64,000 bases of DNA from Chitinophaga agri (GTDB taxonomy: Bacteria > Bacteroidota > Bacteroidia > Chitinophagales > Chitinophagaceae). Positions 1-64,000 of the stretch are shown here, piece after piece. Both the position numbers and the translations under genes were made by a program. Below the pieces are notes generated by a model. It was not told the DNA's origin. It ran no database searches and saw only the letters and a list, made by a program, of their open reading frames with translations. Where the stretch lies: assembly GCF_010093065.1 (NCBI RefSeq), contig NZ_CP048113.1:7905926-7969925 (forward strand). Reading direction: 5' to 3'. Every line of letters starts with the position of its first letter. The first letter of the stretch is position 1.

Positions 1-249
1 AGAGAAACGCTGATCGCACAATTAAAAGAGATCGTTAAGCCATATGCGAAGGACCAGGAAGCCTTACAACAGATCAATGAAAACACCGACTTTGTAAAGG
101 ACCTCAAGATCAACTCTGCCAACCTGGTAGATGTGATACTGGACGTAGAAGAACAGTTCAACATCGTGATAGATAATGAGGCAATGGAACACATGCTGAA
201 TGTAAAATCGGCTATAGAGATCATTGAAGCCAAATTAGGGGGACAATGA
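1..249 (+). CDS. Acyl carrier protein, 3' part
   Basis: The frame is open from the first base and ends at TGA 247-249, so the start lies outside the window. The 82 visible residues have the size and pattern of an acyl carrier protein: a four-helix bundle with the motif LKINSANLVDVI. Ser39 of the visible part (codon 115-117) is the expected phosphopantetheine attachment site, followed by the acidic helix-II segment DVEEQFNIVID. ACPs carry acyl chains on a phosphopantetheine arm. The motif has N-S-A in place of the usual D-S-L of the fatty-acid ACP, which fits specialised ACPs of aryl-polyene or flexirubin-type clusters better than housekeeping AcpP. The next gene, a phosphopantetheinyl transferase, overlaps it (ATGA), so this ACP is its probable substrate. 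The pathway assignment is inference. Confidence 0.85.
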   Translation, partial: RETLIAQLKEIVKPYAKDQEALQQINENTDFVKDLKINSANLVDVILDVEEQFNIVIDNEAMEHMLNVKSAIEIIEAKLGGQ

Positions 250-782
250 TCGGTAACGATATCATAGACCTGCGTCTTGCCCGAAAGGAAAGTAACTGGC
301 AGAGGAAAGGATATCTGGGCAAGATCTTTACAGCTGCAGAGCAGGAGATGATCTGTCAGGCAGCTGAGCCGTCGGATATGGTCTGGCTGCTCTGGAGCTG
401 TAAGGAAGCCGCCTATAAGATCGTGAATCGTATTACGAATGTAAGAGCATATAATCCCATTAAATTTGACTGCTCTCTGTTATACCAGCATTCAACAGCT
501 ATCACCGGAAAAATAGCGCATGCCTCAAGAACCTATGCATTTGTCAGTCAACGGGAAGGGCATTGTATTCATACTGTTGCTGTCGCACATGAGATCTTTT
601 TTGACAGTCTAGATATCTATACAGGTAACAGCTGGCCATTACATTTACCTGACCAGTGTATACTGATGAAAAACCAGGATGGCATTCCCTATATAAACTG
701 TTGCAGCAATACCCCACTTCCTGTGTCCATCAGCCACCACGGAGATTATTATGGTATGGTAAAAAAGAAGGCACTTATATAA
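246..782 (+). CDS. 4'-phosphopantetheinyl transferase superfamily protein
   Basis: This 178-residue protein would transfer the phosphopantetheine arm of CoA to the conserved serine of a carrier protein. The family signature is visible: GNDIIDL near the N-terminus, with the Mg-binding Asp, and WSCKEAAYKI around residues 50-60, with the conserved Glu and Lys. The C-terminal SISHHGDY resembles the SISH region of Sfp/AcpS enzymes. The start codon overlaps the stop of the acyl carrier protein gene as ATGA, so the two are translationally coupled. The length lies between AcpS (~120 residues) and Sfp (~230), as is common for compact Bacteroidota members. It probably activates the adjacent ACP. Confidence 0.83.
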   Translation: MIGNDIIDLRLARKESNWQRKGYLGKIFTAAEQEMICQAAEPSDMVWLLWSCKEAAYKIVNRITNVRAYNPIKFDCSLLYQHSTAITGKIAHASRTYAFVSQREGHCIHTVAVAHEIFFDSLDIYTGNSWPLHLPDQCILMKNQDGIPYINCCSNTPLPVSISHHGDYYGMVKKKALI

Positions 783-824
783 GAGGTCTGGTTTTTGAAG
801 TGCCATAGGTAAAAGACATGGCTT

Positions 825-1076
825 ATGAAACTAAATGATGACCTGATTAAAAAATTGTCAAAACAGTACACGCCTTCCTCCATGGTCGACATGGAATTCA
901 GAGGAAATGACCTCTCGTTTAAAACAGATGAAGAAGGCAATCCCATCTTACTTTTTATTGGTGAAAGAACGCCCGACGGAAACGTCAGGGGAGAACGTTA
1001 TGCGCGTACGCTTAAGTATGACCGCGATGGTACGCGTATTAAAGATCACTGGGAGCTGAAAGGTAAAGCAACCTGA
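825..1076 (+). CDS. Small conserved hypothetical protein
   Basis: This is an 83-residue hydrophilic protein without signal peptide or membrane segment. The middle part has alternating hydrophobic and charged residues (FRGNDLSFKTDEEGNPILL and GERYARTLKYD), consistent with a small beta-sheet fold. It lies 42 bases after the PPTase gene and 38 bases before the LLM oxidoreductase gene on the same strand, so it may belong to one transcript. I do not recognise a named family and assign no function. Reading-frame length and spacing support it as a real gene. Confidence 0.65.
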   Translation: MKLNDDLIKKLSKQYTPSSMVDMEFRGNDLSFKTDEEGNPILLFIGERTPDGNVRGERYARTLKYDRDGTRIKDHWELKGKAT

Positions 1077-1114
1077 ATCAGCAAGTTTGGTACAGAGATG
1101 GTAATGGTAAAGTT

Positions 1115-2095
1115 ATGGCACAGATCACTTATCATGCATCTCACGAACAACATGCCCCTTCCGCATTGCTTCAATTTGCAATAGCGGCTGAGCAGGCTGG
1201 CTTTCAGGCCGTTCATTGTTCCGACCACTTTCATCCATGGAGTGAACGTCAGGGACAGAGCGGCTTTTCCTTTTCCTGGATCGCAGCTGCTATGCAGGCG
1301 ACAAAATTACCTTTCAGTATGGTATGTGCACCCGGACAACGATACCATCCTGCTATCGTTGCGCAGGCTATTGCTACACTTGCGGAAATGTTTCCGGGGA
1401 GGTATGCTGTTGAACTGGGTAGTGGCGAGGCGCTTAACGAATCGATCACAGGAGACGTCTGGCCACATAAAGAGGAAAGGAATGCGCGATTGCTGGAATG
1501 TGCGCAGGTGATAAGGTCTCTTTTGAATGGAGAGCTGGTGACGCATAATGGTCTTATCTGCGTCAAAGAAGCAAAGTTATACACGCTTCCTGCCGTATCA
1601 CCTCCGTTAATGGTAGCAGCACTTTCTGAGCGGACAGCAGCCTGGGCCGGCGCCTGGGCTGATGGACTGATCACAGTAGATAAAGAGAAGGAGGAACTGA
1701 AAAAGGTGGTAGCCGCATTCCGCGATAACGGTGGCGCTGGTAAACCCGTATTTGTACAGGTGGCGTTCTCTTATGCGGCTTCAGAACAGGAAGCGCTGGA
1801 AGCTGCATACGACCAGTGGCGAACGAATTTCTTCGCGCCTGAGGTATTGAATGATCTGTCCCGTCCCACACAGTTTGATGCGATCGCGGACTATGTCACG
1901 CGGGAAGAATTGCAGCAGAAAATGCTTATCACGGCCAGCCCTGAACAATGCATCAGAAAAATACAGGATTGCATTGACCTGGGATTTGACAGGGTGATAC
2001 TCCACAATGTACACAGGGACCAGGAAATGTTTATCCGCGATTTTCAGGACAAAATACTGCCCCATATCCGATCATCCAAAAATGTACAGTTATGA
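1115..2095 (+). CDS. LLM-class flavin-dependent oxidoreductase (TIGR03885-like)
   Basis: This 326-residue protein has the TIM-barrel pattern of luciferase-like monooxygenases. Visible features are an N-terminal strand with HASHEQHAPSALL, the segment AEQAGFQAVHCSDHFHPW (residues ~26-43), FPGRYAVELGSGEALNE near 95-110, and a C-terminal SPEQCIRKIQDCIDLGFD that resembles the end of LLM proteins. It matches the subgroup described as FMN-dependent, non-F420 members (TIGR03885). The substrate is unknown. Its stop overlaps the start of the next gene as ATGA, so the oxidoreductase and the DUF6766 membrane protein are coupled. The GHKEER-type WPHKEERNARLLE stretch is typical for the family. Confidence 0.8.
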   Translation: MAQITYHASHEQHAPSALLQFAIAAEQAGFQAVHCSDHFHPWSERQGQSGFSFSWIAAAMQATKLPFSMVCAPGQRYHPAIVAQAIATLAEMFPGRYAVELGSGEALNESITGDVWPHKEERNARLLECAQVIRSLLNGELVTHNGLICVKEAKLYTLPAVSPPLMVAALSERTAAWAGAWADGLITVDKEKEELKKVVAAFRDNGGAGKPVFVQVAFSYAASEQEALEAAYDQWRTNFFAPEVLNDLSRPTQFDAIADYVTREELQQKMLITASPEQCIRKIQDCIDLGFDRVILHNVHRDQEMFIRDFQDKILPHIRSSKNVQL

Positions 2096-2481
2096 CTACA
2101 GGCACAAAAAAGTATTCTATCTGGAAAAGAAAAGGCTATTTATGGTTTACACTGGCGTTCTTTCTCGTGTCAGTGGTGCTGCACTGGTATTTTGGCTGGG
2201 AAGTTTTTATAGACGAACAGCAGGCACATGGTCAGCCGGTACAGGTCAGCCAGTATGTTGCGGAGATGATGAGAGATACCATGGAGAACTGGCAGTCAGA
2301 GTTCCTGCAGCTGATATGGCAGGTAGCAGGGCTGGCTTTTCTCTGGTACTGTGGTTCCTCTCAGTCAAAAGAAGCGGATGACAGGATGGAAGAGAAGATA
2401 GACTTCATTATCCGGCGGATGGAGCCAGAAAAAGCAGAACAGTTGCTAACCGCCTGGAAAGAGAAATATCCCGAAAAGTGA
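2092..2481 (+). CDS. DUF6766 family membrane protein
   Basis: This is a 129-residue protein with one clear hydrophobic helix near residues 16-34 and a second near 78-92, separated by a polar loop carrying DEQQAHGQPVQVSQY. The C-terminus is charged and helical (EEKIDFIIRRMEPEKAEQLL). The pattern, including an early aromatic-rich helix ending in HWYFGW, matches DUF6766 proteins, which have no established function and often occur in stress-related neighbourhoods. It is coupled to the LLM oxidoreductase by an ATGA overlap. Its stop lies 3 bases from the stop of the convergent SPW gene. Confidence 0.72.
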   Translation: MTTGTKKYSIWKRKGYLWFTLAFFLVSVVLHWYFGWEVFIDEQQAHGQPVQVSQYVAEMMRDTMENWQSEFLQLIWQVAGLAFLWYCGSSQSKEADDRMEEKIDFIIRRMEPEKAEQLLTAWKEKYPEK

Positions 2482-2484
2482 TAT

Positions 2485-2874
2485 CTAGGAATGATGAGCT
2501 GTTCTGGAGAACAGTTCTTTACCCAATGGAAATGGTGACCGGTCTGTTAGCAGGCCGGCCGCTATTTCTGATAGCCCCAGAAGAAGATGCGGAAGAAAGA
2601 TCACCTCAGCAAAGCCAAAGATCCAGGGAGACAACGTCAGACCTATACCCGCCAGGACATCAATTGTTAGGTGAGTCTTCATGCTCACTGCCCTGAAAAT
2701 ACCACCTTCGTACCTGGTAAAAATAGAAAGCAATACTAACAGAACGCCATTAAAAATAGGGATCCAGGAGACGGCGGTGCCGTCGTGGAATTCAAATATC
2801 ATTGGGGCCGCGATCAGTGATACACCTACGGTGTAGTCAAGTATGGCATGTGTCTTTGTGCTAATGAATGACAT
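2485..2874 (-). CDS. SPW repeat membrane protein
   Basis: This protein of about 129 residues carries two copies of the SPW-type unit: STKTHAILDYTVGVSLI followed by a second repeat with THLTIDVLAGIGLTLSPWI. Four hydrophobic segments are visible. SPW proteins are small integral membrane proteins of unknown function. The reading frame extends upstream to an ATG at 2907, which would overlap the DUF4142 gene by 20 bases. I prefer the ATG at 2874 because SPW proteins normally begin just before the first TH-x-LD motif, but the 2907 start is possible. It lies directly downstream of the DUF4142 gene on the same strand, so the two are probably co-transcribed. Confidence 0.72.
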   Translation of the reverse strand: MSFISTKTHAILDYTVGVSLIAAPMIFEFHDGTAVSWIPIFNGVLLVLLSIFTRYEGGIFRAVSMKTHLTIDVLAGIGLTLSPWIFGFAEVIFLPHLLLGLSEIAAGLLTDRSPFPLGKELFSRTAHHS

Positions 2875-2887
2875 GGGGCAATGTTTG

Positions 2888-3493
2888 TTACTGATAAGAT
2901 TCGACATCGTCAAATTGTTCCGGCGCATACTGTTTACGCACATCTTCCAGGATATGCCTGGCCTCTTCCAGATGGGCGGTCACAACAGGCAGCGTTTTCC
3001 GGGCATAATGCTGTAAGGCGGTGTCTTTCATATTGTGTGCTGCAGCGTCCAGTTTCTCCATGGTAGCCTGGTGTTCATGCACCATCTTTTTAATGTAACT
3101 CCTGTCGAATGCTTTATCATCTTTCTCTGCGAGGGAGGCTATCTCTTTCCTGTCGGCATCAGAAAGGTCCGCAGGGACGGTTACGCCGGCTGAGTAACAG
3201 GCTTTCTGCAACTCCTGGTTGGATTGGACATGTGCACTGACCATCCTTTTTCCAAAGTCTTTTAGCCGCTGATAATTTGCTTTTGTCTGCGCGAGTTTTC
3301 CAAGCTCAATTTCTTTCAGATTAGCGTGGGCGATGTCCGTAGCGAAATCAACAGCTGCATTGCTGATGTGCTCCATGCTTTCAGACATAGCCTGTGTACT
3401 GTCTTTACTGGCTTCCTGCTGTGTTTTTGAATTATTCTCACCACAAGCCCACATGAGCATGGCGGTAGAGAGTACAATGGATAATCTTTTCAT
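2888..3493 (-). CDS. DUF4142 domain lipoprotein
   Basis: The chosen start (ATG at 3493) gives 201 residues beginning MKRLSIVLSTAMLMWACGE, a lipoprotein signal peptide with Cys17 as the acylated residue. The reading frame upstream of this Met lacks signal-peptide character. The mature part is a long helical domain with the DUF4142 pattern: ANLKEIELGKLAQTKA, then DFGKRMVSAHVQSNQEL, and HEHQATMEKLDAAAHNM. It is related to ferritin-like DUF305/DUF4142 bundles but lacks an obvious metal site. DUF4142 proteins are secreted, of unknown role, and often found in stress and envelope loci. The gene is divergent from the small membrane protein at 3605 and upstream of the SPW gene. Confidence 0.8.
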   Translation of the reverse strand: MKRLSIVLSTAMLMWACGENNSKTQQEASKDSTQAMSESMEHISNAAVDFATDIAHANLKEIELGKLAQTKANYQRLKDFGKRMVSAHVQSNQELQKACYSAGVTVPADLSDADRKEIASLAEKDDKAFDRSYIKKMVHEHQATMEKLDAAAHNMKDTALQHYARKTLPVVTAHLEEARHILEDVRKQYAPEQFDDVESYQ

Positions 3494-3604
3494 AGTAATA
3501 CTGTTTATGCTGATATGCGTCAAAAAGAGTACCATGAGGTGTTGGCATAGTTTTATGCGCTTATACAGCAATGAATAGCATTCTATCACTTTAAAACGAA
3601 TCTT

Positions 3605-3844
3605 ATGAGTTCAGTACTTAATCAGGGACACGAAGAGGGCACAGTAACCACGGCTATTGAAAATCAGACGGCCAAGCTGCCTTCTGATACTTTTCTGTGG
3701 GCTGCAGTAGGAGCCATGGGGGTATCGCTGGCTTTACAATGCCTGAAACAGAAGCATGTCAGCCTTTTTATAGGACAATGGGCTGCTCCTTTTCTGCTAT
3801 TTGGGATTTATAACAAGATAGTCAAGACGCAGGGGCATGACTAA
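3605..3844 (+). CDS. Small two-helix membrane protein
   Basis: This is a 79-residue protein. The N-terminal 28 residues are polar (SSVLNQGHEEGTVTTAIENQ) and are followed by two hydrophobic stretches, LWAAVGAMGVSLALQCL and LFIGQWAAPFLLFGIY, with a short tail KIVKTQGHD. It is probably an inner-membrane hairpin protein. The gene is divergent from the DUF4142 lipoprotein gene with 111 bases between start codons. I do not recognise a named family. The compact size and location beside DUF4142/SPW genes suggest a role in envelope stress, which is inference. Confidence 0.6.
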   Translation: MSSVLNQGHEEGTVTTAIENQTAKLPSDTFLWAAVGAMGVSLALQCLKQKHVSLFIGQWAAPFLLFGIYNKIVKTQGHD

Positions 3845-4223
3845 TTTAATTTATCCCAATGCGCGTGTTCATTAAGCAATGATCATGCGCCATCGAATAG
3901 TATATAAGTTGGCATTTACACATAGGCGCACCAGTGGTTTGCCGCACATGCAGGTAATGCCTTTCGCTCTCAGGAAATAGTGTGTTCTACGGTTTAATAA
4001 AAGGTCCGGAAGTATATTTACTTCCGGACCTTTTTTACGGGAGATATTTCCCTGGCAGTGTTGCTGTGTATACACATATTCAACTGATAGCCTGGGTCGT
4101 CTCATGTGCCCTGCAGTTTTCATACGTCGATTGTGTGAGCGTCAAAATTTTCACCGCAATAACCACGTAGTATAATATGTTCAGTAGTTTGCTCTTCCAG
4201 AAAATTAAGTGGAGGGTGCAGGA
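3845..4223. other. Intergenic region between convergent genes
   Basis: This is 379 bases without a credible gene. It contains the strong hairpin at 3999-4034, described separately. Short open frames exist on both strands but have no signal of selection or family resemblance. The rest shows no repeat or promoter that I can support. Confidence 0.6.
3999..4034. terminator. Bidirectional hairpin terminator
   Basis: There is a perfect 16-bp inverted repeat (arms 3999-4014 and 4019-4034) with the 4-base loop TATT. The arms begin with AAAA and end with TTTT, so either strand gives a GC-rich stem followed by a U-run. It lies 155 bases after the plus-strand gene ending at 3844 and 190 bases after the minus-strand phosphatase gene ending at 4224. 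It can therefore terminate both converging transcripts. Confidence 0.8.
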
Positions 4224-4895
4224 TTAGGGATGTTGCACGGCAGTACTACTCAGTGACAACAGGTTAGTCAGTTCTTTCATATCATAAAAAACGGTGGCGC
4301 CCTCTTTTTTCAGTTCGTCACCGTTGAATGGTTTGGCATATCCATATGCTTTAAAGCCGCCCCGTTGCGCAGCAATAACGCCCGCTTTACTGTCTTCAAT
4401 GACCACACAATCAGCAGGAGAGAAGCCCATCATTTTTGCCGCATGCAGAAATATGCCTGGGTCTGGTTTCCAGCTATTGATCTGATATCCGCTGAAGATG
4501 CGGTTGCCTTCTTCAAAGTAGGGCAGCAGACCGGTAATGGTCAGGTTAAGGATCATTTTTTCGACAGGGCCACTGGAAGCTACACAGAAAGGCATGGTGA
4601 GACTGTCAAGGATCTCTCTGATGCCCTTTACCGGGCGCATTTCTGTTTTGAAAACCTCATAGGAGCGTTTGCGGAAGGCCAGTTCAAAATCATCAGGAAA
4701 CGGGCTCTTAGCCTTCTGTTGCAGCATTTTGATCCCTTCCCTCAGCCGGATGCCGCTGAACTCTTCAACGGCTTCCTGCAGATCCATGGTTACACCATAT
4801 TCGGATGCCATATCCAGCAATACCTTTACACCGATCACTTCACTATCTACTAATACACCATCACAGTCAAATATGATACATCCTGGCTTTGTCAT
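4224..4895 (-). CDS. HAD-superfamily phosphatase, YieH (6-phosphogluconate phosphatase)-like
   Basis: The 223-residue protein starts at the ATG at 4895. HAD motif I is IFDCDGVLVDSE (nucleophile and acid Asp pair), motif II is CVASSGP, the motif III Lys sits in SWKPDPGIF, and motif IV is CVVIEDSKAG. The order and a helical cap between motifs I and II are those of the beta-phosphoglucomutase-like subgroup. The stretch IFSGYQINSWKPDPG and the SSGPVEKM segment resemble E. coli YieH, a phosphatase active on 6-phosphogluconate and similar sugar phosphates. The start is 2 bases after the MFS gene's stop, so the two are one operon. The substrate is inferred by resemblance only. Confidence 0.78.
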   Translation of the reverse strand: MTKPGCIIFDCDGVLVDSEVIGVKVLLDMASEYGVTMDLQEAVEEFSGIRLREGIKMLQQKAKSPFPDDFELAFRKRSYEVFKTEMRPVKGIREILDSLTMPFCVASSGPVEKMILNLTITGLLPYFEEGNRIFSGYQINSWKPDPGIFLHAAKMMGFSPADCVVIEDSKAGVIAAQRGGFKAYGYAKPFNGDELKKEGATVFYDMKELTNLLSLSSTAVQHP

Positions 4896-4897
4896 GT

Positions 4898-6088
4898 TTA
4901 CGCTTTTATACTTTCTGTTAATGTAGTTGTTTGAGTTGCTTCTTTGATCTGCAATATCAGATAGGTAATGAGTGCACCGAACAATGCCATTATCGCAAAT
5001 GTCCATTGCATACCTGCTGCTTCTGAGAGAAAACCCACTACCGGTGGTACGATCAGGAACCCCAGATAGCCTACTGTTGATACAGCAGCGATGGCAGGTC
5101 CACTGCCCATAGTGGTTTTCATGGTAGCCATGCGCAGTACCAATGGTACGACACAGGATACCCCGAAGCCGATCATCATAAAGGCGATACTGGCAGGTAT
5201 TACATGAGGTATGAGAGCAGATAGCATGAAACCACAGCATACCAGTATTCCGCTGTATCTGATCATTGTGGGAATACCCAGCATGTTGACCAGACGGTCG
5301 CCTGTAAAACGGCCGGTACTCATCGCTATCATATAACACACATAACCGGTACCCACCCGGTTTTCCCCCGCATGCACGGCATCCTGAAAGAAGATAGTGC
5401 TCCAGTCGAGCATGGTGCCTTCGCAGGCCATGACTGCAAATGAAATGAGCCCATACTTCAGCAGGTATTTATCAGGCCATACGAAACGCTTACTATCCGC
5501 CTTTCTGGTTGGTTGCTCATGCGGACTGTCCGGAAAAGCGATAAAGCCCATGATGGTCATGAGTACTGCTACCCCCAGGAAATGCCATCCCGGCGATATC
5601 TGCATCCTGGTCATCAGGGTAGTGACCAATCCTGCGATTGCCCCTGCAAGACTCCATACGCCATGAAAAGTAGTGATTATTGACCGATTATACAATGCCT
5701 GGACCGCAACTGATTGTGCATTCACTGAAATATTCATCAGGTTTCGGGAGCATCCAAAGCAGAAAAGTACCAGTCCCAGCTGCCATGGATGATTGACGAT
5801 CCCCAGCAGTGCCAGCATCAGATTGAATATCAATACCCCTATCATCATGATATTACGGCTGCTATGCCGTTGTAGGAGATACCCGGTGATGGGGAGTGTC
5901 AGCACAAGGCCGACAGGCAAAGCAAAAAGGGAGAGTCCCAGTTCGGCCTTATTCAGGGAGAGGTGACGCTGTATGTCCTGTATCCTCGATGCCCAGCTGG
6001 AAAAGCTGAACCCTGAAATGAAGAAAAAAGCGGCAGTAGCGATACGTGCCGATCGGGCACGGCCGGTATGAAGAGGCTGAGTAGTCAT
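4898..6088 (-). CDS. MFS transporter, YbjJ-like
   Basis: From the ATG at 6088 this is a 396-residue protein with about 12 hydrophobic helices. The early segment FISGFSFSSWASRIQDIQ and LSLNKAELGLSLFALPVG match the YbjJ-type major-facilitator subgroup. SRNLMNISVNAQSVAVQ and TTFHGVWSLAGAIAGL are also characteristic of that group. The reading frame runs further upstream, but that part is low-complexity intergenic sequence and crosses the terminator at 6185-6212, so the 6088 start is preferred. A TACTTTTG promoter element sits just upstream of it. The gene is followed after 2 bases by the sugar-phosphate phosphatase. The transported substrate is unknown. Confidence 0.82.
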   Translation of the reverse strand: MTTQPLHTGRARSARIATAAFFFISGFSFSSWASRIQDIQRHLSLNKAELGLSLFALPVGLVLTLPITGYLLQRHSSRNIMMIGVLIFNLMLALLGIVNHPWQLGLVLFCFGCSRNLMNISVNAQSVAVQALYNRSIITTFHGVWSLAGAIAGLVTTLMTRMQISPGWHFLGVAVLMTIMGFIAFPDSPHEQPTRKADSKRFVWPDKYLLKYGLISFAVMACEGTMLDWSTIFFQDAVHAGENRVGTGYVCYMIAMSTGRFTGDRLVNMLGIPTMIRYSGILVCCGFMLSALIPHVIPASIAFMMIGFGVSCVVPLVLRMATMKTTMGSGPAIAAVSTVGYLGFLIVPPVVGFLSEAAGMQWTFAIMALFGALITYLILQIKEATQTTTLTESIKA

Positions 6089-6095
6089 GACAGGA

Positions 6096-6103
6096 CAAAA
6101 GTA
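6096..6103 (-). promoter_or_regulatory. Candidate -7 promoter element for the MFS/phosphatase operon
   Basis: On the minus strand the bases read TACTTTTG, an exact match to the Bacteroidota -7 consensus TAnnTTTG. It lies 7 bases upstream of the proposed ATG at 6088, which is close and would give a very short leader. No clear -33 TTTG is seen. Confidence 0.3.
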
Positions 6104-6184
6104 GAGGAAATTAGGAATTGGGGATTGAGAATTAGGAATTGTCTGGTGGAAATTGTCTGCATCTATAGATATGACATCAAACAA

Positions 6185-6212
6185 AACAGGCACCTCGTAA
6201 GAGGTGCCTGTT
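6185..6212 (-). terminator. Rho-independent terminator of the 8736-6277 gene
   Basis: A perfect 12-bp stem (6185-6196 with 6201-6212) closes a GTAA tetraloop, a stable GNRA type. On the minus strand the stem ends in GTTTTGT. It lies about 65 bases after the stop of the large minus-strand gene and separates it from the MFS operon. Confidence 0.8.
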
Positions 6213-6276
6213 CATATAAGTGATGGTGCAACTGGTTTGAGACCGGATGTGATCCAATTCCTGGTCCCTAATTGAA

Positions 6277-8736
6277 TTAATACACCTGTTCCACGCGTCC
6301 CACGCGTCCATCCGCAGCAATACCTTCTACCACGACACGGAAGCGTTTAGTGAAGTCATTGTTATAGAAACGGATAGTAGTGGCATACGTAATGGAATCT
6401 ACGGAAATATAGGGGCTCCAGAAGAGGGTCAGGCGTTTGTCTGCCAGTTCGTGCACTTCTTTTTTCACGGAGTAGTCCGGAGAATAGAATTCTTTCACGA
6501 GGCTGTAACCAGCTTTCTTCATACGTTCGAAACCGCGGATCGTCTGATCGCTACCAGTATTGTCACCACCTTTTTTGGTGTATACAGCGATGGCACCACC
6601 GGCACCGCCACCGAAACCACCCATAAATGGCGGACGGAATACTTTCACCAGTGCGATATCATTCACGCTTACGTTTGCCAGCATGCTTGCGTCTGTAGGC
6701 ATTTCGTTAAGATAGAGGGATGGTCTGGCCCCGCGCCATGCAAGGGTTGGGTTATTCAGGTCACCTGTGATGTTCAGACCGGCTACTTTTGACTGCAGGT
6801 ACTGGAATACGTTCAGCTGGTATGGTGTTTCCTTTGTCAGGTCGAAGGTATAACCGTCGCCGGAAGCAAACATGCCGGAGGTGTAACGTTGTTCTGTCGT
6901 CTGCTGTGGTGTGATCTTCTTATCACGGATGTTCACCTCTTTCAGATAGACCGTTTTATTCGTCATTGCCCTGTTCACCTTGTTGCTTTCATTGGCAGTG
7001 GTCAGGAAGCGGGTCATCGCCGCATTATCCAGTCCCAGTGGCACACGCATCGGATAAGGGGTCGTGATCGGCATTGGCGCCCTGTCGAAGAAGTGCTGAT
7101 CAAAAGTCACCTGTACGTCTTTCCATCTTTTCTGCTTATCGTTACCCTGGAAGAATACCAGTACGGTATCCATAAACTGCAGGTTGGCGATCTCAAATTC
7201 GCCTTTCTCATTGGTTTCAGCAGAAGCGAAGGAAGTATTGCTGTCGAGTGGCTGTTTGAAGATGAAGTCCACCTTACCCCCCTGGAGTGGATAACGGCCC
7301 GTATTGGTCACGGCGGTACCCTTCAGTGACATACCCTGTTCGTATGGATACTTCAGCTGCGGCATCTCGTTATTAAGGATCTTCTGCCAGCTGAAACGGC
7401 TCCATCCATTCGTCAGCATCACCAGGTCGATCGCTTCAATGGTGGCTTTGGCGGTGTCTTTAAAGTACCAGGCCGGATTATATACATATCCTTTCAGGTC
7501 GGAGGTCATGAGCAGGGTAGACAGGATGTTGTGCTCATCCGGATCTTTCAATACCTGGTCAGCATCAGTAATGGAGATGGAAAGGCTGGTTTGCATGCTG
7601 TCCGGTGCAAACAGCTCGATAGAACTTTTGCTTCTCGGTGCATTGCTGATCTCCGCATTCATGAAGCTGAGGTCAATCTGGTCGGCCTTTCTGACAAATG
7701 CCAGGCGTTCAGATACAGGCAATCCCTTGTCGCTGAACAAAGTTACATGTACGATACCGGTGGGAAGGTTCTGAGCCGGAATAAATCCGCTGATCCTGCC
7801 TTCACCTGCATCCAGCACTGCTTTATAGATCAACTGGTTCTGTACCTGGGCGATGACCATCATTTTGTGGAAAGCGGTATCGTCCGGGTTAGCCAGCGTG
7901 GCCTGATAAAAAATGCGGTTACCCCTGTTGAACAGTTTCAGGGACGCCCCTTCCGTAGCCGCAGCGGGTAAGTCGAATGTTTTCTGAACACCGTTACCGA
8001 TCTTCACGACTGCATGGTATTGTTCTCCGGCAGCGGGCGAGAGTTCGAAGGTACCCATCCCATCATGGATGGTTTTGATCTCGGCGACAGTCTGTTTTTT
8101 GCTGTTCTGGACAGAACCGGTGACCGCAATCGGGTAGCCGTTCTGGTCGATGGCTTTAAATGCCACCAGATTGGCATTATTCACCATCATATTTCCGCCT
8201 TCAGGGAAGAACTGTACGGCAAAGTCGCGCAGGGCGGAGGTATCTTTGGCCGGCAGTGTATTCTTTTTAGTCGGATCTAATATCTCTATGTTCTTATAGA
8301 AGAGAAAGGATGGATCATAGTTCAGCATCCAGGCAGTATATGCCCTGATCTGATAATGACCGGTTTTCAGCGTTTCCGGGAGTTCCAGGTCGCCGGCTGC
8401 CGCCGCACCCTGGGCAGGCAGTCGTTTCTTTGTTACAACGTTGCCATCTTTGTCGAGCAGCTCCACGTAGATAATAGAGGCGGCGAGGGATGGCTGGTTC
8501 TGCAGCATGATATAGGCTTTGAACCACATCGTTTCACCTGAAGCGTAGATGTCTTTGTCGAAGTGCAGGTATACTTTTTCCTGCGGGTAGCGTTTTGCAA
8601 ACAGCGCCAGCGCATTTGTAACCTTATCCTGCCATTCGTCAGCCGGCAACAGGGAGAACGCGGTCAGTATCCCTGCTGAACAGATAGGGATGATCCATTT
8701 CAGTCGGGTATACTTTCTAAAAGATGAAAATTCCAT
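6277..8736 (-). CDS. Secreted MG2-like/TonB-plug domain protein
   Basis: This 819-residue protein has an N-terminal hydrophobic signal segment (WIIPICSAGILTAFSLLPA, after a basic stretch). Next comes an MG2-like beta domain with YPQEKVYLHFDKDIYASGE (residues ~48-66) and further immunoglobulin-like beta domains to about 600. Near 620-740 there is a TonB-receptor plug-like region: YLQSKVAGLNITGD, LYLNEMPTDASMLANVSV and a Gly-rich GGFGGGAGGAIAVYTKKG, which matches the end of a plug domain. There is no beta-barrel after the plug, so it is not a full receptor. This alpha-2-macroglobulin-like plus plug architecture is common in Bacteroidota and has no settled function. It stands alone, divergent from the Crp/Fnr-type gene, with its own terminator. 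Confidence 0.72.
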   Translation of the reverse strand: MEFSSFRKYTRLKWIIPICSAGILTAFSLLPADEWQDKVTNALALFAKRYPQEKVYLHFDKDIYASGETMWFKAYIMLQNQPSLAASIIYVELLDKDGNVVTKKRLPAQGAAAAGDLELPETLKTGHYQIRAYTAWMLNYDPSFLFYKNIEILDPTKKNTLPAKDTSALRDFAVQFFPEGGNMMVNNANLVAFKAIDQNGYPIAVTGSVQNSKKQTVAEIKTIHDGMGTFELSPAAGEQYHAVVKIGNGVQKTFDLPAAATEGASLKLFNRGNRIFYQATLANPDDTAFHKMMVIAQVQNQLIYKAVLDAGEGRISGFIPAQNLPTGIVHVTLFSDKGLPVSERLAFVRKADQIDLSFMNAEISNAPRSKSSIELFAPDSMQTSLSISITDADQVLKDPDEHNILSTLLMTSDLKGYVYNPAWYFKDTAKATIEAIDLVMLTNGWSRFSWQKILNNEMPQLKYPYEQGMSLKGTAVTNTGRYPLQGGKVDFIFKQPLDSNTSFASAETNEKGEFEIANLQFMDTVLVFFQGNDKQKRWKDVQVTFDQHFFDRAPMPITTPYPMRVPLGLDNAAMTRFLTTANESNKVNRAMTNKTVYLKEVNIRDKKITPQQTTEQRYTSGMFASGDGYTFDLTKETPYQLNVFQYLQSKVAGLNITGDLNNPTLAWRGARPSLYLNEMPTDASMLANVSVNDIALVKVFRPPFMGGFGGGAGGAIAVYTKKGGDNTGSDQTIRGFERMKKAGYSLVKEFYSPDYSVKKEVHELADKRLTLFWSPYISVDSITYATTIRFYNNDFTKRFRVVVEGIAADGRVGRVEQVY

Positions 8737-8854
8737 GCGGGACGATTTATTAATAACTATCTAATTTACTGTCAAAAACTGAGCGCTTTGCTTATTATTG
8801 CGGATGAAAGTAAGCATTTAAGCAAAATTTAAGAAAACCGCCCATCAATTTACT

Positions 8855-9433
8855 ATGTTCGGCCCAATTGACCAATTCGTTGCGAGGTTCATTCAGCTTA
8901 CTCCGGAAGAACTGGAAATTTTCCACTCGCTGCTGGAGTACAGGAAAGTGAAAAAGAAGAGTTTTTTACTTCGGGAGGGAGAAGTGTGTGATTATGAAGC
9001 ATACATCCTCAAGGGTTGTGTGCGTACCTTTTACGTGGATAAACAGGGTGCCGAGACTAATCTCACTTTTGCCATTGAAGACTGGTGGGTAGCTGATCTG
9101 GCTAGTTTCTCAGAGCAGCAGCCTTCGAAGCAGAATATTGAAACGCTGGAAGACTGTGAGCTGCTGACGATCAGTTATGGGAACAAGAATGCTCTTTATG
9201 CGCAGGTGCCGAAGTTTGAAAGGCTGTTCCGTCTATTGTTACAGCGCACCGCCAGCGTGATGCAGCAGCGGATCTATGCGTCCATCTCCCAGACGGCGGA
9301 AGAACGTTATCTTGCCTTTATAGAGAAATATCCTGCCATAGTACAACGCATACCGCAGCATCATATTGCACGCTACATCGGTGTATCGCCCGAATTTCTG
9401 AGTAAGGTGCGTAGTACGATGTACCGGAAATAG
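8855..9433 (+). CDS. Crp/Fnr-family transcriptional regulator
   Basis: This 192-residue protein has an N-terminal cyclic-nucleotide-binding-type beta roll (residues ~10-120, with LLREGEVCDYEAYILKGCVR) and a long C-helix (RLFRLLLQRTASVMQQRI). A short DNA-binding region follows, with QTAEERYLAFIEKYP and a helix-turn-helix of the form QHHIARYIGVSPEFLSKVR. The residues for cAMP phosphate binding (RxA) are absent, as in most Bacteroidota members, so the effector is unknown. The gene is divergent from the MG2/plug protein gene, with 118 bases between starts, which makes that gene a possible target. A hairpin terminator follows. Confidence 0.87.
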   Translation: MFGPIDQFVARFIQLTPEELEIFHSLLEYRKVKKKSFLLREGEVCDYEAYILKGCVRTFYVDKQGAETNLTFAIEDWWVADLASFSEQQPSKQNIETLEDCELLTISYGNKNALYAQVPKFERLFRLLLQRTASVMQQRIYASISQTAEERYLAFIEKYPAIVQRIPQHHIARYIGVSPEFLSKVRSTMYRK

Positions 9434-9477
9434 TAGGAAGTACCTCAGGCTGTCCTTACTGATCAGCTATAAAGTAA

Positions 9478-9509
9478 CAGGCCCCGTTCTTTCGAGCGGG
9501 GCCTGTTTT
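9478..9509 (+). terminator. Rho-independent terminator after the Crp/Fnr gene
   Basis: The arms CAGGCCCCG (9478-9486) and CGGGGCCTG (9497-9505) pair. An inner CT/AG pair closes a TTCG tetraloop (9491-9494), with a small TT bulge. The stem is followed by TTTT. It lies 44 bases after the stop of the regulator gene. Confidence 0.82.
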
Positions 9510-9548
9510 AGCGATACTAAATCAGTTGTTACAGACTGTTACCTGCGA

Positions 9549-10166
9549 CTACCTGAACACGAGCTTATTGGCCAGATCAATTTCGTCCTGGCTGATGGTG
9601 TGCCCCATGTTATTGTAGATGTTCACTGTGATATCAGCGCCCATTTCCTTCAGTATCTTTTCAGATGCTTTTACGCGATCTACCGGTACATGCGGATCAG
9701 GGTTGCTGGTGCCGATGAATACCGGGCTTCCGCCAAAGTTGCCCTGGTAGTTCCCGGGATAGACCTGATCGCCGATCAGTCCACCGGTGAAGGCGACAGC
9801 CCCACCATATTGCTGTGCATTGCGGGTGATAAACTCCAGTGTCAGACACGCACCCTGTGAGAATCCCAGGAAATAGATGTTTTCCGGTGCGATACCATCT
9901 GCTACTATATCCGCTGTCACTTCTTTCAGAACGTCCAGTGCAGAGGAAAGCCATGGTTCATTCTGTGCCGGTGGCATCAGGAATGAGTAGGGGTACCAGG
10001 TGTGACCGGTAGCCTGCGGCGCCACCAGCGCATAGTCCTTTACGTTCAGGTAGTTGGCCAGTGTGAGGATGTCTTCCGCACTACCGCCGCGACCGTGTAC
10101 CATGACCAGTGCTTTCTTTGCTTCAGTCGTCTTTTTTCCTGCTGTTACTATATTCTTGGTATGCAT
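9549..10166 (-). CDS. Alpha/beta hydrolase, phospholipase/carboxylesterase family (MhqD-like)
   Basis: This 205-residue protein has the phospholipase/carboxylesterase fold. HGRGGSAEDIL forms the oxyanion region, GFSQGA holds the nucleophilic Ser (residue ~103), DPHVP holds the Asp, and GHTI holds the His of the triad. No signal peptide is present, so it acts in the cytoplasm. In Bacillus subtilis a member of this family (MhqD) is induced with MhqO-type dioxygenases by quinones. The same pairing is seen here, since an MhqO-like gene lies two genes upstream in the same minus-strand series. It is the last gene of a probable six-gene operon, 21 bases after the GNAT gene. Confidence 0.8.
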   Translation of the reverse strand: MHTKNIVTAGKKTTEAKKALVMVHGRGGSAEDILTLANYLNVKDYALVAPQATGHTWYPYSFLMPPAQNEPWLSSALDVLKEVTADIVADGIAPENIYFLGFSQGACLTLEFITRNAQQYGGAVAFTGGLIGDQVYPGNYQGNFGGSPVFIGTSNPDPHVPVDRVKASEKILKEMGADITVNIYNNMGHTISQDEIDLANKLVFR

Positions 10167-10187
10167 AACTTCAATTGACGGTTCAAA

Positions 10188-10490
10188 TTACTCTCCTTCC
10201 TGCTTCAGCCAGATGTCCGCAAACTCTTCAGGACGTTTTTTGAACTGCATATGTACATAGGCACACAGCGGTCTGACCTTCAGGTTATGTGCACGGACGT
10301 ATTCCACCATGCCATTCATCAGGACCCTGGCCAGGCCTTTACCTTCGGCCTGCGGAATAATCTCTGTATGATAGGCGGTAAGCACGTCACCATCTATACC
10401 GATCACCATTTCTCCGGCCTGTTCACCGTCGTGCATCAGGTAAAAGGCACCGTGATTTTTGGCATTGAGCCTGATTACTACTTCATCCAT
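10188..10490 (-). CDS. Small GNAT-like N-acetyltransferase (YjdJ type)
   Basis: This 100-residue protein has the compact YjdJ/Gcn5-related fold (PF14542 type). Visible segments are FYLMHDGEQAGEMVIGI, then LTAYHTEIIPQAEGKGLARVLMNGMVEY, with the acetyl-CoA-binding turn QAEGKGLA, and a C-terminal KVRPLCAYVHMQFKKRPE. The final Cys-Ala-Tyr segment is typical of the family, where a Cys may take part in acyl transfer. The substrate is unknown. It lies 10 bases after the dioxygenase gene and 21 bases before the hydrolase gene. Confidence 0.83.
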   Translation of the reverse strand: MDEVVIRLNAKNHGAFYLMHDGEQAGEMVIGIDGDVLTAYHTEIIPQAEGKGLARVLMNGMVEYVRAHNLKVRPLCAYVHMQFKKRPEEFADIWLKQEGE

Positions 10491-10500
10491 TTTATTCAGC

Positions 10501-11433
10501 TTAAAGAACAGGTAATACTTTTTCGATATCTGCGCGAATAGATTCGTACTGTACCGGCAGTTTCAGGTTCTTACCCAGTTCATTGAGTGGTTCATCCACG
10601 GTGAAGCCAGGGTTGTTAGTCGCCAGTTCAAACAGCACGCCGCCTGGTTCTCTGAAGTAGAGGGAATAGAAATAGTCACGGTTGATCTTCTGCGTGATGT
10701 TCAGTCCTTTTTTCAGTACTTTATCTCTGAACTGCATCAGCACTTCTTCATTGGCTACACGGAAGGCTACGTGGTGATTGGTACCACCGCCACCTTTACC
10801 GGCAGATTCTTTCGGCGATTCGATCAGGTCAACGATCGCAGCTTCCTGTACCGCGTCAGTGATGTAACGGTGACGGTTACCGTCCTGTTCCAGGAACGTA
10901 TAACCCAGTACATCGGTCAGGATAGCAGCGGTCGGGCCAATGCTTCTGAGCGTCAGTACGATACTGTGGAAGCCTTTGGTAGCATGTGCTGCTTTTATAT
11001 CAGCCGTTTCCCAGCCGGTACGGTTATCCGCAGTCTTGGAAACGATCAGATTTAATTTCAGACCATCCGGATCTTCGAAAGGCAGGTATTGTTCACCAAA
11101 TCTTTCTGCTATCGGACCATGCACTACGCCTCTGGCTTTGAAGCGTTCAGCCCAGAATTCAAGGCTGCCGGCAGGTACGGAGTAACCGATCTCTGTTGCC
11201 ATGCCTGTACCGGTGTGACCGCGGCCGATACCTTCCCATGGGAAGAAGGTCAGGATGGTGCCAGGGGTACCGTGTTCATCACCAAAATAGAAGTGATAAG
11301 TGCCGGGATCGTCGAAGTTGACGGTTTTCTTTACGAAACGAACACCCAAAGTGTCTGTATAAAAATCAAGGTTTCTTTTAGCATTATCAGCAATGGCTGT
11401 AATGTGGTGCAGGCCTGCTATTCTATCTTCCAT
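10501..11433 (-). CDS. Ring-cleaving dioxygenase of the VOC family (MhqO/LinE-like)
   Basis: This 310-residue protein has two VOC (glyoxalase-like) modules, residues ~5-130 and ~155-290. Metal-binding positions are visible: HHITAIADN near the N-terminus, NHHVAFRV in the second module, and a Glu in FREPGGVLFELA. The DPGTYHFYFGDEHGTPG stretch is typical of hydroquinone-cleaving dioxygenases such as MhqO and LinE. It should cleave catechol- or hydroquinone-type rings with Fe(II). It sits 18 bases after a pirin gene and 10 bases before the GNAT gene, inside a set of genes that fits quinone or electrophile detoxification. The natural substrate is not known. Confidence 0.86.
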   Translation of the reverse strand: MEDRIAGLHHITAIADNAKRNLDFYTDTLGVRFVKKTVNFDDPGTYHFYFGDEHGTPGTILTFFPWEGIGRGHTGTGMATEIGYSVPAGSLEFWAERFKARGVVHGPIAERFGEQYLPFEDPDGLKLNLIVSKTADNRTGWETADIKAAHATKGFHSIVLTLRSIGPTAAILTDVLGYTFLEQDGNRHRYITDAVQEAAIVDLIESPKESAGKGGGGTNHHVAFRVANEEVLMQFRDKVLKKGLNITQKINRDYFYSLYFREPGGVLFELATNNPGFTVDEPLNELGKNLKLPVQYESIRADIEKVLPVL

Positions 11434-11451
11434 AAAAAAGTGTTTTTAAAA

Positions 11452-12312
11452 TTAATAATCTAGTGTGCCGAAGCGTCCGTTCTTGTAGTCTTCCATTGCC
11501 TGGTCCACTTCCTCTTTCGTATTCATTACGAAATTGTCTTTAGCAGCCACTGGTTCGTCAATCACTTCTGCAGAGAGGAAAAGGATCTGGCTGTCTTCAT
11601 TGGCAGCCACTGAGAAGTGGGTGCCTTTTCTGTCGAATACGATCAGATTGTGTTCAGCGACAGGGGTGATGTCATCTATCGTTACACGTCCGTGTGCTAC
11701 ATAGAGCAACGTCCAGTAGTCTTCCGTCACGTTAAATTCTATTTCCTTTCCATTGGCAATTTCCCCTACTGCTGAAATAACAGGTGTAAATGAAATGTTT
11801 ACAGGTCCTGTTTTACCTTCGAACTGTCCGCTTACTAATCTGAGGTTGACACCGTCCTGTTCAAAAATCCTGGGCATATCCGCTTTGGGTACGAACTGGT
11901 ACCTTGGATCATCCCATTTATGTGCTGCAGGTACATTGACCCACAGCTGAAGGAATTCTATAGTTCCGCCATCTGTATGCATCTGCGCTGAAGGGCCCTC
12001 ACTGTGGAGGATGGCCTTTCCTGCAAACATCCATTGCGCATCACCGCCATTGATCAGCTGATCGTTCCCTTCCGTGTCTTTGTGGTGTGCCTGTCCCTGT
12101 AACTGGAATGTTACGGGCGCAAACCCACGGTGAGGGTGCGGAGGAAGCCTGTCATCAGATCCCGGAGGAACGGTATCAGGGCCGCCGTGATGCAACACGA
12201 TGAACGGGTTGGCAAAACGTAAGTCCGCATGTGGTAACGGTTGTATGACCGTTTCGGTAGGGGTGATGTTTTTTGATCTTCCTGCAAGGATGTGTGCAAT
12301 ATTCTTTTTCAT
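11452..12312 (-). CDS. Pirin family protein
   Basis: This 286-residue bicupin has the pirin signature in the N-terminal cupin, PPHPHRGFAPVTFQL with two His ligands, and a later ILHSEGPS with the third His and the Glu. The C-terminal cupin begins near residue 170 and is followed by a helical tail with EEVDQAMEDYKNGRFG, seen in bacterial pirins with a longer C-terminus. Pirins are iron-binding cupins and some are quercetinases or redox-sensing regulators. It lies between the receiver-like gene (24 bases upstream) and the dioxygenase gene (18 bases downstream), so it likely belongs to the same electrophile-response operon. Confidence 0.87.
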   Translation of the reverse strand: MKKNIAHILAGRSKNITPTETVIQPLPHADLRFANPFIVLHHGGPDTVPPGSDDRLPPHPHRGFAPVTFQLQGQAHHKDTEGNDQLINGGDAQWMFAGKAILHSEGPSAQMHTDGGTIEFLQLWVNVPAAHKWDDPRYQFVPKADMPRIFEQDGVNLRLVSGQFEGKTGPVNISFTPVISAVGEIANGKEIEFNVTEDYWTLLYVAHGRVTIDDITPVAEHNLIVFDRKGTHFSVAANEDSQILFLSAEVIDEPVAAKDNFVMNTKEEVDQAMEDYKNGRFGTLDY

Positions 12313-12336
12313 AGCAGATGTTTTATGCCCGGGCGT

Positions 12337-12648
12337 TTATCTATGCTCCAGGGCGTAGCGTATTTCGTTTTTCAGCAGACCACTGCCTCCGCCATAGTGT
12401 CTCTTCACAAGTACATCCGGAGATAGTTGTCTGAAGTGAGCGGTCAGTGTTGCTTCTTCTTCCGGAGTGATACCCGCGCATAACAGCACGATATCGAATT
12501 TCTCCTGATCAAAAGCTGCGATAGCCGCTTCGTCCGTCGTCACTGCCAGACCTGTCCAGTTATCGGGCGCATTCAGCAGCCGTTGCATGACTGTCATGAT
12601 CTCGGCATTTCTTCCTATTGCAAGTATGTGCAGTTTCGCGGTATCCAT
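12337..12648 (-). CDS. Degenerate receiver-like small protein
   Basis: This 103-residue protein has an alternating beta/alpha pattern like a CheY-type receiver: LHILAIGRNAEIM (strand 1 and helix 1), FDIVLLCAGIT (strand 3) and a later VLVKRHYGGG. In a receiver the strand-1 region carries an acidic pair and strand 3 ends in the phosphorylated Asp. Here the first is replaced by G-R and the second by Cys, so it cannot be phosphorylated in the usual way. It lies 10 bases after the nitroreductase gene and 24 before the pirin gene. The family is not one I can name, and the receiver comparison is by pattern only. Confidence 0.55.
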   Translation of the reverse strand: MDTAKLHILAIGRNAEIMTVMQRLLNAPDNWTGLAVTTDEAAIAAFDQEKFDIVLLCAGITPEEEATLTAHFRQLSPDVLVKRHYGGGSGLLKNEIRYALEHR

Positions 12649-12658
12649 GTTACTTGGT

Positions 12659-13237
12659 TTAGTCCAGGTGAGCTGCGATCGTAGTGATCGGATTACGGCT
12701 TCTTGGTGTTAATTCCCTTGTTTTGTAAGGTTCATCCAGTTTCTCTGCGCTATCGATGTACCCCAGTGCCAGGATCGATACGGCTTCTTCATTGGCAGGC
12801 AACGCAGCTACTTCTGCAGCCTGCTGCTTGTTGAATCCAGCCATGATGTGTGCGTAAACATTCATCTCGAGTCCCTGCAACAACATGAAAGAGGTGGCCA
12901 TACCGACATCGTGCATGTAGTAATGATTTTTCTGCTGGGTATCAGGTGTCTCACGGATACCGATAGTCGCTACCAGCGCCGCCGCATTTTTCGCCCATGG
13001 AAGGTTGCCTGGTGCTAATGTCGCAAGGAGCTTATCAAAACCGGTTGTACCGCGTAAAGCATATATAAACCTCCATGGTTGTGAATTGTTTGCACTTGGC
13101 GCCCATGAACCAGCTTCCAAAATGGTCTCAACGGTGGCAGCATCCAGCGCTTTCTCCGCGAAGGAGCGTGGGCTCCATCTGTTTTTGATCAGATCAATTA
13201 CTTCATACTGCGTGTTGGCGATCTTAATAGGAGACAT
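12659..13237 (-). CDS. Nitroreductase family protein
   Basis: From the ATG at 13237 this is 192 residues. It has the nitroreductase FMN-binding signature RWSPRSF near the N-terminus, APSANNSQPWRFI around residues 45-58, and a mid-protein HDVGMATSFMLLQGLEMN helix. It would reduce quinones or nitro compounds with NAD(P)H. The frame continues upstream of 13237, but family alignment and a TATCTTTG promoter element just beyond support this start. In B. subtilis a comparable nitroreductase (MhqN) accompanies MhqO. Here it is the first gene of the minus-strand operon that ends at 9549. Confidence 0.85.
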   Translation of the reverse strand: MSPIKIANTQYEVIDLIKNRWSPRSFAEKALDAATVETILEAGSWAPSANNSQPWRFIYALRGTTGFDKLLATLAPGNLPWAKNAAALVATIGIRETPDTQQKNHYYMHDVGMATSFMLLQGLEMNVYAHIMAGFNKQQAAEVAALPANEEAVSILALGYIDSAEKLDEPYKTRELTPRSRNPITTIAAHLD

Positions 13238-13270
13238 GTTTATGAATTTATATTTGTTGTTTACGTAAGG

Positions 13271-13306
13271 CAAAGATATATGTATCAATCAATGCATTTC
13301 AGGCAA
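13271..13306 (-). promoter_or_regulatory. Candidate promoter of the electrophile-response operon
   Basis: On the minus strand TATCTTTG (13278-13271) matches the Bacteroidota -7 element TAnnTTTG. An ATTG lies 25 bases further upstream (13304-13306 region), a rather long but usable -33 spacing. It is placed 34 bases before the nitroreductase start. Confidence 0.4.
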
Positions 13307-13319
13307 TAAGTTGTCGATT

Positions 13320-14039
13320 TCAACTGAAAATAGGTATATCTATTACAAGGATCTCGGCATTATCTTCCAGTGCGGTGATATTTGCCTGCTGAAGATCTTC
13401 GATACCGTATCCGTCCCTTGGCCCTAATTCCTGCCCGTTCACGGAGAAGGAACCGCTGATCACGAAGAAATAAACCCCGTTTCCGGATTGTTTTACCGTA
13501 TATTCAGTACTGGCGTTCTTATCAAACCTGCCCATGTGGAACCAGGCGTCCTGATAAAGCCAGGTGCCTTCGCCATTTGGATCAGGAGAGATCAGCTGCT
13601 GCAGGGTGTTTTTCCTGTCGGCAATGTTGATAGTTGCCTGATCATATCTTGGTGTGACGTTCAGCTTATTCGGGAACAACCAGATCTGCAGAAAACGCGC
13701 AGTGGCATCAGCATTAGCGTTGTATTCGCTGTGAAATACCCCTGTACCGGTACTCATCACCTGTATTTCGCCAGCCTGGGTCACCACCGTGTTGCCAAGG
13801 TTATCCTTGTGTTCCAGTGCGCCTTCCAGCGGTATACTGATGATCTCCATGTTATCATGAGGATGTGTATCAAATCCTCTTCCGCCAGCCACTGTATCAT
13901 CGTTGAGTACGCGCAGGGCACCAAAGCGCATTCTGTCAGGATTATAATAGTTGGCAAAACTGAAAGTGTGATGGCTTTCTAACCAACCGTGGTTGACATG
14001 TCCACGGGTCGCTGCCTTATGTAATATCGTCTTTGCCAT
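13320..14039 (-). CDS. Pirin family protein, YhhW/quercetinase type
   Basis: This 239-residue bicupin resembles YhhW-type pirins. The start MAKTILHKAATRGHVNHGWL and FSFANYYNPDRMRFGALRVLN are typical. The N-terminal cupin has THPHDNMEIISIPLEG (two His and a Glu-rich strand) and TGVFHSE, which complete the metal site. The second cupin has GNGVYFFVISGSFSVNGQEL. YhhW can act as a quercetinase in vitro. It lies 82 bases upstream of the nitroreductase gene, on the same strand but with its own promoter-like element. It is the second pirin of this neighbourhood and differs clearly in length and sequence from the first. Confidence 0.87.
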   Translation of the reverse strand: MAKTILHKAATRGHVNHGWLESHHTFSFANYYNPDRMRFGALRVLNDDTVAGGRGFDTHPHDNMEIISIPLEGALEHKDNLGNTVVTQAGEIQVMSTGTGVFHSEYNANADATARFLQIWLFPNKLNVTPRYDQATINIADRKNTLQQLISPDPNGEGTWLYQDAWFHMGRFDKNASTEYTVKQSGNGVYFFVISGSFSVNGQELGPRDGYGIEDLQQANITALEDNAEILVIDIPIFS

Positions 14040-14367
14040 GATTGCTGATTTATATGTTGCAACAAATATACGACGGTATCCGGGAGTAATCCGTTAATGT
14101 AGCTTAAGAAATAACGGTGTTACCTGCCACCTACCCGGAGAATACAGCTCCTGACTACAAATACCCTCTTTCCTGATGTCCATCATCTTACCTGCTCACC
14201 TGCTATCGTAACTTTATACGGCGTTAATGAATAAAAGCACCTTCTGCCGGCCGTTTATGCATCGTTAACAAACACCTGGCAACCAATGATTATTTTATTT
14301 GTTTAACACAAGGATGGAATATGCCCCGCTGACCGGATGTCCGTTTAACTTATTAAAATACAATACG
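14040..14367. other. Divergent intergenic region
   Basis: This is 328 bases between the pirin gene and a plus-strand small gene. Apart from the element at 14055-14070 I see no gene, repeat or stable hairpin. An AT-rich stretch at 14288-14305 may be the promoter region of the plus-strand gene. Confidence 0.5.
14055..14070 (-). promoter_or_regulatory. Candidate promoter element and palindrome upstream of the YhhW-type pirin
   Basis: On the minus strand TATATTTG (14070-14063) matches the -7 consensus TAnnTTTG. It overlaps a perfect 10-bp palindrome TGTTGCAACA (14055-14064), which could be an operator. No convincing -33 element was found. Confidence 0.3.
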
Positions 14368-14751
14368 ATGGAAATCTATATCAGTGAAGAAGACATTCTT
14401 CTCAATATCCAGAACAAATTTCACGAGGTATATCCTTATCTGAAACTTGAGTGTTACCGGAACCCTCATCCGGATGGAGGAATGTCAGATAATGACCAGA
14501 AAATCCCCTCTGATACGCCAATAGAGGATATCCGGCTGGTCCACAGTTTCGGCTGGATGGATATTAGTGGCCACCGCACGGTCGCCGCTGTAGAGAAAGA
14601 CTTTTACAGATACATGGGACTGGCCGTTCAGATATTCCGGCGTTGTAAAACGGGCTGGCTACAAACAACAAAGACAGATGCACTGACATTGGCCGAACAG
14701 AACAGTCTGGGTCATGAAAGTATGACGGCTGAAGCAGGAGTGGAAGCATAG
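14368..14751 (+). CDS. Hypothetical protein
   Basis: From the ATG at 14368 this is a 127-residue soluble protein beginning MEIYISEEDILLNIQNKF. It has a Cys-containing YLKLECYRNPHPDGG segment and the aromatic stretch RLVHSFGWMDISGHRTVAAVEKDF, then a helical VQIFRRCKTGWLQTTKTDALTLAEQN. An upstream in-frame ATG (14299) adds a stretch without a clear pattern, and the shorter start is preferred. The general form suggests a small alpha/beta protein found in soil Bacteroidota. I do not recognise a named family and assign no function. It is followed by another small gene after 163 bases. Confidence 0.6.
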   Translation: MEIYISEEDILLNIQNKFHEVYPYLKLECYRNPHPDGGMSDNDQKIPSDTPIEDIRLVHSFGWMDISGHRTVAAVEKDFYRYMGLAVQIFRRCKTGWLQTTKTDALTLAEQNSLGHESMTAEAGVEA

Positions 14752-14914
14752 CCCTGCCTGCTTACAAGCACCCATACGCCGCAATAAATTCTACACTATT
14801 GTTTCAGCATGTATACAACTATACTGGCTGACCACGCTTATTGTTACCGAACTGGCATACATGGAATGCTGTTTGTACCTCTTATAGTATTCTTCACCTT
14901 TAAAACTGAATATT

Positions 14915-15109
14915 ATGGGACAGAATAATAAAGACGAACAGTCAGTCCAGAAGACAGATCTTACTGGTAAAGCAGAACAGTCTGAAGCAGCTATTGAACA
15001 GACTGAAAGGGAGAGACACAATAAGGGCGCGAAGGATGTAACGCCTGAAGCACATGAAGAGAAAAAGGAGCTGAAAGAAGCACCTGAAAGCCTTAAAAAT
15101 TCCCGTTGA
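14915..15109 (+). CDS. Small highly charged, probably disordered protein
   Basis: This 64-residue protein is made almost only of polar residues: repeated Glu, Lys, Gln and Ser, with no hydrophobic core. Examples are GKAEQSEAAIEQTERERHN and HEEKKELKEAPESLKN. Such proteins resemble desiccation- or stress-induced hydrophilins in composition, but no motif proves that. It is placed 17 bases before the SDR gene on the same strand and probably shares its transcript. The function is unknown. Confidence 0.5.
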   Translation: MGQNNKDEQSVQKTDLTGKAEQSEAAIEQTERERHNKGAKDVTPEAHEEKKELKEAPESLKNSR

Positions 15110-15126
15110 TCATTAAACCATATCTT

Positions 15127-16029
15127 ATGCCAGTAGTAAATATGAACAATCGAAATCAGTACGCGCTGATCACTGGCGCAACCAGTGGCTTCGGCTATGA
15201 GTTGGCAAAGCTTTTTGCCGCAGATGGTTACAGTCTGATACTCGTAGCGCGGTCTGAAGAAAGATTACAGGAGGTGACCAACGAATTGAAAACACAATAT
15301 AGTGTGGAGGTAACACCCATTGCCACAGATCTGTTCCGACCTGAAGCTGCAAAGGAAATATACGACGAAGTACAGGCGCGTGGCATTGTGGTCAATTACC
15401 TGGTAAATGATGCCGGACAGGGTGAATGGGGTAAATTCATCGATATAGACCTGCAGCGCAGTCTGGACATCATTCAACTGAACATTTCCTCCCTGGTCGC
15501 ACTGACGAAATACTTTGCCACTGATATGGTGGCAAGAGGGGATGGACACATTCTTCAGCTGGGTTCGGAAGCAGGGAAGGCGCCTATGCCACTGTTGTCG
15601 GTCTATGCAGCCACCAAGGCATTTGTGATATCTTTCAGTGCTGCTATCAGTAATGAACTCGAAGGAACGGGTGTGCATGTTACGGTATTGTTACCGGGAG
15701 CAGCAGATACAGATTTCTTCCATAAAGCGAATATGGAACACACAAAAACATATAGGGAGGAATCACTACAAACGCCTGAAGAAGTAGCAAAGGACGGGTA
15801 TGAAGCACTGATGAGTGGTGAAAGCAGGGTCATTTCGGGTGGTAAGACAAAAATGCATGTATATATGTCTAACCTGATGAGTGATGAAATGAATGCCGCC
15901 AATATGCGTAAGCTCATGGAGCCATCTACGGAGGAAGAGGGAAGGGAACATGCCGATCATGAGCCGTCCCGCAGAGAAAGAGACCTCATTGGCCATGAGT
16001 CAGGAGATATGAAAGAGAGACAGGAATAA
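15127..16029 (+). CDS. SDR-family NAD(P)-dependent oxidoreductase
   Basis: Starting at ATG 15127 this is 300 residues; an ATG at 15142 is an alternative. The classical SDR motifs are present: ITGATSGFGYELA for cofactor binding, NDAGQGEWG, a catalytic Ser in LQLGSEAGKAPM, and the YAATKAF pair of Tyr and Lys. After about residue 240 there is a hydrophilic extension of roughly 60 residues, rich in Glu and Arg, that is not part of the SDR fold. The substrate is unknown. The gene follows the small charged protein gene closely and ends in a hairpin that overlaps its own stop codon. Confidence 0.84.
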   Translation: MPVVNMNNRNQYALITGATSGFGYELAKLFAADGYSLILVARSEERLQEVTNELKTQYSVEVTPIATDLFRPEAAKEIYDEVQARGIVVNYLVNDAGQGEWGKFIDIDLQRSLDIIQLNISSLVALTKYFATDMVARGDGHILQLGSEAGKAPMPLLSVYAATKAFVISFSAAISNELEGTGVHVTVLLPGAADTDFFHKANMEHTKTYREESLQTPEEVAKDGYEALMSGESRVISGGKTKMHVYMSNLMSDEMNAANMRKLMEPSTEEEGREHADHEPSRRERDLIGHESGDMKERQE

Positions 16030-16043
16030 CCCCTGTCTCTCTT
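16013..16043 (+). terminator. Rho-independent terminator overlapping the SDR stop codon
   Basis: The arms AAGAGAGACAGG (16013-16024) and CCTGTCTCTCTT (16032-16043) form a perfect 12-bp stem with a 7-base loop. The loop contains the TAA stop codon (16027-16029). A T-rich stretch (CTTTTAT) follows. The left arm is coding sequence. Confidence 0.75.
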
Positions 16044-16133
16044 CTTTTATAGTGGCTGTTCAGGATAGAAGCCGAAGGGAATTTGATTAAACCTCCCTCT
16101 CCCGACCTGAAATGCGTTCGCAGCTTTATTCTT

Positions 16134-16790
16134 TTAGAAATTATTGACAACTAAGCGCTTCTCAAAAACTGCGGACCAGATAAATCTGCGGAAGTAATAC
16201 TGCTCGTAGACACGATCATATCCGTGTGATTGAAACAATGGAAGCGTATTTGTCAGTGCGCTGGCTTCTACTGCGCATAATATCCTGAAAAAAAGATACA
16301 TGCTGTTTAACAATAGCTGTTGCCAGTAGGGCATGTGCTGCTGATAATGAAAGTCAGTGAACAACCACTTTCCACCAGGAGACAGCATGGTATTCAGATG
16401 CTGAAATAGTCCTGGTATCCGCTCTTCTTTAAAATTGTCAAACAGGAAAGGAGTAATGATCACATCAACGCCAGTCAGGCCGGTTTGTGACAGTTCAAAG
16501 TTTTCTATTGCCTGATTGATGAATGTAACCTTATTCGGCAGGTAGTTGGTTTTTGCGGCTTTAGCGATCATATTCGCAGAGAGCTCTACGTAGTAAATGT
16601 GTAACCCCGGTGGACATTTTTCAGCGATCGCCTCCAGTATCCAGCCGGTGCCTCCACCAGCGATCAGTACATGACTAACAGCCGGAATGTAAGACAGCAA
16701 AGCAGTCTGCGCATCTCTTTGTGAAGAGCCGAATACCATTCTGCTCAAGAGATCATAGTACCTGGCGATATTGTCGTAGTTATTTTTCAT
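16134..16790 (-). CDS. Class I SAM-dependent methyltransferase
   Basis: This 218-residue protein starts YDNIARYYDLLSRMVFG, typical of ubiquinone/menaquinone-type methyltransferases. The SAM-binding motif I is VLIAGGGTGWILEAIA (residues ~41-56), followed by an acidic strand-2 end in YYVELSANMI and LSPGGKWLFTDF for a post-motif strand. The C-terminal third is aromatic and less conserved. The substrate is unknown. It lies 30 bases after the DHA2 transporter gene, so both are probably one transcript controlled by the operator upstream of the transporter. Confidence 0.8.
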   Translation of the reverse strand: MKNNYDNIARYYDLLSRMVFGSSQRDAQTALLSYIPAVSHVLIAGGGTGWILEAIAEKCPPGLHIYYVELSANMIAKAAKTNYLPNKVTFINQAIENFELSQTGLTGVDVIITPFLFDNFKEERIPGLFQHLNTMLSPGGKWLFTDFHYQQHMPYWQQLLLNSMYLFFRILCAVEASALTNTLPLFQSHGYDRVYEQYYFRRFIWSAVFEKRLVVNNF

Positions 16791-16820
16791 GGGCCCGTCC
16801 AGGCCTGTAAGTTAATGTTT

Positions 16821-18362
16821 TTAATGGTCTGCCAATATCACCTGTACCTTTTCCCCTTTCTTTTTAGGCGTTGCCAGCAGTAGCAGTGGCAATGCACAGA
16901 TGAATACCAGCCCTACCAGCAGATAGGCATCATTGAAGCTAAGCACAGATGTTTGTTTAATGATGTTGAGATCCATCAGCCGGAGCGCTTTGGCCTGTGC
17001 CTCCTGCGCGCCAGCTCCCCTGGAAAGGAAGAACTGGGTATAGTCGGCCAGCCTTTTTACGGAGGCGGGATTGTCGCCGGTGATGTTGGAGACCAGGTCC
17101 ATCCGGTGTACCGCGTTGCGGTTGGCAAGGTAAGTATTGACCATCGCCAGTCCGAATGATCCGCCTAATTGCCGCATCATATTATTCAGTGCCGCTCCCT
17201 GTGCAAAGTCAGTGGGTGATAATGCTGAAACAGCGAGCACCGATAAAGGTACGGTTGTCATGGCCAGTCCTACACCACGCCATATCAGCGTCGCAGTCAC
17301 ACTCCCCGCACTCACATCCAGGTTGTAGCCCGACATCTGCCAGCTGAAAACAACAAACATCAGCATGCCCGCCGTGATCATTACGATGGGAGAGACGCCC
17401 CGCTGTAATAATCTGGCTGAAATGATCAGTCCTCCAATGGCCAGAATAGCGCCTGGTAAGAGCAGTAGGCCTGTTTGTGTAGGTGTGAAGTTGAGCAGTC
17501 GTTGTGCAAACACTGGTGTCAGGAACACGGAACTGAAAAGCCCCACGCCCGACACAAAGGTCATGATGGCGGCAAGGCTCAGGTTCCTGCTTCTTAGTAC
17601 TCTTAGATTTACCACAGGATTTGGTGTGGTCAGTTCCCACCAGATGAACAGCAGTAAGCCAAAGAAGGCGATCACACTCAGTATGATAATATATCCTGCT
17701 TCAAACCAGTCATCTACTTCACCACGTTCCAGCACCGTTTGCAGGGAACCGATACCAATAGCGAGCAGTATGATGCCTGCCCAGTCTATGCTGCCTGTCT
17801 GTCCTTTGCTTTCAGGCTCCTTCAGCAATACATAACAGATGCTGGCAGCGGCGATACCGATAGGAATATTGATGTAAAAGATCCATGGCCAGTTATAGAA
17901 TTCTGTGATATATCCACCCAGTGTCGGTCCGATAGTAGGGCCGACAAAAACACCCACACCAAATAATGCGCTTGCTACGCTTTGTTTTTCTTTAGGGAAC
18001 AGTTCAAATACTATTACCTGTGACACAGATAACAGGGCGCCACCGCCCATGCCCTGCAGGAAGCGAAATGCTACCAGCATCCAGATGTTGGTGGCCTGTC
18101 CGCACATAAAGGAAAAGAAGGTGAAGGCGATGATAGAACCGATATAATAGTTACGTCGTCCAAGTTTATTGGCCAGGAAACTGGTGATGGGAATGATGAT
18201 CACATTGGCAATGGCGTAGGCAGTGATCACCCAGGAAGTGTCCTCGAGTGTGGCACCCAGGTTACCGCTCATGTGCGAGAGCGCTACATTCACTATAGAC
18301 GTGTCTATCAGCTCCATTACTGCAGCAGCAATAACGGTGATCAGCAGAAGGGTCCTTTTCAT
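16821..18362 (-). CDS. DHA2-family MFS drug efflux transporter (EmrB/QacA type)
   Basis: This 513-residue protein has about 14 membrane helices. Family marks include MELIDTSIVNVALSHMSG in helix 1, TSWVITAYAIANVIIIP, the motif A-like NKLGRRNYYIG, and motif C GVGVFVGPTIGPTLGGYI that marks antiporters. Such pumps use the proton gradient to export toxic compounds; the substrate is not known. The start lies 21 bases after a 30-bp perfect-armed palindrome that matches sites upstream of the TetR and SDR genes, so TetR control is very likely. The methyltransferase gene follows it. Confidence 0.9.
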   Translation of the reverse strand: MKRTLLLITVIAAAVMELIDTSIVNVALSHMSGNLGATLEDTSWVITAYAIANVIIIPITSFLANKLGRRNYYIGSIIAFTFFSFMCGQATNIWMLVAFRFLQGMGGGALLSVSQVIVFELFPKEKQSVASALFGVGVFVGPTIGPTLGGYITEFYNWPWIFYINIPIGIAAASICYVLLKEPESKGQTGSIDWAGIILLAIGIGSLQTVLERGEVDDWFEAGYIIILSVIAFFGLLLFIWWELTTPNPVVNLRVLRSRNLSLAAIMTFVSGVGLFSSVFLTPVFAQRLLNFTPTQTGLLLLPGAILAIGGLIISARLLQRGVSPIVMITAGMLMFVVFSWQMSGYNLDVSAGSVTATLIWRGVGLAMTTVPLSVLAVSALSPTDFAQGAALNNMMRQLGGSFGLAMVNTYLANRNAVHRMDLVSNITGDNPASVKRLADYTQFFLSRGAGAQEAQAKALRLMDLNIIKQTSVLSFNDAYLLVGLVFICALPLLLLATPKKKGEKVQVILADH

Positions 18363-18383
18363 GTATAATGATTGTATGAAAAA

Positions 18384-18413
18384 CCAGTATTATACCGATT
18401 GGTATAATACTGG
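18384..18413. promoter_or_regulatory. TetR-type operator upstream of the DHA2 transporter
   Basis: A 30-bp palindrome has perfect 13-bp arms (CCAGTATTATACC and its complement, 18384-18396 and 18401-18413) around a GATT centre. The 18-mer ATTATACCGATTGGTATA inside it recurs exactly at 19197-19214. It lies between the SDR stop (18432) and the transporter start (18362). Confidence 0.85.
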
Positions 18414-18431
18414 TCATGGAAAAAGGAAAGA

Positions 18432-19172
18432 TTAGTTCCCGCCGTTCATTACAGCAAACGCCTGGGCGGGAGAGGACAGGAACAGTTTATATAACTCGGC
18501 AGTATTGCCTACATGTATTTCATATTCATCGGATGCAATTGCATCTGTTAAAGCTGCTGCAACACCAGCTGCCGGCATACCATTTTCACCGCCGATCTCT
18601 CTGGAGAATTCTGTATTTACCAGTGGTGGCATCAGTTCAAACACTTTGATGTTGGTGTCGGCCAGTGTATGCCTCAGCGTTTGCGTATAAGAGTGCAATG
18701 CGGCTTTGCTGGCAGCGTATCCCGGGAGCCTGCTACCAGGTGTGATGGCTACGATAGATGATACATTCACGATAGCGGCAGCTGGTTGTTGTGACAGGAG
18801 AGGGAGCAGTATCTCATTCAGTCTGATAACAGACAGATAGTTGGTATGCATCTCTTCAGCGGCTTTGCTGTAAGCGTTTGCGCCTGCTTCCAGTTTGTAG
18901 AGGTGGGCGGCGGCAGCGTTGTTGATGACGATATTCAATGAAGGAAAATCCTTTTTCAGTCTTGCTGCCAGCGCCAGTACGTCTTCTTCTTTAGATACGT
19001 CAGACACGATAGGTGTCACGTTTTTCAGTTGCGCAGCAGCTTTATTGATAGTATCAGCATTTCTACCGGTGATGATCACCTGATTTCCTTTTTCTGATAA
19101 TAATTTGGCTGTCTGAAAGCCAATACCAGCCCCTCCGCCTGTAATGAGGACGGTGTTATTACTTGTTTTCAT
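18432..19172 (-). CDS. SDR-family oxidoreductase (DltE-like)
   Basis: This 246-residue protein is a classical short-chain dehydrogenase. It has TGGGAGIG for the cofactor, an Asp-rich end of strand 4 (SDVSKEED), NNAAAAH, a catalytic Ser in NVSSIVAI, and YAASKAAL with the Tyr-Lys pair. The C-terminal half LMPPLVNTEFSREIGG resembles DltE-type members. The natural substrate is unknown. Its start is 24-42 bases from the operator at 19197-19214. It lies between the TetR gene and the efflux gene with a separate copy of the operator before each gene, so the three transcripts appear to be controlled together. Confidence 0.86.
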   Translation of the reverse strand: MKTSNNTVLITGGGAGIGFQTAKLLSEKGNQVIITGRNADTINKAAAQLKNVTPIVSDVSKEEDVLALAARLKKDFPSLNIVINNAAAAHLYKLEAGANAYSKAAEEMHTNYLSVIRLNEILLPLLSQQPAAAIVNVSSIVAITPGSRLPGYAASKAALHSYTQTLRHTLADTNIKVFELMPPLVNTEFSREIGGENGMPAAGVAAALTDAIASDEYEIHVGNTAELYKLFLSSPAQAFAVMNGGN

Positions 19173-19196
19173 GTTTTTCTGATTTGAATTGCCTGT

Positions 19197-19214
19197 ATTA
19201 TACCGATTGGTATA
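19197..19214. promoter_or_regulatory. TetR-type operator upstream of the SDR gene
   Basis: The 18 bases ATTATACCGATTGGTATA are identical to the core of the site before the DHA2 transporter. The 16-bp centre (19199-19214) has 6-bp perfect arms (TATACC/GGTATA) around GATT. It lies 24 bases before the SDR start and 19 bases after the TetR stop. Confidence 0.83.
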
Positions 19215-19232
19215 TTTGTAAGTAAAAAAATA

Positions 19233-19817
19233 TTAAAGTGAATCTATGTATTGTTGTGCGACTTCCATCACACTTCTGCCATAGTGTTTTTTGCCTGTTG
19301 TTCTGCTGATCATGATAGCTCCTTCTATCATGGACATGAGCGTAAGTGTTACCTGTTCCACATTCGTACCTGCTGCAATCTCTTTATTGCTGATACCCTG
19401 CGCAATCATCTCCATGGTCTTTTCTTTCCAGGATTCGAGCGCATCCACTACTCGTTTCCGAAGGTCCGGATGCGTATCATCGGCTTCTGTTGCGGTATTT
19501 AACAGCGGACAACCACCTACCGGATAAGCCGTCAGTTGCTCGTCACTGAAAACCCTGGTGCGGACCTTCAGCTTGTCTTTGATCGTAGTGGCTTTGTCCT
19601 CTTCTCCCTGTATATATCCCCTTAATTTCCGGAGATTATAGTCAAAAGATGCCAGTGCCACTTCATCTTTGCTAGCGAAGTTGCCATAAATACTACCCTT
19701 TGTCAATCCGGTAGCCGTTGTCATATCTGAGAGGGAAGTGCCTGCAAATCCCTTGGTGTTAAAGATGGGCGCCGTCTTCTCTACTATAAACTGTCTTGTC
19801 TTTTCTGCCTTGCTCAT
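19233..19817 (-). CDS. TetR/AcrR-family transcriptional repressor
   Basis: From the ATG at 19817 this is 194 residues. The N-terminal helix-turn-helix domain reads FNTKGFAGTSLSDMTTATG then LTKGSIYGNFASKDEV, the classical TetR recognition helix region. The C-terminal ligand domain contains YPVGGCPLLNTATEADD, seen in a group of TetR proteins with a Cys in the ligand-binding region. An upstream Met (19841) is in frame, but the 19817 start fits family length. An ATACC-N4-GGTAT site lies 29-42 bases upstream of it, consistent with autorepression. Matching sites precede the SDR and transporter genes. The inducer is unknown. Confidence 0.9.
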   Translation of the reverse strand: MSKAEKTRQFIVEKTAPIFNTKGFAGTSLSDMTTATGLTKGSIYGNFASKDEVALASFDYNLRKLRGYIQGEEDKATTIKDKLKVRTRVFSDEQLTAYPVGGCPLLNTATEADDTHPDLRKRVVDALESWKEKTMEMIAQGISNKEIAAGTNVEQVTLTLMSMIEGAIMISRTTGKKHYGRSVMEVAQQYIDSL

Positions 19818-19845
19818 ATTGCTTTCATTAAGACAATACAAAATT

Positions 19846-19859
19846 ATACCAGTTGGTAT
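19846..19859. promoter_or_regulatory. TetR-type operator upstream of the TetR gene
   Basis: ATACC-AGTT-GGTAT has the same half-sites and 4-base spacing as the operators before the SDR and DHA2 genes, with a different centre and shorter arms (5 bp). It is probably the weaker, autoregulatory site. Confidence 0.72.
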
Positions 19860-19900
19860 TATTTTCCAAATAAATTTATTGCTGGGCAGTGGGATGTATT

Positions 19901-20065
19901 ATAATTAATTGATTATTAATTATAAGTGGGCTGTATGAAGATAGTTGGTCGACTGGATATTATCGCTCGTAATAACAATTTGTGTTATTAATTCATAACC
20001 TGTGGTTATCCAATATCACTATTAGTGATTTCCTTTAACGCGGTGAACGACTGACATTTGTGTCA
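19901..20065. promoter_or_regulatory. Cluster of five short palindromes upstream of the YeiH-type gene
   Basis: Five perfect inverted repeats lie in a row. They are ATAATTAAT arms at 19901-19909/19915-19923; AATAACA at 19971-19977/19983-19989; ATAACC at 19995-20000/20004-20009; ATCACT at 20015-20020/20024-20029; and TGACA at 20052-20056/20061-20065. The second and third share ATAAC...GTTAT half-sites. They occupy the promoter region of the gene starting at 20081 and could be operators. No protein that binds them can be named from the window. Confidence 0.45.
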
Positions 20066-20080
20066 TTAAAAGAATAAAAT

Positions 20081-21082
20081 ATGAATACGGTTTTACAAGA
20101 CGAACGGACTGGAAAACAGGTTATCAGCAACACAGGCAAGAAACGTTTCCTGGATAAGAGTATTACCACCCGCGAGGTGATCTTTATACTCGCACTGGCC
20201 CTCTGTATGACGCCCTGGGTATCAGCACCGGTAGCATTGACGGGTGGCTTGATCATCGCACAGTTTATCGGGCACCCTTTTCTCCATCTGAATCATAAAG
20301 CGACACATATATTACTGCAGATATCTGTTGTAGGGCTGGGCTTCGGTATGAATATGCATAGTGCACTGAAAGCAGGTAGTGAAGGTTTTATTTTTACGAT
20401 CGCCTCTATCAGTGGGACACTGATCGTTGGATACATCATGGGTAGATTACTGAAGATAGATACGAAGACTTCTCACCTGATATCCTGTGGGACTGCTATC
20501 TGTGGTGGGAGTGCGATCGCAGCTGTATCTCCTGTTATTAAAGCCGAAGAAAAACAGTTGTCTGTAGCATTAGGGACGGTTTTCATACTCAACTCCGCAG
20601 CACTGTTCCTGTTTCCTTTCGTAGGACATCTGCTACATCTAAGTCAGACGCAGTTTGGTTTGTGGAGTGCGATCGCTATTCATGATACCAGCTCTGTCGT
20701 AGGTGCTGCCAGTAAATATGGTCCGCAGGCACTGGAGGTTGCCACTACGGTTAAACTGGCCCGTGCACTCTGGATTATGCCGGCAGTTGTGTTGACGACG
20801 CTTTGTTTCCGCACAGGTAAGCAAAAGATAAAGATCCCCTGGTTTATCGGATTATTCCTGCTGGCCATGTTGCTCCATACTTACTTTCCGATAGCACCTG
20901 TTAGTGAGGTACTTGTGAAAGTGGCAAAGACGGGGCTCACCATTACGCTTTTCCTGATAGGTGCCGGACTCTCCAGAGAAGTACTAAAAGGAGTTGGTTT
21001 TAAGCCATTATTACAGGGCGTAATCTTATGGGCATTGATCTCCGGAGCTGCGCTGTGGGCAGTGATGACCTTAGCCGCATAG
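20081..21082 (+). CDS. yeiH: YeiH-family putative sulfate exporter/transporter (UPF0324)
   Basis: This 333-residue membrane protein has about ten hydrophobic helices and the UPF0324 marks: ILLQISVVGLGFGMN, LISCGTAICGGSAIAAVSP and IAIHDTSSVVGAASKYG, with the conserved TAICGGSAIAA and HDTSSVVGA elements. The final helices contain TLFLIGAGLSREVL. The family is annotated as a putative sulfate exporter, but the substrate is not firmly known. The gene stands alone on the plus strand, divergent from the TetR gene. Its upstream region carries a cluster of palindromes. A hairpin follows the stop. Confidence 0.9.
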   Translation: MNTVLQDERTGKQVISNTGKKRFLDKSITTREVIFILALALCMTPWVSAPVALTGGLIIAQFIGHPFLHLNHKATHILLQISVVGLGFGMNMHSALKAGSEGFIFTIASISGTLIVGYIMGRLLKIDTKTSHLISCGTAICGGSAIAAVSPVIKAEEKQLSVALGTVFILNSAALFLFPFVGHLLHLSQTQFGLWSAIAIHDTSSVVGAASKYGPQALEVATTVKLARALWIMPAVVLTTLCFRTGKQKIKIPWFIGLFLLAMLLHTYFPIAPVSEVLVKVAKTGLTITLFLIGAGLSREVLKGVGFKPLLQGVILWALISGAALWAVMTLAA

Positions 21083-21131
21083 TTTATCATCATCCCCGGG
21101 CATTGCGACAGCGTAATGAAAGGTATCCATG

Positions 21132-21168
21132 TATTCTTCTCTGTTATGTAGGATAGCAGAGAAGAATA
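21132..21168. terminator. Hairpin between convergent genes
   Basis: A perfect 12-bp stem TATTCTTCTCTG (21132-21143) pairs with 21157-21168 around a 13-base loop. It lies 50 bases after the YeiH stop and 7 bases after the S41 peptidase stop on the other strand. No strong U-run follows on either strand, so terminator activity is likely but not certain. Confidence 0.55.
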
Positions 21169-21174
21169 TGCGGG

Positions 21175-22512
21175 TTAAAATGCTGTATCGGAAGCGGACC
21201 ATTGCAGCGCTTCTTCCATGATCACATCTTCCTGTTGTAAATATGCGTCAACAGAGATCAGCACCGGATGTCCGGGAATGATGCCACGACCTTCCTGTTG
21301 TGCACTGCGTACATCCATTACGTATTTAGTGGTCGGTATCCACAGATCCACTTTACTATACGGCAATGTAACCTGTATCATTTGGCCCGAATTGTTCCCC
21401 TCATATCTTCCACCGGTCTCACTGCCGAAAAAAACAGCTCTTGTGTGGCTGTAGGCTACTGAACAGAATTCGGCGGCTGCGGAGAATGTGCCTCCATCAG
21501 TTAATATTGCTACTGGTCCATCGTAATGAAGTGCCGCCGGCTGTTGTACACCCAGCCCTGGTCTGCCGGAGAGCTTTTTTTTATCCTTTTCCTGATACCG
21601 GTAATAAGTAAATTTTTCTTTTGTGAGATACCTGTATAAGGTGACACCATATTCATCCCTGCCGCCACCATTTCCTCGCAGATCAATGATCAGTTTTTTT
21701 ACGCCTGCCTGTTTCAGCTGACGGAATGTTTGCGCAATAAATTTATTGTAATCCAGGTTTGCCTCCTGTAGGTCGTTCAGGTCAAACGTCCGGATAGTAA
21801 GGATGCCGGTTTTATTCTCCGTAACAGAAAAAGACAGCAGCGGCTTTTGGGGTGAAGCTATCTTTAAGGCTTTGATAGCATGTTCCGGTACGGCAGATAA
21901 GGCGGTGCTTTTCACCTGACCGCTTTTATCTTTATATACTACGGTGAATCCGCCGGAGTAGCCATATGTGAGATAGTAATAGAAATAAAAGATCTCATTC
22001 AGTACAATATCTTTTTTCGTGTTGCTGTAGCCGTCAGCCATCAGATAGTTGTGCATCATTTCCCGCATCACTGATGCAGGATGAGAATTGACACTTATCA
22101 GCAGGCTGCCTGCCGGAATGGTATTATTGACACTGGCCGTAATGAAAATACTGTCCGCTGTAACATATGTCAGCAGTGGCAGATAGCTATTCTCTTTGTG
22201 TACGAACTGGTTGAAGGAAGGTGCTGCACCCGTTGACAGATGTCCGTCTCTCACAGCACTGCACAATACTTTTACCATACTGTAGAACTGTCTGTCATCG
22301 GTATCTTCATGGATATGCCGGTAACAGCTGTCAAGCAGCGAATTCATTCTGTCCGCCGTTACAAAAGCATAAGGGTCCGGATGAATGGCGATAAGTTTCT
22401 CATGTAGTAGTTGCAGGTCCGCTTTCAATGAATCTGCCCGTTGTCCGCACACTGTGCAGACACAACAGATCAGGATGAGGGAGAGAACTGTTTTTTTGAG
22501 ATGGGTGAACAT
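21175..22512 (-). CDS. Secreted S41-family peptidase
   Basis: This 445-residue protein begins with a signal peptide, FTHLKKTVLSLILICCVC, with likely cleavage after VCG. An N-terminal helical cap (residues ~25-130) precedes the protease core. The core has KKLIIDLRGNGGGRDEYG and the nucleophile region LTDGGTFSAAAEF, where the Ser follows the GTF, then GSETGGRYEGNNSGQ. S41 (tail-specific/tricorn-like) peptidases cleave unfolded or secreted proteins in the envelope. No PDZ domain is obvious. The gene is 18 bases before the AlkZ-like gene's end, on the same strand, but the functions do not suggest a link. Confidence 0.83.
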   Translation of the reverse strand: MFTHLKKTVLSLILICCVCTVCGQRADSLKADLQLLHEKLIAIHPDPYAFVTADRMNSLLDSCYRHIHEDTDDRQFYSMVKVLCSAVRDGHLSTGAAPSFNQFVHKENSYLPLLTYVTADSIFITASVNNTIPAGSLLISVNSHPASVMREMMHNYLMADGYSNTKKDIVLNEIFYFYYYLTYGYSGGFTVVYKDKSGQVKSTALSAVPEHAIKALKIASPQKPLLSFSVTENKTGILTIRTFDLNDLQEANLDYNKFIAQTFRQLKQAGVKKLIIDLRGNGGGRDEYGVTLYRYLTKEKFTYYRYQEKDKKKLSGRPGLGVQQPAALHYDGPVAILTDGGTFSAAAEFCSVAYSHTRAVFFGSETGGRYEGNNSGQMIQVTLPYSKVDLWIPTTKYVMDVRSAQQEGRGIIPGHPVLISVDAYLQQEDVIMEEALQWSASDTAF

Positions 22513-22530
22513 ACACCCAATTTAGAACAA

Positions 22531-23595
22531 TTATTTTAAGGTGGTGAACTGTTTGAACCGCATCGCTTCTTTGTCCAGTCCGCCCTGGATGGTTTTACTC
22601 AATGGGGTAAATGGTGTGTATTCCATGATGATGTCCGTTTTTTTGATCGTACGTTTCCAGGTACCAGCTATCGCGCCATTTACGAGAATGACATTGCTGA
22701 ACAGCGGGTTTCCGTCCCGGTTGAGCTGCCTGGCATTGTTCGCACTGAGTATGACCTCTCTGTCTTTATAGGCGACAAGATATTCGTCATAATTAGGGAG
22801 CAGCAACACCTCATTGCGTTTGCCTGTAATTTCCTGCGAGTGGAGTGGGCCGTAGTAGTCTAGTCCGCCGAAAGTATCATGCGCCAGCTGCGCCTTCACG
22901 GATTGCAACCCTTCGCGTGCGGCGGTAATGGTCAGACCGCTCCAGCCGGTAAAGTCTTTTAATGTGGCCGGTCCATGACTGTTGAAGTAGCGAAGCGCCA
23001 GCATTGCAAGGGCTTCTTCCCTTTTTTTACCGGCAGCAGGAGGAACCCTTTCTTCAAAGAGGGCGTAGGTGATCTGTTTATCTTTCTTACCACCGTTGCA
23101 GATGATCATATCCAGTTCTGCTTTTATCAGCAGAAAATTCATGCGGAGGTCATTGGTCGGGATCCTGGCAGCGTCCAGGGCCGCAGCCAGTTCGGTACGT
23201 TTAAGCTGCTTACCGCCGGCCAGCAGTTTCTCAAAGATCTTGTTGCTTTTGCGAAACACCTTATCGTCCAGTTCGAGTTTGCGGTTATAGGTACCCATCA
23301 ACCGTTCGATGGCCGGGCCTGTCAGTGTCAGCATCCAGCGCACGTCGGCAGGATGAACGAGGTGCCAGGTAGGGCGCAGTACATGCGTACGTACCAGCTG
23401 GCCTGTTGCGATGCAATGTTCGATGTCTTCGCTGGTTGCCTGTGGCAGGCGCATGCCCACTGCCCATTTGGACATTTCGTAATCCTGGGCCTGTATAGCG
23501 GCACACCAGTGTACCAGTTGAGGGGGCGATTGAAATGAAGGGTTGTTAAGTTGCTGATTAGCAAGTCTTTGCTGGAGTAGCTGTTGAGCGGTCAT
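22531..23595 (-). CDS. AlkZ/YcaQ-like winged-helix DNA glycosylase
   Basis: Starting at ATG 23595 this is 354 residues. The frame extends upstream but that part lacks family pattern. It has the HTH_42 organisation: VHWCAAIQAQDYEMSKWAVGM near residue 30-50, GQLVRTHVLRPTWHLVHPAD, and YFNSHGPATLKDFTGWSGL further on, with three winged-helix units expected. The QAQ in the first segment matches the Q-x-Q catalytic motif of AlkZ-type glycosylases, which unhook interstrand crosslinks or remove bulky alkyl lesions. YcaQ is the E. coli relative. Cellular role here is unproven. No biosynthetic cluster that would produce an alkylating compound is visible. Confidence 0.82.
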   Translation of the reverse strand: MTAQQLLQQRLANQQLNNPSFQSPPQLVHWCAAIQAQDYEMSKWAVGMRLPQATSEDIEHCIATGQLVRTHVLRPTWHLVHPADVRWMLTLTGPAIERLMGTYNRKLELDDKVFRKSNKIFEKLLAGGKQLKRTELAAALDAARIPTNDLRMNFLLIKAELDMIICNGGKKDKQITYALFEERVPPAAGKKREEALAMLALRYFNSHGPATLKDFTGWSGLTITAAREGLQSVKAQLAHDTFGGLDYYGPLHSQEITGKRNEVLLLPNYDEYLVAYKDREVILSANNARQLNRDGNPLFSNVILVNGAIAGTWKRTIKKTDIIMEYTPFTPLSKTIQGGLDKEAMRFKQFTTLK

Positions 23596-23770
23596 AGTAT
23601 TTCCTTTGGTTGCCGGAACAAAGGAAAGGTACGAAGATGACAACAGTATGTCAGCAGATAATCTGTGCTGGTAGTATTCACTTTGATTATCCTGGTCCAT
23701 CTTACGTTCACGCATGTAAGTTGAAACCGCGATAATCAAAGCAAACACTGAACGGGAACATACCGGAAGT

Positions 23771-24490
23771 TTAACAATCCCCGTCAGGACCGCAGGTTTG
23801 TCCTTCTATTATCTCCAGACCAGCAGGCTGGGTCTTTTTCCATTCGTCTACTGATTTGTTCAGTACTTCGAGGAAGGTGTCAGCAGCCTGTGCACCGGAA
23901 ACACCATATTTTCTGTCAAAGACAAAGAAAGGTACACCTCTGATGCCCAGAGCGTCTGCCTCCTGTATATCGCGGCGTACTTCTGTGGCAAATCCCTGTC
24001 CGCTTACCAGCTCCGTTAAAACGCTTTCTTCGAGGCCGATTTCCTTACCAAGCTCCACGAGCGTACCAGCATCACTAAAATCTTTCCCTTCCGTGAAATA
24101 AGCCTTAAAAAGGCGTTCTTCTGCCGCATCTCCGAGCTGGTGTTGCTTAGCCAGCTGTATCAGGCGGTGTGCATCAAAAGAATTCGCCACAACAGCCTGT
24201 TCCATGTTGTATGTTAATCCGAGGTCCGCGGCGAGTGCCGTTACCTGATGATTCATCTGTTCTGCCTGTTCGTAGGGAATACCTTTTCTTTTGGAAAGGT
24301 AGGTATACAGGTTATCGCCGTGACCGGACTCAATGGTTGGGTCAAGCTGGAAGCTGTGCCATTCTATTTCTACGGATCCGGCGTCGGAGAACTGTTCCAT
24401 TGCTGCTTCAAAGCGGCGTTTACCAATATAGCACCATGGACACATAATATCTGACCAGATCTCTACTTTCATTTTGTTCGCTGTACTCAT
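23771..24490 (-). CDS. DsbA-family FrnE-like oxidoreductase
   Basis: This 239-residue thioredoxin-fold protein has the CPWC active site in WSDIMCPWCYIGKRRF near residues 12-27, a helical insertion, and the cis-proline loop GIRGVPFFVFD (residues ~185). This is the FrnE subgroup, cytoplasmic in several organisms and linked with oxidative stress. The C-terminus ends in CGPDGDC, a possible extra redox or metal-binding pair. An alternative start (ATG 24472, MKVEIWSD) is possible and would remove six residues. The gene is divergent from an HxlR regulator that shares the intergenic region. Confidence 0.88.
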   Translation of the reverse strand: MSTANKMKVEIWSDIMCPWCYIGKRRFEAAMEQFSDAGSVEIEWHSFQLDPTIESGHGDNLYTYLSKRKGIPYEQAEQMNHQVTALAADLGLTYNMEQAVVANSFDAHRLIQLAKQHQLGDAAEERLFKAYFTEGKDFSDAGTLVELGKEIGLEESVLTELVSGQGFATEVRRDIQEADALGIRGVPFFVFDRKYGVSGAQAADTFLEVLNKSVDEWKKTQPAGLEIIEGQTCGPDGDC

Positions 24491-24503
24491 ATGATCGTTT
24501 TCT

Positions 24504-24570
24504 TTTGTAAAGTTCCTAATCTTACTTTACTTTTGAAAGTGGTATCCCGGAGGAAAGTACTTTCTCCGGG
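24504..24570 (+). promoter_or_regulatory. HxlR promoter with overlapping palindrome
   Basis: TTTG at 24504-24507 and TACTTTTG at 24528-24535 with 20 bases between them are a near-ideal Bacteroidota promoter (TTTG-N20-TAnnTTTG) on the plus strand. Just downstream, at the expected transcript start, an imperfect palindrome (24546-24570, arms CCCGGAG and CTCCGGG with inner AAAGT/ACTTT, one unpaired G) could be an operator for the HxlR protein and the divergent FrnE-like gene. Confidence 0.6.
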
Positions 24571-24586
24571 GAAACTATAAGGAAGT

Positions 24587-24988
24587 ATGATGAACAGGAA
24601 ATCACAGACATCAGAGAAGTCAGAAACGTGCGCAGAACATCTTCGCGCTATCCACGATACCATGGATGTACTGAATGGTAAGTGGAAGATAGCCATTATT
24701 GGCTCTTTACGCTTTGGCAAACGCCGTTTTATGGAATTACAGCGGGAAGTAGAGGGAGTGGGTTCCAAAATGCTCTCCAAGGAGTTGCGGGAGCTGGAAA
24801 TGAATGAGCTGGTGAAGAGGACGGTGTATGATACCAAACCGGTGACCGTTGAATATGAATTAACCCCTTACGGTAAAACGCTGGAGGCGATCATTGACGA
24901 AATGGCCAAATGGGGGCATACCCACCGTCAAAGGATTATGCATCCCGTAAATCAGTTAGACCTACAGGATGCACTAAGCCATCTTTAA
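24587..24988 (+). CDS. HxlR-family transcriptional regulator
   Basis: This 133-residue winged-helix protein has the HxlR pattern: a Cys near residue 15 (SETCAEHLRAI), the MDVLNGKWKIAIIGSLRFG helix, the recognition region FMELQREVEGVGSKMLSKELRELE, and a wing with VEYELTPYG. Members often sense reactive aldehydes or disulfide stress through the N-terminal Cys. A possible Shine-Dalgarno AAGGAAG precedes the ATG. The divergent neighbour is a FrnE-type thiol oxidoreductase, which suggests thiol- or electrophile-responsive control of both genes. Confidence 0.88.
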   Translation: MMNRKSQTSEKSETCAEHLRAIHDTMDVLNGKWKIAIIGSLRFGKRRFMELQREVEGVGSKMLSKELRELEMNELVKRTVYDTKPVTVEYELTPYGKTLEAIIDEMAKWGHTHRQRIMHPVNQLDLQDALSHL

Positions 24989-25008
24989 CCTTCAACCTTA
25001 AACTAAAA

Positions 25009-26292
25009 CTATTTTTTAACGAAGCGTTCGAAATAAGCTTTTTCCAGCACCTCACGGTGATCGGGATGCGCAATCTCTATCAGCGCTTTGGCGCGCTGTT
25101 TAAGACTTTTTCCGAACAGGTTTGTTCTGCCATATTCAGTGATTACCCAGTGCATATGTCCGCGGGTGGTCACCACGCCTGCGCCTTCTTTCAAAAAGGG
25201 CACGATACGTGAAATGCCCTTGTTCGTAACAGACGGCAGGGCAATGATCGGTTTCCCACCTTCTGAGAGGGACGCCCCGCGCATAAAGTCCATTTGTCCG
25301 CCGATACCGGAGAACTGATAGGTACCGATAGAGTCAGCACATACCTGCCCGGTCAGGTCTATTTCGATCGCACTGTTGATCGCCATTACTTTGGGATTCT
25401 GGCGGATAACGCTCGTATCGTTCACATAACTGATATCCATTACTCTGATAGATGGATTATCATGTACAAAGTCGTATAACTTACGTGTGCCTGCCATAAA
25501 CGCCGTCACAGACCTGCCTTTGTTCAGTTTCTTCAGACTGTTGTCGATCACGCCGCTTTCTATCAGCGGGATTACGCCATCGGACAGCATTTCAGTGTGC
25601 AGGCCCAGATTCTTATGGTTGGTCAGATTTTTCAGTACCTGGTCAGGGATGTTCCCGATACCCAGTTGTAAAGTAGCGCCGTCTTCCACCAGTTCGGCAA
25701 TATTGCGGCCGATACTCGCCGTTACGTCACTTGATTGCCGGGCATAGTCCAGCTCTGGTAAAGTCGCTTTCTGCCATACTGCTGCGTGAAATTTAGAGAT
25801 ATGGATAAAGCCTTCTCCATGCGTACGCGGCATTAGCGGGTTGACCTGTGCGATCACGTACTTCGCAACATCTACAGCGGCACGCGCAATATCTACAGAG
25901 GTGCCGAGAGAGCAATATCCATGTGCATCAGGAGGAGAGACAGATATGATCGCTACATCGGGAGGCAGTATGCCAGTCCTGAACAGCTGTGGTATCTGAC
26001 TGAGGAAGATCGGTACATAGTCGCCATCATCACTGTTCACAACAGCACGGTTGGCGGCGGATACAAACAGCGAATTGATATAAAAGCTTTTACGGTATAG
26101 CGGATTATCGAAGTCAACATCTCCCAGGGTAGTAATGCTGACTATTTCTACGTCATGAAGGTCTGCATGCCTGTTCTGTAACGCGCGCAGCAGGTGTACG
26201 GGGGTGGCTGCACTACCATGAATGAATACACGGTTGCCGGACTGAACGCATTTAACAGCTTCTGCTGCAGTAGTATATGATATATCAGACAT
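25009..26292 (-). CDS. Acetyl-CoA hydrolase/transferase family protein (4-hydroxybutyrate CoA-transferase-like)
   Basis: This 427-residue protein has two Rossmann-like halves of a class I CoA-transferase. Marks include GNRVFIHGSAATPVHLL near residue 20-35, LPPDVAIISVSPPDAHGYCS, VEDGATLQLGIGNIPD in the second half, and GLHTEML, where the Glu is the expected catalytic residue that binds CoA. Later FSGIGGQMDFMRGASLS and the C-terminal EYGRTNLFGKSL are family features. It moves CoA between short-chain acids such as acetate, butyrate and 4-hydroxybutyrate. A TAATTTTG element lies just upstream of the ATG. The convergent HxlR gene ends 20 bases from its stop. Confidence 0.9.
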   Translation of the reverse strand: MSDISYTTAAEAVKCVQSGNRVFIHGSAATPVHLLRALQNRHADLHDVEIVSITTLGDVDFDNPLYRKSFYINSLFVSAANRAVVNSDDGDYVPIFLSQIPQLFRTGILPPDVAIISVSPPDAHGYCSLGTSVDIARAAVDVAKYVIAQVNPLMPRTHGEGFIHISKFHAAVWQKATLPELDYARQSSDVTASIGRNIAELVEDGATLQLGIGNIPDQVLKNLTNHKNLGLHTEMLSDGVIPLIESGVIDNSLKKLNKGRSVTAFMAGTRKLYDFVHDNPSIRVMDISYVNDTSVIRQNPKVMAINSAIEIDLTGQVCADSIGTYQFSGIGGQMDFMRGASLSEGGKPIIALPSVTNKGISRIVPFLKEGAGVVTTRGHMHWVITEYGRTNLFGKSLKQRAKALIEIAHPDHREVLEKAYFERFVKK

Positions 26293-26317
26293 AGTATTGT
26301 TTTTAAGAACGATGTCC

Positions 26318-26325
26318 CAAAATTA
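26318..26325 (-). promoter_or_regulatory. Candidate -7 promoter element of the CoA-transferase gene
   Basis: The minus strand reads TAATTTTG, an exact match to TAnnTTTG, 26 bases upstream of the ATG at 26292. No clear TTTG is seen at -33. Confidence 0.4.
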
Positions 26326-26379
26326 TGCCTGTGTCACCTGGTAAAATATGATAAAGATTAGCCGTAAATATGATATATG

Positions 26380-27201
26380 TTAGAAAGCTAGTTGACCCTG
26401 TACATATGTAATAACTGGTGTAACGGTTTGCGGAGTAGCACTGATGTGAAATACAGGCGTCTCGACATCCCGTGAGGCGACGATGACCTGTGTACGGCCA
26501 GCGTGTGGCCGGAAAAGGTCCAGTACCAGCTCAGGCTTATTATTGTCCCTGGAGAGATGTGACAGCAGGATATGCGTCATGTAGGACGGCTTATGTAGTT
26601 TGAAGACTTCCAGTGCCTGGGTGTTGGAGAGATGCCCTTTGCCACCACGTATCCGCTTTTTCAGGAAGAACGGATAACGTCCCTGTTCCAGTAGCTTTTC
26701 ATCATAATTGGCTTCCAGGAACGCGGCATGGCATTGTTTGAAATGATGGATCAGGTTAGTGCATGGCACACCAATGTCGGTGAATACGCCAATACGGATA
26801 CCATCATGCGTGATCATAAAGCTGTGGGGCTCGATGGCGTCATGCGCTTTGGAAAAAGCGTGAACGGTGAGATCACCGATCGGTATGGGAGCTGTATCGT
26901 CAAATACCTTTACATATGCTGCATGAAGGTTTAGCCGGCCATGCAGCATGGTCTTGGTGGTGATGTATACCGGCAGACTATATTTCTTTGAGAGGACTTC
27001 CAGTCCACGGATGTGATCGGAATGTTCGTGTGAAATAAAGATGGCCTTTACTATGTCCATCTTCAATCCCAGCCTTTTCATCCGTCTTTCCGTTTCGCGG
27101 CAGGAGATGCCCGCATCTATCAGGACAGCTTCTGTAGCAGTCCCGATATAATAACAGTTTCCGTTGCTGCCGGAATTGAGTGACGTAATTTGCAGTGACA
27201 T
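26380..27201 (-). CDS. MBL-fold metallo-hydrolase (YycJ/WalJ-like)
   Basis: This 273-residue protein has the metallo-beta-lactamase fold with SLNSGSNGNCYYIG at the start, the metal motif FISHEHSDHIRG (HxHxDH, residues ~57-65), later His in FSKAHDA, an Asp in GVFTDIG, and ILLSHLSRDN with a final His. The N-terminal SGSNGNCYYI and size match the YycJ/WalJ group, which has exonuclease-like relatives. The exact substrate is unknown. It lies 87 bases before the CoA-transferase gene on the same strand and 28 bases after the GH127 gene. It may be housekeeping and unrelated to both. Confidence 0.86.
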   Translation of the reverse strand: MSLQITSLNSGSNGNCYYIGTATEAVLIDAGISCRETERRMKRLGLKMDIVKAIFISHEHSDHIRGLEVLSKKYSLPVYITTKTMLHGRLNLHAAYVKVFDDTAPIPIGDLTVHAFSKAHDAIEPHSFMITHDGIRIGVFTDIGVPCTNLIHHFKQCHAAFLEANYDEKLLEQGRYPFFLKKRIRGGKGHLSNTQALEVFKLHKPSYMTHILLSHLSRDNNKPELVLDLFRPHAGRTQVIVASRDVETPVFHISATPQTVTPVITYVQGQLAF

Positions 27202-27229
27202 AGCACCGCAATTTTACTAAAAATTTTAG

Positions 27230-29632
27230 TCATTTTACAATCCATTCATGAATACCTGATGCATTTTCAGCAGGAAGCTGTATCTCAAGCTTAAGTGCAG
27301 TGGTTTTTACCGGTTCAAACTGTACACTGTCATACTTGTCTTTGGTAACAGTATAAGGCGTGAGCTGCTTCACTGGTATCCATTGGTCGCCCTGTTTATA
27401 CAGGATCTTCCAGGAGGCGGGGATGCGGCAGTCGCCAAACGGACTGTCATCATACCAGTATACCTGTGAGCCGGAAACGGTATATTCCTGGTCAAAGTCA
27501 TACTGTACCCATTCCAGTGTATTGTGTTTAGGCCACCAGTGGAGGTATAGAGAATTTTTATCCTGTGCGTTCAATGGCTCATACTGGTCATTGAGTGCCA
27601 TGTACATTCTTTTATTAGGCGTAGAGGCACTGACTTTACTTTTGGAAGCAATGGTGGGCGCTGGTTTGGGTCTGGCGGCAGAAGCTTCGTAAGGAATCCA
27701 TACGGTCATTTCCGAAGGTCCCCGGTTTGCCCAGGTATAATAAGGAATGGCAGTCACCATCTGGGTGGTACTGATAAGCTGGTCAGTGTTGAGTTGCCGG
27801 CTGGCTGCTGTCCCCTGCATTTCCAGTACGGTAACACCGTTCAGGAAGTCGGGTCTGTAAACCGCATTGACCGCCGCACTTTTATCTACCACAATATTCT
27901 GTACAACGGCGTCCTTGTTGTCAGGGCCTTCCAGGCAATACATGATCGGGCCGCGTTGCAGCGCAAAGCGGTTCCGGTCACTGGCTACGGAATCGCTCGC
28001 CAGCACCTTCTCTGTTTCCATCGGGAACTCAAAGCTTACTTTATCGCCCTTTTTCCAGTTACGGGTAAGAACGGCATACCCCTTCTCCATTTTGTATGTC
28101 ACCTGCTCACCGTTCACCAGTATCACAGGAGGTTGTTTGGCATCGCTGTCTGCCCCGAAATAAAGGTTACCGGGAACGGGTTTACCACTGGCCCATTCAG
28201 GAATGCGTATGTGCAGGTTAAATTGCATGGCTTTCGCAGGATGTACGGTCACGGCTATCTTACCATCCCATGGATAGTTGGTTTGCTGTATGAGTGTGAC
28301 TTTACCTGCGGGCAGGGTGATATTCGCGGTGTTGCCTGCAAACAGATTGATATACAGGTCATTCTTGTTCTGCGCATAGATATACCCCGGCATGGAGGGC
28401 AGGAAGCGTGTCATATTAGAGATGCAACATGCACAACCGAACCACGCACTACGCTGGTGCTGGCCCATAGACATCAGTGGGTTGGGGTAGAAGAACCGGT
28501 CCCCGCTGAGTGATACACCGGAGAGCAGGCCATTATACAGGGTACGTTCCAGTACGTCGATATATTTGGCATCGCCATGGAGGAGGAACATCCGGCTGTT
28601 CCAGTAGACGTTGGCGATGGCGGCACAGGTCTCGGCATAGGCGGACATATTCGGCAGGTCGTATGGTTTACCAAATGCTTCACCATTACCAGTGGCCCCG
28701 ATCCCTCCGGTGATATACAGTTTCTTTTCCACCACATCCTGCCAGATGTCGTCAATCGCATGCAGGTACTGCGTATCGCCGGTAAGGGCCGCTACATCAG
28801 CCATGCCGGTGTACATGTAGGTCGCCCTGACAGCATGCCCTACTGCTTCATGCTGGGCGGTTACTTTTTTATAGGATTGATTATACTCTCCGCTATATTT
28901 TTTACCAGGGCCGCGTACGTCAAGGAAGAACTTAGCCAGGTCGAGGTAAGATCTGTTACCGGTAACACGGTACATTTTGGTCAGTCCTGTTTCTACAATC
29001 TGGTGACCAGGGAAACGTTCTTCTTTGCCGAATCCAAAGGTCTTCACCAGCAGGTCAGCATTTTTAACAGCAATATTCAGCAGGTTGCGTTTGCCGGTGG
29101 CCTGGTAGTGGGCTACCGCTGCTTCGAACAGGTGACCGGAGTTATATAGTTCGTGGCTGAGGTCTTCTTCTTCCTCCCATCTGCGGGCGCCTATCCAGGC
29201 ATGTGGCTGACTGGCATTCACGGTTCTGAAAGTATACAGGTAACCATCCTTTTCCTGCGCAGCGCCTATAATAGCAATGAGGGTATCCAGATATCTTTCC
29301 AGTGCCAGGTCTTTTTTCATCTGCAGGCTGTAGGAAGCTCCCTCAATCACTTTATATACATCGGTATCGTCAAAAGTGTATTCCGTCATTTTATCGCCGG
29401 GCAGGGTGTGGGCAGCACGCCTGAAATTATCTATTCTGCCGGTTTTTTTACATTGTTCCAACGTATAGGGTATTGTTGTTTCCGCATTTACCCTTATTTT
29501 TGGCGCCCAGAAATTATCTGTTACCTGTACCTGAGTAAAAGCAACGGGCTGAATGGGATAGTCCTTCTTCAGTTGACCCTTAACCGCCATGCTGATGCCA
29601 GCGAGCGAAAAAATAGCTACAAGTAATTTCAT
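27230..29632 (-). CDS. Secreted GH127-family glycosidase (beta-L-arabinofuranosidase type)
   Basis: From the ATG at 29632 this is an 800-residue protein with a signal peptide LLVAIFSLAGISMAVKG. The frame extends upstream without signal character. The (alpha/alpha)6 barrel has the Zn/Cys active-site pattern of HypBA1: Glu318 (NGEAFGKPYD), then Glu334 and Cys336 in AETCAAI, then Cys402-Cys403 in CACCISN. The 16-residue spacing between the two Glu equals that of the Bifidobacterium enzyme. A C-terminal beta domain, with WYDDSPFGDCRIPASWKIL, resembles a discoidin-like binding domain. It should release beta-linked L-arabinofuranose. It is divergent from the tail-fibre-like gene at 29762. Confidence 0.9.
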   Translation of the reverse strand: MKLLVAIFSLAGISMAVKGQLKKDYPIQPVAFTQVQVTDNFWAPKIRVNAETTIPYTLEQCKKTGRIDNFRRAAHTLPGDKMTEYTFDDTDVYKVIEGASYSLQMKKDLALERYLDTLIAIIGAAQEKDGYLYTFRTVNASQPHAWIGARRWEEEEDLSHELYNSGHLFEAAVAHYQATGKRNLLNIAVKNADLLVKTFGFGKEERFPGHQIVETGLTKMYRVTGNRSYLDLAKFFLDVRGPGKKYSGEYNQSYKKVTAQHEAVGHAVRATYMYTGMADVAALTGDTQYLHAIDDIWQDVVEKKLYITGGIGATGNGEAFGKPYDLPNMSAYAETCAAIANVYWNSRMFLLHGDAKYIDVLERTLYNGLLSGVSLSGDRFFYPNPLMSMGQHQRSAWFGCACCISNMTRFLPSMPGYIYAQNKNDLYINLFAGNTANITLPAGKVTLIQQTNYPWDGKIAVTVHPAKAMQFNLHIRIPEWASGKPVPGNLYFGADSDAKQPPVILVNGEQVTYKMEKGYAVLTRNWKKGDKVSFEFPMETEKVLASDSVASDRNRFALQRGPIMYCLEGPDNKDAVVQNIVVDKSAAVNAVYRPDFLNGVTVLEMQGTAASRQLNTDQLISTTQMVTAIPYYTWANRGPSEMTVWIPYEASAARPKPAPTIASKSKVSASTPNKRMYMALNDQYEPLNAQDKNSLYLHWWPKHNTLEWVQYDFDQEYTVSGSQVYWYDDSPFGDCRIPASWKILYKQGDQWIPVKQLTPYTVTKDKYDSVQFEPVKTTALKLEIQLPAENASGIHEWIVK

Positions 29633-29761
29633 ATTTCTAAAATGATTTTGGCAACGGGCTAAAGTTATGCATTGTCGTGGCACCTTATTTTAAATATATT
29701 AATCAGACTTGATCAGATTTTAGCTTAATTTTTTTATTCCTTATACCTTAAATATTCATCC

Positions 29762-30940
29762 GTGAAGACGAGAATTTTATTATTGTCAGGCATGTTTGCC
29801 CTGACCTCTTTCTATGCGCAGGCACAAAATAATATTTTAAAAAGTCTTTACCTGACTGATACGGCGGCTCTTAGTTCAGGTGGTGCATCTTTAATAAGAC
29901 TGTATAGTGGTGCTGCGACCAGCGATCGCCTGAGATGGGCTATTGGTACGGTTGCTCCTGAGACGGGCAGTAATGTGGGATCCAGTTTCAGACTCTTCAG
30001 ATACGCGGATAATGGCGCATTGCTGGGTACTGTTATAGCAATTGATCGCAATACAGGTCGTGTTGACGCACCGTTAGGTTTTCGTGTAGGTACACTCCTG
30101 GCTACACAATCTGTAGCCAGTGACCAGCCGGGCTACGGTGCTGGTATCTTTGGTACTGGAACCGGGTCAAACAACCAGTCTGTCTTAGGTTTTTATGAAT
30201 CAAATGGTAGTGTAAGACAGGGATATGTAGGCAAGGGGTTCGCAAGTTCTACTAATGCTGATATATACCTGGTTTCCGAGATCGGTGGTGTAGCGTTGGG
30301 TGCAAAGAACGGTTATATCAACCTGGTAAATGGTACCGCTAATATCATCAAATTTAACGCTGCAGGTTATGGTGCCCCTACAATCAATACAAGAAGTCTG
30401 GGCAGCAAGATCGTTCTCCATGATGCGGTATCTTCATCTTCCACTAACATGGATTATGCCATCGGACTGGAAAATGGCGCTTCTACCTATGGATGGTTCG
30501 CTGTACCAACCAATACCACTGCCCATGGCTGGAACTTCTACGGTGGTACTACAAAGGTTGGTAATCTGGATGGCGCAGGTAACCTTAACCTTGCTGGGAA
30601 TGTGTTTATTGGTACGACTTCGACGCAGGTTACATTAAAAGTGAATGGTGTGATTAATGCCCGCAATATGACGGTGGTAACTACCGGCTGGCCTGACTAT
30701 GTGTTTGGTGAAGACTACAAACTGCCTTCTTTACAGGAGATCAGCAACTACATCAAAGAAAATCACCACCTGCCGAACGTGCCGGCTGCTGCCGAGGTAG
30801 AAAAGAATGGCCTGGATGTAGGAGAAATGCAGAAAAAGATGATGGAAAAGATCGAAGAGTTAACTTTGCACCTTATCAGACTGGACGAGGAGAATCGTCA
30901 GCTGAAAGCTGAAGTTGAAAAAATGAAAGCATCTAAGTGA
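29762..30940 (+). CDS. Secreted tail-fibre-like protein with Bacteroidota-type C-terminal domain
   Basis: The start codon is GTG at 29762, and no ATG lies in frame before the signal peptide KTRILLLSGMFALTSFYAQA. The 392-residue protein has a beta-rich middle with Gly/Ser/Asn repeats, and a C-terminal domain of about 100 residues: TTGWPDYVFGEDYKLPSL, NHHLPNVPAAAEV and MEKIEELTLHLIRL, followed by a coiled-coil tail. The same C-terminal domain occurs in two proteins at 43061 and 43822 of this window. Related domains are found in many Bacteroidota secreted fibre proteins and resemble S74-type intramolecular chaperone ends. The function is unknown. The next gene overlaps its stop. Confidence 0.72.
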   Translation: MKTRILLLSGMFALTSFYAQAQNNILKSLYLTDTAALSSGGASLIRLYSGAATSDRLRWAIGTVAPETGSNVGSSFRLFRYADNGALLGTVIAIDRNTGRVDAPLGFRVGTLLATQSVASDQPGYGAGIFGTGTGSNNQSVLGFYESNGSVRQGYVGKGFASSTNADIYLVSEIGGVALGAKNGYINLVNGTANIIKFNAAGYGAPTINTRSLGSKIVLHDAVSSSSTNMDYAIGLENGASTYGWFAVPTNTTAHGWNFYGGTTKVGNLDGAGNLNLAGNVFIGTTSTQVTLKVNGVINARNMTVVTTGWPDYVFGEDYKLPSLQEISNYIKENHHLPNVPAAAEVEKNGLDVGEMQKKMMEKIEELTLHLIRLDEENRQLKAEVEKMKASK

Positions 30941-31578
30941 TGAATGAAAGCGGTCACCGTTATTTTGTTATAAACAAACCTTACAACATGGTCTCCCAGT
31001 TTATCAGTCCTGACAAGGTCAGGCTGCTGGGAGACCTTGATTTTGATTTCCCGGAGGGAACGCATGCTGTAGGCCGGCTGGACAATAATTCAGAAGGCTT
31101 ATTGTTACTAACCACCAATAAGAGGGTCACCCGTCTGCTTTTTGAAAGTGAGCAACCCCATAAAAGAACTTACCTGGTGATGGTGAAGAATATCGTTACC
31201 CAGGAGACGATCGAAAAGCTGCGACAGGGTGTTACCATCCGTATCAAGGGTGGGGTAGACTGGGTCACTACGCCCTGTGAAGCCGAGATCGTGGAGAAGC
31301 CAGCCTACATGCTTCCCAGAATACATCATCCCCTGAAAGAATTCTTACCACATTCCTGGTTGCGGATCACCCTTACAGAGGGGAAATTCCATCAGGTACG
31401 GAAGATGACGGCGGCGATCCATCACCACTGTGACCGCCTGATACGGGAATCCATAGAAGACCTGCAACTGGGCGACCTCCCTCCAGGAGGCGTCCGGGAA
31501 ATGGAGGAGACGGAGTTCTTCCGGTTGCTGAAAATAGAGAACTGGCAACCTGAAGCGTCAATATTGCCGCAGGAATGA
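30940..31578 (+). CDS. rluE: Pseudouridine synthase, RsuA/RluE type
   Basis: From ATG 30940 this is 212 residues, with the first A of the ATG being the last base of the preceding stop codon. A GTG at 30937 is an alternative. The catalytic motif is VGRLDNNSEGLLLLT (catalytic Asp), preceded by YFVINKPYNMVSQF and followed by RTYLVMV and TLTEGKFHQVRKMTAAI, the C-terminal RsuA/RluE pattern. There is no S4 domain. RluE makes one pseudouridine in 23S rRNA. The coupling to a secreted fibre gene is probably accidental. Confidence 0.9.
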   Translation: MNESGHRYFVINKPYNMVSQFISPDKVRLLGDLDFDFPEGTHAVGRLDNNSEGLLLLTTNKRVTRLLFESEQPHKRTYLVMVKNIVTQETIEKLRQGVTIRIKGGVDWVTTPCEAEIVEKPAYMLPRIHHPLKEFLPHSWLRITLTEGKFHQVRKMTAAIHHHCDRLIRESIEDLQLGDLPPGGVREMEETEFFRLLKIENWQPEASILPQE

Positions 31579-31652
31579 GCAATATGCCATTAGTTTACTG
31601 TTAAGATTCTTGGTATTTTGCCGGCTTCGTTATCATGCTTAAAGAATCTATT

Positions 31653-33974
31653 ATGTTTAAACCATTCAGGCTTACGGGCGCCGTGGTATTCTGCGTATTG
31701 CTCGGTATCTCCGCAGTTCATGCACAGGATGCGGACCCGGCACGTTATGCTATTGTCCCTTATCCACAGGAACTGGTACCTGCTGCGGGCGAGTTTGTGA
31801 TCACACCGAAAACCAAACTGGTATTACCTTCCAACAAAGCATTTTTCAGTAATGAGGCTGCACAATTGCAGACGCTGATCAGACAGGGCCTGGGAAAGGC
31901 GTTGCCTGTTGCCGGTAAAGCGGGTAACGGCACGATCGTGCTGAAACAAAACGACCAGCTGGCAGGAGAAGAAGATTACACACTGGAGGTTACTCCCCAG
32001 CAGCTGATCATCTCTGCCAAAACGCCGACAGGTATGTTCCGTGCGGTACAGACGATCCGTCAACTGCTACCGGCAAACATAGAAGGCGTTAAAAATGCGA
32101 AACTGCCAAAGCTGACAGTACCTGCGGTTAAGATCACTGACCATCCTGTATACGGCTGGCGTGGGATGCACCTGGACGTGTCAAGGCATTTCTTCTCAGT
32201 AGATTATCTGAAGAAATTCATTGACCTGCTGGCACTGTACAAAATGAATAAATTTCATATCCACCTGACGGACGACCAGGGTTGGCGTATTGAGATCAAA
32301 AAATACCCTTTGCTGACAGAACAGGGCGCATGGCGTGAATTCAATAACCAGGATTCCGTGTGCATGCAGAAAGCAAAGACCAATCCTGATATGGAGATCG
32401 ATAAATCCCATATCATCCAGAAAGATGGTAAAACACTCTACGGAGGTTTCTATACGCAGGCGCAGATGAAAGAGGTGATCGCGTATGCGACTGCCCGTCA
32501 TATTGAAATGATCCCGGAAATTGACATGCCTGGTCATATGATGGCGGCTATCAAATCCTATCCTTATCTGAGCTGTGTGGGTGGTTCTACATGGGGCCCG
32601 TTATTCACCACACCTATTTGTCCATGTAATGAATCGACCTTTGAATTTGCAGAAAATGTTTATTCAGAGATCTTCGCCCTTTTTCCTTCCCAATACGTCC
32701 ACCTCGGTGCGGATGAAGTAGAGAAAAGTACCTGGGCAAAATCTCCTGCCTGCGAAGCGATCATGAAGGCTAACAACCTGAAAACAGTAGAAGAGCTGCA
32801 GAGTTATTTTGTGAAGAGAATGGAGAAGTTCTTCAACTCCAAAGGCAAGAAACTGATCGGATGGGACGAGATCCTGGAAGGTGGTATCAGTGAAACGGCT
32901 ATCCTGATGTACTGGCGTAGCTGGGTGCCTGATGCGCCGGTGCATGCAGCACAACATGGCAACAAGGTGATCATGACGCCGGGTAATCCGCTGTACTTCG
33001 ATACACCGCCTGACCGTAATTCAGTTTCTAATGTCTACCATTTCAACCCCGTACCTAAAGGATTAACACCTGAACAGGAAAAGTTCATCATTGGTGCACA
33101 GGCGAATACGTGGACGGAATATATTCCTTCCGAGAAGAGAGCGGATTTCATGATGTTCCCACGTATGACAGCACTGGCTGAAGTACTGTGGACACACCGC
33201 CAGGATTACGACAACTATCTGCTCAGACTGAACAAACAATACAAAAGACTGGACCAGCTGAAGGTGCATTACCGTATGCCGGACCTGGATGGCTTTACGG
33301 ACGATAACGTGCTGGTTGGTAAGACCGTTCTGAAACTCCAGAAACCATCTCCGGAAATTACGATCCGTTATACGACGGATGGTACTGCTCCGACAATGTC
33401 ATCTGCTGAGTTACCGGAGGCATTCATTGTTCCTGGTCCTGGTACCATCAAACTGGCTTCTTTCAGCCCATCCGGCAGCAGCAGTGATATCTATACGCTG
33501 AACTATCGTCAGCAGTCATTCTTTCCGCCGGTGAACCTGTTCAAGGCGCCGGAAGCCGGATTACAGGTACAGTATTTCGATAGCTCCTACAGGAGCGTGA
33601 CTAAACTGCCTGATACATCAGACAGCATCGTATATGTGACCAATGCAGTGATCCCGGCTGGTATGGGTAAAGGTGGCAAAGCTTTCGGTGCGAAGATCAC
33701 CGGTTATATAGACGTTCCGGAGACAGCTATATACAGCTTCTTCCTGACGGCAGATGATGGTGCTAACTTATATATCCAGGGTGATAAAGTGGTTGACAAT
33801 GATGGCTGGCATGCCCCGGTACAGAAGAGTGGTCAGGTAGCGTTGCAGAAGGGACTGCACCCGTTTGAGATCAAGTTTGTGGAAGGCGGTGGCGGATATA
33901 CGCTGAAGCTGGAATACCGCGTGAATGGTGGTAAGATCCAGGCGGTGCCAGATGCGTGGTTTAAGCGAAATTAG
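31653..33974 (+). CDS. Secreted GH20 beta-N-acetylhexosaminidase with PA14-like C-terminus
   Basis: From ATG 31653 this is a 773-residue protein with signal peptide FRLTGAVVFCVLLGISAVHA. A GH20b-type domain (residues ~30-145) is followed by the catalytic barrel (~150-490) with GWRGMHLDVSRHF, the catalytic Asp354-Glu355 pair in HLGADEVEKSTW, and LIGWDEILEGG. A beta domain of about 100 residues follows, with FRPS-like GTAPTMSSAELPE. The last ~130 residues read as PA14-like (SFFLTADDGANLYIQGDK, with GLHPFEIKFVEGGGG), a carbohydrate-binding beta barrel. It should remove terminal GlcNAc or GalNAc, for example from chitin. It lies convergent to the SusC/SusD pair. Confidence 0.9.
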   Translation: MFKPFRLTGAVVFCVLLGISAVHAQDADPARYAIVPYPQELVPAAGEFVITPKTKLVLPSNKAFFSNEAAQLQTLIRQGLGKALPVAGKAGNGTIVLKQNDQLAGEEDYTLEVTPQQLIISAKTPTGMFRAVQTIRQLLPANIEGVKNAKLPKLTVPAVKITDHPVYGWRGMHLDVSRHFFSVDYLKKFIDLLALYKMNKFHIHLTDDQGWRIEIKKYPLLTEQGAWREFNNQDSVCMQKAKTNPDMEIDKSHIIQKDGKTLYGGFYTQAQMKEVIAYATARHIEMIPEIDMPGHMMAAIKSYPYLSCVGGSTWGPLFTTPICPCNESTFEFAENVYSEIFALFPSQYVHLGADEVEKSTWAKSPACEAIMKANNLKTVEELQSYFVKRMEKFFNSKGKKLIGWDEILEGGISETAILMYWRSWVPDAPVHAAQHGNKVIMTPGNPLYFDTPPDRNSVSNVYHFNPVPKGLTPEQEKFIIGAQANTWTEYIPSEKRADFMMFPRMTALAEVLWTHRQDYDNYLLRLNKQYKRLDQLKVHYRMPDLDGFTDDNVLVGKTVLKLQKPSPEITIRYTTDGTAPTMSSAELPEAFIVPGPGTIKLASFSPSGSSSDIYTLNYRQQSFFPPVNLFKAPEAGLQVQYFDSSYRSVTKLPDTSDSIVYVTNAVIPAGMGKGGKAFGAKITGYIDVPETAIYSFFLTADDGANLYIQGDKVVDNDGWHAPVQKSGQVALQKGLHPFEIKFVEGGGGYTLKLEYRVNGGKIQAVPDAWFKRN

Positions 33975-34004
33975 GAATTGAACAGATTCGATCTCGCATA
34001 TTTG

Positions 34005-34040
34005 AAGAGCGCTCCCGGCTATTGGTCAGGAGCGCTCTTT
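34005..34040 (+). terminator. Terminator between GH20 and SusD genes
   Basis: Perfect 11-bp arms (AAGAGCGCTCC, 34005-34015 and 34029-34039) with a 13-base loop are followed by a T-rich stretch. The minus strand shows the same stem, so it may also end the SusC/SusD transcript, whose stop is 40 bases away. Confidence 0.72.
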
Positions 34041-34079
34041 CGTTTGCAGCAGTCTATTATTATCAATAAATCCTAATTC

Positions 34080-35891
34080 CTAGTAATTGGGATTCTGATA
34101 ATACGTCCCAGCTTCCTGTAACGTATTCAGGAACGTAGTAGGGATCGGCCGTACCTCATTTCTGTTGTCCATAAAGTACTGGCCGACGTCCGGATTAGTG
34201 GACATCAGATAAGCCTTGTTCAGCTTTTTGGTACGTTTCAGGTCATAGTATCGCACATATTCCCCACACAGTTCCCGGGCTCTTTCGTCGAGGACGGTCT
34301 GCACGGTGACACCACCTCCCAGCGGAAGTGCGCCCGCCCTGGTCCTGACCTTATTGATGTATTGCTGTTCCATCCCTCCGCCGGCATATATAGCAGCTTC
34401 GGCGGCGATCAGGTATACTTCCGGCATGCGCATCATAAAGGTGGCATTCAGGTTGCCATAGCGGTTATTATTAGGGTTGTTGACGTAGTAGTTACTACTG
34501 TTGTGTTTCATCAGCGATGGATAGAAACTGAAGAACGGGTTGGTAGTTTGCGTGCCGCCACCGTCCAGTGGTCTGTTCACCCTGTTGTACTGCATCTTCA
34601 CTGTTTTGGCATTCGCATCGTATACATCAGCGAAGTCCACTACGAGGTAAGGTTGTGATAGTTTGGTCGCCGCCTTTGCCGTGTAGTCAGGATCGCTGGG
34701 ATGTATGAAGGTAATGCCCTGGTCTCCGTTACTGAGTTGGGTGGTATTGTTAATTTCACCTGACCGGTCAAATATCTTCAGGGCAGCGTCTGTCCAAGTA
34801 TAACCCGCTTTATTGACGGTCCAGGAGGTTTGGAAGGATTTATGATAGCGGGGATCAAGTGTACCGTCAGGTTGCACATAAAGTCCCAGCAGATAGGCAG
34901 TAGGCATGAATTGTCCACCAGAACGACGCCCCCAGGTGGTATAATCCGCACCCACCTGTTGCATCGCGCCGAAATCGGTCACCACGCAATAGAACAGTTC
35001 ATTGTTCATATTCATGTTCCAGGCATTGTTGCTCACGCCTCCGATCACGAAACGATGTGACCATAAGGATTCTCTGTTAGTGTAATTGTTCGTTTCCAGG
35101 AATACATCATCGAAGGTAGGATACATGAAAGTATTATACTTCGTACCACCGCTTTCACAATCATCGATCAGCATTTTCGCTGTTTCGAGCGCCTTGCCGG
35201 CCAGCGCTTTGGTGTCATCATATTCCACCGTCTGCAGATAGGCACGCGCCAGAAAGCCGAGTGCTGATTTTTTGGAAGGTTTTGTAGTGCCATTATCTAC
35301 GGGTAACCATTGTGCGGCAAATTGCAGATCCGGAATAATTACATTGTTATAGATGTCGAGTGGTGTGCCTTTTTCCGGGCGAAGGTTGACAGTCGCAACA
35401 GGCTCAGTAGTGACAGTCACGCCGCCGAATTGTTCTACCAGGTTGTAGTAGTACATCGCCCGCAGGAAATAAGCTTCTGCCACGACTTTCTTCCGCTCGT
35501 CTTCTGACGTGAACGGAGCGACGGATGCATATTTGATAGCGGTATTGCAGGAGCCGATACCATCATAGCATGCATTCCAGAGGTCTTTGCCCATCGTCAG
35601 ATTGGGGGCGGCGCCTGCACTGTATTTAAAGAACTGAGAAAAGGACACGCCATTCTTCTGGTAGTTCCAGAGATCAGTGCCACCTTCACAGAACATCATC
35701 CACTGGTTATAGCCGTACAGACTACGTTCCATACCGAAGTAGCAGTTGTTGACCAGTTTCCTGTAGCCATCAACAGAAGATGCGGCAACAGCATCAATGG
35801 TGAATCCGGATGGATTGACCTCTTCAAGGGAGCAGGAGGAAATGCCTGTCAGTAAGCTAAGCAATAGTGTCGATAATATGCTGGTTTTCAT
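34080..35891 (-). CDS. SusD/RagB-family outer-membrane nutrient-binding lipoprotein
   Basis: From ATG 35891 this is 603 residues. It begins with KTSILSTLLLSLLTGISSC, where Cys20 is in a lipobox. The TPR-rich SusD fold shows in FWNACYDGIGSCNTAI-type stretches, EAYFLRAMYYYNLVEQFGGV and the C-terminal RMPEVYLIAAEAAIYAGG, then LDERARELCGEYVRYYDLKR that is common to RagB/SusD. It sits on the SusC receptor as its lid and binds a glycan. Its ligand is not predictable. It follows the SusC gene after 10 bases. Confidence 0.92.
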   Translation of the reverse strand: MKTSILSTLLLSLLTGISSCSLEEVNPSGFTIDAVAASSVDGYRKLVNNCYFGMERSLYGYNQWMMFCEGGTDLWNYQKNGVSFSQFFKYSAGAAPNLTMGKDLWNACYDGIGSCNTAIKYASVAPFTSEDERKKVVAEAYFLRAMYYYNLVEQFGGVTVTTEPVATVNLRPEKGTPLDIYNNVIIPDLQFAAQWLPVDNGTTKPSKKSALGFLARAYLQTVEYDDTKALAGKALETAKMLIDDCESGGTKYNTFMYPTFDDVFLETNNYTNRESLWSHRFVIGGVSNNAWNMNMNNELFYCVVTDFGAMQQVGADYTTWGRRSGGQFMPTAYLLGLYVQPDGTLDPRYHKSFQTSWTVNKAGYTWTDAALKIFDRSGEINNTTQLSNGDQGITFIHPSDPDYTAKAATKLSQPYLVVDFADVYDANAKTVKMQYNRVNRPLDGGGTQTTNPFFSFYPSLMKHNSSNYYVNNPNNNRYGNLNATFMMRMPEVYLIAAEAAIYAGGGMEQQYINKVRTRAGALPLGGGVTVQTVLDERARELCGEYVRYYDLKRTKKLNKAYLMSTNPDVGQYFMDNRNEVRPIPTTFLNTLQEAGTYYQNPNY

Positions 35892-35901
35892 TGAATTCAA
35901 A

Positions 35902-38900
35902 TTAAAAAGTGATGTTCATCCCAAATACATAGGTGGCGAAGAGCGGAAAGGTATCAGAGCCGCCTGTTTCAGGGTCGGTACCTTTCAGATCGCGGTTTTT
36001 GGTATAGACCAGTGGGTTGTAGGCGGAAGCGTATATTCTGCCTTTGGAGATGTGTGCGTATTTAGTCAGCCGTGACGGGAACGTGTAACCGGCAGTGATA
36101 GTTTTGATCTTGATAAAAGAGCCATCTACATAACGCAGCGATTCTATACCAAGTGTACTGTTAATACCAGGGCGGGGGTAGCGGGCAGGCTGATTCTCAG
36201 GTGTCCAGTAGTTGATGCCGGCGGGCTGACCGTCCTCATTGGTAGTGTACCATCCCAGCAGGCTGCTGTTGAGCATTTGTCCCCAGCGTACCATCGTAAA
36301 TATATTCAGGTCAAAGTTGCGGAACGTGACGTTATTGTTGACGCCCAGTAACCATTTAGGGACGGAAGAACCCAGTATCATACGGTCATTCTGTGAGTAG
36401 GGATGTACGCCTTTGTCACCCACACCATTAGCATCAAACTTCTCGACAGTAGCCACCTTTACAAAGCCGGGTTTGGCGCCATACAGTGCGGCAGTAGTGG
36501 CTTCTGCTGTAGACCAGATGCCCTGGTATTTATAGTTATAGTGTGCGCTGATCGGTTGACCCTGAAACAGATTTTCCAGGATGACATCACCATCGGGTAG
36601 ATAAACGATCTTTTCCCTGTTGCTGGTGAAAGAGAAGTTGGTGCTCCATTCAAAAGCAGGTTTGACAATGTTCCGCGTATTGAGGGAGAGCTCAAAACCT
36701 TTGTTGTTTGTTTGTCCGATGTTCTGCCACATCTGCAGCGGAGAGGCCCAGGTGGTCAGTCCGGCGGTCACTGGTAATGTACGTTTAAAGAGCAGCCCTT
36801 TCGTATCTGTGTTGTATACTTCACCAGCCAGTGTTATACGTCGTTTCAGCAGGGAGAGGTCGATACCGATATTCGTATTGTAGCTTCTTTCCCAGCTGAT
36901 AAGCGGATTAGAATAGGTCCCAGCATATTGTACGTTGGGAACAAGTTTGCCGTCCAGTGAGATGGCCTGGAACATGGCCGCCTGCGTTTGAGAGGAGTAG
37001 GCGGACATACCACCTGAGTTACCGGTAACACCATATCCCGCGCGAAGTTTCAGTTCATCCATCCATCCTTTGGCACCCTGCATAAATCCTTCGTCGGAGA
37101 GGCGCCACGCTACTACGCCGGCCGGGAAGGTGCTCCATTTATGACCTTTGGCGAGATGAGATACACCGTCCCATCTGTTGGTCAGTGTTAGGAGGTATTT
37201 ACCTCTGAAACTATAATTGATCCTGCCCGCAAAGGACATGCGTTGCTTCTGTTCGTAAGAGGAAGCGATGCCTTGTTTCTGTGTGCCGTTGGCCAGGTTG
37301 TAGAACTGGTAATAGTCGAGTTCCTGTCCCTGACCGAGGGCGTTGTTATAGTCTGCGCTGTTCTTCGCCCAGGAGGTGATGCCGGTCAGCGTGAGCTGAT
37401 GGTCGGTGGTGATGGTCTTGTTGTAGGTAACGATATTCTCCCACGTATATCCGTAGCTGAAAGCATTGTAGATCCCTGCCAGGGGATAAGCATAACCATT
37501 TACAACATTAGAAACCGCCTGTTTACCCCAGTACTTGCCATTACGTGAGTTGTTAAGCGTGACGCCGATCACGGAGCGATAGGTGAGGTCTTTATGTGGT
37601 TTTACATCGAGGTAGCCGGTCATGAATGCGTATGTGGAACGGGTATTATCCGCATACTGCATCGGGATCTGGTCACCCAGTGGTGTTGATTCCCCTTCTA
37701 CAAACACGGGATTGATATTGCCCTGGGCATCATATGGATCGCCGAGTGGCAGGGCAGAGAGCGATTTGGTGAAGATGTTCTTTCCTCTTGCATTCTGGAT
37801 AGAATAGTTTACGTTGATGTTGGCGCCAACTTTCATCCAGGACGCGATATCCCGGTCGAGGTTCATGCGGAGTGCGTACCTGTTGAGGTTCTCATTACTG
37901 AGGAGCCCCTCTTCTTTTGTGTAGGTAAAGGAAGTGTAGACCTTTGTTTTGCCGGAGCCATCCGCCAGTGAGAGGTGGTATTTCTGTTGTGTGGCGGTAT
38001 TATCAGTGATCAGACCTACCCAGTCTATCCATTTGCCTTTGTTGTAGGCATCGAATACCGGTTCAGTGGTAAATATCTGGGACATGTCCTGTGGATACTC
38101 ACCGTTCACCGTACGGTATAATTCCCTGCGATAATTGGTATACTCGTCACCAGTCATGCCGTGGAAGAAATGCGGGCTGCCGGAGAGACCATAGAATACG
38201 TCGAGGTTGACAGTGGACTTACCGGCTTTCCCTTTTTTCGTGGTGATGATAACGACCCCATTGGAGCCAGCGGAACCATAGATGGCGGTGGAGGATGCAT
38301 CTTTGAGAATGTCTATAGAGGCAATGTCCGACGGGTTGATCTGGTCGTAACTGCTTTGTATACCGTCTACGATAAAGAGCGGACTGTTATCACCGTAAAT
38401 CGAGCGGCTGCCACGCAGGAGGATATTGACATTTGTGCCTGCAGCACCGGATGGACGTGTGATATCCATACCGGCCACTTTTCCCTGCAGGGCTTCCATG
38501 GCATTATTGACAGGCGTAGCAGTGATATCGGCCTCCCTGATGGATACAACCGCACCTGTAAGATCCCGCTTTCTAACGGTGCCATACGCGATGACTACAC
38601 GCTCACCGAGCTCCTGTACAGATGAGCTGAGTCTGATAGTCAGATGGGGCGCATCACCTGCGGTCACCTGGAGATGTTCAGCGTCAGTGGCCTTTGCCGT
38701 GGAGGCAGTGTAGCCTTTATCTGTTCGCTTCAATATGATTTCCATAGAATTATATCCCATGCTGGAGATGATCAATACTGCATTTTCAGGAACAGCAGTA
38801 AGGGTGAAATTACCGCTGGTATTGGTAGATGTACCGGCAGTGGTACCTTTGACACGGATAGCGGCGCCGATGACAGGGGCACCGTCCCTGTCCGTAATTT

Positions 38901-39009
38901 TTCCGCTGATGGTCACAGGAGGTCCGGAGGAGCGGTCAGCTGCAAGAGCGTGGCACATATGCACATGGAGGGCGCAGATGAGCATCAGCAGCATTGTTAG
39001 TTTTTTCAT
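35902..39009 (-). CDS. SusC/RagA-family TonB-linked outer-membrane protein
   Basis: From ATG 39009 this is 1035 residues with signal peptide KKLTMLLMLICALHVHMCH. A carboxypeptidase-like regulatory domain (~35-120) has ISGKITDRDGAPVIGAAIRV. The plug begins near 140 with VVIAYGTVRKRDLTGAVV and contains DGIQSSYDQINPSDIASID and GSAGSNGVVIITTKKGK. A barrel of about 22 strands follows to the terminal GMNITF. No STN domain is present, so anti-sigma signalling through it is unlikely. It imports oligosaccharides or peptides with TonB energy. No sigma, anti-sigma or hybrid two-component regulator is visible beside it. Confidence 0.93.
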   Translation of the reverse strand: MKKLTMLLMLICALHVHMCHALAADRSSGPPVTISGKITDRDGAPVIGAAIRVKGTTAGTSTNTSGNFTLTAVPENAVLIISSMGYNSMEIILKRTDKGYTASTAKATDAEHLQVTAGDAPHLTIRLSSSVQELGERVVIAYGTVRKRDLTGAVVSIREADITATPVNNAMEALQGKVAGMDITRPSGAAGTNVNILLRGSRSIYGDNSPLFIVDGIQSSYDQINPSDIASIDILKDASSTAIYGSAGSNGVVIITTKKGKAGKSTVNLDVFYGLSGSPHFFHGMTGDEYTNYRRELYRTVNGEYPQDMSQIFTTEPVFDAYNKGKWIDWVGLITDNTATQQKYHLSLADGSGKTKVYTSFTYTKEEGLLSNENLNRYALRMNLDRDIASWMKVGANINVNYSIQNARGKNIFTKSLSALPLGDPYDAQGNINPVFVEGESTPLGDQIPMQYADNTRSTYAFMTGYLDVKPHKDLTYRSVIGVTLNNSRNGKYWGKQAVSNVVNGYAYPLAGIYNAFSYGYTWENIVTYNKTITTDHQLTLTGITSWAKNSADYNNALGQGQELDYYQFYNLANGTQKQGIASSYEQKQRMSFAGRINYSFRGKYLLTLTNRWDGVSHLAKGHKWSTFPAGVVAWRLSDEGFMQGAKGWMDELKLRAGYGVTGNSGGMSAYSSQTQAAMFQAISLDGKLVPNVQYAGTYSNPLISWERSYNTNIGIDLSLLKRRITLAGEVYNTDTKGLLFKRTLPVTAGLTTWASPLQMWQNIGQTNNKGFELSLNTRNIVKPAFEWSTNFSFTSNREKIVYLPDGDVILENLFQGQPISAHYNYKYQGIWSTAEATTAALYGAKPGFVKVATVEKFDANGVGDKGVHPYSQNDRMILGSSVPKWLLGVNNNVTFRNFDLNIFTMVRWGQMLNSSLLGWYTTNEDGQPAGINYWTPENQPARYPRPGINSTLGIESLRYVDGSFIKIKTITAGYTFPSRLTKYAHISKGRIYASAYNPLVYTKNRDLKGTDPETGGSDTFPLFATYVFGMNITF

Positions 39010-39445
39010 AAACGTTATTTTATAATGCATCAAGTGTTATCAATGGAAACCGCATACGGATAGGTATGGCTGGTCGGGCTATTCTCGTGGAATTGAAGCA
39101 ATAAGTGTTTTAACGCATAGTACAGGCGATGTTTTTCACATGGAATTGTACGTTGGTCGAGTTTCTAATGGATATCAGGGGATAAATGTATAAAATAGGT
39201 GTGAGATTGACACTATATGGACTTGTTTTTTTTCTGAATGCAGTAGTAGTACTGCTTCGCGGTTTTAGGAATGTTTATTAGTATTGATAGCGAGCATATT
39301 CATTTTATCATGTGGAAGTGGCGCATTGCCCTTTCGGTACATTTTATTTTGTAATTTTGCCGGAAATCCCTGTACTGAGAAGCGCCCGTAGACTTACCCT
39401 GATATTTCGACCCGCCCAACTGGTACTAAATAAAAATTATTTACG
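39010..39445. other. Divergent intergenic region upstream of SusC and the immunity-like genes
   Basis: This is 436 bases, AT-rich, without a credible gene. It contains a small hairpin (arms GCAGTA at 39240-39245 and 39250-39255) and the candidate promoter at 39326-39359. I could not find a matching promoter for the SusC gene. Confidence 0.5.
39326..39359 (+). promoter_or_regulatory. Candidate promoter of the macro-domain gene
   Basis: TTG at 39326-39328 (in ATTG) and TAATTTTG at 39352-39359, with 23 bases between them, fit the Bacteroidota consensus. The -7 match is exact. The start codon is about 86 bases downstream. Confidence 0.45.
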
Positions 39446-39895
39446 ATGATCCATTACTTAACATACGGTGATATCTTCAATATCGAAGGTGTGCTGAACT
39501 ATGCGCATGGCTGTAATTGTGCCGGCGCGATGGGAAAGGGTATTGCGGTGCTTTTTAAGGAGAGATATCCGGAGATGTACAAAGAGTATAAGCGGCGGTG
39601 CAAAACGGGCGAATTGACGCCCGGAGATATCTATGTGTACAACTATGGAGCAGGGTATGTGTTCAATCTGGGAACACAGGTATCCTGGACGACAGGGGCG
39701 ACGTTACCGGCGATTGAGCGGTCAATAGGGAAGATGCTGGCGTATGCATCAGCGCATGGTATTCTGAAGATCGCATTGCCGAGGATAGGGGCCGGACTCG
39801 GCCGGCTGGACTGGGATGAAGTGAAGGCGGTCATAGAGAAGGCGGCGGAGGCTTATCCGGTTGTAGCGTTATACATAGTCGAGAATAAATTGTAA
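39446..39895 (+). CDS. Macro-domain protein, TARG1-like
   Basis: This 149-residue protein is a single macro domain. It has YGDIFNIEGVLNYAHGCNC (ADP-ribose strand), AMGKGIAVLFKERYPEM, and the C-terminal ALPRIGAGLGRLDWDEVKAVI. The PRIGxGLxRLxW element is shared with TARG1/OARD1 and DarG-type macro domains, which remove ADP-ribose from targets. Such domains reverse toxin-made ADP-ribosylation. No DarT-type toxin gene is beside it. It is the first of a run of small plus-strand genes and lies 3 bases from the DUF5071 gene. Confidence 0.88.
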   Translation: MIHYLTYGDIFNIEGVLNYAHGCNCAGAMGKGIAVLFKERYPEMYKEYKRRCKTGELTPGDIYVYNYGAGYVFNLGTQVSWTTGATLPAIERSIGKMLAYASAHGILKIALPRIGAGLGRLDWDEVKAVIEKAAEAYPVVALYIVENKL

Positions 39896-39898
39896 CAA

Positions 39899-40279
39899 AT
39901 GAAAAGATACCTGCCAAAACAAAAGCTTGACATGGAAGCAGTGGAATATCTGCAGACGTGCAATTTCGCTGACATCCGGCAGGATGTACCCGCATTGCTG
40001 GAATGGCTGCAGGACCTGAACTGGATGGTAGGCGACGGGATAGGCGATTACCTGCGCCCTCATGTGAATGAGATAAAAGAAGATATACTGCCGATCCTGC
40101 TGTCAGATGATGATCAATGGAAGTATGGAATTGTGATATGTTTACTTTATACGACTACGGTTAAACTGGATGAAGCATACCTGCCGGTATTACAGCGGAT
40201 GGCAGCAGATCCTGTCGGAGAAGAGAAGGACTGGGAGCTGGATGAATGGGCAGAGAAGATACTCAGGAAACAGGTGTAG
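39899..40279 (+). CDS. DUF5071 family protein
   Basis: This 126-residue soluble protein has the DUF5071 pattern: EWLQDLNWMVGDGIGDYLRPH, an acidic turn LSDDDQWKYGIVICLL, and DWELDEWAEKILRKQ at the end. The helical, HEAT-like repeats suggest a protein-binding role. The function is not known. Small members like this one often occur near polymorphic-toxin or immunity loci, though that is context rather than proof. It lies 3 bases after the macro-domain gene, so both are one transcript. Confidence 0.8.
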   Translation: MKRYLPKQKLDMEAVEYLQTCNFADIRQDVPALLEWLQDLNWMVGDGIGDYLRPHVNEIKEDILPILLSDDDQWKYGIVICLLYTTTVKLDEAYLPVLQRMAADPVGEEKDWELDEWAEKILRKQV

Positions 40280-40378
40280 CGGGATTGTTTGTTGCTAAGA
40301 CCTTTTTGATGAAGGGGTAGTTGTTATTGGTAAGGTAACAGCTATCCTTTTTTCTATATGAATATGTGTAAAGAATAT

Positions 40379-40386
40379 TACATTTG
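40379..40386 (+). promoter_or_regulatory. Candidate -7 element upstream of the 40533 gene
   Basis: TACATTTG is an exact match to TAnnTTTG, 147 bases upstream of the ATG. No clear -33 TTTG precedes it. The 253-base gap also holds a 20-codon frame at 40457-40519 that begins ATGGAACAT; I do not call it a gene. Confidence 0.3.
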
Positions 40387-40532
40387 ACCCGGATTTACCT
40401 ATGAGATTGGTGATAATGATTTGTGACCTCATTTTCATTAACCTAAAACGGTATTTATGGAACATATCCTTTATCGCCAGGATGGCAGTGATAGCAGCTT
40501 TTTGTTATTAGCACCATAGTGTTTACTACAAT

Positions 40533-41141
40533 ATGAAAGAAAACTATGCGGATATTGAGGTAATGTGTTTTCACCTATCCAATGCCGACGCCGAAACTAC
40601 CTACTACGACATCTGTCGTGATGGTATTCCCGTGATGGATATGGATAACTGGGACATAAAGAGCTTCTGGATGGCATATGGAGGATTCACTATTACACTG
40701 GATGGATATAAGACAGTATTTCATTCCGGTGGGTTTTACAACATCGTAAAGGCCACTACGTTCCTGTTAAATACGATTTACTGGCTCGAAGGGAAGTCGT
40801 CATGCTGGTTTAATGATCATGAAGGAGCTGAGGAGTTATTCATAAGTTTGGGGCTACATGAAACATTTAAGGTCCGGAAGAAGAATGAGCACGAGATATT
40901 ATTATCTTATTACCGGGAGAATAATGCGGCAGTCAGGAAAAGAGGTGAACATTTTTTTCATGAACTGTTGTTAAGCAGGGATAGTTGGATCGATGCGTGT
41001 AAAATAGCATTGGGAGAATATTTTCAGATGGTCAGAGAAATAGCGGACGCACATCCCGAGTCGAAGCTGAAGCGGGTGCTTGACGAGTATTATGATGTCT
41101 GGATGGGAGTGAGTGGTATAAATATAAACAGACCAGTATAG
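40533..41141 (+). CDS. Hypothetical protein in the immunity-like gene run
   Basis: This is a 202-residue soluble protein with no signal peptide. The first half is rich in beta-strand and aromatic residues (DIKSFWMAYGGFTITLDGYK and HSGGFYNIVKATTFLLNTIYWLEG). The second half is helical (DEYYDVWMGVSGI at the end). The size and mixed alpha/beta form are typical of SUKH or Imm-type immunity proteins, but no named motif is seen. It lies between the DUF5071 and Imm33-like genes, which is the only reason to suspect an immunity role. Otherwise unknown. Confidence 0.55.
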   Translation: MKENYADIEVMCFHLSNADAETTYYDICRDGIPVMDMDNWDIKSFWMAYGGFTITLDGYKTVFHSGGFYNIVKATTFLLNTIYWLEGKSSCWFNDHEGAEELFISLGLHETFKVRKKNEHEILLSYYRENNAAVRKRGEHFFHELLLSRDSWIDACKIALGEYFQMVREIADAHPESKLKRVLDEYYDVWMGVSGININRPV

Positions 41142-41143
41142 TT

Positions 41144-41514
41144 ATGACGATAGGGAAATTATAGCAATTACAGGAAGGCAGCACGCAATATGTGAACGAT
41201 ATACAGCTGCGTATGTCGAAGCTCCCTTTGATAAGATCATCGGCGTGGCAATAGAGACCTTTGCCGATAAGACGCTGATGCCTATACATGGATTAAGACG
41301 TGCCAAGGAACCGGCCCATACAACCGGATGGTATATATGGGCAGGAGCGTTTTCTGAAGCAGATGATTTCTTTAAACCTATGCATGTACATCATTTGCTG
41401 GAGTTGTATCCGGAGGTGCTGGATTATCTCGGATTAGCACCCGGCTGGCGATTCCTCTTTGATAATGAGCAATATGAGGATGTATGGTATGATGAGTGGC
41501 TGTTAAACAATTAA
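41144..41514 (+). pseudogene. Imm33-like immunity protein gene with a 5' frameshift
   Basis: The frame ending at TAA 41514 encodes the Imm33-like pattern (TTGWYIWAGAFSEADDFFKP, LGLAPGWRFLFDNEQYEDVW). A GTG at 41245 could start only an 89-residue protein. The same frame stays open upstream to 41128 and there encodes TGRQHAICERYTAAYVEAP, which looks like the normal N-terminus of the family. No start codon lies in it. ATG 41144 is one base out of frame and meets TAG at 41162-41164. One extra base near 41150-41155 would join ATG-ACG to the long frame. This suggests a recent single-base loss. A sequencing error or an ATT start cannot be excluded. Confidence 0.6.
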
Positions 41515-41536
41515 TATTTTACGAACTAATTTCCCT

Positions 41537-42340
41537 ATGCCTCAATATATAGATGCATATTTCCTGGTACCTTCCAGATCACCATCAGTGGTACACCGCT
41601 TTCTGGACAGGTTTCTGCCTCAGAGAGAACAATCATCGGAGAACTATCTCTTTCCTGCGGCTGATACAAACGAAACCGATATTCTTTTTTTAGATCCTTT
41701 TGAAGCCATCGCTTATATGGAAGCGAAACCAGATGAGTCACACGCTATTTACTGGCGTAATACGGATCTTAGTAATGCGATTCATCACGGAATGGTTTTT
41801 CATACTAACGATGGCATGATGATCTTAGGCGTATCTATTCCCGGTGGAGATCCTGAGGAAGACTATGCTATTGCAATTTTCAGGGAGATAGAAGCTTTTA
41901 CGGGTGCCGAATGGGCTTGCATGACAGTGGAGGAACCGCCACCGGGTACTGAAGAAGAATTCCATGTCTTCTGTAAAGCAAGATTTCACCCAGGCGAAGC
42001 GACGGACGCGCCTGAACATGTCGTTCAGCATAAAGAGGAGTATTCCCGGGGATATTGGTGGTTGTTCTGTTATCTATTCCTTGAGTTGTTTTTTATGATC
42101 CTCATGATCGTGGAAGTTTACTATCAAGATCTGGGAATGGATCTGTTTGGCATGCATATGGTCTGGTTCACACCGGTATCGATATTAGTGGGACTTGTAA
42201 CAATATTGTCGGCGGCGGTCTCTTATGACAAAGGAAGTATGTCAAAGGTGGCGTGCAGGCGTGTGGTATTAGTATCTATTGCTGTTAGTTTAGTACCTTG
42301 TTTGGTTTACTGGCTGATGTTAGCCTCCGGACATTGCTGA
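41537..42340 (+). CDS. Hypothetical membrane-anchored protein
   Basis: This 267-residue protein has a soluble N-terminal domain of about 165 residues, with YIDAYFLVPSRSPSVVHRFLD, acidic stretches, and ILGVSIPGGDPEEDYAIAI. It is followed by three hydrophobic helices near residues 172-195, 207-228 and 240-262. The N-terminal domain resembles small cytosolic immunity-type folds, while the C-terminal helices would hold it in the inner membrane. I do not recognise a named family. It lies 22 bases after the Imm33-like gene and ends the run of small plus-strand genes. Confidence 0.6.
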   Translation: MPQYIDAYFLVPSRSPSVVHRFLDRFLPQREQSSENYLFPAADTNETDILFLDPFEAIAYMEAKPDESHAIYWRNTDLSNAIHHGMVFHTNDGMMILGVSIPGGDPEEDYAIAIFREIEAFTGAEWACMTVEEPPPGTEEEFHVFCKARFHPGEATDAPEHVVQHKEEYSRGYWWLFCYLFLELFFMILMIVEVYYQDLGMDLFGMHMVWFTPVSILVGLVTILSAAVSYDKGSMSKVACRRVVLVSIAVSLVPCLVYWLMLASGHC

Positions 42341-43060
42341 TCAACCAACAATTGAGGCCGGATGAGAAGCCCCTTAATATTAATAAGAACGAATGAGAGT
42401 AGCCTGTTTAAATTTGTTTCAAGTATGATAAATTCATGCCGGCAAAAGAAATCTCTTCACATGCAGACTTAGGAATCATTCCATTGTTTACTGATTAGTA
42501 TCTTGCTCCTTTACTGTGTTAAGCCGAAGTCACTTCCTCCACTTACAGACAATAATTTTAAACTAAGCGCTACGTATATATATTGCGCAGTATAGCTCTA
42601 TTATTGCCTTGAATATCAGAATTGATTTTTCTTGGCAGTAAGTAAGATATTGCAGAAGAAAAATTTCCTGATATTAGGAATATTATTTTTCTTTGTACAT
42701 ATAATATACCTATGTCTATGTCACATACTATGTTCGTTTAATTAAAGCTTTGTTAACTACTGCATGTTTGTAAATAGTGGTGTTGGGATCGGGACTTTGC
42801 TGAAACTTCATGGCTGAAAGTTCGTTACAGCTTTTCTTATTGTTTATTTTAAAAGGACAATTTGCCGCTACATGACAGGGGCCGGGAACAGTAATGGCTA
42901 TTGATGGCCAGTCATCATTCCCAAATATTTGTAAATGCTTACAGGCCTGCATGTAAGCATGCCTAACTGGTTGTATGATACACCGGATGTGGCGGCGTTT
43001 GCAGTAAAATTATGTGAATCTTTTGTTCATACTGAGAATGTTTCTCTTTATAATATACCT
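42341..43060. other. AT-rich intergenic region before the RHS operon
   Basis: This is 720 bases without a convincing gene. It holds a 15-bp sequence TATAATATACCTATG at 42700-42714 that is repeated exactly at 43049-43063, where its ATG is the start of the first operon gene. After the first copy, only nine codons follow before a stop. It also has a 9-bp inverted repeat (ATGCTTACA, 42935-42943 with 42952-42960). A possible relict gene start is suggested, and no promoter match was found. Confidence 0.5.
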
Positions 43061-43774
43061 ATGCGATTAAATAAAGCTTTTTTTCTTATCAGCCTATTCG
43101 GCTGGGCAGCTACCGTGAAAGCACAAACGCCCAATCTGCAGGCCGTTACCACGGCCGGTAATACCACCACTAACACCATTTCCATATGGAATAAAGATGG
43201 TTTGAATATAGGTGTTGACTCAACTGTAGGTTATACGATGCAAACACATTTTTTGCGACCGTCATTGACCGAGAACAGGACGATGCGCTTTGACTGTACC
43301 GCTAATACCGCCACGGGCGGTTGGGAGTTTTACAATGTCTATTCCAGTAAAAGCCTCTTGTACATTAAGCAGAATTCAGGTAACGTCGGCATTGGTACCA
43401 CTGATCCTAAAGCGAAACTGGCTGTGAATGGTGACGTATATGCCAGACTGCTGCGCGTAAGACCTGACGGCTGGGCAGACTTTGTTTTCGAACCATCGTA
43501 TCAGCTGATGTCATTACAGGAGCTGGAATCTTATATCAACACACATAAGCACCTGCCAGATGTGCCAACAGAAGAAGATGTACGCAGAGATGGTCTTGAT
43601 CTGGGGGGGAACCAGGTTATTTTACTTCAGAAGATTGAGGAGTTGACATTACATCTCATTGATCAGGAGAAACGTGTTAATACCCAGAAAGCTCTGCTGA
43701 GTGCACAGGAAGCTGCTTTCACCGAGCAGGAAAAACGTTTGGCGGAGCTGGAGCGCAGATTAGCTGGCCAGTAG
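43061..43774 (+). CDS. Secreted tail-fibre-like protein, first gene of the RHS operon
   Basis: From ATG 43061 this is 237 residues. A signal peptide RLNKAFFLISLFGWAATVKA is followed by a beta-rich domain, with NLQAVTTAGNTTTNTISIW, MQTHFLRPSLTENRTMRFD, and VGIGTTDPKAKLAVNGDVYA. The C-terminal module has GWADFVFEPSYQLMSL, HKHLPDVPTEEDV and LQKIEELTLHLI, then a coiled-coil tail. The C-terminal module is shared with the proteins at 29762 and 43822. It may help trimerise or cap a fibre. It is 47 bases before its paralogue. Confidence 0.7.
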   Translation: MRLNKAFFLISLFGWAATVKAQTPNLQAVTTAGNTTTNTISIWNKDGLNIGVDSTVGYTMQTHFLRPSLTENRTMRFDCTANTATGGWEFYNVYSSKSLLYIKQNSGNVGIGTTDPKAKLAVNGDVYARLLRVRPDGWADFVFEPSYQLMSLQELESYINTHKHLPDVPTEEDVRRDGLDLGGNQVILLQKIEELTLHLIDQEKRVNTQKALLSAQEAAFTEQEKRLAELERRLAGQ

Positions 43775-43821
43775 TAAGAGACACCGTTGTCATGTATAGT
43801 ATTTCAATGTTTTAATTATCT

Positions 43822-44559
43822 ATGAGTAATATCAGACTCTATTTAATAGCCGCATTATTAATGGCGGCAGGGAGAACGTTTGGTCAGACCCCTACTTTAC
43901 AGGCAGTGACCGATCAGGGGAGGACTACAACTAATCCTGTAATAGTCAGGCATAGAGATGGACTCGCTTTTAATGTCGATCCCAGGAATGGTAACGTAAA
44001 AGTTCATTTTTTACGACCATCAACAACTGACATGCGTACGCTGAGGTTCGACTGTACCTCGAATGACGTTACAGCGGGATGGGAGTTCTATAATTCCAAC
44101 ACAGGGAAATCTCTTCTTTATATAAGACAGATCAGCGGCTTTGTTGGTATTAATACTGTTGGTACTCCTTCGACAATGTACAGGGTGCGCCTTGCCGTGA
44201 ACGGAGATATGTTGGCTCATAAGGTAAAAGTAACAGTGAATAACTGGGCGGACTTTGTTTTTGATTCATCATATGCGTTGCCTTCCTTACAGGAAGTTGA
44301 AAGGTATGTAGCGGCTAACAAACATCTTCCTGATATCCCATCTGCAGAAGAGATCCGTATCTGGGACCAGGAGCTGGGAGGAATGCAGGCGAAAATGCTG
44401 CAGAAAATAGAAGAGTTGACTTTGCACCTGATCTTACAGGAAAAGGATCTTTCCCAGCAGGAGCAACTCATAAAGAATAACGAGGCATTACTTCAGGAGC
44501 GGGAAAAAAGAATTGCCGGCCTGGAAGCCAAAATGAAAAATCAATCCTTGAACCTTTAA
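43822..44559 (+). CDS. Secreted tail-fibre-like protein, paralogue of the preceding gene
   Basis: This 245-residue protein has signal peptide SNIRLYLIAALLMAAGRTFG and follows the same plan as the gene before it: PTLQAVTDQGRTTTNPVIV, VHFLRPSTTDMRTLRFDCT, GWEFYNSNTGKSLLYIRQ, and the C-terminal NWADFVFDSSYALPSL, NKHLPDIPSAEEI and LQKIEELTLHLI with a coiled-coil tail. The whole length aligns with the previous protein, so this is a tandem duplication followed by divergence. It is separated from the barrel gene by one base. Confidence 0.7.
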   Translation: MSNIRLYLIAALLMAAGRTFGQTPTLQAVTDQGRTTTNPVIVRHRDGLAFNVDPRNGNVKVHFLRPSTTDMRTLRFDCTSNDVTAGWEFYNSNTGKSLLYIRQISGFVGINTVGTPSTMYRVRLAVNGDMLAHKVKVTVNNWADFVFDSSYALPSLQEVERYVAANKHLPDIPSAEEIRIWDQELGGMQAKMLQKIEELTLHLILQEKDLSQQEQLIKNNEALLQEREKRIAGLEAKMKNQSLNL

Positions 44560-44560
44560 T

Positions 44561-46960
44561 ATGTATCATATGTACAGAAAGGTATCTCCATTGGTGGTGT
44601 GCCTGTTGGTGTGGCTTAACCCGGCCAGTAATGCGGCCCCTTTGCGCATACCATCCTTATCGCGGGATAGTGTGCCCGTTGATATAACCGGCAGGGACCT
44701 GATGAGTCAACCCGAAATCAAGTCGGCAGTAGTCGATGCTGTTAACCGAAAGATTAGCTATAAAGCTGCAGGCGACACGGCTGCAGAAGCTATCCCGTTT
44801 GGCAAATTCGGACTAGGTGGCCTACACCCCAGCGCCAGAGCCCAGTTCATGGAGTATATGCGCGCAGGTAATACGAACGCCGGTATCGGAAAGATGCAGG
44901 GTATGTTTGATAGCATGAAGGACAGTGTGAAGAAGGTGCAATACATTGATAATAAACTGAGAGGATTTTATGCATTGAAAGATCGTCATTTGCCGGGCTC
45001 TCTCACGCTTCCTGGTAAACCGGAGAATAAACTCAAAGGTGCTTCCTGGACGACGACTTACAGCGACTCTACTGCGATGATGTCTGGATGGTGGAATGAA
45101 GGGGTAATACAGGATGTGTTTTCTATCGGAAGCATCCCTTTTCAGCTGAATTATTCCACGTTGTCCGGATATAATTATAACGGTGCATCATTACAGGGCG
45201 CCCATTTTGGCAAGATCGCGTTCGATAGGGAAGCTTACCTCGACAAGGTCAATCAGCAGCTGCAAAAGAAATATGATCTCCGTAAGTACTTTCTGGAAGA
45301 TCTTGATATCAGGGGCAGTATGAAAGAATATGCTGCCAGGCAGCTGACCCTGATCAAAGGTGCAGATAGTCTGAAAGGAAGGCTGTCTGCCGATCAGCTG
45401 ATGTACCTCGACAGCGCGCAACTGAGTAATGTATTATTAAGAAGCGGCGATACGGCTGCTGTCTATTATAGAAAGGTAATGGCATTGAAGCAGCAGCTGG
45501 GTGGCGTGAAGGAAATGAGCCTTATGCTGACCAGTCAGCGTGATGTGAACGGTGGTATAGCCGCATTGGTGGAGGAACCAGGGAATACCTCCCGCATAGC
45601 GTCTAACCTGATGCATTTAAGTCCATTGCAGCGCCTCATGATGCATATGAAAGAACTGCGTGTAGGTAGTATCGGTGCTGATGCCAGTAAGGGTAGTGTG
45701 TCAGATCTGTTTATGACAGGCGCTATGGGAACTTTCCTGAAAGGAAATAAGTTCATCATGCTGGGGCTTGGAAAGACAAAGGAGATGGGTATTCAGGACG
45801 CAGGATTGCAATCTGCCACCGGCAACCCCGCATACAGTATGCAGTTTGTCCGTGTTGGCCGTGGCGATATTGGCAATAAACAAAGCCATGTATCTGTGTT
45901 AAATGCGAATGCAAAACCGCAGCAACAGTATGGTATCAGTACAAGTGCGATCAGCCGTAACATTTTTGTAGGTGCTGTTTCCAAACAGTTAAGTCTGGGA
46001 GATCTGGGAACGCTCGACTTTGAGTTGTCCAAATCATCCGGACAGTTTGGTACAAACAGTCAGGATGCGGCAGCAGTGTCTAAATCGGCTGCCAGTCATT
46101 TCCTGAATGACATATGGGCGACAGCGGCTGTCGGGATGGCTTATAATGGAGAAGTGAAAAAGATAGGGTTGTCACAGAAAGTATATTTCAAATATTCCGG
46201 ACTGGGATATGTTAATCCGGGCGCGCCTTTCGGCAGCAGGGGAACAACGCAGTATGGTCTTTATGTGAAACGTAGCTGGCTGAGAAACAAGGTGATGGTC
46301 AGTGTGAGAACGGATATCCGTAACCTGGCAGTTTCTCCCTTGACAGGTGACAAACGCGGCAGCCAGCAATATGCTTTCGATGCCCGTTACCGTTTTACCC
46401 GCAGATTCTCCCTGAGCATGAATGTATTGCAGAATACCCTGAAGGAAACCTCAGAAGGTAAAAGCTATACTGCTTTTCTGAATAGGAAGATCTCCTTCAT
46501 GAGCCAGGCGAATGGTAAGATCGGCGGAAAGTCTTTCAGCAATAGCAGCACTATCGGCTTGCAGCAGCTGAATTATCTGGCGCCGGACGCACCGTTGAAA
46601 AGTCTGTTCGTAAATGCCTCCTCTATGCAGACCTGGATGGCCGGACCAGGAATGGTCATGGTCAGCGTGTTGTATAGTCGTGATGTGAAGAATACGGCGG
46701 TGTACAATAACCTGCTAAATACAGAAGGTGGTTATCAGTATACACTATGGAAGTTGTCCTGCAGCAGTGCATTGATCTATATGGATAGCAGGGACGTAGT
46801 GACGCAGCTGGGCCTTCGTCAGCAGTTGTCTGCACAGTTCTTTAAACACTGGAGCGTCACTGCGTCTGCGGACGGTCGACATAATATCAGAAATACAGCT
46901 GCCAACTATTACTACGGCAGATTTAATACAGCAATATCACTGCATTACCAGATAAACTAA
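44561..46960 (+). CDS. Predicted outer-membrane beta-barrel protein
   Basis: This 799-residue protein begins with a hydrophobic signal segment RKVSPLVVCLLVWLNPASNA (an ATG at 44570 is an alternative start). Residues ~30-340 are mostly helical and polar, with LDKVNQQLQKKYDLRKYFLE and ADSLKGRLSADQLMYLD. From about 430 to the end there are alternating amphipathic strands typical of a transmembrane barrel, such as VYFKYSGLGYVNPGAPFG and VMVSVLYSRDVKNTAVYNN. The final strand ends FNTAISLHYQIN, though without a terminal Phe. No known secretion family could be named. It sits directly upstream of the giants' genes, so it may export or display them, which is inference. Confidence 0.65.
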   Translation: MYHMYRKVSPLVVCLLVWLNPASNAAPLRIPSLSRDSVPVDITGRDLMSQPEIKSAVVDAVNRKISYKAAGDTAAEAIPFGKFGLGGLHPSARAQFMEYMRAGNTNAGIGKMQGMFDSMKDSVKKVQYIDNKLRGFYALKDRHLPGSLTLPGKPENKLKGASWTTTYSDSTAMMSGWWNEGVIQDVFSIGSIPFQLNYSTLSGYNYNGASLQGAHFGKIAFDREAYLDKVNQQLQKKYDLRKYFLEDLDIRGSMKEYAARQLTLIKGADSLKGRLSADQLMYLDSAQLSNVLLRSGDTAAVYYRKVMALKQQLGGVKEMSLMLTSQRDVNGGIAALVEEPGNTSRIASNLMHLSPLQRLMMHMKELRVGSIGADASKGSVSDLFMTGAMGTFLKGNKFIMLGLGKTKEMGIQDAGLQSATGNPAYSMQFVRVGRGDIGNKQSHVSVLNANAKPQQQYGISTSAISRNIFVGAVSKQLSLGDLGTLDFELSKSSGQFGTNSQDAAAVSKSAASHFLNDIWATAAVGMAYNGEVKKIGLSQKVYFKYSGLGYVNPGAPFGSRGTTQYGLYVKRSWLRNKVMVSVRTDIRNLAVSPLTGDKRGSQQYAFDARYRFTRRFSLSMNVLQNTLKETSEGKSYTAFLNRKISFMSQANGKIGGKSFSNSSTIGLQQLNYLAPDAPLKSLFVNASSMQTWMAGPGMVMVSVLYSRDVKNTAVYNNLLNTEGGYQYTLWKLSCSSALIYMDSRDVVTQLGLRQQLSAQFFKHWSVTASADGRHNIRNTAANYYYGRFNTAISLHYQIN

Positions 46961-46966
46961 CGGCAA

Positions 46967-48064
46967 ATGAACGTGTACAGAATATTAATGACAGGGCTGT
47001 TACTAGGCATACTGCTACCACTGCGGGCACAGGTAACCTTTTCTTTCATGCCGGAGATACAGGGCCGTACTGTGGAAAACATCTATAAGGTACGTATGGG
47101 TAACCCCGGCGCCAGACAGACGGTCAATCTTGTGATCAATGTAACAGAAGCGAAGTCGGGAATGGTGGTAAATATCAGGACAGCTCCCTTTGAGCTGTTG
47201 CCAGGTATCAATACTGTTCCGCCAGGAGCGATCTATAATGCAGCGGTGTCTTTCGGCGGCAGTAAAATAGCCACGGTGGTGAGCCAGAGCGGCTTTTTCC
47301 CCGAAGGAGATTATGACTACTGTTTCCAGTTGTATGAAGGCAGCGGACACAGTGGCGGAATACTGGACGAACAGTGCTTCTCTTACAATCTGCAACCATT
47401 CAGTTCGATGCAGCTGATACAGCCGTACGACGGGGATAAGATCTGCGATAAGCGGCCTACATTATCCTGGCAACCATTGGTGCCTGCGATCAATGGCATG
47501 ATGTATCGTTTGTTGCTGGTAGAGGTAAAAGAAGGACAGCAACGTGCGGAAGCGTTAAGAATGAACCTGGCGATTATCAATCAGCGTCAGATCCCGTTAC
47601 CAATGTTGATCTATCCTTCGCTGGCAAATCAGTTGCAGGAGGGAAAAAAATATGCCTGGCAGGTATCAGCTTATAAGAATGATCTCCTGCTGGCAGAATC
47701 AGAGATGTGGGATTTTACCGTGGAATGCGAAAAGGAGCCGGTGGAAGCGCAGCCAGATGCTTACAGAAGTCTGGATGATCTGACAAAAGGTAATTTCTAT
47801 ATAGCCCGTGGACAGGTGTTGTTTGCTTTTAATAATACCTATGCACCAGCGAACCTGCAATATACACTTCAGTGTCTAACCAAGCCTGATCAGGCATTTA
47901 AGAAACTACCGACGGTGAAGGTAGGCAGAGGGCTGAACCAGATCAGTGTAGCGTTGTCTGAAAAGAACGGACTGGTAGATGGCTATTTCTATATTATGCA
48001 TGTGACGTTGCCATCAGGAGAAACGAAACAACTGAGATTCATCTATAAACAACCTGAAGAGTGA
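46967..48064 (+). CDS. Secreted protein with fibronectin-III-like domain
   Basis: This 365-residue protein starts with a signal peptide (VYRILMTGLLLGILLPLRAQ). The next part is beta-sheet-rich, with PGARQTVNLVINVTEAKSG. A fibronectin-III-like unit spans about 145-255 (MQLIQPYDGDKICDKRPTLSW, then YAWQVSAYKNDLLLAESE). The last 100 residues form another beta domain (TLQCLTKPDQAFKKLPTVKV). Four to five Cys residues are present. It likely lies in the periplasm or on the cell surface. The stop TGA overlaps the first base of the next start (48064). It follows the barrel gene after 6 bases. Confidence 0.62.
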   Translation: MNVYRILMTGLLLGILLPLRAQVTFSFMPEIQGRTVENIYKVRMGNPGARQTVNLVINVTEAKSGMVVNIRTAPFELLPGINTVPPGAIYNAAVSFGGSKIATVVSQSGFFPEGDYDYCFQLYEGSGHSGGILDEQCFSYNLQPFSSMQLIQPYDGDKICDKRPTLSWQPLVPAINGMMYRLLLVEVKEGQQRAEALRMNLAIINQRQIPLPMLIYPSLANQLQEGKKYAWQVSAYKNDLLLAESEMWDFTVECEKEPVEAQPDAYRSLDDLTKGNFYIARGQVLFAFNNTYAPANLQYTLQCLTKPDQAFKKLPTVKVGRGLNQISVALSEKNGLVDGYFYIMHVTLPSGETKQLRFIYKQPEE

Positions 48065-48564
48065 TGATAAAACGATTAGCGGCAGTGTGCAGCCTGCTGA
48101 TATTGGCAGCATGTGGTAGTAGCAAGCGGGAGGTGATGCAGTCGGTGAAAGATAAGCACCTGTTACAGGAGAAAACCGTGAATGATTACGTGTTTCGTCT
48201 GCAGTATATGCCTCCTGAAAAGGTGGCGGACGATACCGCCTTACTGTACTTCCGGCTGAATATTACGAATAGTCAGACCAGACAGATAAAAGGAACGTCG
48301 GATCAGGGCGCGAGTTATGGTCTTGATACATTATTCTGCCTGGTCGCAGGTACGGATACGCTTATACCGGTGGATGTTAACCGGATTGCGAACGGAACGT
48401 TGAATGGCGCTGAATATATGCTGGTGTTCGATAAGCAGGCGGTACGTCGTCAGCCGGAGAGCAGGTTAGTATTCAGGGACTGGCTGTTTACACATCAGTA
48501 TTTAGTATTCCCGGTCTCAGGGAGTGCAATTAGTCAAATTGATTCATTAAGTCTGAATATATGA
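48064..48564 (+). CDS. Lipoprotein of the RHS operon
   Basis: From ATG 48064 this is 166 residues. It begins with IKRLAAVCSLLILAACGSS, a clear lipoprotein signal with Cys at residue ~17. The mature part is mainly beta-sheet (YVFRLQYMPPEKVADDTALL, YFRLNITNSQTRQIKG and YGLDTLFCLVAGTDTL). No family can be named. Overlaps with both neighbours (one base before, ATGA after) show translational coupling to the fibronectin-like gene and to the 2443-residue giant. It may anchor or assemble the complex at the outer membrane. Confidence 0.65.
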   Translation: MIKRLAAVCSLLILAACGSSKREVMQSVKDKHLLQEKTVNDYVFRLQYMPPEKVADDTALLYFRLNITNSQTRQIKGTSDQGASYGLDTLFCLVAGTDTLIPVDVNRIANGTLNGAEYMLVFDKQAVRRQPESRLVFRDWLFTHQYLVFPVSGSAISQIDSLSLNI

Positions 48565-51500
48565 AAGTAAGGACAAAGCGTGGCCGTGTACGGATTGCAT
48601 GTTTTTTTCTGGGTTTGTTACTCGTGCAGGGGCTGACACCGTCGGTAGCATGGGCCCTGACTTCCGGTCCTGCGCAACCTGAAATGCAACAATTTCAGGC
48701 AGCAGGTACCAGTGATATGGTTGATCTGTTCACAGGAGATTTTAAGTATAATATTCCGCTGCTGGATGTGGGCGGATATCCGGTTAACCTCAGTTATGCA
48801 TCTGGTGTGGGCATGGATGATGAAGCCAGCTGGGTGGGACTCGGATGGAGTCTGAATGCTGGTACGATGAACCGCCAGCTGCGTGGTATTGCAGATGACA
48901 GTGATGGTGATACATTGAGAAGTGAGAACTACATGAAGCCTAAGATTACGGGTGGCGGTAAGTTTACGTTGAGAGGAGAGTTATTTGGTAAGGGGGTGTC
49001 GGGATCAGTTTCTCTCGGTGTATTTAAGGACAACTATGACGGCTGGGGGTCAGAGGTTGGCGGAAATGTTGGTCTGTCACTGGGAATGGCGGCTATTGGT
49101 CCGGTAACGCCCGGTGTGGGCGTCGGATTAAATTCCAGCACAAGCGACGGTGTTACTGTGACACCGCATGTTTCGCTTTCGATGGAATGCGCAGACAAGG
49201 AACACTCAATATCCGCAGGTAACTCCTTATCATTTAGCTATAATACCCGGCAGGGCCTGAAAGGGTTAACACTTTCAAGTAGTTATAGTTCAGATAAGTA
49301 TCAACGGGACGATGGAAATGTTTCTTTTACTTATAATACACCACCTTTTTATCCAAAATCAAATGTAACGTTCAAGTCTACCAACACTACGTACACCGGC
49401 GATATTGGTGGAGTAACAGTGGCTGTATTTACAGGTGCACAGGCTTCGGGATATAAATCCAAGAGGGAAGTACTGAACAGAAACCAGGAGAACAGAGCCT
49501 TTGGGTTGTTGTATGCAGAAAAGGGTAGCAATGTGCCCAATGCGCTGATGGACTTTATGCGCGAGAAGGATAATCCGGTAGTGCCTGAGCTGAATAATGT
49601 GGCTATGCCTATAGCAACGCCCGATATATTCAGTTATACCAGTCAGGTAGGAGGCGGACAGTTACGTTTGTCAAGACTCAGTAGTGGTGTCTTTTTTGAC
49701 AGTGAAACAAGGGATATCTCGGATAATAAATCATTTAGCGCCGAATATGGTGTAGGGTTGTATTTTCATGGAGGAACGTCTGTTTTTCAGCAGGATATTA
49801 CTAACAGGACTGGTAAGTGGAGACAAGATAACAACTTTCTTGCTAAAGGTGATTTTGCTGCAAAGGAATCACTTGAAGAGGAACATGCGTATTTTCAGCA
49901 GATGGGAGAAAAACATGTTGATGATCAGCGATTCCTGAGTAAAATAGCTGGTGAGGATGCTGTCAGGGTACAAATGGATGGAAAGAAGGCGAAGGAATTT
50001 TTACAAACGGAATCAGGACGTTTGCTGGATAGTACTAAACCATATAAGCATGTTGGAAGGCAGCTTAGAAACACTGGTGTAATGTACATGACAGCCGGTG
50101 AAGCCATGCATGCCGGGCTGGAAAAACAGATCAGAAACTATCCTTTAAATAAGAAGGGCAGCTTTACGCCTACTATCCCGGGAGCAGCTTCTTATGATAC
50201 ATTGTCCCGTGTAAGTAAATACAGAAAAAGGAACCATATTTCCGAAATGACTGTAACGGAAGGGGATGGTAAGCGAATGGTGTATGGTTTACCTGTTTAT
50301 AATATCAGGCAGGACGAATATTCTTTTGCATCCCATGCCCGTAAACTGGATACAGCTACAGGTTTATCCAGCTTTGAGACCCGTGGAGATACCATGGTAG
50401 AGCATCAGAATTTAGGTAGTGGTATAAAAACTGTGGATGAATATTATCATAAGGAGTCACAGCCGGCTTACGCAACGTCTTATCTGCTGACTGGTATCCT
50501 GTCACCTGATTATGTAGATATAACAGGCAATGGTATTACTGAGGATGACAGAGGCACTGCGTTTAAGTTTAATTATTCTAAGGTAAACAGGGATTTCCAA
50601 TGGCGTACGCCTTATACGGATAGCCTGAAGCCTAAAAGGGCACAGTTTAACCGCGGGTTATATGCTGATCCGGATGATGATAAGTCTTCTTTTGTATGTG
50701 GACAAAAGGAATTGTGGTATATGCACTCCATCGAGTCCAAGACAATGATCGCTTATTTTATTACAGAAGACAGGAGAGATGCCATTGGCGCCGACTGGCT
50801 GGGTAGACGTGATACACTGACTAAACAGCAGGTATTGAAGGAGATCAGGTTGTATTCGAAAAATAACCTGGTAACGCCCATAAAAACAGTTGTATTTGAA
50901 TATGATTATGACTTGTGTAAGGGTATTCCTAACTCGTTAAACCGCCAGGGTAAGCTGACGTTGAAGTCTGTATATTTCAAATATGCCAGTTCTTCAAAAG
51001 GCAAGCATCACCCATATGTATTTGAATATAAAGAGAACCCGAATTATGCCTTTCTCTCTGTAGACCGGTGGGGTAATTATAAACCAAGGTATGCAAACAT
51101 CAAAGATGGCTTTGGTCAGTTGCGTAATGATGAATATCCATATAGTACACAGTCTACGGAACTTGCCAATGCCTATGCTGGAGCGTGGAGCCTTTCTCAG
51201 ATCACGCTTCCTACAGGAGGGATAATTAATGTAGACTATGAGTCTGATGATTATGCATATGTGCAGGATAAAAGGGCCACAGTGATGTCTTCTATCACCG
51301 GTATGTTTGATGGTGATGGTAACGCTACTGCCAGTTTATTACGCGCGAAATCATTTGATATAAAAATTGACAATACCACATTTGCGACAACCGATGTGCA
51401 GCAATTCAGAGATAGCTGTCTCAATGGAGAAGAGTTCCTATACATGAAGTTGTTTGTCAATGTATCAGATGATGTCAATTCAACAGATGAGTCGAAATAT

Positions 51501-54500
51501 GACTTTGTGCCCTGCTACGGACGTATTAAATCAGTGAATGTAGCAAATGGCGTAGCACGTGTACGGTTCGACGACGATACGAGACAACTGATCAGCGTGA
51601 ATCCTTTTGTTAGCGCAGTATGGCAACGTATGCGACTGGAATATCCGCGGTATGCTTATCCTGGTTATAAGAATAAGGTGGATGATGATATGCCGGTGGA
51701 AGCCATTGTGACATCTATTGCGAACGCTATCTATAACCTTTCAGAGTTATGGGAGCCTTTCATAGTGAAAGCCTGGAAGAAAAGATTTGCTTCCAGTATA
51801 AAGCTGGAGAAAAGCTTTGCCCGTATCGGTAAAATGAATGGTAAGAAGCTCGGTGGCGGCAGTCGTGTGAAGAGGATCCGCATGAGTGATGACTGGGCTG
51901 ACATGGTCAGTGGTCAGCATAGCACCCAGTATGGTCAGGAATATGATTATACGACGACACGCGGTGAGCAGGTGATCAGTAGTGGTGTGGCTGCTTATGA
52001 ACCGATGGTAGGAGCAGATGAGAACCCACTAAGACAGCCGTTGAAGTATGTACAGGATGTTAAATGGACACTGGATAATTTCTTCTATATGGAGGAGCCA
52101 TTTGGAGAGACGCTTTATCCTTCCCCACAGGTGGGTTACAGAGAAGTGAAAGTCCGTAGTCTGGGCGCTGATGGTGTGCCTGACCCTGCTAACAAGATGG
52201 GGTGGTCAACCTATGAATTTTATACGTCAAAAGAATATCCTGTATTTGTACGTAAGACAAATCTTGAAAAAGATGTACATAAACCAGCTTCCTGGTCAAA
52301 ATTCATGGGGGGCAAGTCTGTGTATGAGCTGACTATGTCCCAGGGGTATACTGTTTTTCTGAATGATATGCATGGAAAGAGTAAGGCTGAAAAAGTGTTT
52401 AATCAGAAAGGACAGTTGATCGCGTCTTCGGAATATAAGTATTTCGATGAAGAGGATGGTGGATCATTGAAGTTGAGGAACGTGGTAGATGTCGTGGATA
52501 GTACAGGTGTGATCACTAAAAACCAGGTGATCGGACGGAATATTGAGGTGTTCTCAGATATGCGTGAGTCAGAGATGAACAACCAGGGTAAGAGCATTAA
52601 TCTTGGACTAGATGTGATTCCTTTCATGGGTTTTGGGCTACCGCTGCCACATTTCCCATGGGCACAGAATGATGACTATCGTCTATTCAGATCTGCATCT
52701 GTCCTGAAAACGGTGGAATATTATGGCGTGGTCAAGTCCGTCACAAAAACCATTAACGGTTCCTCTTCTACCGCTTCTAACCTGTTGTTTGATCAATATA
52801 CGGGTCAGACTGTGGTGACACAGTCACAGAATGAATTTGAAGATCCGGTGTATAGTATGAGTATACCTGCTTACTGGATGTATGGTAGCATGGGAATGGC
52901 ATATAAAACGCTGGGTACGCTGTATAAAAATTTTCAAACAGATGAAAATGGACTTCCCTATCCACAGTTTAGGTCATTCCTGATTCCGGGTGATGAATTA
53001 GTGAATGTGCAGACAGGTTATCATACCTGGGCTGTGAATACGCCTGATTCGTTGTCTAATAAGGCGGTGCGCATGATTGATGGAAGTGGTCGTCTGGCAA
53101 AAGGACTGATTGGTGATTTTAAAGTGTACCGTTCAGGTAACCGTAACCTATTGGGGGCACCGGCCACTGCTATTACAAGTTTAAAGAATCCTATTCTAGG
53201 TAACAAACTGGTACTCCTGAATAGTAATGAACTGGGCCAGTATCAGGTCATTAATGCCTCTGCGGTGTTGTATGATGAAGCCTGGGGACAAGCGGTCGAC
53301 TGTAGTATGAAGAGCTGTCCTCCGGGATACCAGCAGGATATAGATGGGAATTGTTATCTGGCTCCTAAGCCGAGAGACACGATGAAACTGGTAGAGGGTA
53401 GCAAGAAATCTGATTACTCAACCGCAGGAGCGTTCTTTTATGATGGAGGTGCTGGCGCGAATAAAATAGGAGAAAGTAACTCCGCTTTCTGGCGAAGTCG
53501 TTTGAATGAAGTTGGGATATGGCTGGATAATGCGCACGACTATGAATGGTGGGGCGTAGAAAAATGTATTGACATACCCGAATCAAAGGATTACTTCATA
53601 GGGCACGGTAGCGATCTGACGATGGAAATCTACATTGATGATAGTTTGTTCTTCGCTTTCCCGAAAGCCGAAGATGATAACTATCGGATATGGAACGTCA
53701 GGAAGAAGTTCCTGACGAAGGGTAAACATAAGATACATGTAGAGGGGTCTAATAATGTTGGTGAAAGAAGTGTCGGATTTGAGATATATGACGTTCCCTA
53801 TGCAACATTGGAAGCTTCAAACGAGTCGGCTATTCGTACAGGGACAATATTGTCTTCTCATAGTTTTATGACTGATGCACAGGCTTTGGTTTTCAAAAAG
53901 GATAGAGATCATAATCTGGTAGGAGCTAATTTCTGGTGTGACAATGGTGTACTGCCTGATATGTGTGACCCAACACCCAACTGTGATTATAAAACGAAGG
54001 ATGAGTGTCCTGAAGGATATACCAGAACTGCAGATGGACTTTCCTGTGTCCCTATATCTGTAACCGAGGATGCGACGGCATGGGGATTGGTGGTTGGATT
54101 AGGTAGCAGGTATGCGCGGTATTGCGAAAATGGTACGGTATTTTATGATGCTTCTGGTAATCAGTTGTCCAACATCAGAGGAGAGTTCTGGGGCGGCTGT
54201 GGTAATCCCATTGGAGGTAGTAGTCGTATTGCAGCCAGTGCTGCTGTTGTAAGGGATTCCTCTATGGCAAGGGCATCCGCGTCCGCGTCGCCAGAGTTCT
54301 GCGGCCGGTTGAATAATGCCGGGATCTGGTTTAACGGAGGGCCTTTGATAGGACAGTGGATAGGTTTAAATACCTGTGTGACTATTAGTGAAAGCCGGAC
54401 CTATTACATAGGTATGGCAGTGGATAATGAGATGAGAGTCTTACTTGATCATCAGCCTGTAAAAGAACTACTGCAGGTCGATGGTAATGATGTGAATCCT

Positions 54501-55892
54501 TTTATTACCTGGAAAGTATATCCGATCTATCTGGCTGCCGGGCAACATATATTGACTATTGAAGCAACCGACAAAGGTGGTGATTACGGAGTTGCCGTAG
54601 AGATTTACGGAGGTACACTGTCTCAGTTATTAAGAGCAACATCTTCTGCTGACGCGAAGACGATATTTTCGACCGAGAATCTCCGTAACAATAATAACGT
54701 GGATACTTATCTGAAAGATATGTCTGGTCAGGTTGTTAAACGTCGTTATTCATGTCCTAGTGGAGATGTCGATATCTGTTCCGGAAAGTTAGGTTGTCCG
54801 GCATTACCTATGGACAACGCATTGAATCCTTATGTATATGGATACCTCGGTAACTGGCTGCCATATAAACAAATGGCATGGCTGACCAGCCGTACCGGTC
54901 AGGACCTGATCGACAAGCCGGCCTCACAGGGAGCAGGTGTTCGTACCGGCGGTGCTTATCAGAAGTTCCGTGCCTATTGGGTGTATAACAGTGGATGGAG
55001 CATCGCTAATAACATGGAGTGGGTTACCAGCAATACCATGACGATGTATGATCAGTATTCACAGGAACTGGAAAGTAAGAATGCACTGGACCTGTATAGC
55101 GCTGCGAGATATGGATTTAAATCTACGTTACCGGTGGCAGTAGGAGCGAATATGCGTCAGCGTGAGATATTCTACGAAGGACTGGAAGATCATAAGTTCA
55201 ACAAAACACTGGGGGCTGCCGCTTCCTGCGAACCGGATGAGTTTAACATCGGCGCTGCGATTGGTGGGGCAGCTGCTGCTTTGGATAGTACGGATGCGCA
55301 TACTGGTAACTATAGTATGAAGTTAAACGGAGCACTTATACTTAAAACGTATGTCTTTAAAGATGAGCACCGGCCAGGAATATATCTTGAAAATAATGCT
55401 GCTGGTGAATACAGACGTAAAGCTGACGGCTGGCTCGGATTAAGAGGATTTTGTCCAATGAACCGCAAATATGTGTTCTCTGCGTGGGTGAGGGATAATG
55501 ATCCGGCAGGGGCCCCAGGCATTACAATAACTATTAACGATAGAACTGTTACGCTGAAGAAAAAGGCGGTAGTTGAGGGATGGAAACTGGTGGAAGGAGA
55601 TCTGGATGTATCTGAGTTTGCGAGCTCAAATATGGCAGCACTTACTTTGGTATTACAAGGTAATGGTCAGAATGTGGATGATATCAGGATCTTCCCTTAT
55701 GATGGTCAGCTAAAGACATTCGCTTATGATGATACCACACAACGTGTAATGGCGGAACTGGATGAGAATAACTATGCTACTTTCTATGAGTATGATGATG
55801 AGGGCACGCTGATCAGGGTGAAGAAAGAAACCGAAAGAGGCATCATGACGATTAAAGAAAGCCGGTCAGCATATCGTAAGTATAAACCTTAA
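48561..55892 (+). CDS. Giant secreted RHS-like protein, first of two
   Basis: This 2443-residue protein has a signal peptide (RIACFFLGLLLVQGLTPSVA) and starts with a beta domain typical of Bacteroidota RHS proteins: LFTGDFKYNIPLLDVGGYPV, then GMDDEASWVGLGWSLNAG (residues ~55-95). A long beta-rich region follows. Near 1580 and 1806 are two Cys-rich units, CPPGYQQDIDGNCYL and CPEGYTRTADGLSCVP, each followed by a PA14-like module (~1613-1756 and ~1843-2020). A carbohydrate-binding-like jelly roll is at ~2217-2377, with YVFSAWVRDNDPAGAPG. The end has a YD-type stretch, FYEYDDEGTLIRVKKETERG. The start overlaps the lipoprotein stop. No toxin or protease domain is seen. Confidence 0.78.
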   Translation: MKVRTKRGRVRIACFFLGLLLVQGLTPSVAWALTSGPAQPEMQQFQAAGTSDMVDLFTGDFKYNIPLLDVGGYPVNLSYASGVGMDDEASWVGLGWSLNAGTMNRQLRGIADDSDGDTLRSENYMKPKITGGGKFTLRGELFGKGVSGSVSLGVFKDNYDGWGSEVGGNVGLSLGMAAIGPVTPGVGVGLNSSTSDGVTVTPHVSLSMECADKEHSISAGNSLSFSYNTRQGLKGLTLSSSYSSDKYQRDDGNVSFTYNTPPFYPKSNVTFKSTNTTYTGDIGGVTVAVFTGAQASGYKSKREVLNRNQENRAFGLLYAEKGSNVPNALMDFMREKDNPVVPELNNVAMPIATPDIFSYTSQVGGGQLRLSRLSSGVFFDSETRDISDNKSFSAEYGVGLYFHGGTSVFQQDITNRTGKWRQDNNFLAKGDFAAKESLEEEHAYFQQMGEKHVDDQRFLSKIAGEDAVRVQMDGKKAKEFLQTESGRLLDSTKPYKHVGRQLRNTGVMYMTAGEAMHAGLEKQIRNYPLNKKGSFTPTIPGAASYDTLSRVSKYRKRNHISEMTVTEGDGKRMVYGLPVYNIRQDEYSFASHARKLDTATGLSSFETRGDTMVEHQNLGSGIKTVDEYYHKESQPAYATSYLLTGILSPDYVDITGNGITEDDRGTAFKFNYSKVNRDFQWRTPYTDSLKPKRAQFNRGLYADPDDDKSSFVCGQKELWYMHSIESKTMIAYFITEDRRDAIGADWLGRRDTLTKQQVLKEIRLYSKNNLVTPIKTVVFEYDYDLCKGIPNSLNRQGKLTLKSVYFKYASSSKGKHHPYVFEYKENPNYAFLSVDRWGNYKPRYANIKDGFGQLRNDEYPYSTQSTELANAYAGAWSLSQITLPTGGIINVDYESDDYAYVQDKRATVMSSITGMFDGDGNATASLLRAKSFDIKIDNTTFATTDVQQFRDSCLNGEEFLYMKLFVNVSDDVNSTDESKYDFVPCYGRIKSVNVANGVARVRFDDDTRQLISVNPFVSAVWQRMRLEYPRYAYPGYKNKVDDDMPVEAIVTSIANAIYNLSELWEPFIVKAWKKRFASSIKLEKSFARIGKMNGKKLGGGSRVKRIRMSDDWADMVSGQHSTQYGQEYDYTTTRGEQVISSGVAAYEPMVGADENPLRQPLKYVQDVKWTLDNFFYMEEPFGETLYPSPQVGYREVKVRSLGADGVPDPANKMGWSTYEFYTSKEYPVFVRKTNLEKDVHKPASWSKFMGGKSVYELTMSQGYTVFLNDMHGKSKAEKVFNQKGQLIASSEYKYFDEEDGGSLKLRNVVDVVDSTGVITKNQVIGRNIEVFSDMRESEMNNQGKSINLGLDVIPFMGFGLPLPHFPWAQNDDYRLFRSASVLKTVEYYGVVKSVTKTINGSSSTASNLLFDQYTGQTVVTQSQNEFEDPVYSMSIPAYWMYGSMGMAYKTLGTLYKNFQTDENGLPYPQFRSFLIPGDELVNVQTGYHTWAVNTPDSLSNKAVRMIDGSGRLAKGLIGDFKVYRSGNRNLLGAPATAITSLKNPILGNKLVLLNSNELGQYQVINASAVLYDEAWGQAVDCSMKSCPPGYQQDIDGNCYLAPKPRDTMKLVEGSKKSDYSTAGAFFYDGGAGANKIGESNSAFWRSRLNEVGIWLDNAHDYEWWGVEKCIDIPESKDYFIGHGSDLTMEIYIDDSLFFAFPKAEDDNYRIWNVRKKFLTKGKHKIHVEGSNNVGERSVGFEIYDVPYATLEASNESAIRTGTILSSHSFMTDAQALVFKKDRDHNLVGANFWCDNGVLPDMCDPTPNCDYKTKDECPEGYTRTADGLSCVPISVTEDATAWGLVVGLGSRYARYCENGTVFYDASGNQLSNIRGEFWGGCGNPIGGSSRIAASAAVVRDSSMARASASASPEFCGRLNNAGIWFNGGPLIGQWIGLNTCVTISESRTYYIGMAVDNEMRVLLDHQPVKELLQVDGNDVNPFITWKVYPIYLAAGQHILTIEATDKGGDYGVAVEIYGGTLSQLLRATSSADAKTIFSTENLRNNNNVDTYLKDMSGQVVKRRYSCPSGDVDICSGKLGCPALPMDNALNPYVYGYLGNWLPYKQMAWLTSRTGQDLIDKPASQGAGVRTGGAYQKFRAYWVYNSGWSIANNMEWVTSNTMTMYDQYSQELESKNALDLYSAARYGFKSTLPVAVGANMRQREIFYEGLEDHKFNKTLGAAASCEPDEFNIGAAIGGAAAALDSTDAHTGNYSMKLNGALILKTYVFKDEHRPGIYLENNAAGEYRRKADGWLGLRGFCPMNRKYVFSAWVRDNDPAGAPGITITINDRTVTLKKKAVVEGWKLVEGDLDVSEFASSNMAALTLVLQGNGQNVDDIRIFPYDGQLKTFAYDDTTQRVMAELDENNYATFYEYDDEGTLIRVKKETERGIMTIKESRSAYRKYKP

Positions 55893-55907
55893 AATTATCC
55901 CTGTACC

Positions 55908-56693
55908 ATGAAATTGAAATCAGGATATGTAAAGATGATCATACCTGCAGCCATTTTATTGGTGGCTGCCGGTGCCTTCGCCGCGATACCGTCACTACGG
56001 AGCCGCTTTTCGAAGAAAGAACCTGTAACAAAAAATAGGATTGTTATCACCGAGAATAACGAGCAGGATAAGAAAGTACTGTCCGAGTTATCGGGTGTCT
56101 TACATGCAATGGACACTGTCACAGTGATCACTGTGAACGGGTTTATGGACGGTGTTGATCTGGCGGACAGCACCAGCAATTTGCAGTCTGCATTTTGCTA
56201 CAGCCGCCAGGGCAATCAGGGGTATTACCAGTTGGGAGATAATGAAATGATATCGCTGACTGACGCTTACATAGTCGTGGCAAATGATGTGAAGAAGATC
56301 TTTGTCTCGCCGCCTAAGACCGTGATCAATCCTATCAGAATGCCTATACAGGCAGAAGTGGACTTCTTAGCCCATGAATCATACAAGGTGTCCCGCAGGG
56401 CTGAAGGCGCATTGACAAGAATATCCCTTACCAATCCCACTCATGCCAGCTACAGGGAGTATACAATTGCCTTTGACACGCTGCACATTGTACGTAAGTC
56501 GGTGATGCGGATGACTGATCCGGAGGCGCTGACTGACCCCACTAAGGATAAGATACTGACGATATCGATCAGTAACTGGGAAGTGGGAGCTGTGCGGAAG
56601 GACCTGTTGCGGATGGACCGTTACATCTCGCGTGTGAATGGAGAGATCGTGCCGGCAGCGAGACTGAAGGGATATGAAATAGTAAAAGACTAG
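55908..56693 (+). CDS. Membrane-anchored periplasmic protein of the RHS operon
   Basis: This 261-residue protein has one N-terminal membrane helix (MIIPAAILLVAAGAFAAI, residues ~10-28) followed by basic residues and a soluble domain. The domain is beta-rich: SELSGVLHAMDTVTVITVNG, ESYKVSRRAEGALTRISLTN and SYREYTIAFDTLHIV. It has a LolA-like flavour in strand and turn pattern, but I cannot assign it. It lies 15 bases after the first giant and 23 before the second. It is probably an inner-membrane or periplasmic accessory for the assembly of the two large proteins, which is inference. Confidence 0.6.
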   Translation: MKLKSGYVKMIIPAAILLVAAGAFAAIPSLRSRFSKKEPVTKNRIVITENNEQDKKVLSELSGVLHAMDTVTVITVNGFMDGVDLADSTSNLQSAFCYSRQGNQGYYQLGDNEMISLTDAYIVVANDVKKIFVSPPKTVINPIRMPIQAEVDFLAHESYKVSRRAEGALTRISLTNPTHASYREYTIAFDTLHIVRKSVMRMTDPEALTDPTKDKILTISISNWEVGAVRKDLLRMDRYISRVNGEIVPAARLKGYEIVKD

Positions 56694-56716
56694 GTGTTAA
56701 CCTCTTAATATCAGGA

Positions 56717-59700
56717 ATGAATATGCGTGCTGTTTACGCTAAAATATTAATGTGTGTATTGCTGCTGTTGGCCCTGTCAGGGATATCAGGAGACGCAATG
56801 GCATTCAATGCTATTGAGACATATCAGAATCAGATACAGGGAAGGCTGAAGAAGGGAGATACGCTCGTCCTGAAAGACGAGAAGTTCCAGAACAGTGCTT
56901 TTGACTGGTCTACGATCCATAACAAGACCGTGAGCAATATGATCACGTTCGGGTTGTACCGAGATTCAGGGGCGGTCTTCCCCAAAGCATTTAAATGTGA
57001 GATAGATCTAAAGGTGGAATACTGGACACAGGCAGATCTACCTGACCCTATTGTGGAAGATCATATTAAACTACAGGTTACTTATGATCCCGGCGCAGGT
57101 GTCGCTTACAAGGACGCAGATCTGTACCGCTTCCTGAACGGGCATAAGGTGAGAGTGACGATCAATGATATCACCAGTGCGGAGCTGGGAAGTGATTTTC
57201 CTCCAATATTCAGACTGGCCAGTCAGGTGATCGTAGAGCGTTGGTATGATATCGATAATAGTAAACATCTGGCGCCTCAATATTTTATTATACCATCTGC
57301 TAATGATACAACTAGTCGTAGAGTATCACTGGCATGGGAGACTATTACAGGAGCTGAAGAGTACGACCTAGAGTGGACATTTATTGATGAAGACTCAGAC
57401 AATGGCGCTTTGTTGGCGGCCCAACCTGGTAGTGTTTCAGCCGACGTATTGAAAAAGATGTTCCGTAATAACGCCACACGTGTGACCGTTCAACAGGAAT
57501 ATTATGATATATCACTGGTACATCATTCGAAGTACCTGCTGATCCGTATCCGCCCTGTTCAATATAGGGACAACGGATTCCGGCAGGAGTTCGCATGGGA
57601 GTATCAGATAAAGGATGGAGCGACTACGAAATCATCCGTGATCGTGCTGGGAGATAATCCGTGGCATGAATCCGGGAAGAACTGGCAGTACAATGCTGTG
57701 TATGCGGAGGATGGGAAGAAAAAGGAGGTTGTAAGTTATTATGACGGGTCGTTGCGCAGCCGTCAGACCGTTACGGTGAATAATTCAGATAAGAACGCGG
57801 TTGTACAGGAGGCTATTTATGACGAGTTTGGGCGCCCATTGGCTACTATTATGCCGGTGCCGTTAAAATCATCTGTATTTAAATATTATCCGGGTTTACA
57901 TATCGGACAGGGAGATTCTACCTATAATTTCAAGCATGTATATGGTAATGCGACAGCTTGTGTCGCGACACCTTTACCATTAAAAGACAGCGGGGCGGCG
58001 AGATATTATTCTGCCAACAATGAGTTCCTGGGAGATAGCCTGCGACCTGAGAACGCATATATACCGGATGCGGAAGGATATCCACTGGCGGTAACGCGTT
58101 ACACCAATGATAATACCAACAGGGTAAGCGTACAGGGTAGTGTCGGCCCCCGGTTCCAGCCTGGGGCTACTGGCGCAGTACAGTATTTTTATGGTGTACC
58201 GACCCAGTGGGAACTGGACCGTTTATTTGGTAATGATGTAGGCTACTACTCACATTATCTTAAGAATGTAGTAATAGACGGTAACGGACAGGCAAGTATT
58301 GCGTACCTTGATGCCAGTGGCAGGACGATTGCTACCGCGCTTGCAGGGAAATCACCGGGCAATCTGGATAGTTTGCCTTCCAATGCGGCGCCGGCTGAAC
58401 ATACAGATATTATACTGGACAGGCAGTTCACGTTCGATCCTACAAGAATGAAGATCTCTGCGACCGCCACACATATCAGTACTGTTGCCGGACCAGTAAA
58501 ATTACGCTTTGATGTCAGCAGACTGGTAAAGATGTATGCCGACAAGGGAGTTGATATTTGCAGCAACTGTTATTATGAAGGTAGCATCTATATCACAGAT
58601 AATTGCGGTAATGAGATTTATAAGACAGTTACCCCGTGGAAGATCGGTGATATGCTGGATTCCTGTCTGACTGCCGATGGAGTTGTTACCAGGCAGGTAG
58701 ATACCATTTTTGGCAAGGGGGAATATTATATAAAGTTAGAGATCGGTATTCCTGAGAATGCTATCAACTTCTATACAGCTGCATTTATTAAAAGGAATAA
58801 GAATCTCAGAACCGAGTGGTCTTTTGTAAAAGATGCATTACTGGAGAAAGACCTGTTTTCCTGTTTTAATGATTGTGCTACGTGTAAGGAATCCCTTGGC
58901 GAACTGAGTACATTCAGGAGCCGTATAACAGAAAGACTGATCGCGGATAAAGTCGATGTTACTACCAATACCGCTGCGATCAATGCCTGGATTGATAGTA
59001 CGTATGCTTCTCTGTATAGTCAGTGTGCTGTATTGAGAGCTAACTGTAATACATCTCCATGCGCGGAACTGGAAAAGCAACTGAAAGAGGATGTAAGTCC
59101 TGGTGGACAGTATGCGCTTTTTACAGCGGAGGGCGGTGTGCTGGAAGCGGATATAAATGTGTTAAGCCGTTACTGGAGGCAGGCATTTAAGCCATTGCCG
59201 AAAGATAGCGCAGATTATATTCAGCAGCAGTTTGAGCTGGAGGATGGTCGTATTTCATCACCACATGACAGTGCGTTTACGGTGCAACTACTGGTAAAGT
59301 ACTGGAATAGTGAGTGGGCTTCCCGGTTTGTGCAGTATCATCCGGAGTATTGTGCATTGAGGTTTTGTCAGGATAATGCCACTTCTTTATCCTGGGACAA
59401 CAGGCTGAGGGATGTTGCGACAACAGTTGCAGATATTCCGGTAGCGTCAGGCGGTGCTATTTATAGCAAAAGCTCAGTGAACTGGCTGATCGACAAGGAT
59501 CCGTTCTTCACGGCGAGGCCTGATTACAAGGAACTGTTTAAGAATGATCTGGCTAACTATTCCAGGAATGTGGCAGGTATTACAACAGCAGGTGCGTCAG
59601 TGAAGCACCTGAGTGGCTTTGTAGACTACATGTTATACTGCGCAGATTATACAGGTAGTACAAATGCCAATAATATTCCTGATAGGAATGCTAATAACTG

Positions 59701-62700
59701 GAATAACTGTCAACCGGTAAGTACCTGTATTATTCCTGACAGGGAGTGGGACTTGTACAAGACTAAATACCTGGAGCTGAAAGAGCAGTATTATAACCGT
59801 TTGAGAGATTCTTCTATTTATTGTGGTGGACGTTGTACGATAGGTAGCAGTAACAGGGTAGCTTATACTGTTGATGGGTGTCCGGCAACAGGAGATTTCA
59901 TTATCGAGTCCGGTAGTGAAGCCTGTGCAGCAGATAAGCAATCGGTGCGTATTAGTTATCTGGGTAGCCGTTTGAATACAACAGTAGCGGTTACGATATA
60001 TTATCCTGCTGAGTATAAAGCCCTTGTAGATACGACTCCGGTTACATTGTCGCCAGGTAATGAGCGTGTGAATTTGTGTATTTCAAATAAGGTGTTGCTG
60101 AGTACATTGCGTGTATCAGGAGTTAGTTGCGGGACGGGTAGCGGCGGCAATGATTTCTGCGCTACGCATACAAAGAATCATTTTGAGTTTGTTTTTAACA
60201 GTGGTAGCGGAAGGGCATATTTTCAGTATATCAATGGCGCACTTCCTGCCGGAGTAAAACCAGTGCTGGATGTTGTTTTCGGCGATGAAAACGGCAATGA
60301 GGTCTGTTCATACACTTTCAGGCGCTGGGATGCGAATGGGTTAAGTGAACGTGCTTTGTGCGATTTCATAGGCACACCTACCATCCTTCAGAAGACATTA
60401 TATTGCGATAATGTACCTGTAGATCCCAATCCGGTGGTATGTAATCCAGCTTATCAATCTAAGACCTCCAGGATCAATAATATTTCTTATTCCACACCGG
60501 AGATCACTACTGATACAACTGAATTAAAGAATATGGCGGCCGCCGGTATTCAGGCGATGATCGATCGTAACTGTGAGTCTCAGGCGGATAACTGGATAGG
60601 CTTACTGGAAGCGTGTGAAAAGATGGATACCACGAAACGTACTACTCTCAGGAACAAGCTGATTGAGATCTGTAAGATGGGTGGAGATGTTAATCATCCG
60701 AACGGAGCCAGTACATTACCTGCGGGAAAGACAACCGCCGAGGGGTATACATCTTTTAAAGATGCTATACTGGGTGTGTTGGGTATCACGGGTAAGCCGG
60801 GCATGTTATGTAATCCTTATTTACTGGATGTTCCTTATCCGTATGAGGTGAAAGCGCAGATAGCAGAGCAGACCCTGACCTCAACGAATCCAGATGTATG
60901 TCAGCGTCTCAGTGAACTGACAGCGGCCTATACAGCGGCAAATACGACCGACTCGTTCCATATCTATCTGAAGAAGACGTATGGAGCAGCAATGAACATC
61001 ACCGCAGCGGAATTAGCGTTGTTGCAGACGGGATGTAGTAACTGTCGTTACCTGCTGAAGCAACCAGTCAAGTTACCTGTATTCATGGACCGTGGTGCCA
61101 AAGGTTGCATTACAGCTGCCGAGTATACACAGGCAATGGCTGCGTTAACTGCCTTTGCGGGTGATAGTTTGATAGCAGATCATTCAAATTATGAAAGGAT
61201 AGTCACCAACTATCTGAATGCTCGTTTCGGATTCAGTTTGTCTTATAGTGCGTATGAGGCTTACCGGGATACAGTTGCTAAGAATCCATCGCTTACGATG
61301 TTGTTGTGTAATAGTCCGGTATATGTAAGTGTGACGCCTGACCAGTATGAATGTCTGATGCAGGTGATAGATGATGCGGTGGTCTCAGGAAGAGATCGTT
61401 ACAGTACGTATGTCGAGGAGGTGAAACGTCTTTTCCGTAAGGATTATATAGCAGTATGTGGAGCGAATAAGCCAGTGGTATCACTGACCAGCCTTCAGCA
61501 GACGTATCACTATACATTATATTATTATGATCAGGCAGGCAATTTAATAAGAACTGTTCCACCAGAGGGTGTGCATCCGCTTAATGACAGTCTGGCGAAG
61601 TATGTGGATGGCGCGAGAGGAGTAAGAGATACCGCTTGTAGCAGTAAATATCAGCCAGATAATAAAACGAAGGATGCAGTATTACAGACATTGACACAGG
61701 CCTTCGATCGTACTACAAATGAGGCGATGGAAATGTGGGTGTACAATGCAGGTAATAGTGAAAGCCAGGTGCTGAGTACTACGGGGGGAAAGAAATATCT
61801 CTTCAATGTGTGTATCAGTGGCGGTTATCTGAACTTTGATGTTTATACAGCAACTTTATCTGGTGCAGATGCGGATGTAGTGTTGTCAGCGCATACAACG
61901 GTAAGTCTGATGGGCGTCGGGCCGTTGACAAACTGGACGCATGTCGTTATACAGGGCGCTGGTTTTAAGGCCAATAATATGGCGATCTATGTAAATGGCA
62001 AACGTTGTCCGTCAGTGACGCAGGTGCCTACCGGCGCTTGTGGATGGAGCCTGGAGGGTAATTCTGCAGGAGTTATATTCCCGGAGAATCTGTCTTTACT
62101 GAGACATTTACGACTGTATAATCACCTGTTACCGGATGACGTGATTGCTGCGAATGCAGGCGTGTCCTGCCTGAGTCCGAGTGATGTGTATAATCCGGCA
62201 GGCACCGATTCCCTGACGCTTTGGGCGTTGTTTAACGGAGCGACAGGAGGTTCTTCCAGTGAACAAAGGTATGTGCCTGTTTATCCTGCTCATACGTTGG
62301 CGACCAGTTATGCTTACCAGTCGTTAAATGGTATACAGGTACAGCGTACGCCAGATGCCGGGGTGTCTCATTTCTGGTATGATATGCTGGGTAGGAATGT
62401 TGTGTCGCAGAATGCAGAGCAGGCGAATCCGATAGGGCAGGGGCTTGGAGGACGTCAGAGTTATACCAGGTTCGATGCACAGGGACGGGTTATTGAAGTA
62501 GGAGAGAAACTGAATGCAGAAAGATCGGCTGATTCTGTTGCGTTTGTAACTGCAGATGTGTTACATGAGTTATACGAAACCGCGGGACAGCAGGTGGTGA
62601 GGACCTATTATGATAACACGACTGATTATGTGAATATGGATGCAGGCGTAGCTGCTGCTCAGCAGAATCTGAGAAAGCGGGTAGCAGCATCTACTTACAC

Positions 62701-64000
62701 AGAAAATGATGGAGATCCCCAGCAGGTGACATATTATAGTTATGATCAGTTGGGGAATGTGAAGACGCTGTGGCAGCAGATACAGGGTTTGGGTATCAAA
62801 AAGGTTGATTATCAGTATGACCTGGCGAGTGGTAAGGTCAACAAAGTGGGCTATCAGACAGGCGGGAAGGACAGATTCTTTTACGGATATGAGTATGACG
62901 CAGAGAATCGCCTGACGAAAGCATTTACTGGTATTAATGCGGTGTCTTCAGATGGCTGGCATATTGAAAATGCGCATACCGATGCACGTTATCGCTATTT
63001 CCTTCATGGGCCGTTGGCAAGGACGGAACTGGGTCATGAACACCTTGTACAGGGTATGGACTATACATACACCTTACAGGGCTGGTTAAAGGGAGTGAAT
63101 GGTCAGTATCTGCAGGCTGACAAGGAAATGGGCTTCGATGGGGTGAAAGGTCGTCTTCATGGAGATGTAGCCAGAGATGCGTATGCTTATACCCTGGATT
63201 ATTTTAAAGATGACTATAAGCCTATTGGCGTTGGGAATGCAATGACAACCTTGTCATGGACGGCAGGTCAGCAGTCGGAAACAGGACGGGATCTGTTTAA
63301 TGGTAATATCAGCCGTAGCACCCTGGCCATCAAGCGCATCAATGATGATAAGTCAAGCGGCTATACTTACAGATATGATCAGCTAAATCGTCTGAAAGCC
63401 ATGCGTCAGCATGCACTTGTATCAGGAGCTACATCCTGGAGTGCGGCGAGCGCGGGTACTGCCTATAAAGAAGACGTTACTTATGATGCTAATGGTAACA
63501 TTCTGAGTTATTTGCGTAACGGTAGTAGTACTCGTGGCGATAACATGGACCAGCTGAGTTATGTATATGCGAAGGACGCATCTGGTAACCTGTTGCATAA
63601 CAAGTTGTTACAGGTAAAAGATGCGGTTGACAATCCGGCGTATACAGAAGACTTGAAAAATCAGAATGTAAACAATTATCTTTACGATAATATAGGTAAT
63701 CTTATCGCTGATAAGCAGGGTGCTATCGATTCAGTAGTGTGGAATGTGTATGGTAAGATTGCGCGGATACGGAAGTCGGATGGAAGTGTGTTGCAGTATG
63801 GGTATGATCCGACGGGTAACCGTGTATATAAGCTCTTTATTAAGAATGGTGTTGTAAATCGTACCTGGTATGTGCGTGATGCACAGGGGAATACATTGGC
63901 TGTTTATGGCAATAAGGATGGCGATGCGAATGTTTATTGGGAGGAGCAGCATTTGTATGGTAGTAGCCGTTTGGGTGTCTGGAATCCGGATGTGAATGTT
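56717..64000 (+). CDS. Giant secreted RHS-repeat protein, 5' part (runs off the window)
   Basis: The frame is open from ATG 56717 to the last base, 2428 codons, so the C-terminus is missing. A signal peptide covers the first ~28 residues. A fibronectin-III-like region has VSLAWETITGAEEYDLEW (~205). A Bacteroidota RHS N-domain holds YDEFGRPLATIMP (~368). A LamG-like beta sandwich lies at ~1660-1820. True YD/RHS repeats then run from ~1886: WYDMLGRN, SYDQLGN (~2008), YRYDQLNRL, TYDANGN (~2255), YGYDPTGNRVY (~2360) and LYGSSRLG (~2413). The variable tip that carries the toxin in RHS proteins should begin soon after the window's end. Confidence 0.85.
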   Translation, partial: MNMRAVYAKILMCVLLLLALSGISGDAMAFNAIETYQNQIQGRLKKGDTLVLKDEKFQNSAFDWSTIHNKTVSNMITFGLYRDSGAVFPKAFKCEIDLKVEYWTQADLPDPIVEDHIKLQVTYDPGAGVAYKDADLYRFLNGHKVRVTINDITSAELGSDFPPIFRLASQVIVERWYDIDNSKHLAPQYFIIPSANDTTSRRVSLAWETITGAEEYDLEWTFIDEDSDNGALLAAQPGSVSADVLKKMFRNNATRVTVQQEYYDISLVHHSKYLLIRIRPVQYRDNGFRQEFAWEYQIKDGATTKSSVIVLGDNPWHESGKNWQYNAVYAEDGKKKEVVSYYDGSLRSRQTVTVNNSDKNAVVQEAIYDEFGRPLATIMPVPLKSSVFKYYPGLHIGQGDSTYNFKHVYGNATACVATPLPLKDSGAARYYSANNEFLGDSLRPENAYIPDAEGYPLAVTRYTNDNTNRVSVQGSVGPRFQPGATGAVQYFYGVPTQWELDRLFGNDVGYYSHYLKNVVIDGNGQASIAYLDASGRTIATALAGKSPGNLDSLPSNAAPAEHTDIILDRQFTFDPTRMKISATATHISTVAGPVKLRFDVSRLVKMYADKGVDICSNCYYEGSIYITDNCGNEIYKTVTPWKIGDMLDSCLTADGVVTRQVDTIFGKGEYYIKLEIGIPENAINFYTAAFIKRNKNLRTEWSFVKDALLEKDLFSCFNDCATCKESLGELSTFRSRITERLIADKVDVTTNTAAINAWIDSTYASLYSQCAVLRANCNTSPCAELEKQLKEDVSPGGQYALFTAEGGVLEADINVLSRYWRQAFKPLPKDSADYIQQQFELEDGRISSPHDSAFTVQLLVKYWNSEWASRFVQYHPEYCALRFCQDNATSLSWDNRLRDVATTVADIPVASGGAIYSKSSVNWLIDKDPFFTARPDYKELFKNDLANYSRNVAGITTAGASVKHLSGFVDYMLYCADYTGSTNANNIPDRNANNWNNCQPVSTCIIPDREWDLYKTKYLELKEQYYNRLRDSSIYCGGRCTIGSSNRVAYTVDGCPATGDFIIESGSEACAADKQSVRISYLGSRLNTTVAVTIYYPAEYKALVDTTPVTLSPGNERVNLCISNKVLLSTLRVSGVSCGTGSGGNDFCATHTKNHFEFVFNSGSGRAYFQYINGALPAGVKPVLDVVFGDENGNEVCSYTFRRWDANGLSERALCDFIGTPTILQKTLYCDNVPVDPNPVVCNPAYQSKTSRINNISYSTPEITTDTTELKNMAAAGIQAMIDRNCESQADNWIGLLEACEKMDTTKRTTLRNKLIEICKMGGDVNHPNGASTLPAGKTTAEGYTSFKDAILGVLGITGKPGMLCNPYLLDVPYPYEVKAQIAEQTLTSTNPDVCQRLSELTAAYTAANTTDSFHIYLKKTYGAAMNITAAELALLQTGCSNCRYLLKQPVKLPVFMDRGAKGCITAAEYTQAMAALTAFAGDSLIADHSNYERIVTNYLNARFGFSLSYSAYEAYRDTVAKNPSLTMLLCNSPVYVSVTPDQYECLMQVIDDAVVSGRDRYSTYVEEVKRLFRKDYIAVCGANKPVVSLTSLQQTYHYTLYYYDQAGNLIRTVPPEGVHPLNDSLAKYVDGARGVRDTACSSKYQPDNKTKDAVLQTLTQAFDRTTNEAMEMWVYNAGNSESQVLSTTGGKKYLFNVCISGGYLNFDVYTATLSGADADVVLSAHTTVSLMGVGPLTNWTHVVIQGAGFKANNMAIYVNGKRCPSVTQVPTGACGWSLEGNSAGVIFPENLSLLRHLRLYNHLLPDDVIAANAGVSCLSPSDVYNPAGTDSLTLWALFNGATGGSSSEQRYVPVYPAHTLATSYAYQSLNGIQVQRTPDAGVSHFWYDMLGRNVVSQNAEQANPIGQGLGGRQSYTRFDAQGRVIEVGEKLNAERSADSVAFVTADVLHELYETAGQQVVRTYYDNTTDYVNMDAGVAAAQQNLRKRVAASTYTENDGDPQQVTYYSYDQLGNVKTLWQQIQGLGIKKVDYQYDLASGKVNKVGYQTGGKDRFFYGYEYDAENRLTKAFTGINAVSSDGWHIENAHTDARYRYFLHGPLARTELGHEHLVQGMDYTYTLQGWLKGVNGQYLQADKEMGFDGVKGRLHGDVARDAYAYTLDYFKDDYKPIGVGNAMTTLSWTAGQQSETGRDLFNGNISRSTLAIKRINDDKSSGYTYRYDQLNRLKAMRQHALVSGATSWSAASAGTAYKEDVTYDANGNILSYLRNGSSTRGDNMDQLSYVYAKDASGNLLHNKLLQVKDAVDNPAYTEDLKNQNVNNYLYDNIGNLIADKQGAIDSVVWNVYGKIARIRKSDGSVLQYGYDPTGNRVYKLFIKNGVVNRTWYVRDAQGNTLAVYGNKDGDANVYWEEQHLYGSSRLGVWNPDVNV

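Follow-up and report, generated by a model that had tools for sequence, protein, structure and literature searches.

Displacement of the C-terminal tips of Rhs proteins and the arrays of orphan tips that go with it have already been described (PMC2935791), with an example from the Bacteroidota (PMC13183296). The part of PMC2935791 considered here proposes a circular intermediate and asks by what means it might form, and it knows of no integrase accompanying Rhs genes. Related arrangements include orphan CDI modules (PMC11278526), XerC/D genes beside polyimmunity loci (PMC3482391), and the recombinase-associated arrays of orphan immunity genes called rAIDs (PMC12247911). How tips are changed in Rhs and CDI toxins has been an open question since C-terminal displacement was described in 2009. 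Here, we describe a locus of Chitinophaga agri that is probably a two-module interbacterial weapon, composed of envelope-linked RHS giants and a mobile element that re-arms one of them, giant 2, and that would presumably kill other bacteria. We found no description of an element with a primase and recombinases at the tip junction in the open-licence literature, and the presence of so compact a unit exactly at this junction makes the mechanism of tip swapping testable.

Composition and conservation of the RHS operon

The window, the whole stretch of DNA that was analyzed, covers the final 64 kb of a genome that consists of one contig (7,969,925 bases); elsewhere, at C1:6700899, the genome encodes a type VI secretion system (T6SS) protein, TssC. 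The original prediction described at least eight plus-strand genes in the window with gaps of -4 to 47 bases, a spacing that agrees with the open reading frame (ORF) map. The genes and the array that follows them are as listed below (positions are those of the window, or of the contig where preceded by C1).

43061..43774, plus strand: fibre-like protein 1 (ORF; not a conserved operon member)
43822..44559, plus strand: fibre-like protein 2 (ORF; not a conserved operon member)
44561..46960, plus strand: large outer-membrane beta-barrel, 799 aa (AlphaFold2 model, barrel matches, conserved place)
46967..48064, plus strand: FN3-like protein, 365 aa (23-71% identity to relatives)
48061..48564, plus strand: lipoprotein, 167 aa (lipobox Cys; slot in 8/9 relatives)
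48561..55892, plus strand: giant 1, 2443 aa (conserved up to its C-terminus; in 29/29 relatives' loci)
55908..56693, plus strand: LolA3-related periplasmic protein (LolA3_fam, E 2.3e-16, under the cut-off)
56717..64000, then C1:1-1161 (L009), plus strand: giant 2, RHS protein (DUF6443, RHS repeat, Rhs_assc_core)
C1:1172 to about 35,000, outside the window: tip array (array map)

A search of 147 host-family genomes for the barrel found it in 10, our own genome included. In all nine relatives found in this way, the barrel, the FN3 protein, giant 1, a LolA slot, and giant 2 follow one another on one strand, and a lipoprotein slot is present in eight of them (the slot calls are partly positional, BLAST similarity being found in 2/9 for the lipoprotein and 3/9 for LolA). 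Where giant 2 runs off the stretch, as it does in five loci, its start lies 9 to 55 bases past the LolA gene. Because these nine loci had been picked via the barrel, we repeated the test via the FN3 protein. Of 244 family genomes, 86 have a match to it, and by our own count about 60 of these matches span nearly the full length. All 20 further loci picked via FN3 show the order barrel, FN3 protein, giant 1, giant 2. A LolA match was found in 16 of them and not in the other four (L194, L196, L198, and L199). Pooled, the genes for the barrel, the FN3 protein, giant 1, and giant 2 keep their order and strand in 29/29 relatives' loci, with the barrel gene upstream of the FN3 gene in every one. The conserved core consists of the barrel, the FN3 protein, usually the lipoprotein, giant 1, the LolA-like protein, and RHS giant 2; the RHS giants of the host family thereby come with an outer-membrane module that is itself conserved. 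The two fibre-like genes had also been counted as operon members, a view that we abandoned on finding a fibre-like gene beside the operon in only one of the nine barrel-found relatives (G096).

Our own genome carries a second copy of the operon (approximately C1:777,500-803,800), with barrel, FN3 protein, giant 1 in pieces, LolA3, and giant 2. The genome also has a third RHS locus, where profile searches found no barrel, FN3 protein, or LolA. Outside the host family, no barrel or FN3 match precedes giant 1 in G462 (6.3 kb) and G338 (8.8 kb), the only such loci fetched with sequence upstream of that gene (the stretches from G406 and G410 start inside giant 1). Since G462 and G338 have the giant pair without a linked barrel or FN3 gene, giant 1-LolA3-giant 2 is the minimal core, and outside the host family the barrel need not be linked to the giant pair. 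The placement of barrel, lipoprotein, and giants in one operon holds as a conserved unit of the host family, and it is the linkage of the barrel that is not universal.

The product of the gene at 55908 had been described as a membrane-anchored periplasmic protein. We retain the periplasmic assignment and now identify the protein as a relative of LolA3 (NF053579), with a match of 60.1 bits that falls short of the family's curated cut-off (83 bits); among 10 orthologues, 8 match this family too, at E values up to 0.01. Only five proteins in 296 Bacteroidota genomes score over the cut-off, those of G070, G406, G410, G462, and the second operon of our own genome (195.1 bits), and all five sit between giant 1 and giant 2, directly so in four cases and with two extra genes before giant 2 in our second operon. 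A LolA3-like protein of G338 (69 bits) has the same placement. These loci tie LolA3 to one specific pair of giant proteins, and we propose that it may act together with them.

The AlphaFold2 model of the barrel is of moderate confidence (pLDDT 67.3), and fold comparison gave tied matches to many barrels, with no single family favored; a Pfam scan returned no match over the cut-off, whether CdiB/FhaC-type or other, and no POTRA or FhaC/ShlB-type domain. In the lipoprotein, the lipobox Cys is invariant in 8/8 alignment rows. A PA14 domain was found by Pfam scan in 3 of 12 giant-1 members. By eye, there is some resemblance to the Tc toxin B/C complex, the B part of which has an SpvB-like N-terminal domain; the Pfam scan of the 12 giant-1 members returned no SpvB match, and there was no PDB sequence match either.

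The original prediction favored delivery by something other than type VI secretion, and our results point the same way. No PAAR or other T6SS loading domain was found in Pfam scans of both giants and the 12 giant-1 members, and the N-termini of both giants look signal-peptide-like by eye, so that export by Sec appears likelier than T6SS. The gene for TssC is the point in favor of the giants being T6SS-delivered Rhs effectors; it lies about 1.25 Mb from the operon, and with the domain and N-terminal evidence also against this route, we regard it as barely credible. A serious contender, if not the reading that we would back, is that the barrel, FN3 protein, and lipoprotein anchor or regulate the giants at the surface while the giants themselves exit by the type IX or another general route. 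SprA is encoded in our own genome, and both the giant 1-LolA3-giant 2 loci and our third RHS locus occur without a linked barrel, as this alternative would allow; against it, Pfam and NCBIfam scans of the giants found no type IX C-terminal sorting domain, and the barrel and the giants are strictly linked in the host family. We prefer a route in which Sec would export giants 1 and 2, a LolA3-type periplasmic protein being encoded between them, and in which the barrel, FN3 protein, and lipoprotein most likely hold the giants at the cell surface or pass them to it. The barrel may be the route by which the giants cross the outer membrane.

The tip array and its primase/recombinase unit

Giant 2 is still open at the end of the window and continues in frame from C1:1 for 386 codons, for a total of 2814; in separate searches against a relative's giant 2, the first part ended at residue 2451 and the second began at residue 2463. 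The gene thus runs across the origin of the contig, and its end is a variable tip. Besides DUF6443 (Pfam scan), it carries an RHS repeat (PF05593, 24.8 bits against a cut-off of 22) and an Rhs_assc_core (TIGR03696, 49.2 bits against 32.5). Directly after it come a 150-aa ORF, a candidate immunity gene, and then four repeated units that alternate with RHS tips and candidate immunity genes. Each unit is ordered as an opposite-strand repressor, a primase, two tyrosine recombinases, an RHS tip that has no delivery part, and a candidate immunity gene. The primase (894 or 897 aa) has a CHC2 zinc finger and TOPRIM over the cut-offs and an AAA match under the cut-off, the repressor scores over the RstR family cut-off (84.1 against 80 bits), and the recombinases reach 92.3 and 22.7 bits with the integron integrase model TIGR02249, too little to class them as integron integrases (cut-off, 265). 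Identity is 99.9% between units A and B (7.5 kb) and 99.1% between units C and D (8.6 kb), with one frameshifted recombinase each in B and D (two of the four units). Three tip types stand behind one core in the array, as befits an RHS polymorphic toxin. The deaminase-type toxin among them is tip 3 (PF14424, Toxin-deaminase, E 4e-17), and a SUKH-family protein comes next; Pfam gave no match for tips 1 and 2 or for the genes beside them. Our genome contains six primase matches in all, four of them in the array, one in a remnant adjoining the third RHS locus, and one weak and DnaG-like.

A scan of named species with the primase gave at least 78 loci, the hosts among those listed being Chitinophaga, Flavobacterium, Mucilaginibacter, Belliella, Cesiribacter, Flexithrix, Elizabethkingia, and Saprospiraceae; more distant matches, among those listed, fall in Gammaproteobacteria, Elusimicrobia, and other bins. 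An RHS tip-core profile was positive in 60 of the 78 listed loci and had no match in 122 kb of control sequence from our own genome. The 18 listed loci without a tip core are mostly contigs under 7 kb, the longer ones being L110, L129, L135, and L156. Among the loci listed, the gene order is nearly invariant: the repressor is on the opposite strand in 72/73, and, where there is enough sequence, a recombinase follows the primase in 57/58, a tip precedes the unit in 37/41, and a tip follows it in 24/30, with 28 of the listed loci having both a preceding and a following tip. Two units in a row are found in L086 (from C. pinensis YS-16, with a related array), L087, L127, L136, L137, and L144.

Closed plasmids of Aureibacter and Aureispira, also Bacteroidota, carry the unit in the same gene order, the current tip being repeated in an orphan with 98% and 100% identity, and tandem copies are annotated on them, the same protein accessions appearing twice. 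Distant relatives of the unit, with one annotated XerC-type recombinase each, lie behind a hemagglutinin-repeat (CdiA-like) protein on an Enterobacter plasmid, behind a filamentous-hemagglutinin protein in Paraburkholderia, and behind an FG-GAP-repeat protein in Janthinobacterium; these three are the annotated Proteobacteria among six of the 87 matching records. An orphan ORF past the Enterobacter unit repeats the C-terminal 278 residues of the CdiA-like protein at 100% identity, and the Paraburkholderia orphan (annotated as an ADP-ribosyltransferase) resembles the large protein for about 80 residues (49% identity), beyond which the two differ. Viral and phage collections contained no relative of the element with good cover; no circular or empty-site form was seen, the free form being absent from the viral, phage, and plasmid records examined.

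The junction in the RHS core and a proposed origin of the array

In nine loci, our own included, the first tip is in frame with 831 to 2518 codons of upstream protein, and in the same nine the aligned tip after the element is closed within 5 to 38 codons. In the Rhs_assc_core model, the main gene covers positions 1 to 75 and two orphan tips begin at position 16, which places the junction near position 15. The junction DNA encodes YYPFG...YxYGFNGKE, and there are two junction sub-types, one at either end of this stretch. We examined the right end of the element as the DNA 30 to 220 bases before orphan tips (n = 32). There, TTCA-N2/3-TGAA is present in 25/32 (0/19 main-gene junctions and 103/2000 random windows), TTCTTTGA in 23/32 (4/19 and 52/2000), and the two together in 19/32 (0/19 and 2/2000), counts that were made in the loci where the motifs were first noticed and that ignore relatedness. 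Several pairs share 15 to 33 nt of junction DNA; random tip pairs share a median of 9 nt (95th percentile, 18), so that a short stretch of shared junction DNA would not by itself go beyond the random-pair control. As for the recombinases, among the intact pairs in the loci listed, the first keeps R-H-R-H-Y in 55/55, and the second lacks the first Arg in 45/56 and keeps the Tyr in 54/56. Since the first Arg is usually absent and the Tyr kept, the second recombinase is probably a weakened or non-catalytic partner. With a catalytic R-H-R-H-Y and a preferred insertion place in the RHS core, the unit has the marks of a tyrosine-recombinase integrative element.

Starting from the features that the sequences support, namely, the gene order and its conservation, the place of the junction, the in-frame first and orphan second tip, and the right-end signature, we propose the following scheme. 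The unit, with its RstR-like repressor, its CHC2/TOPRIM primase with an ATPase-like region, and its two tyrosine recombinases, would bring a replacement tip starting near position 16 of the RHS-associated core, along with a candidate immunity gene. The primase would copy a circular form of the element, and the recombinase pair would insert the circle into the conserved core DNA of the RHS gene, such that the incoming tip becomes an in-frame part of the gene and the previous one is displaced downstream with its immunity gene as an orphan. Repeated insertion would build the tip array, and it would follow from this order that the newest element adjoins the RHS gene and older tips lie farther out. 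An element that fuses its own tip would gain an immediately useful product plus its antidote.

As in the Jackson 2009 model, tips might instead be displaced by RecA recombination between conserved cores; the genes for the primase and the recombinases would then belong to a mobile element that hitch-hikes near RHS tips. The core DNA common to the junctions fits such a model, and orphan-tip arrays are known in bacteria for which the part of PMC2935791 considered here reports no integrase of this kind. However, RecA recombination would not lead us to expect a gene order that hardly varies and that puts the unit precisely between two tips, a single junction position in the core, a right-end signature of the element's own, the conservation of catalytic residues in the recombinase, or a distant branch behind CdiA-type genes without any RHS core in common, and we consider it an unlikely explanation. 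The idea that the tandem array is an assembly artefact, suggested by a linearisation point 192 bases before the first repeat and by the frameshifts in copies B and D, is very doubtful, given the tandem copies also annotated on the closed Aureibacter and Aureispira plasmids and the two successive units in the six loci named above.

Insertion by the element's own recombinases also lends itself to a wider reading, to which we incline. There would be a cross-phylum class of mobile elements whose way of life is to re-arm polymorphic toxins. A circle that copies itself, equipped with a primase and tyrosine recombinases of its own, would swap tips in frame in the RHS core or, in a divergent branch, behind CdiA-type genes, supply the immunity gene, and leave older weapons behind as an ordered archive from which they might be excised again. 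In our genome, such an element would serve an RHS giant that has an envelope operon and a LolA3-type chaperone.

Comparison with known systems

LolA3 was named in Flavobacterium johnsoniae, where its deletion left gliding and amylase secretion unchanged (PMC11885536). The protein in the window is related to it through the same NCBI family, whose over-cut-off members lie in giant 1-LolA3-giant 2 loci, and differs from it in scoring under the family cut-off; the part of that paper considered here reports no LolA3 cargo. CdiB/CdiA systems with orphan tips likewise combine a barrel with a giant exoprotein that has an exchangeable end, and in Enterobacter and Paraburkholderia, CdiA-like genes are followed by a distant relative of the unit, whereas the barrel described here has no CdiB/FhaC-type Pfam match over the cut-off and the giants are of the RHS type. 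With rAIDs (PMC12247911) and polyimmunity loci (PMC3482391), as far as the parts of those papers considered here describe them, the locus has in common an array of immunity genes that adjoins a tyrosine recombinase, likewise in Bacteroidota. We considered the array as a candidate rAID and rejected the assignment: rAIDs hold immunity genes only, whereas the unit here combines a primase and a repressor with a toxin tip and the immunity gene that goes with it, and is inserted at the toxin gene itself. There is also a likeness to Rhs displacement as set out in the parts of PMC2935791 and PMC13183296 considered here, with a conserved core, swapped tips, and displaced tips and immunity genes downstream, and the first of these papers likewise proposes a circular intermediate; unlike in those systems, each unit here has its own primase and recombinases.

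Tip array downstream of giant 2

Outside the window, the region downstream of giant 2, the RHS protein that crosses the contig origin, is occupied by the following features of contig C1 (NZ_CP048113.1; L009 and L014 are stretches past the window edge).

C1:1-36,000 (L009, L014): array in which four primase/recombinase units occur together with RHS tips and candidate immunity genes
L009:1172-1624: candidate immunity gene of tip 1, with a signal-peptide-like segment at its start (by eye)
L009:16130-16417: candidate immunity gene of tip 2, resembling a small membrane protein (by eye)

The signal-like start of the one gene and the membrane-protein look of the other are sequence hints that tips 1 and 2 may act on the envelope. 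The end of the array farthest from giant 2 holds transposase-like fragments (by eye) and an isolated relative of the immunity gene of tip 2 (L014:13162-13973 and L014:14824-15126).

Other loci in the C. agri genome

C1:777,527-803,755 (L184 and L020): second barrel-FN3-giant 1-LolA3-giant 2 operon
L011:8976-11775 (C1:236,976-239,775): orphan RHS tip, repressor and primase remnant, adjoining the third RHS locus

Frames of 720 and 483 codons separate LolA3 from giant 2 in the second operon, and the group adjoining the third RHS locus is a decayed tip element. A type VI secretion gene, tssC of the Bacteroidota type, lies distant from the operon, at C1:6,700,899-6,702,185.

Orphan tips and distant relatives

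The orphan tip at L068:8663-9664 carries a C-terminal DUF3289 domain (E 8e-11), a candidate toxin domain. Distant relatives of the tip element, each unit with a single XerC-type recombinase, are found together with orphan tips on plasmids of Enterobacter sp. JBIWA003 (L207) and Paraburkholderia sp. PREW-6R (L210), in both cases downstream of CdiA-like/FHA genes.
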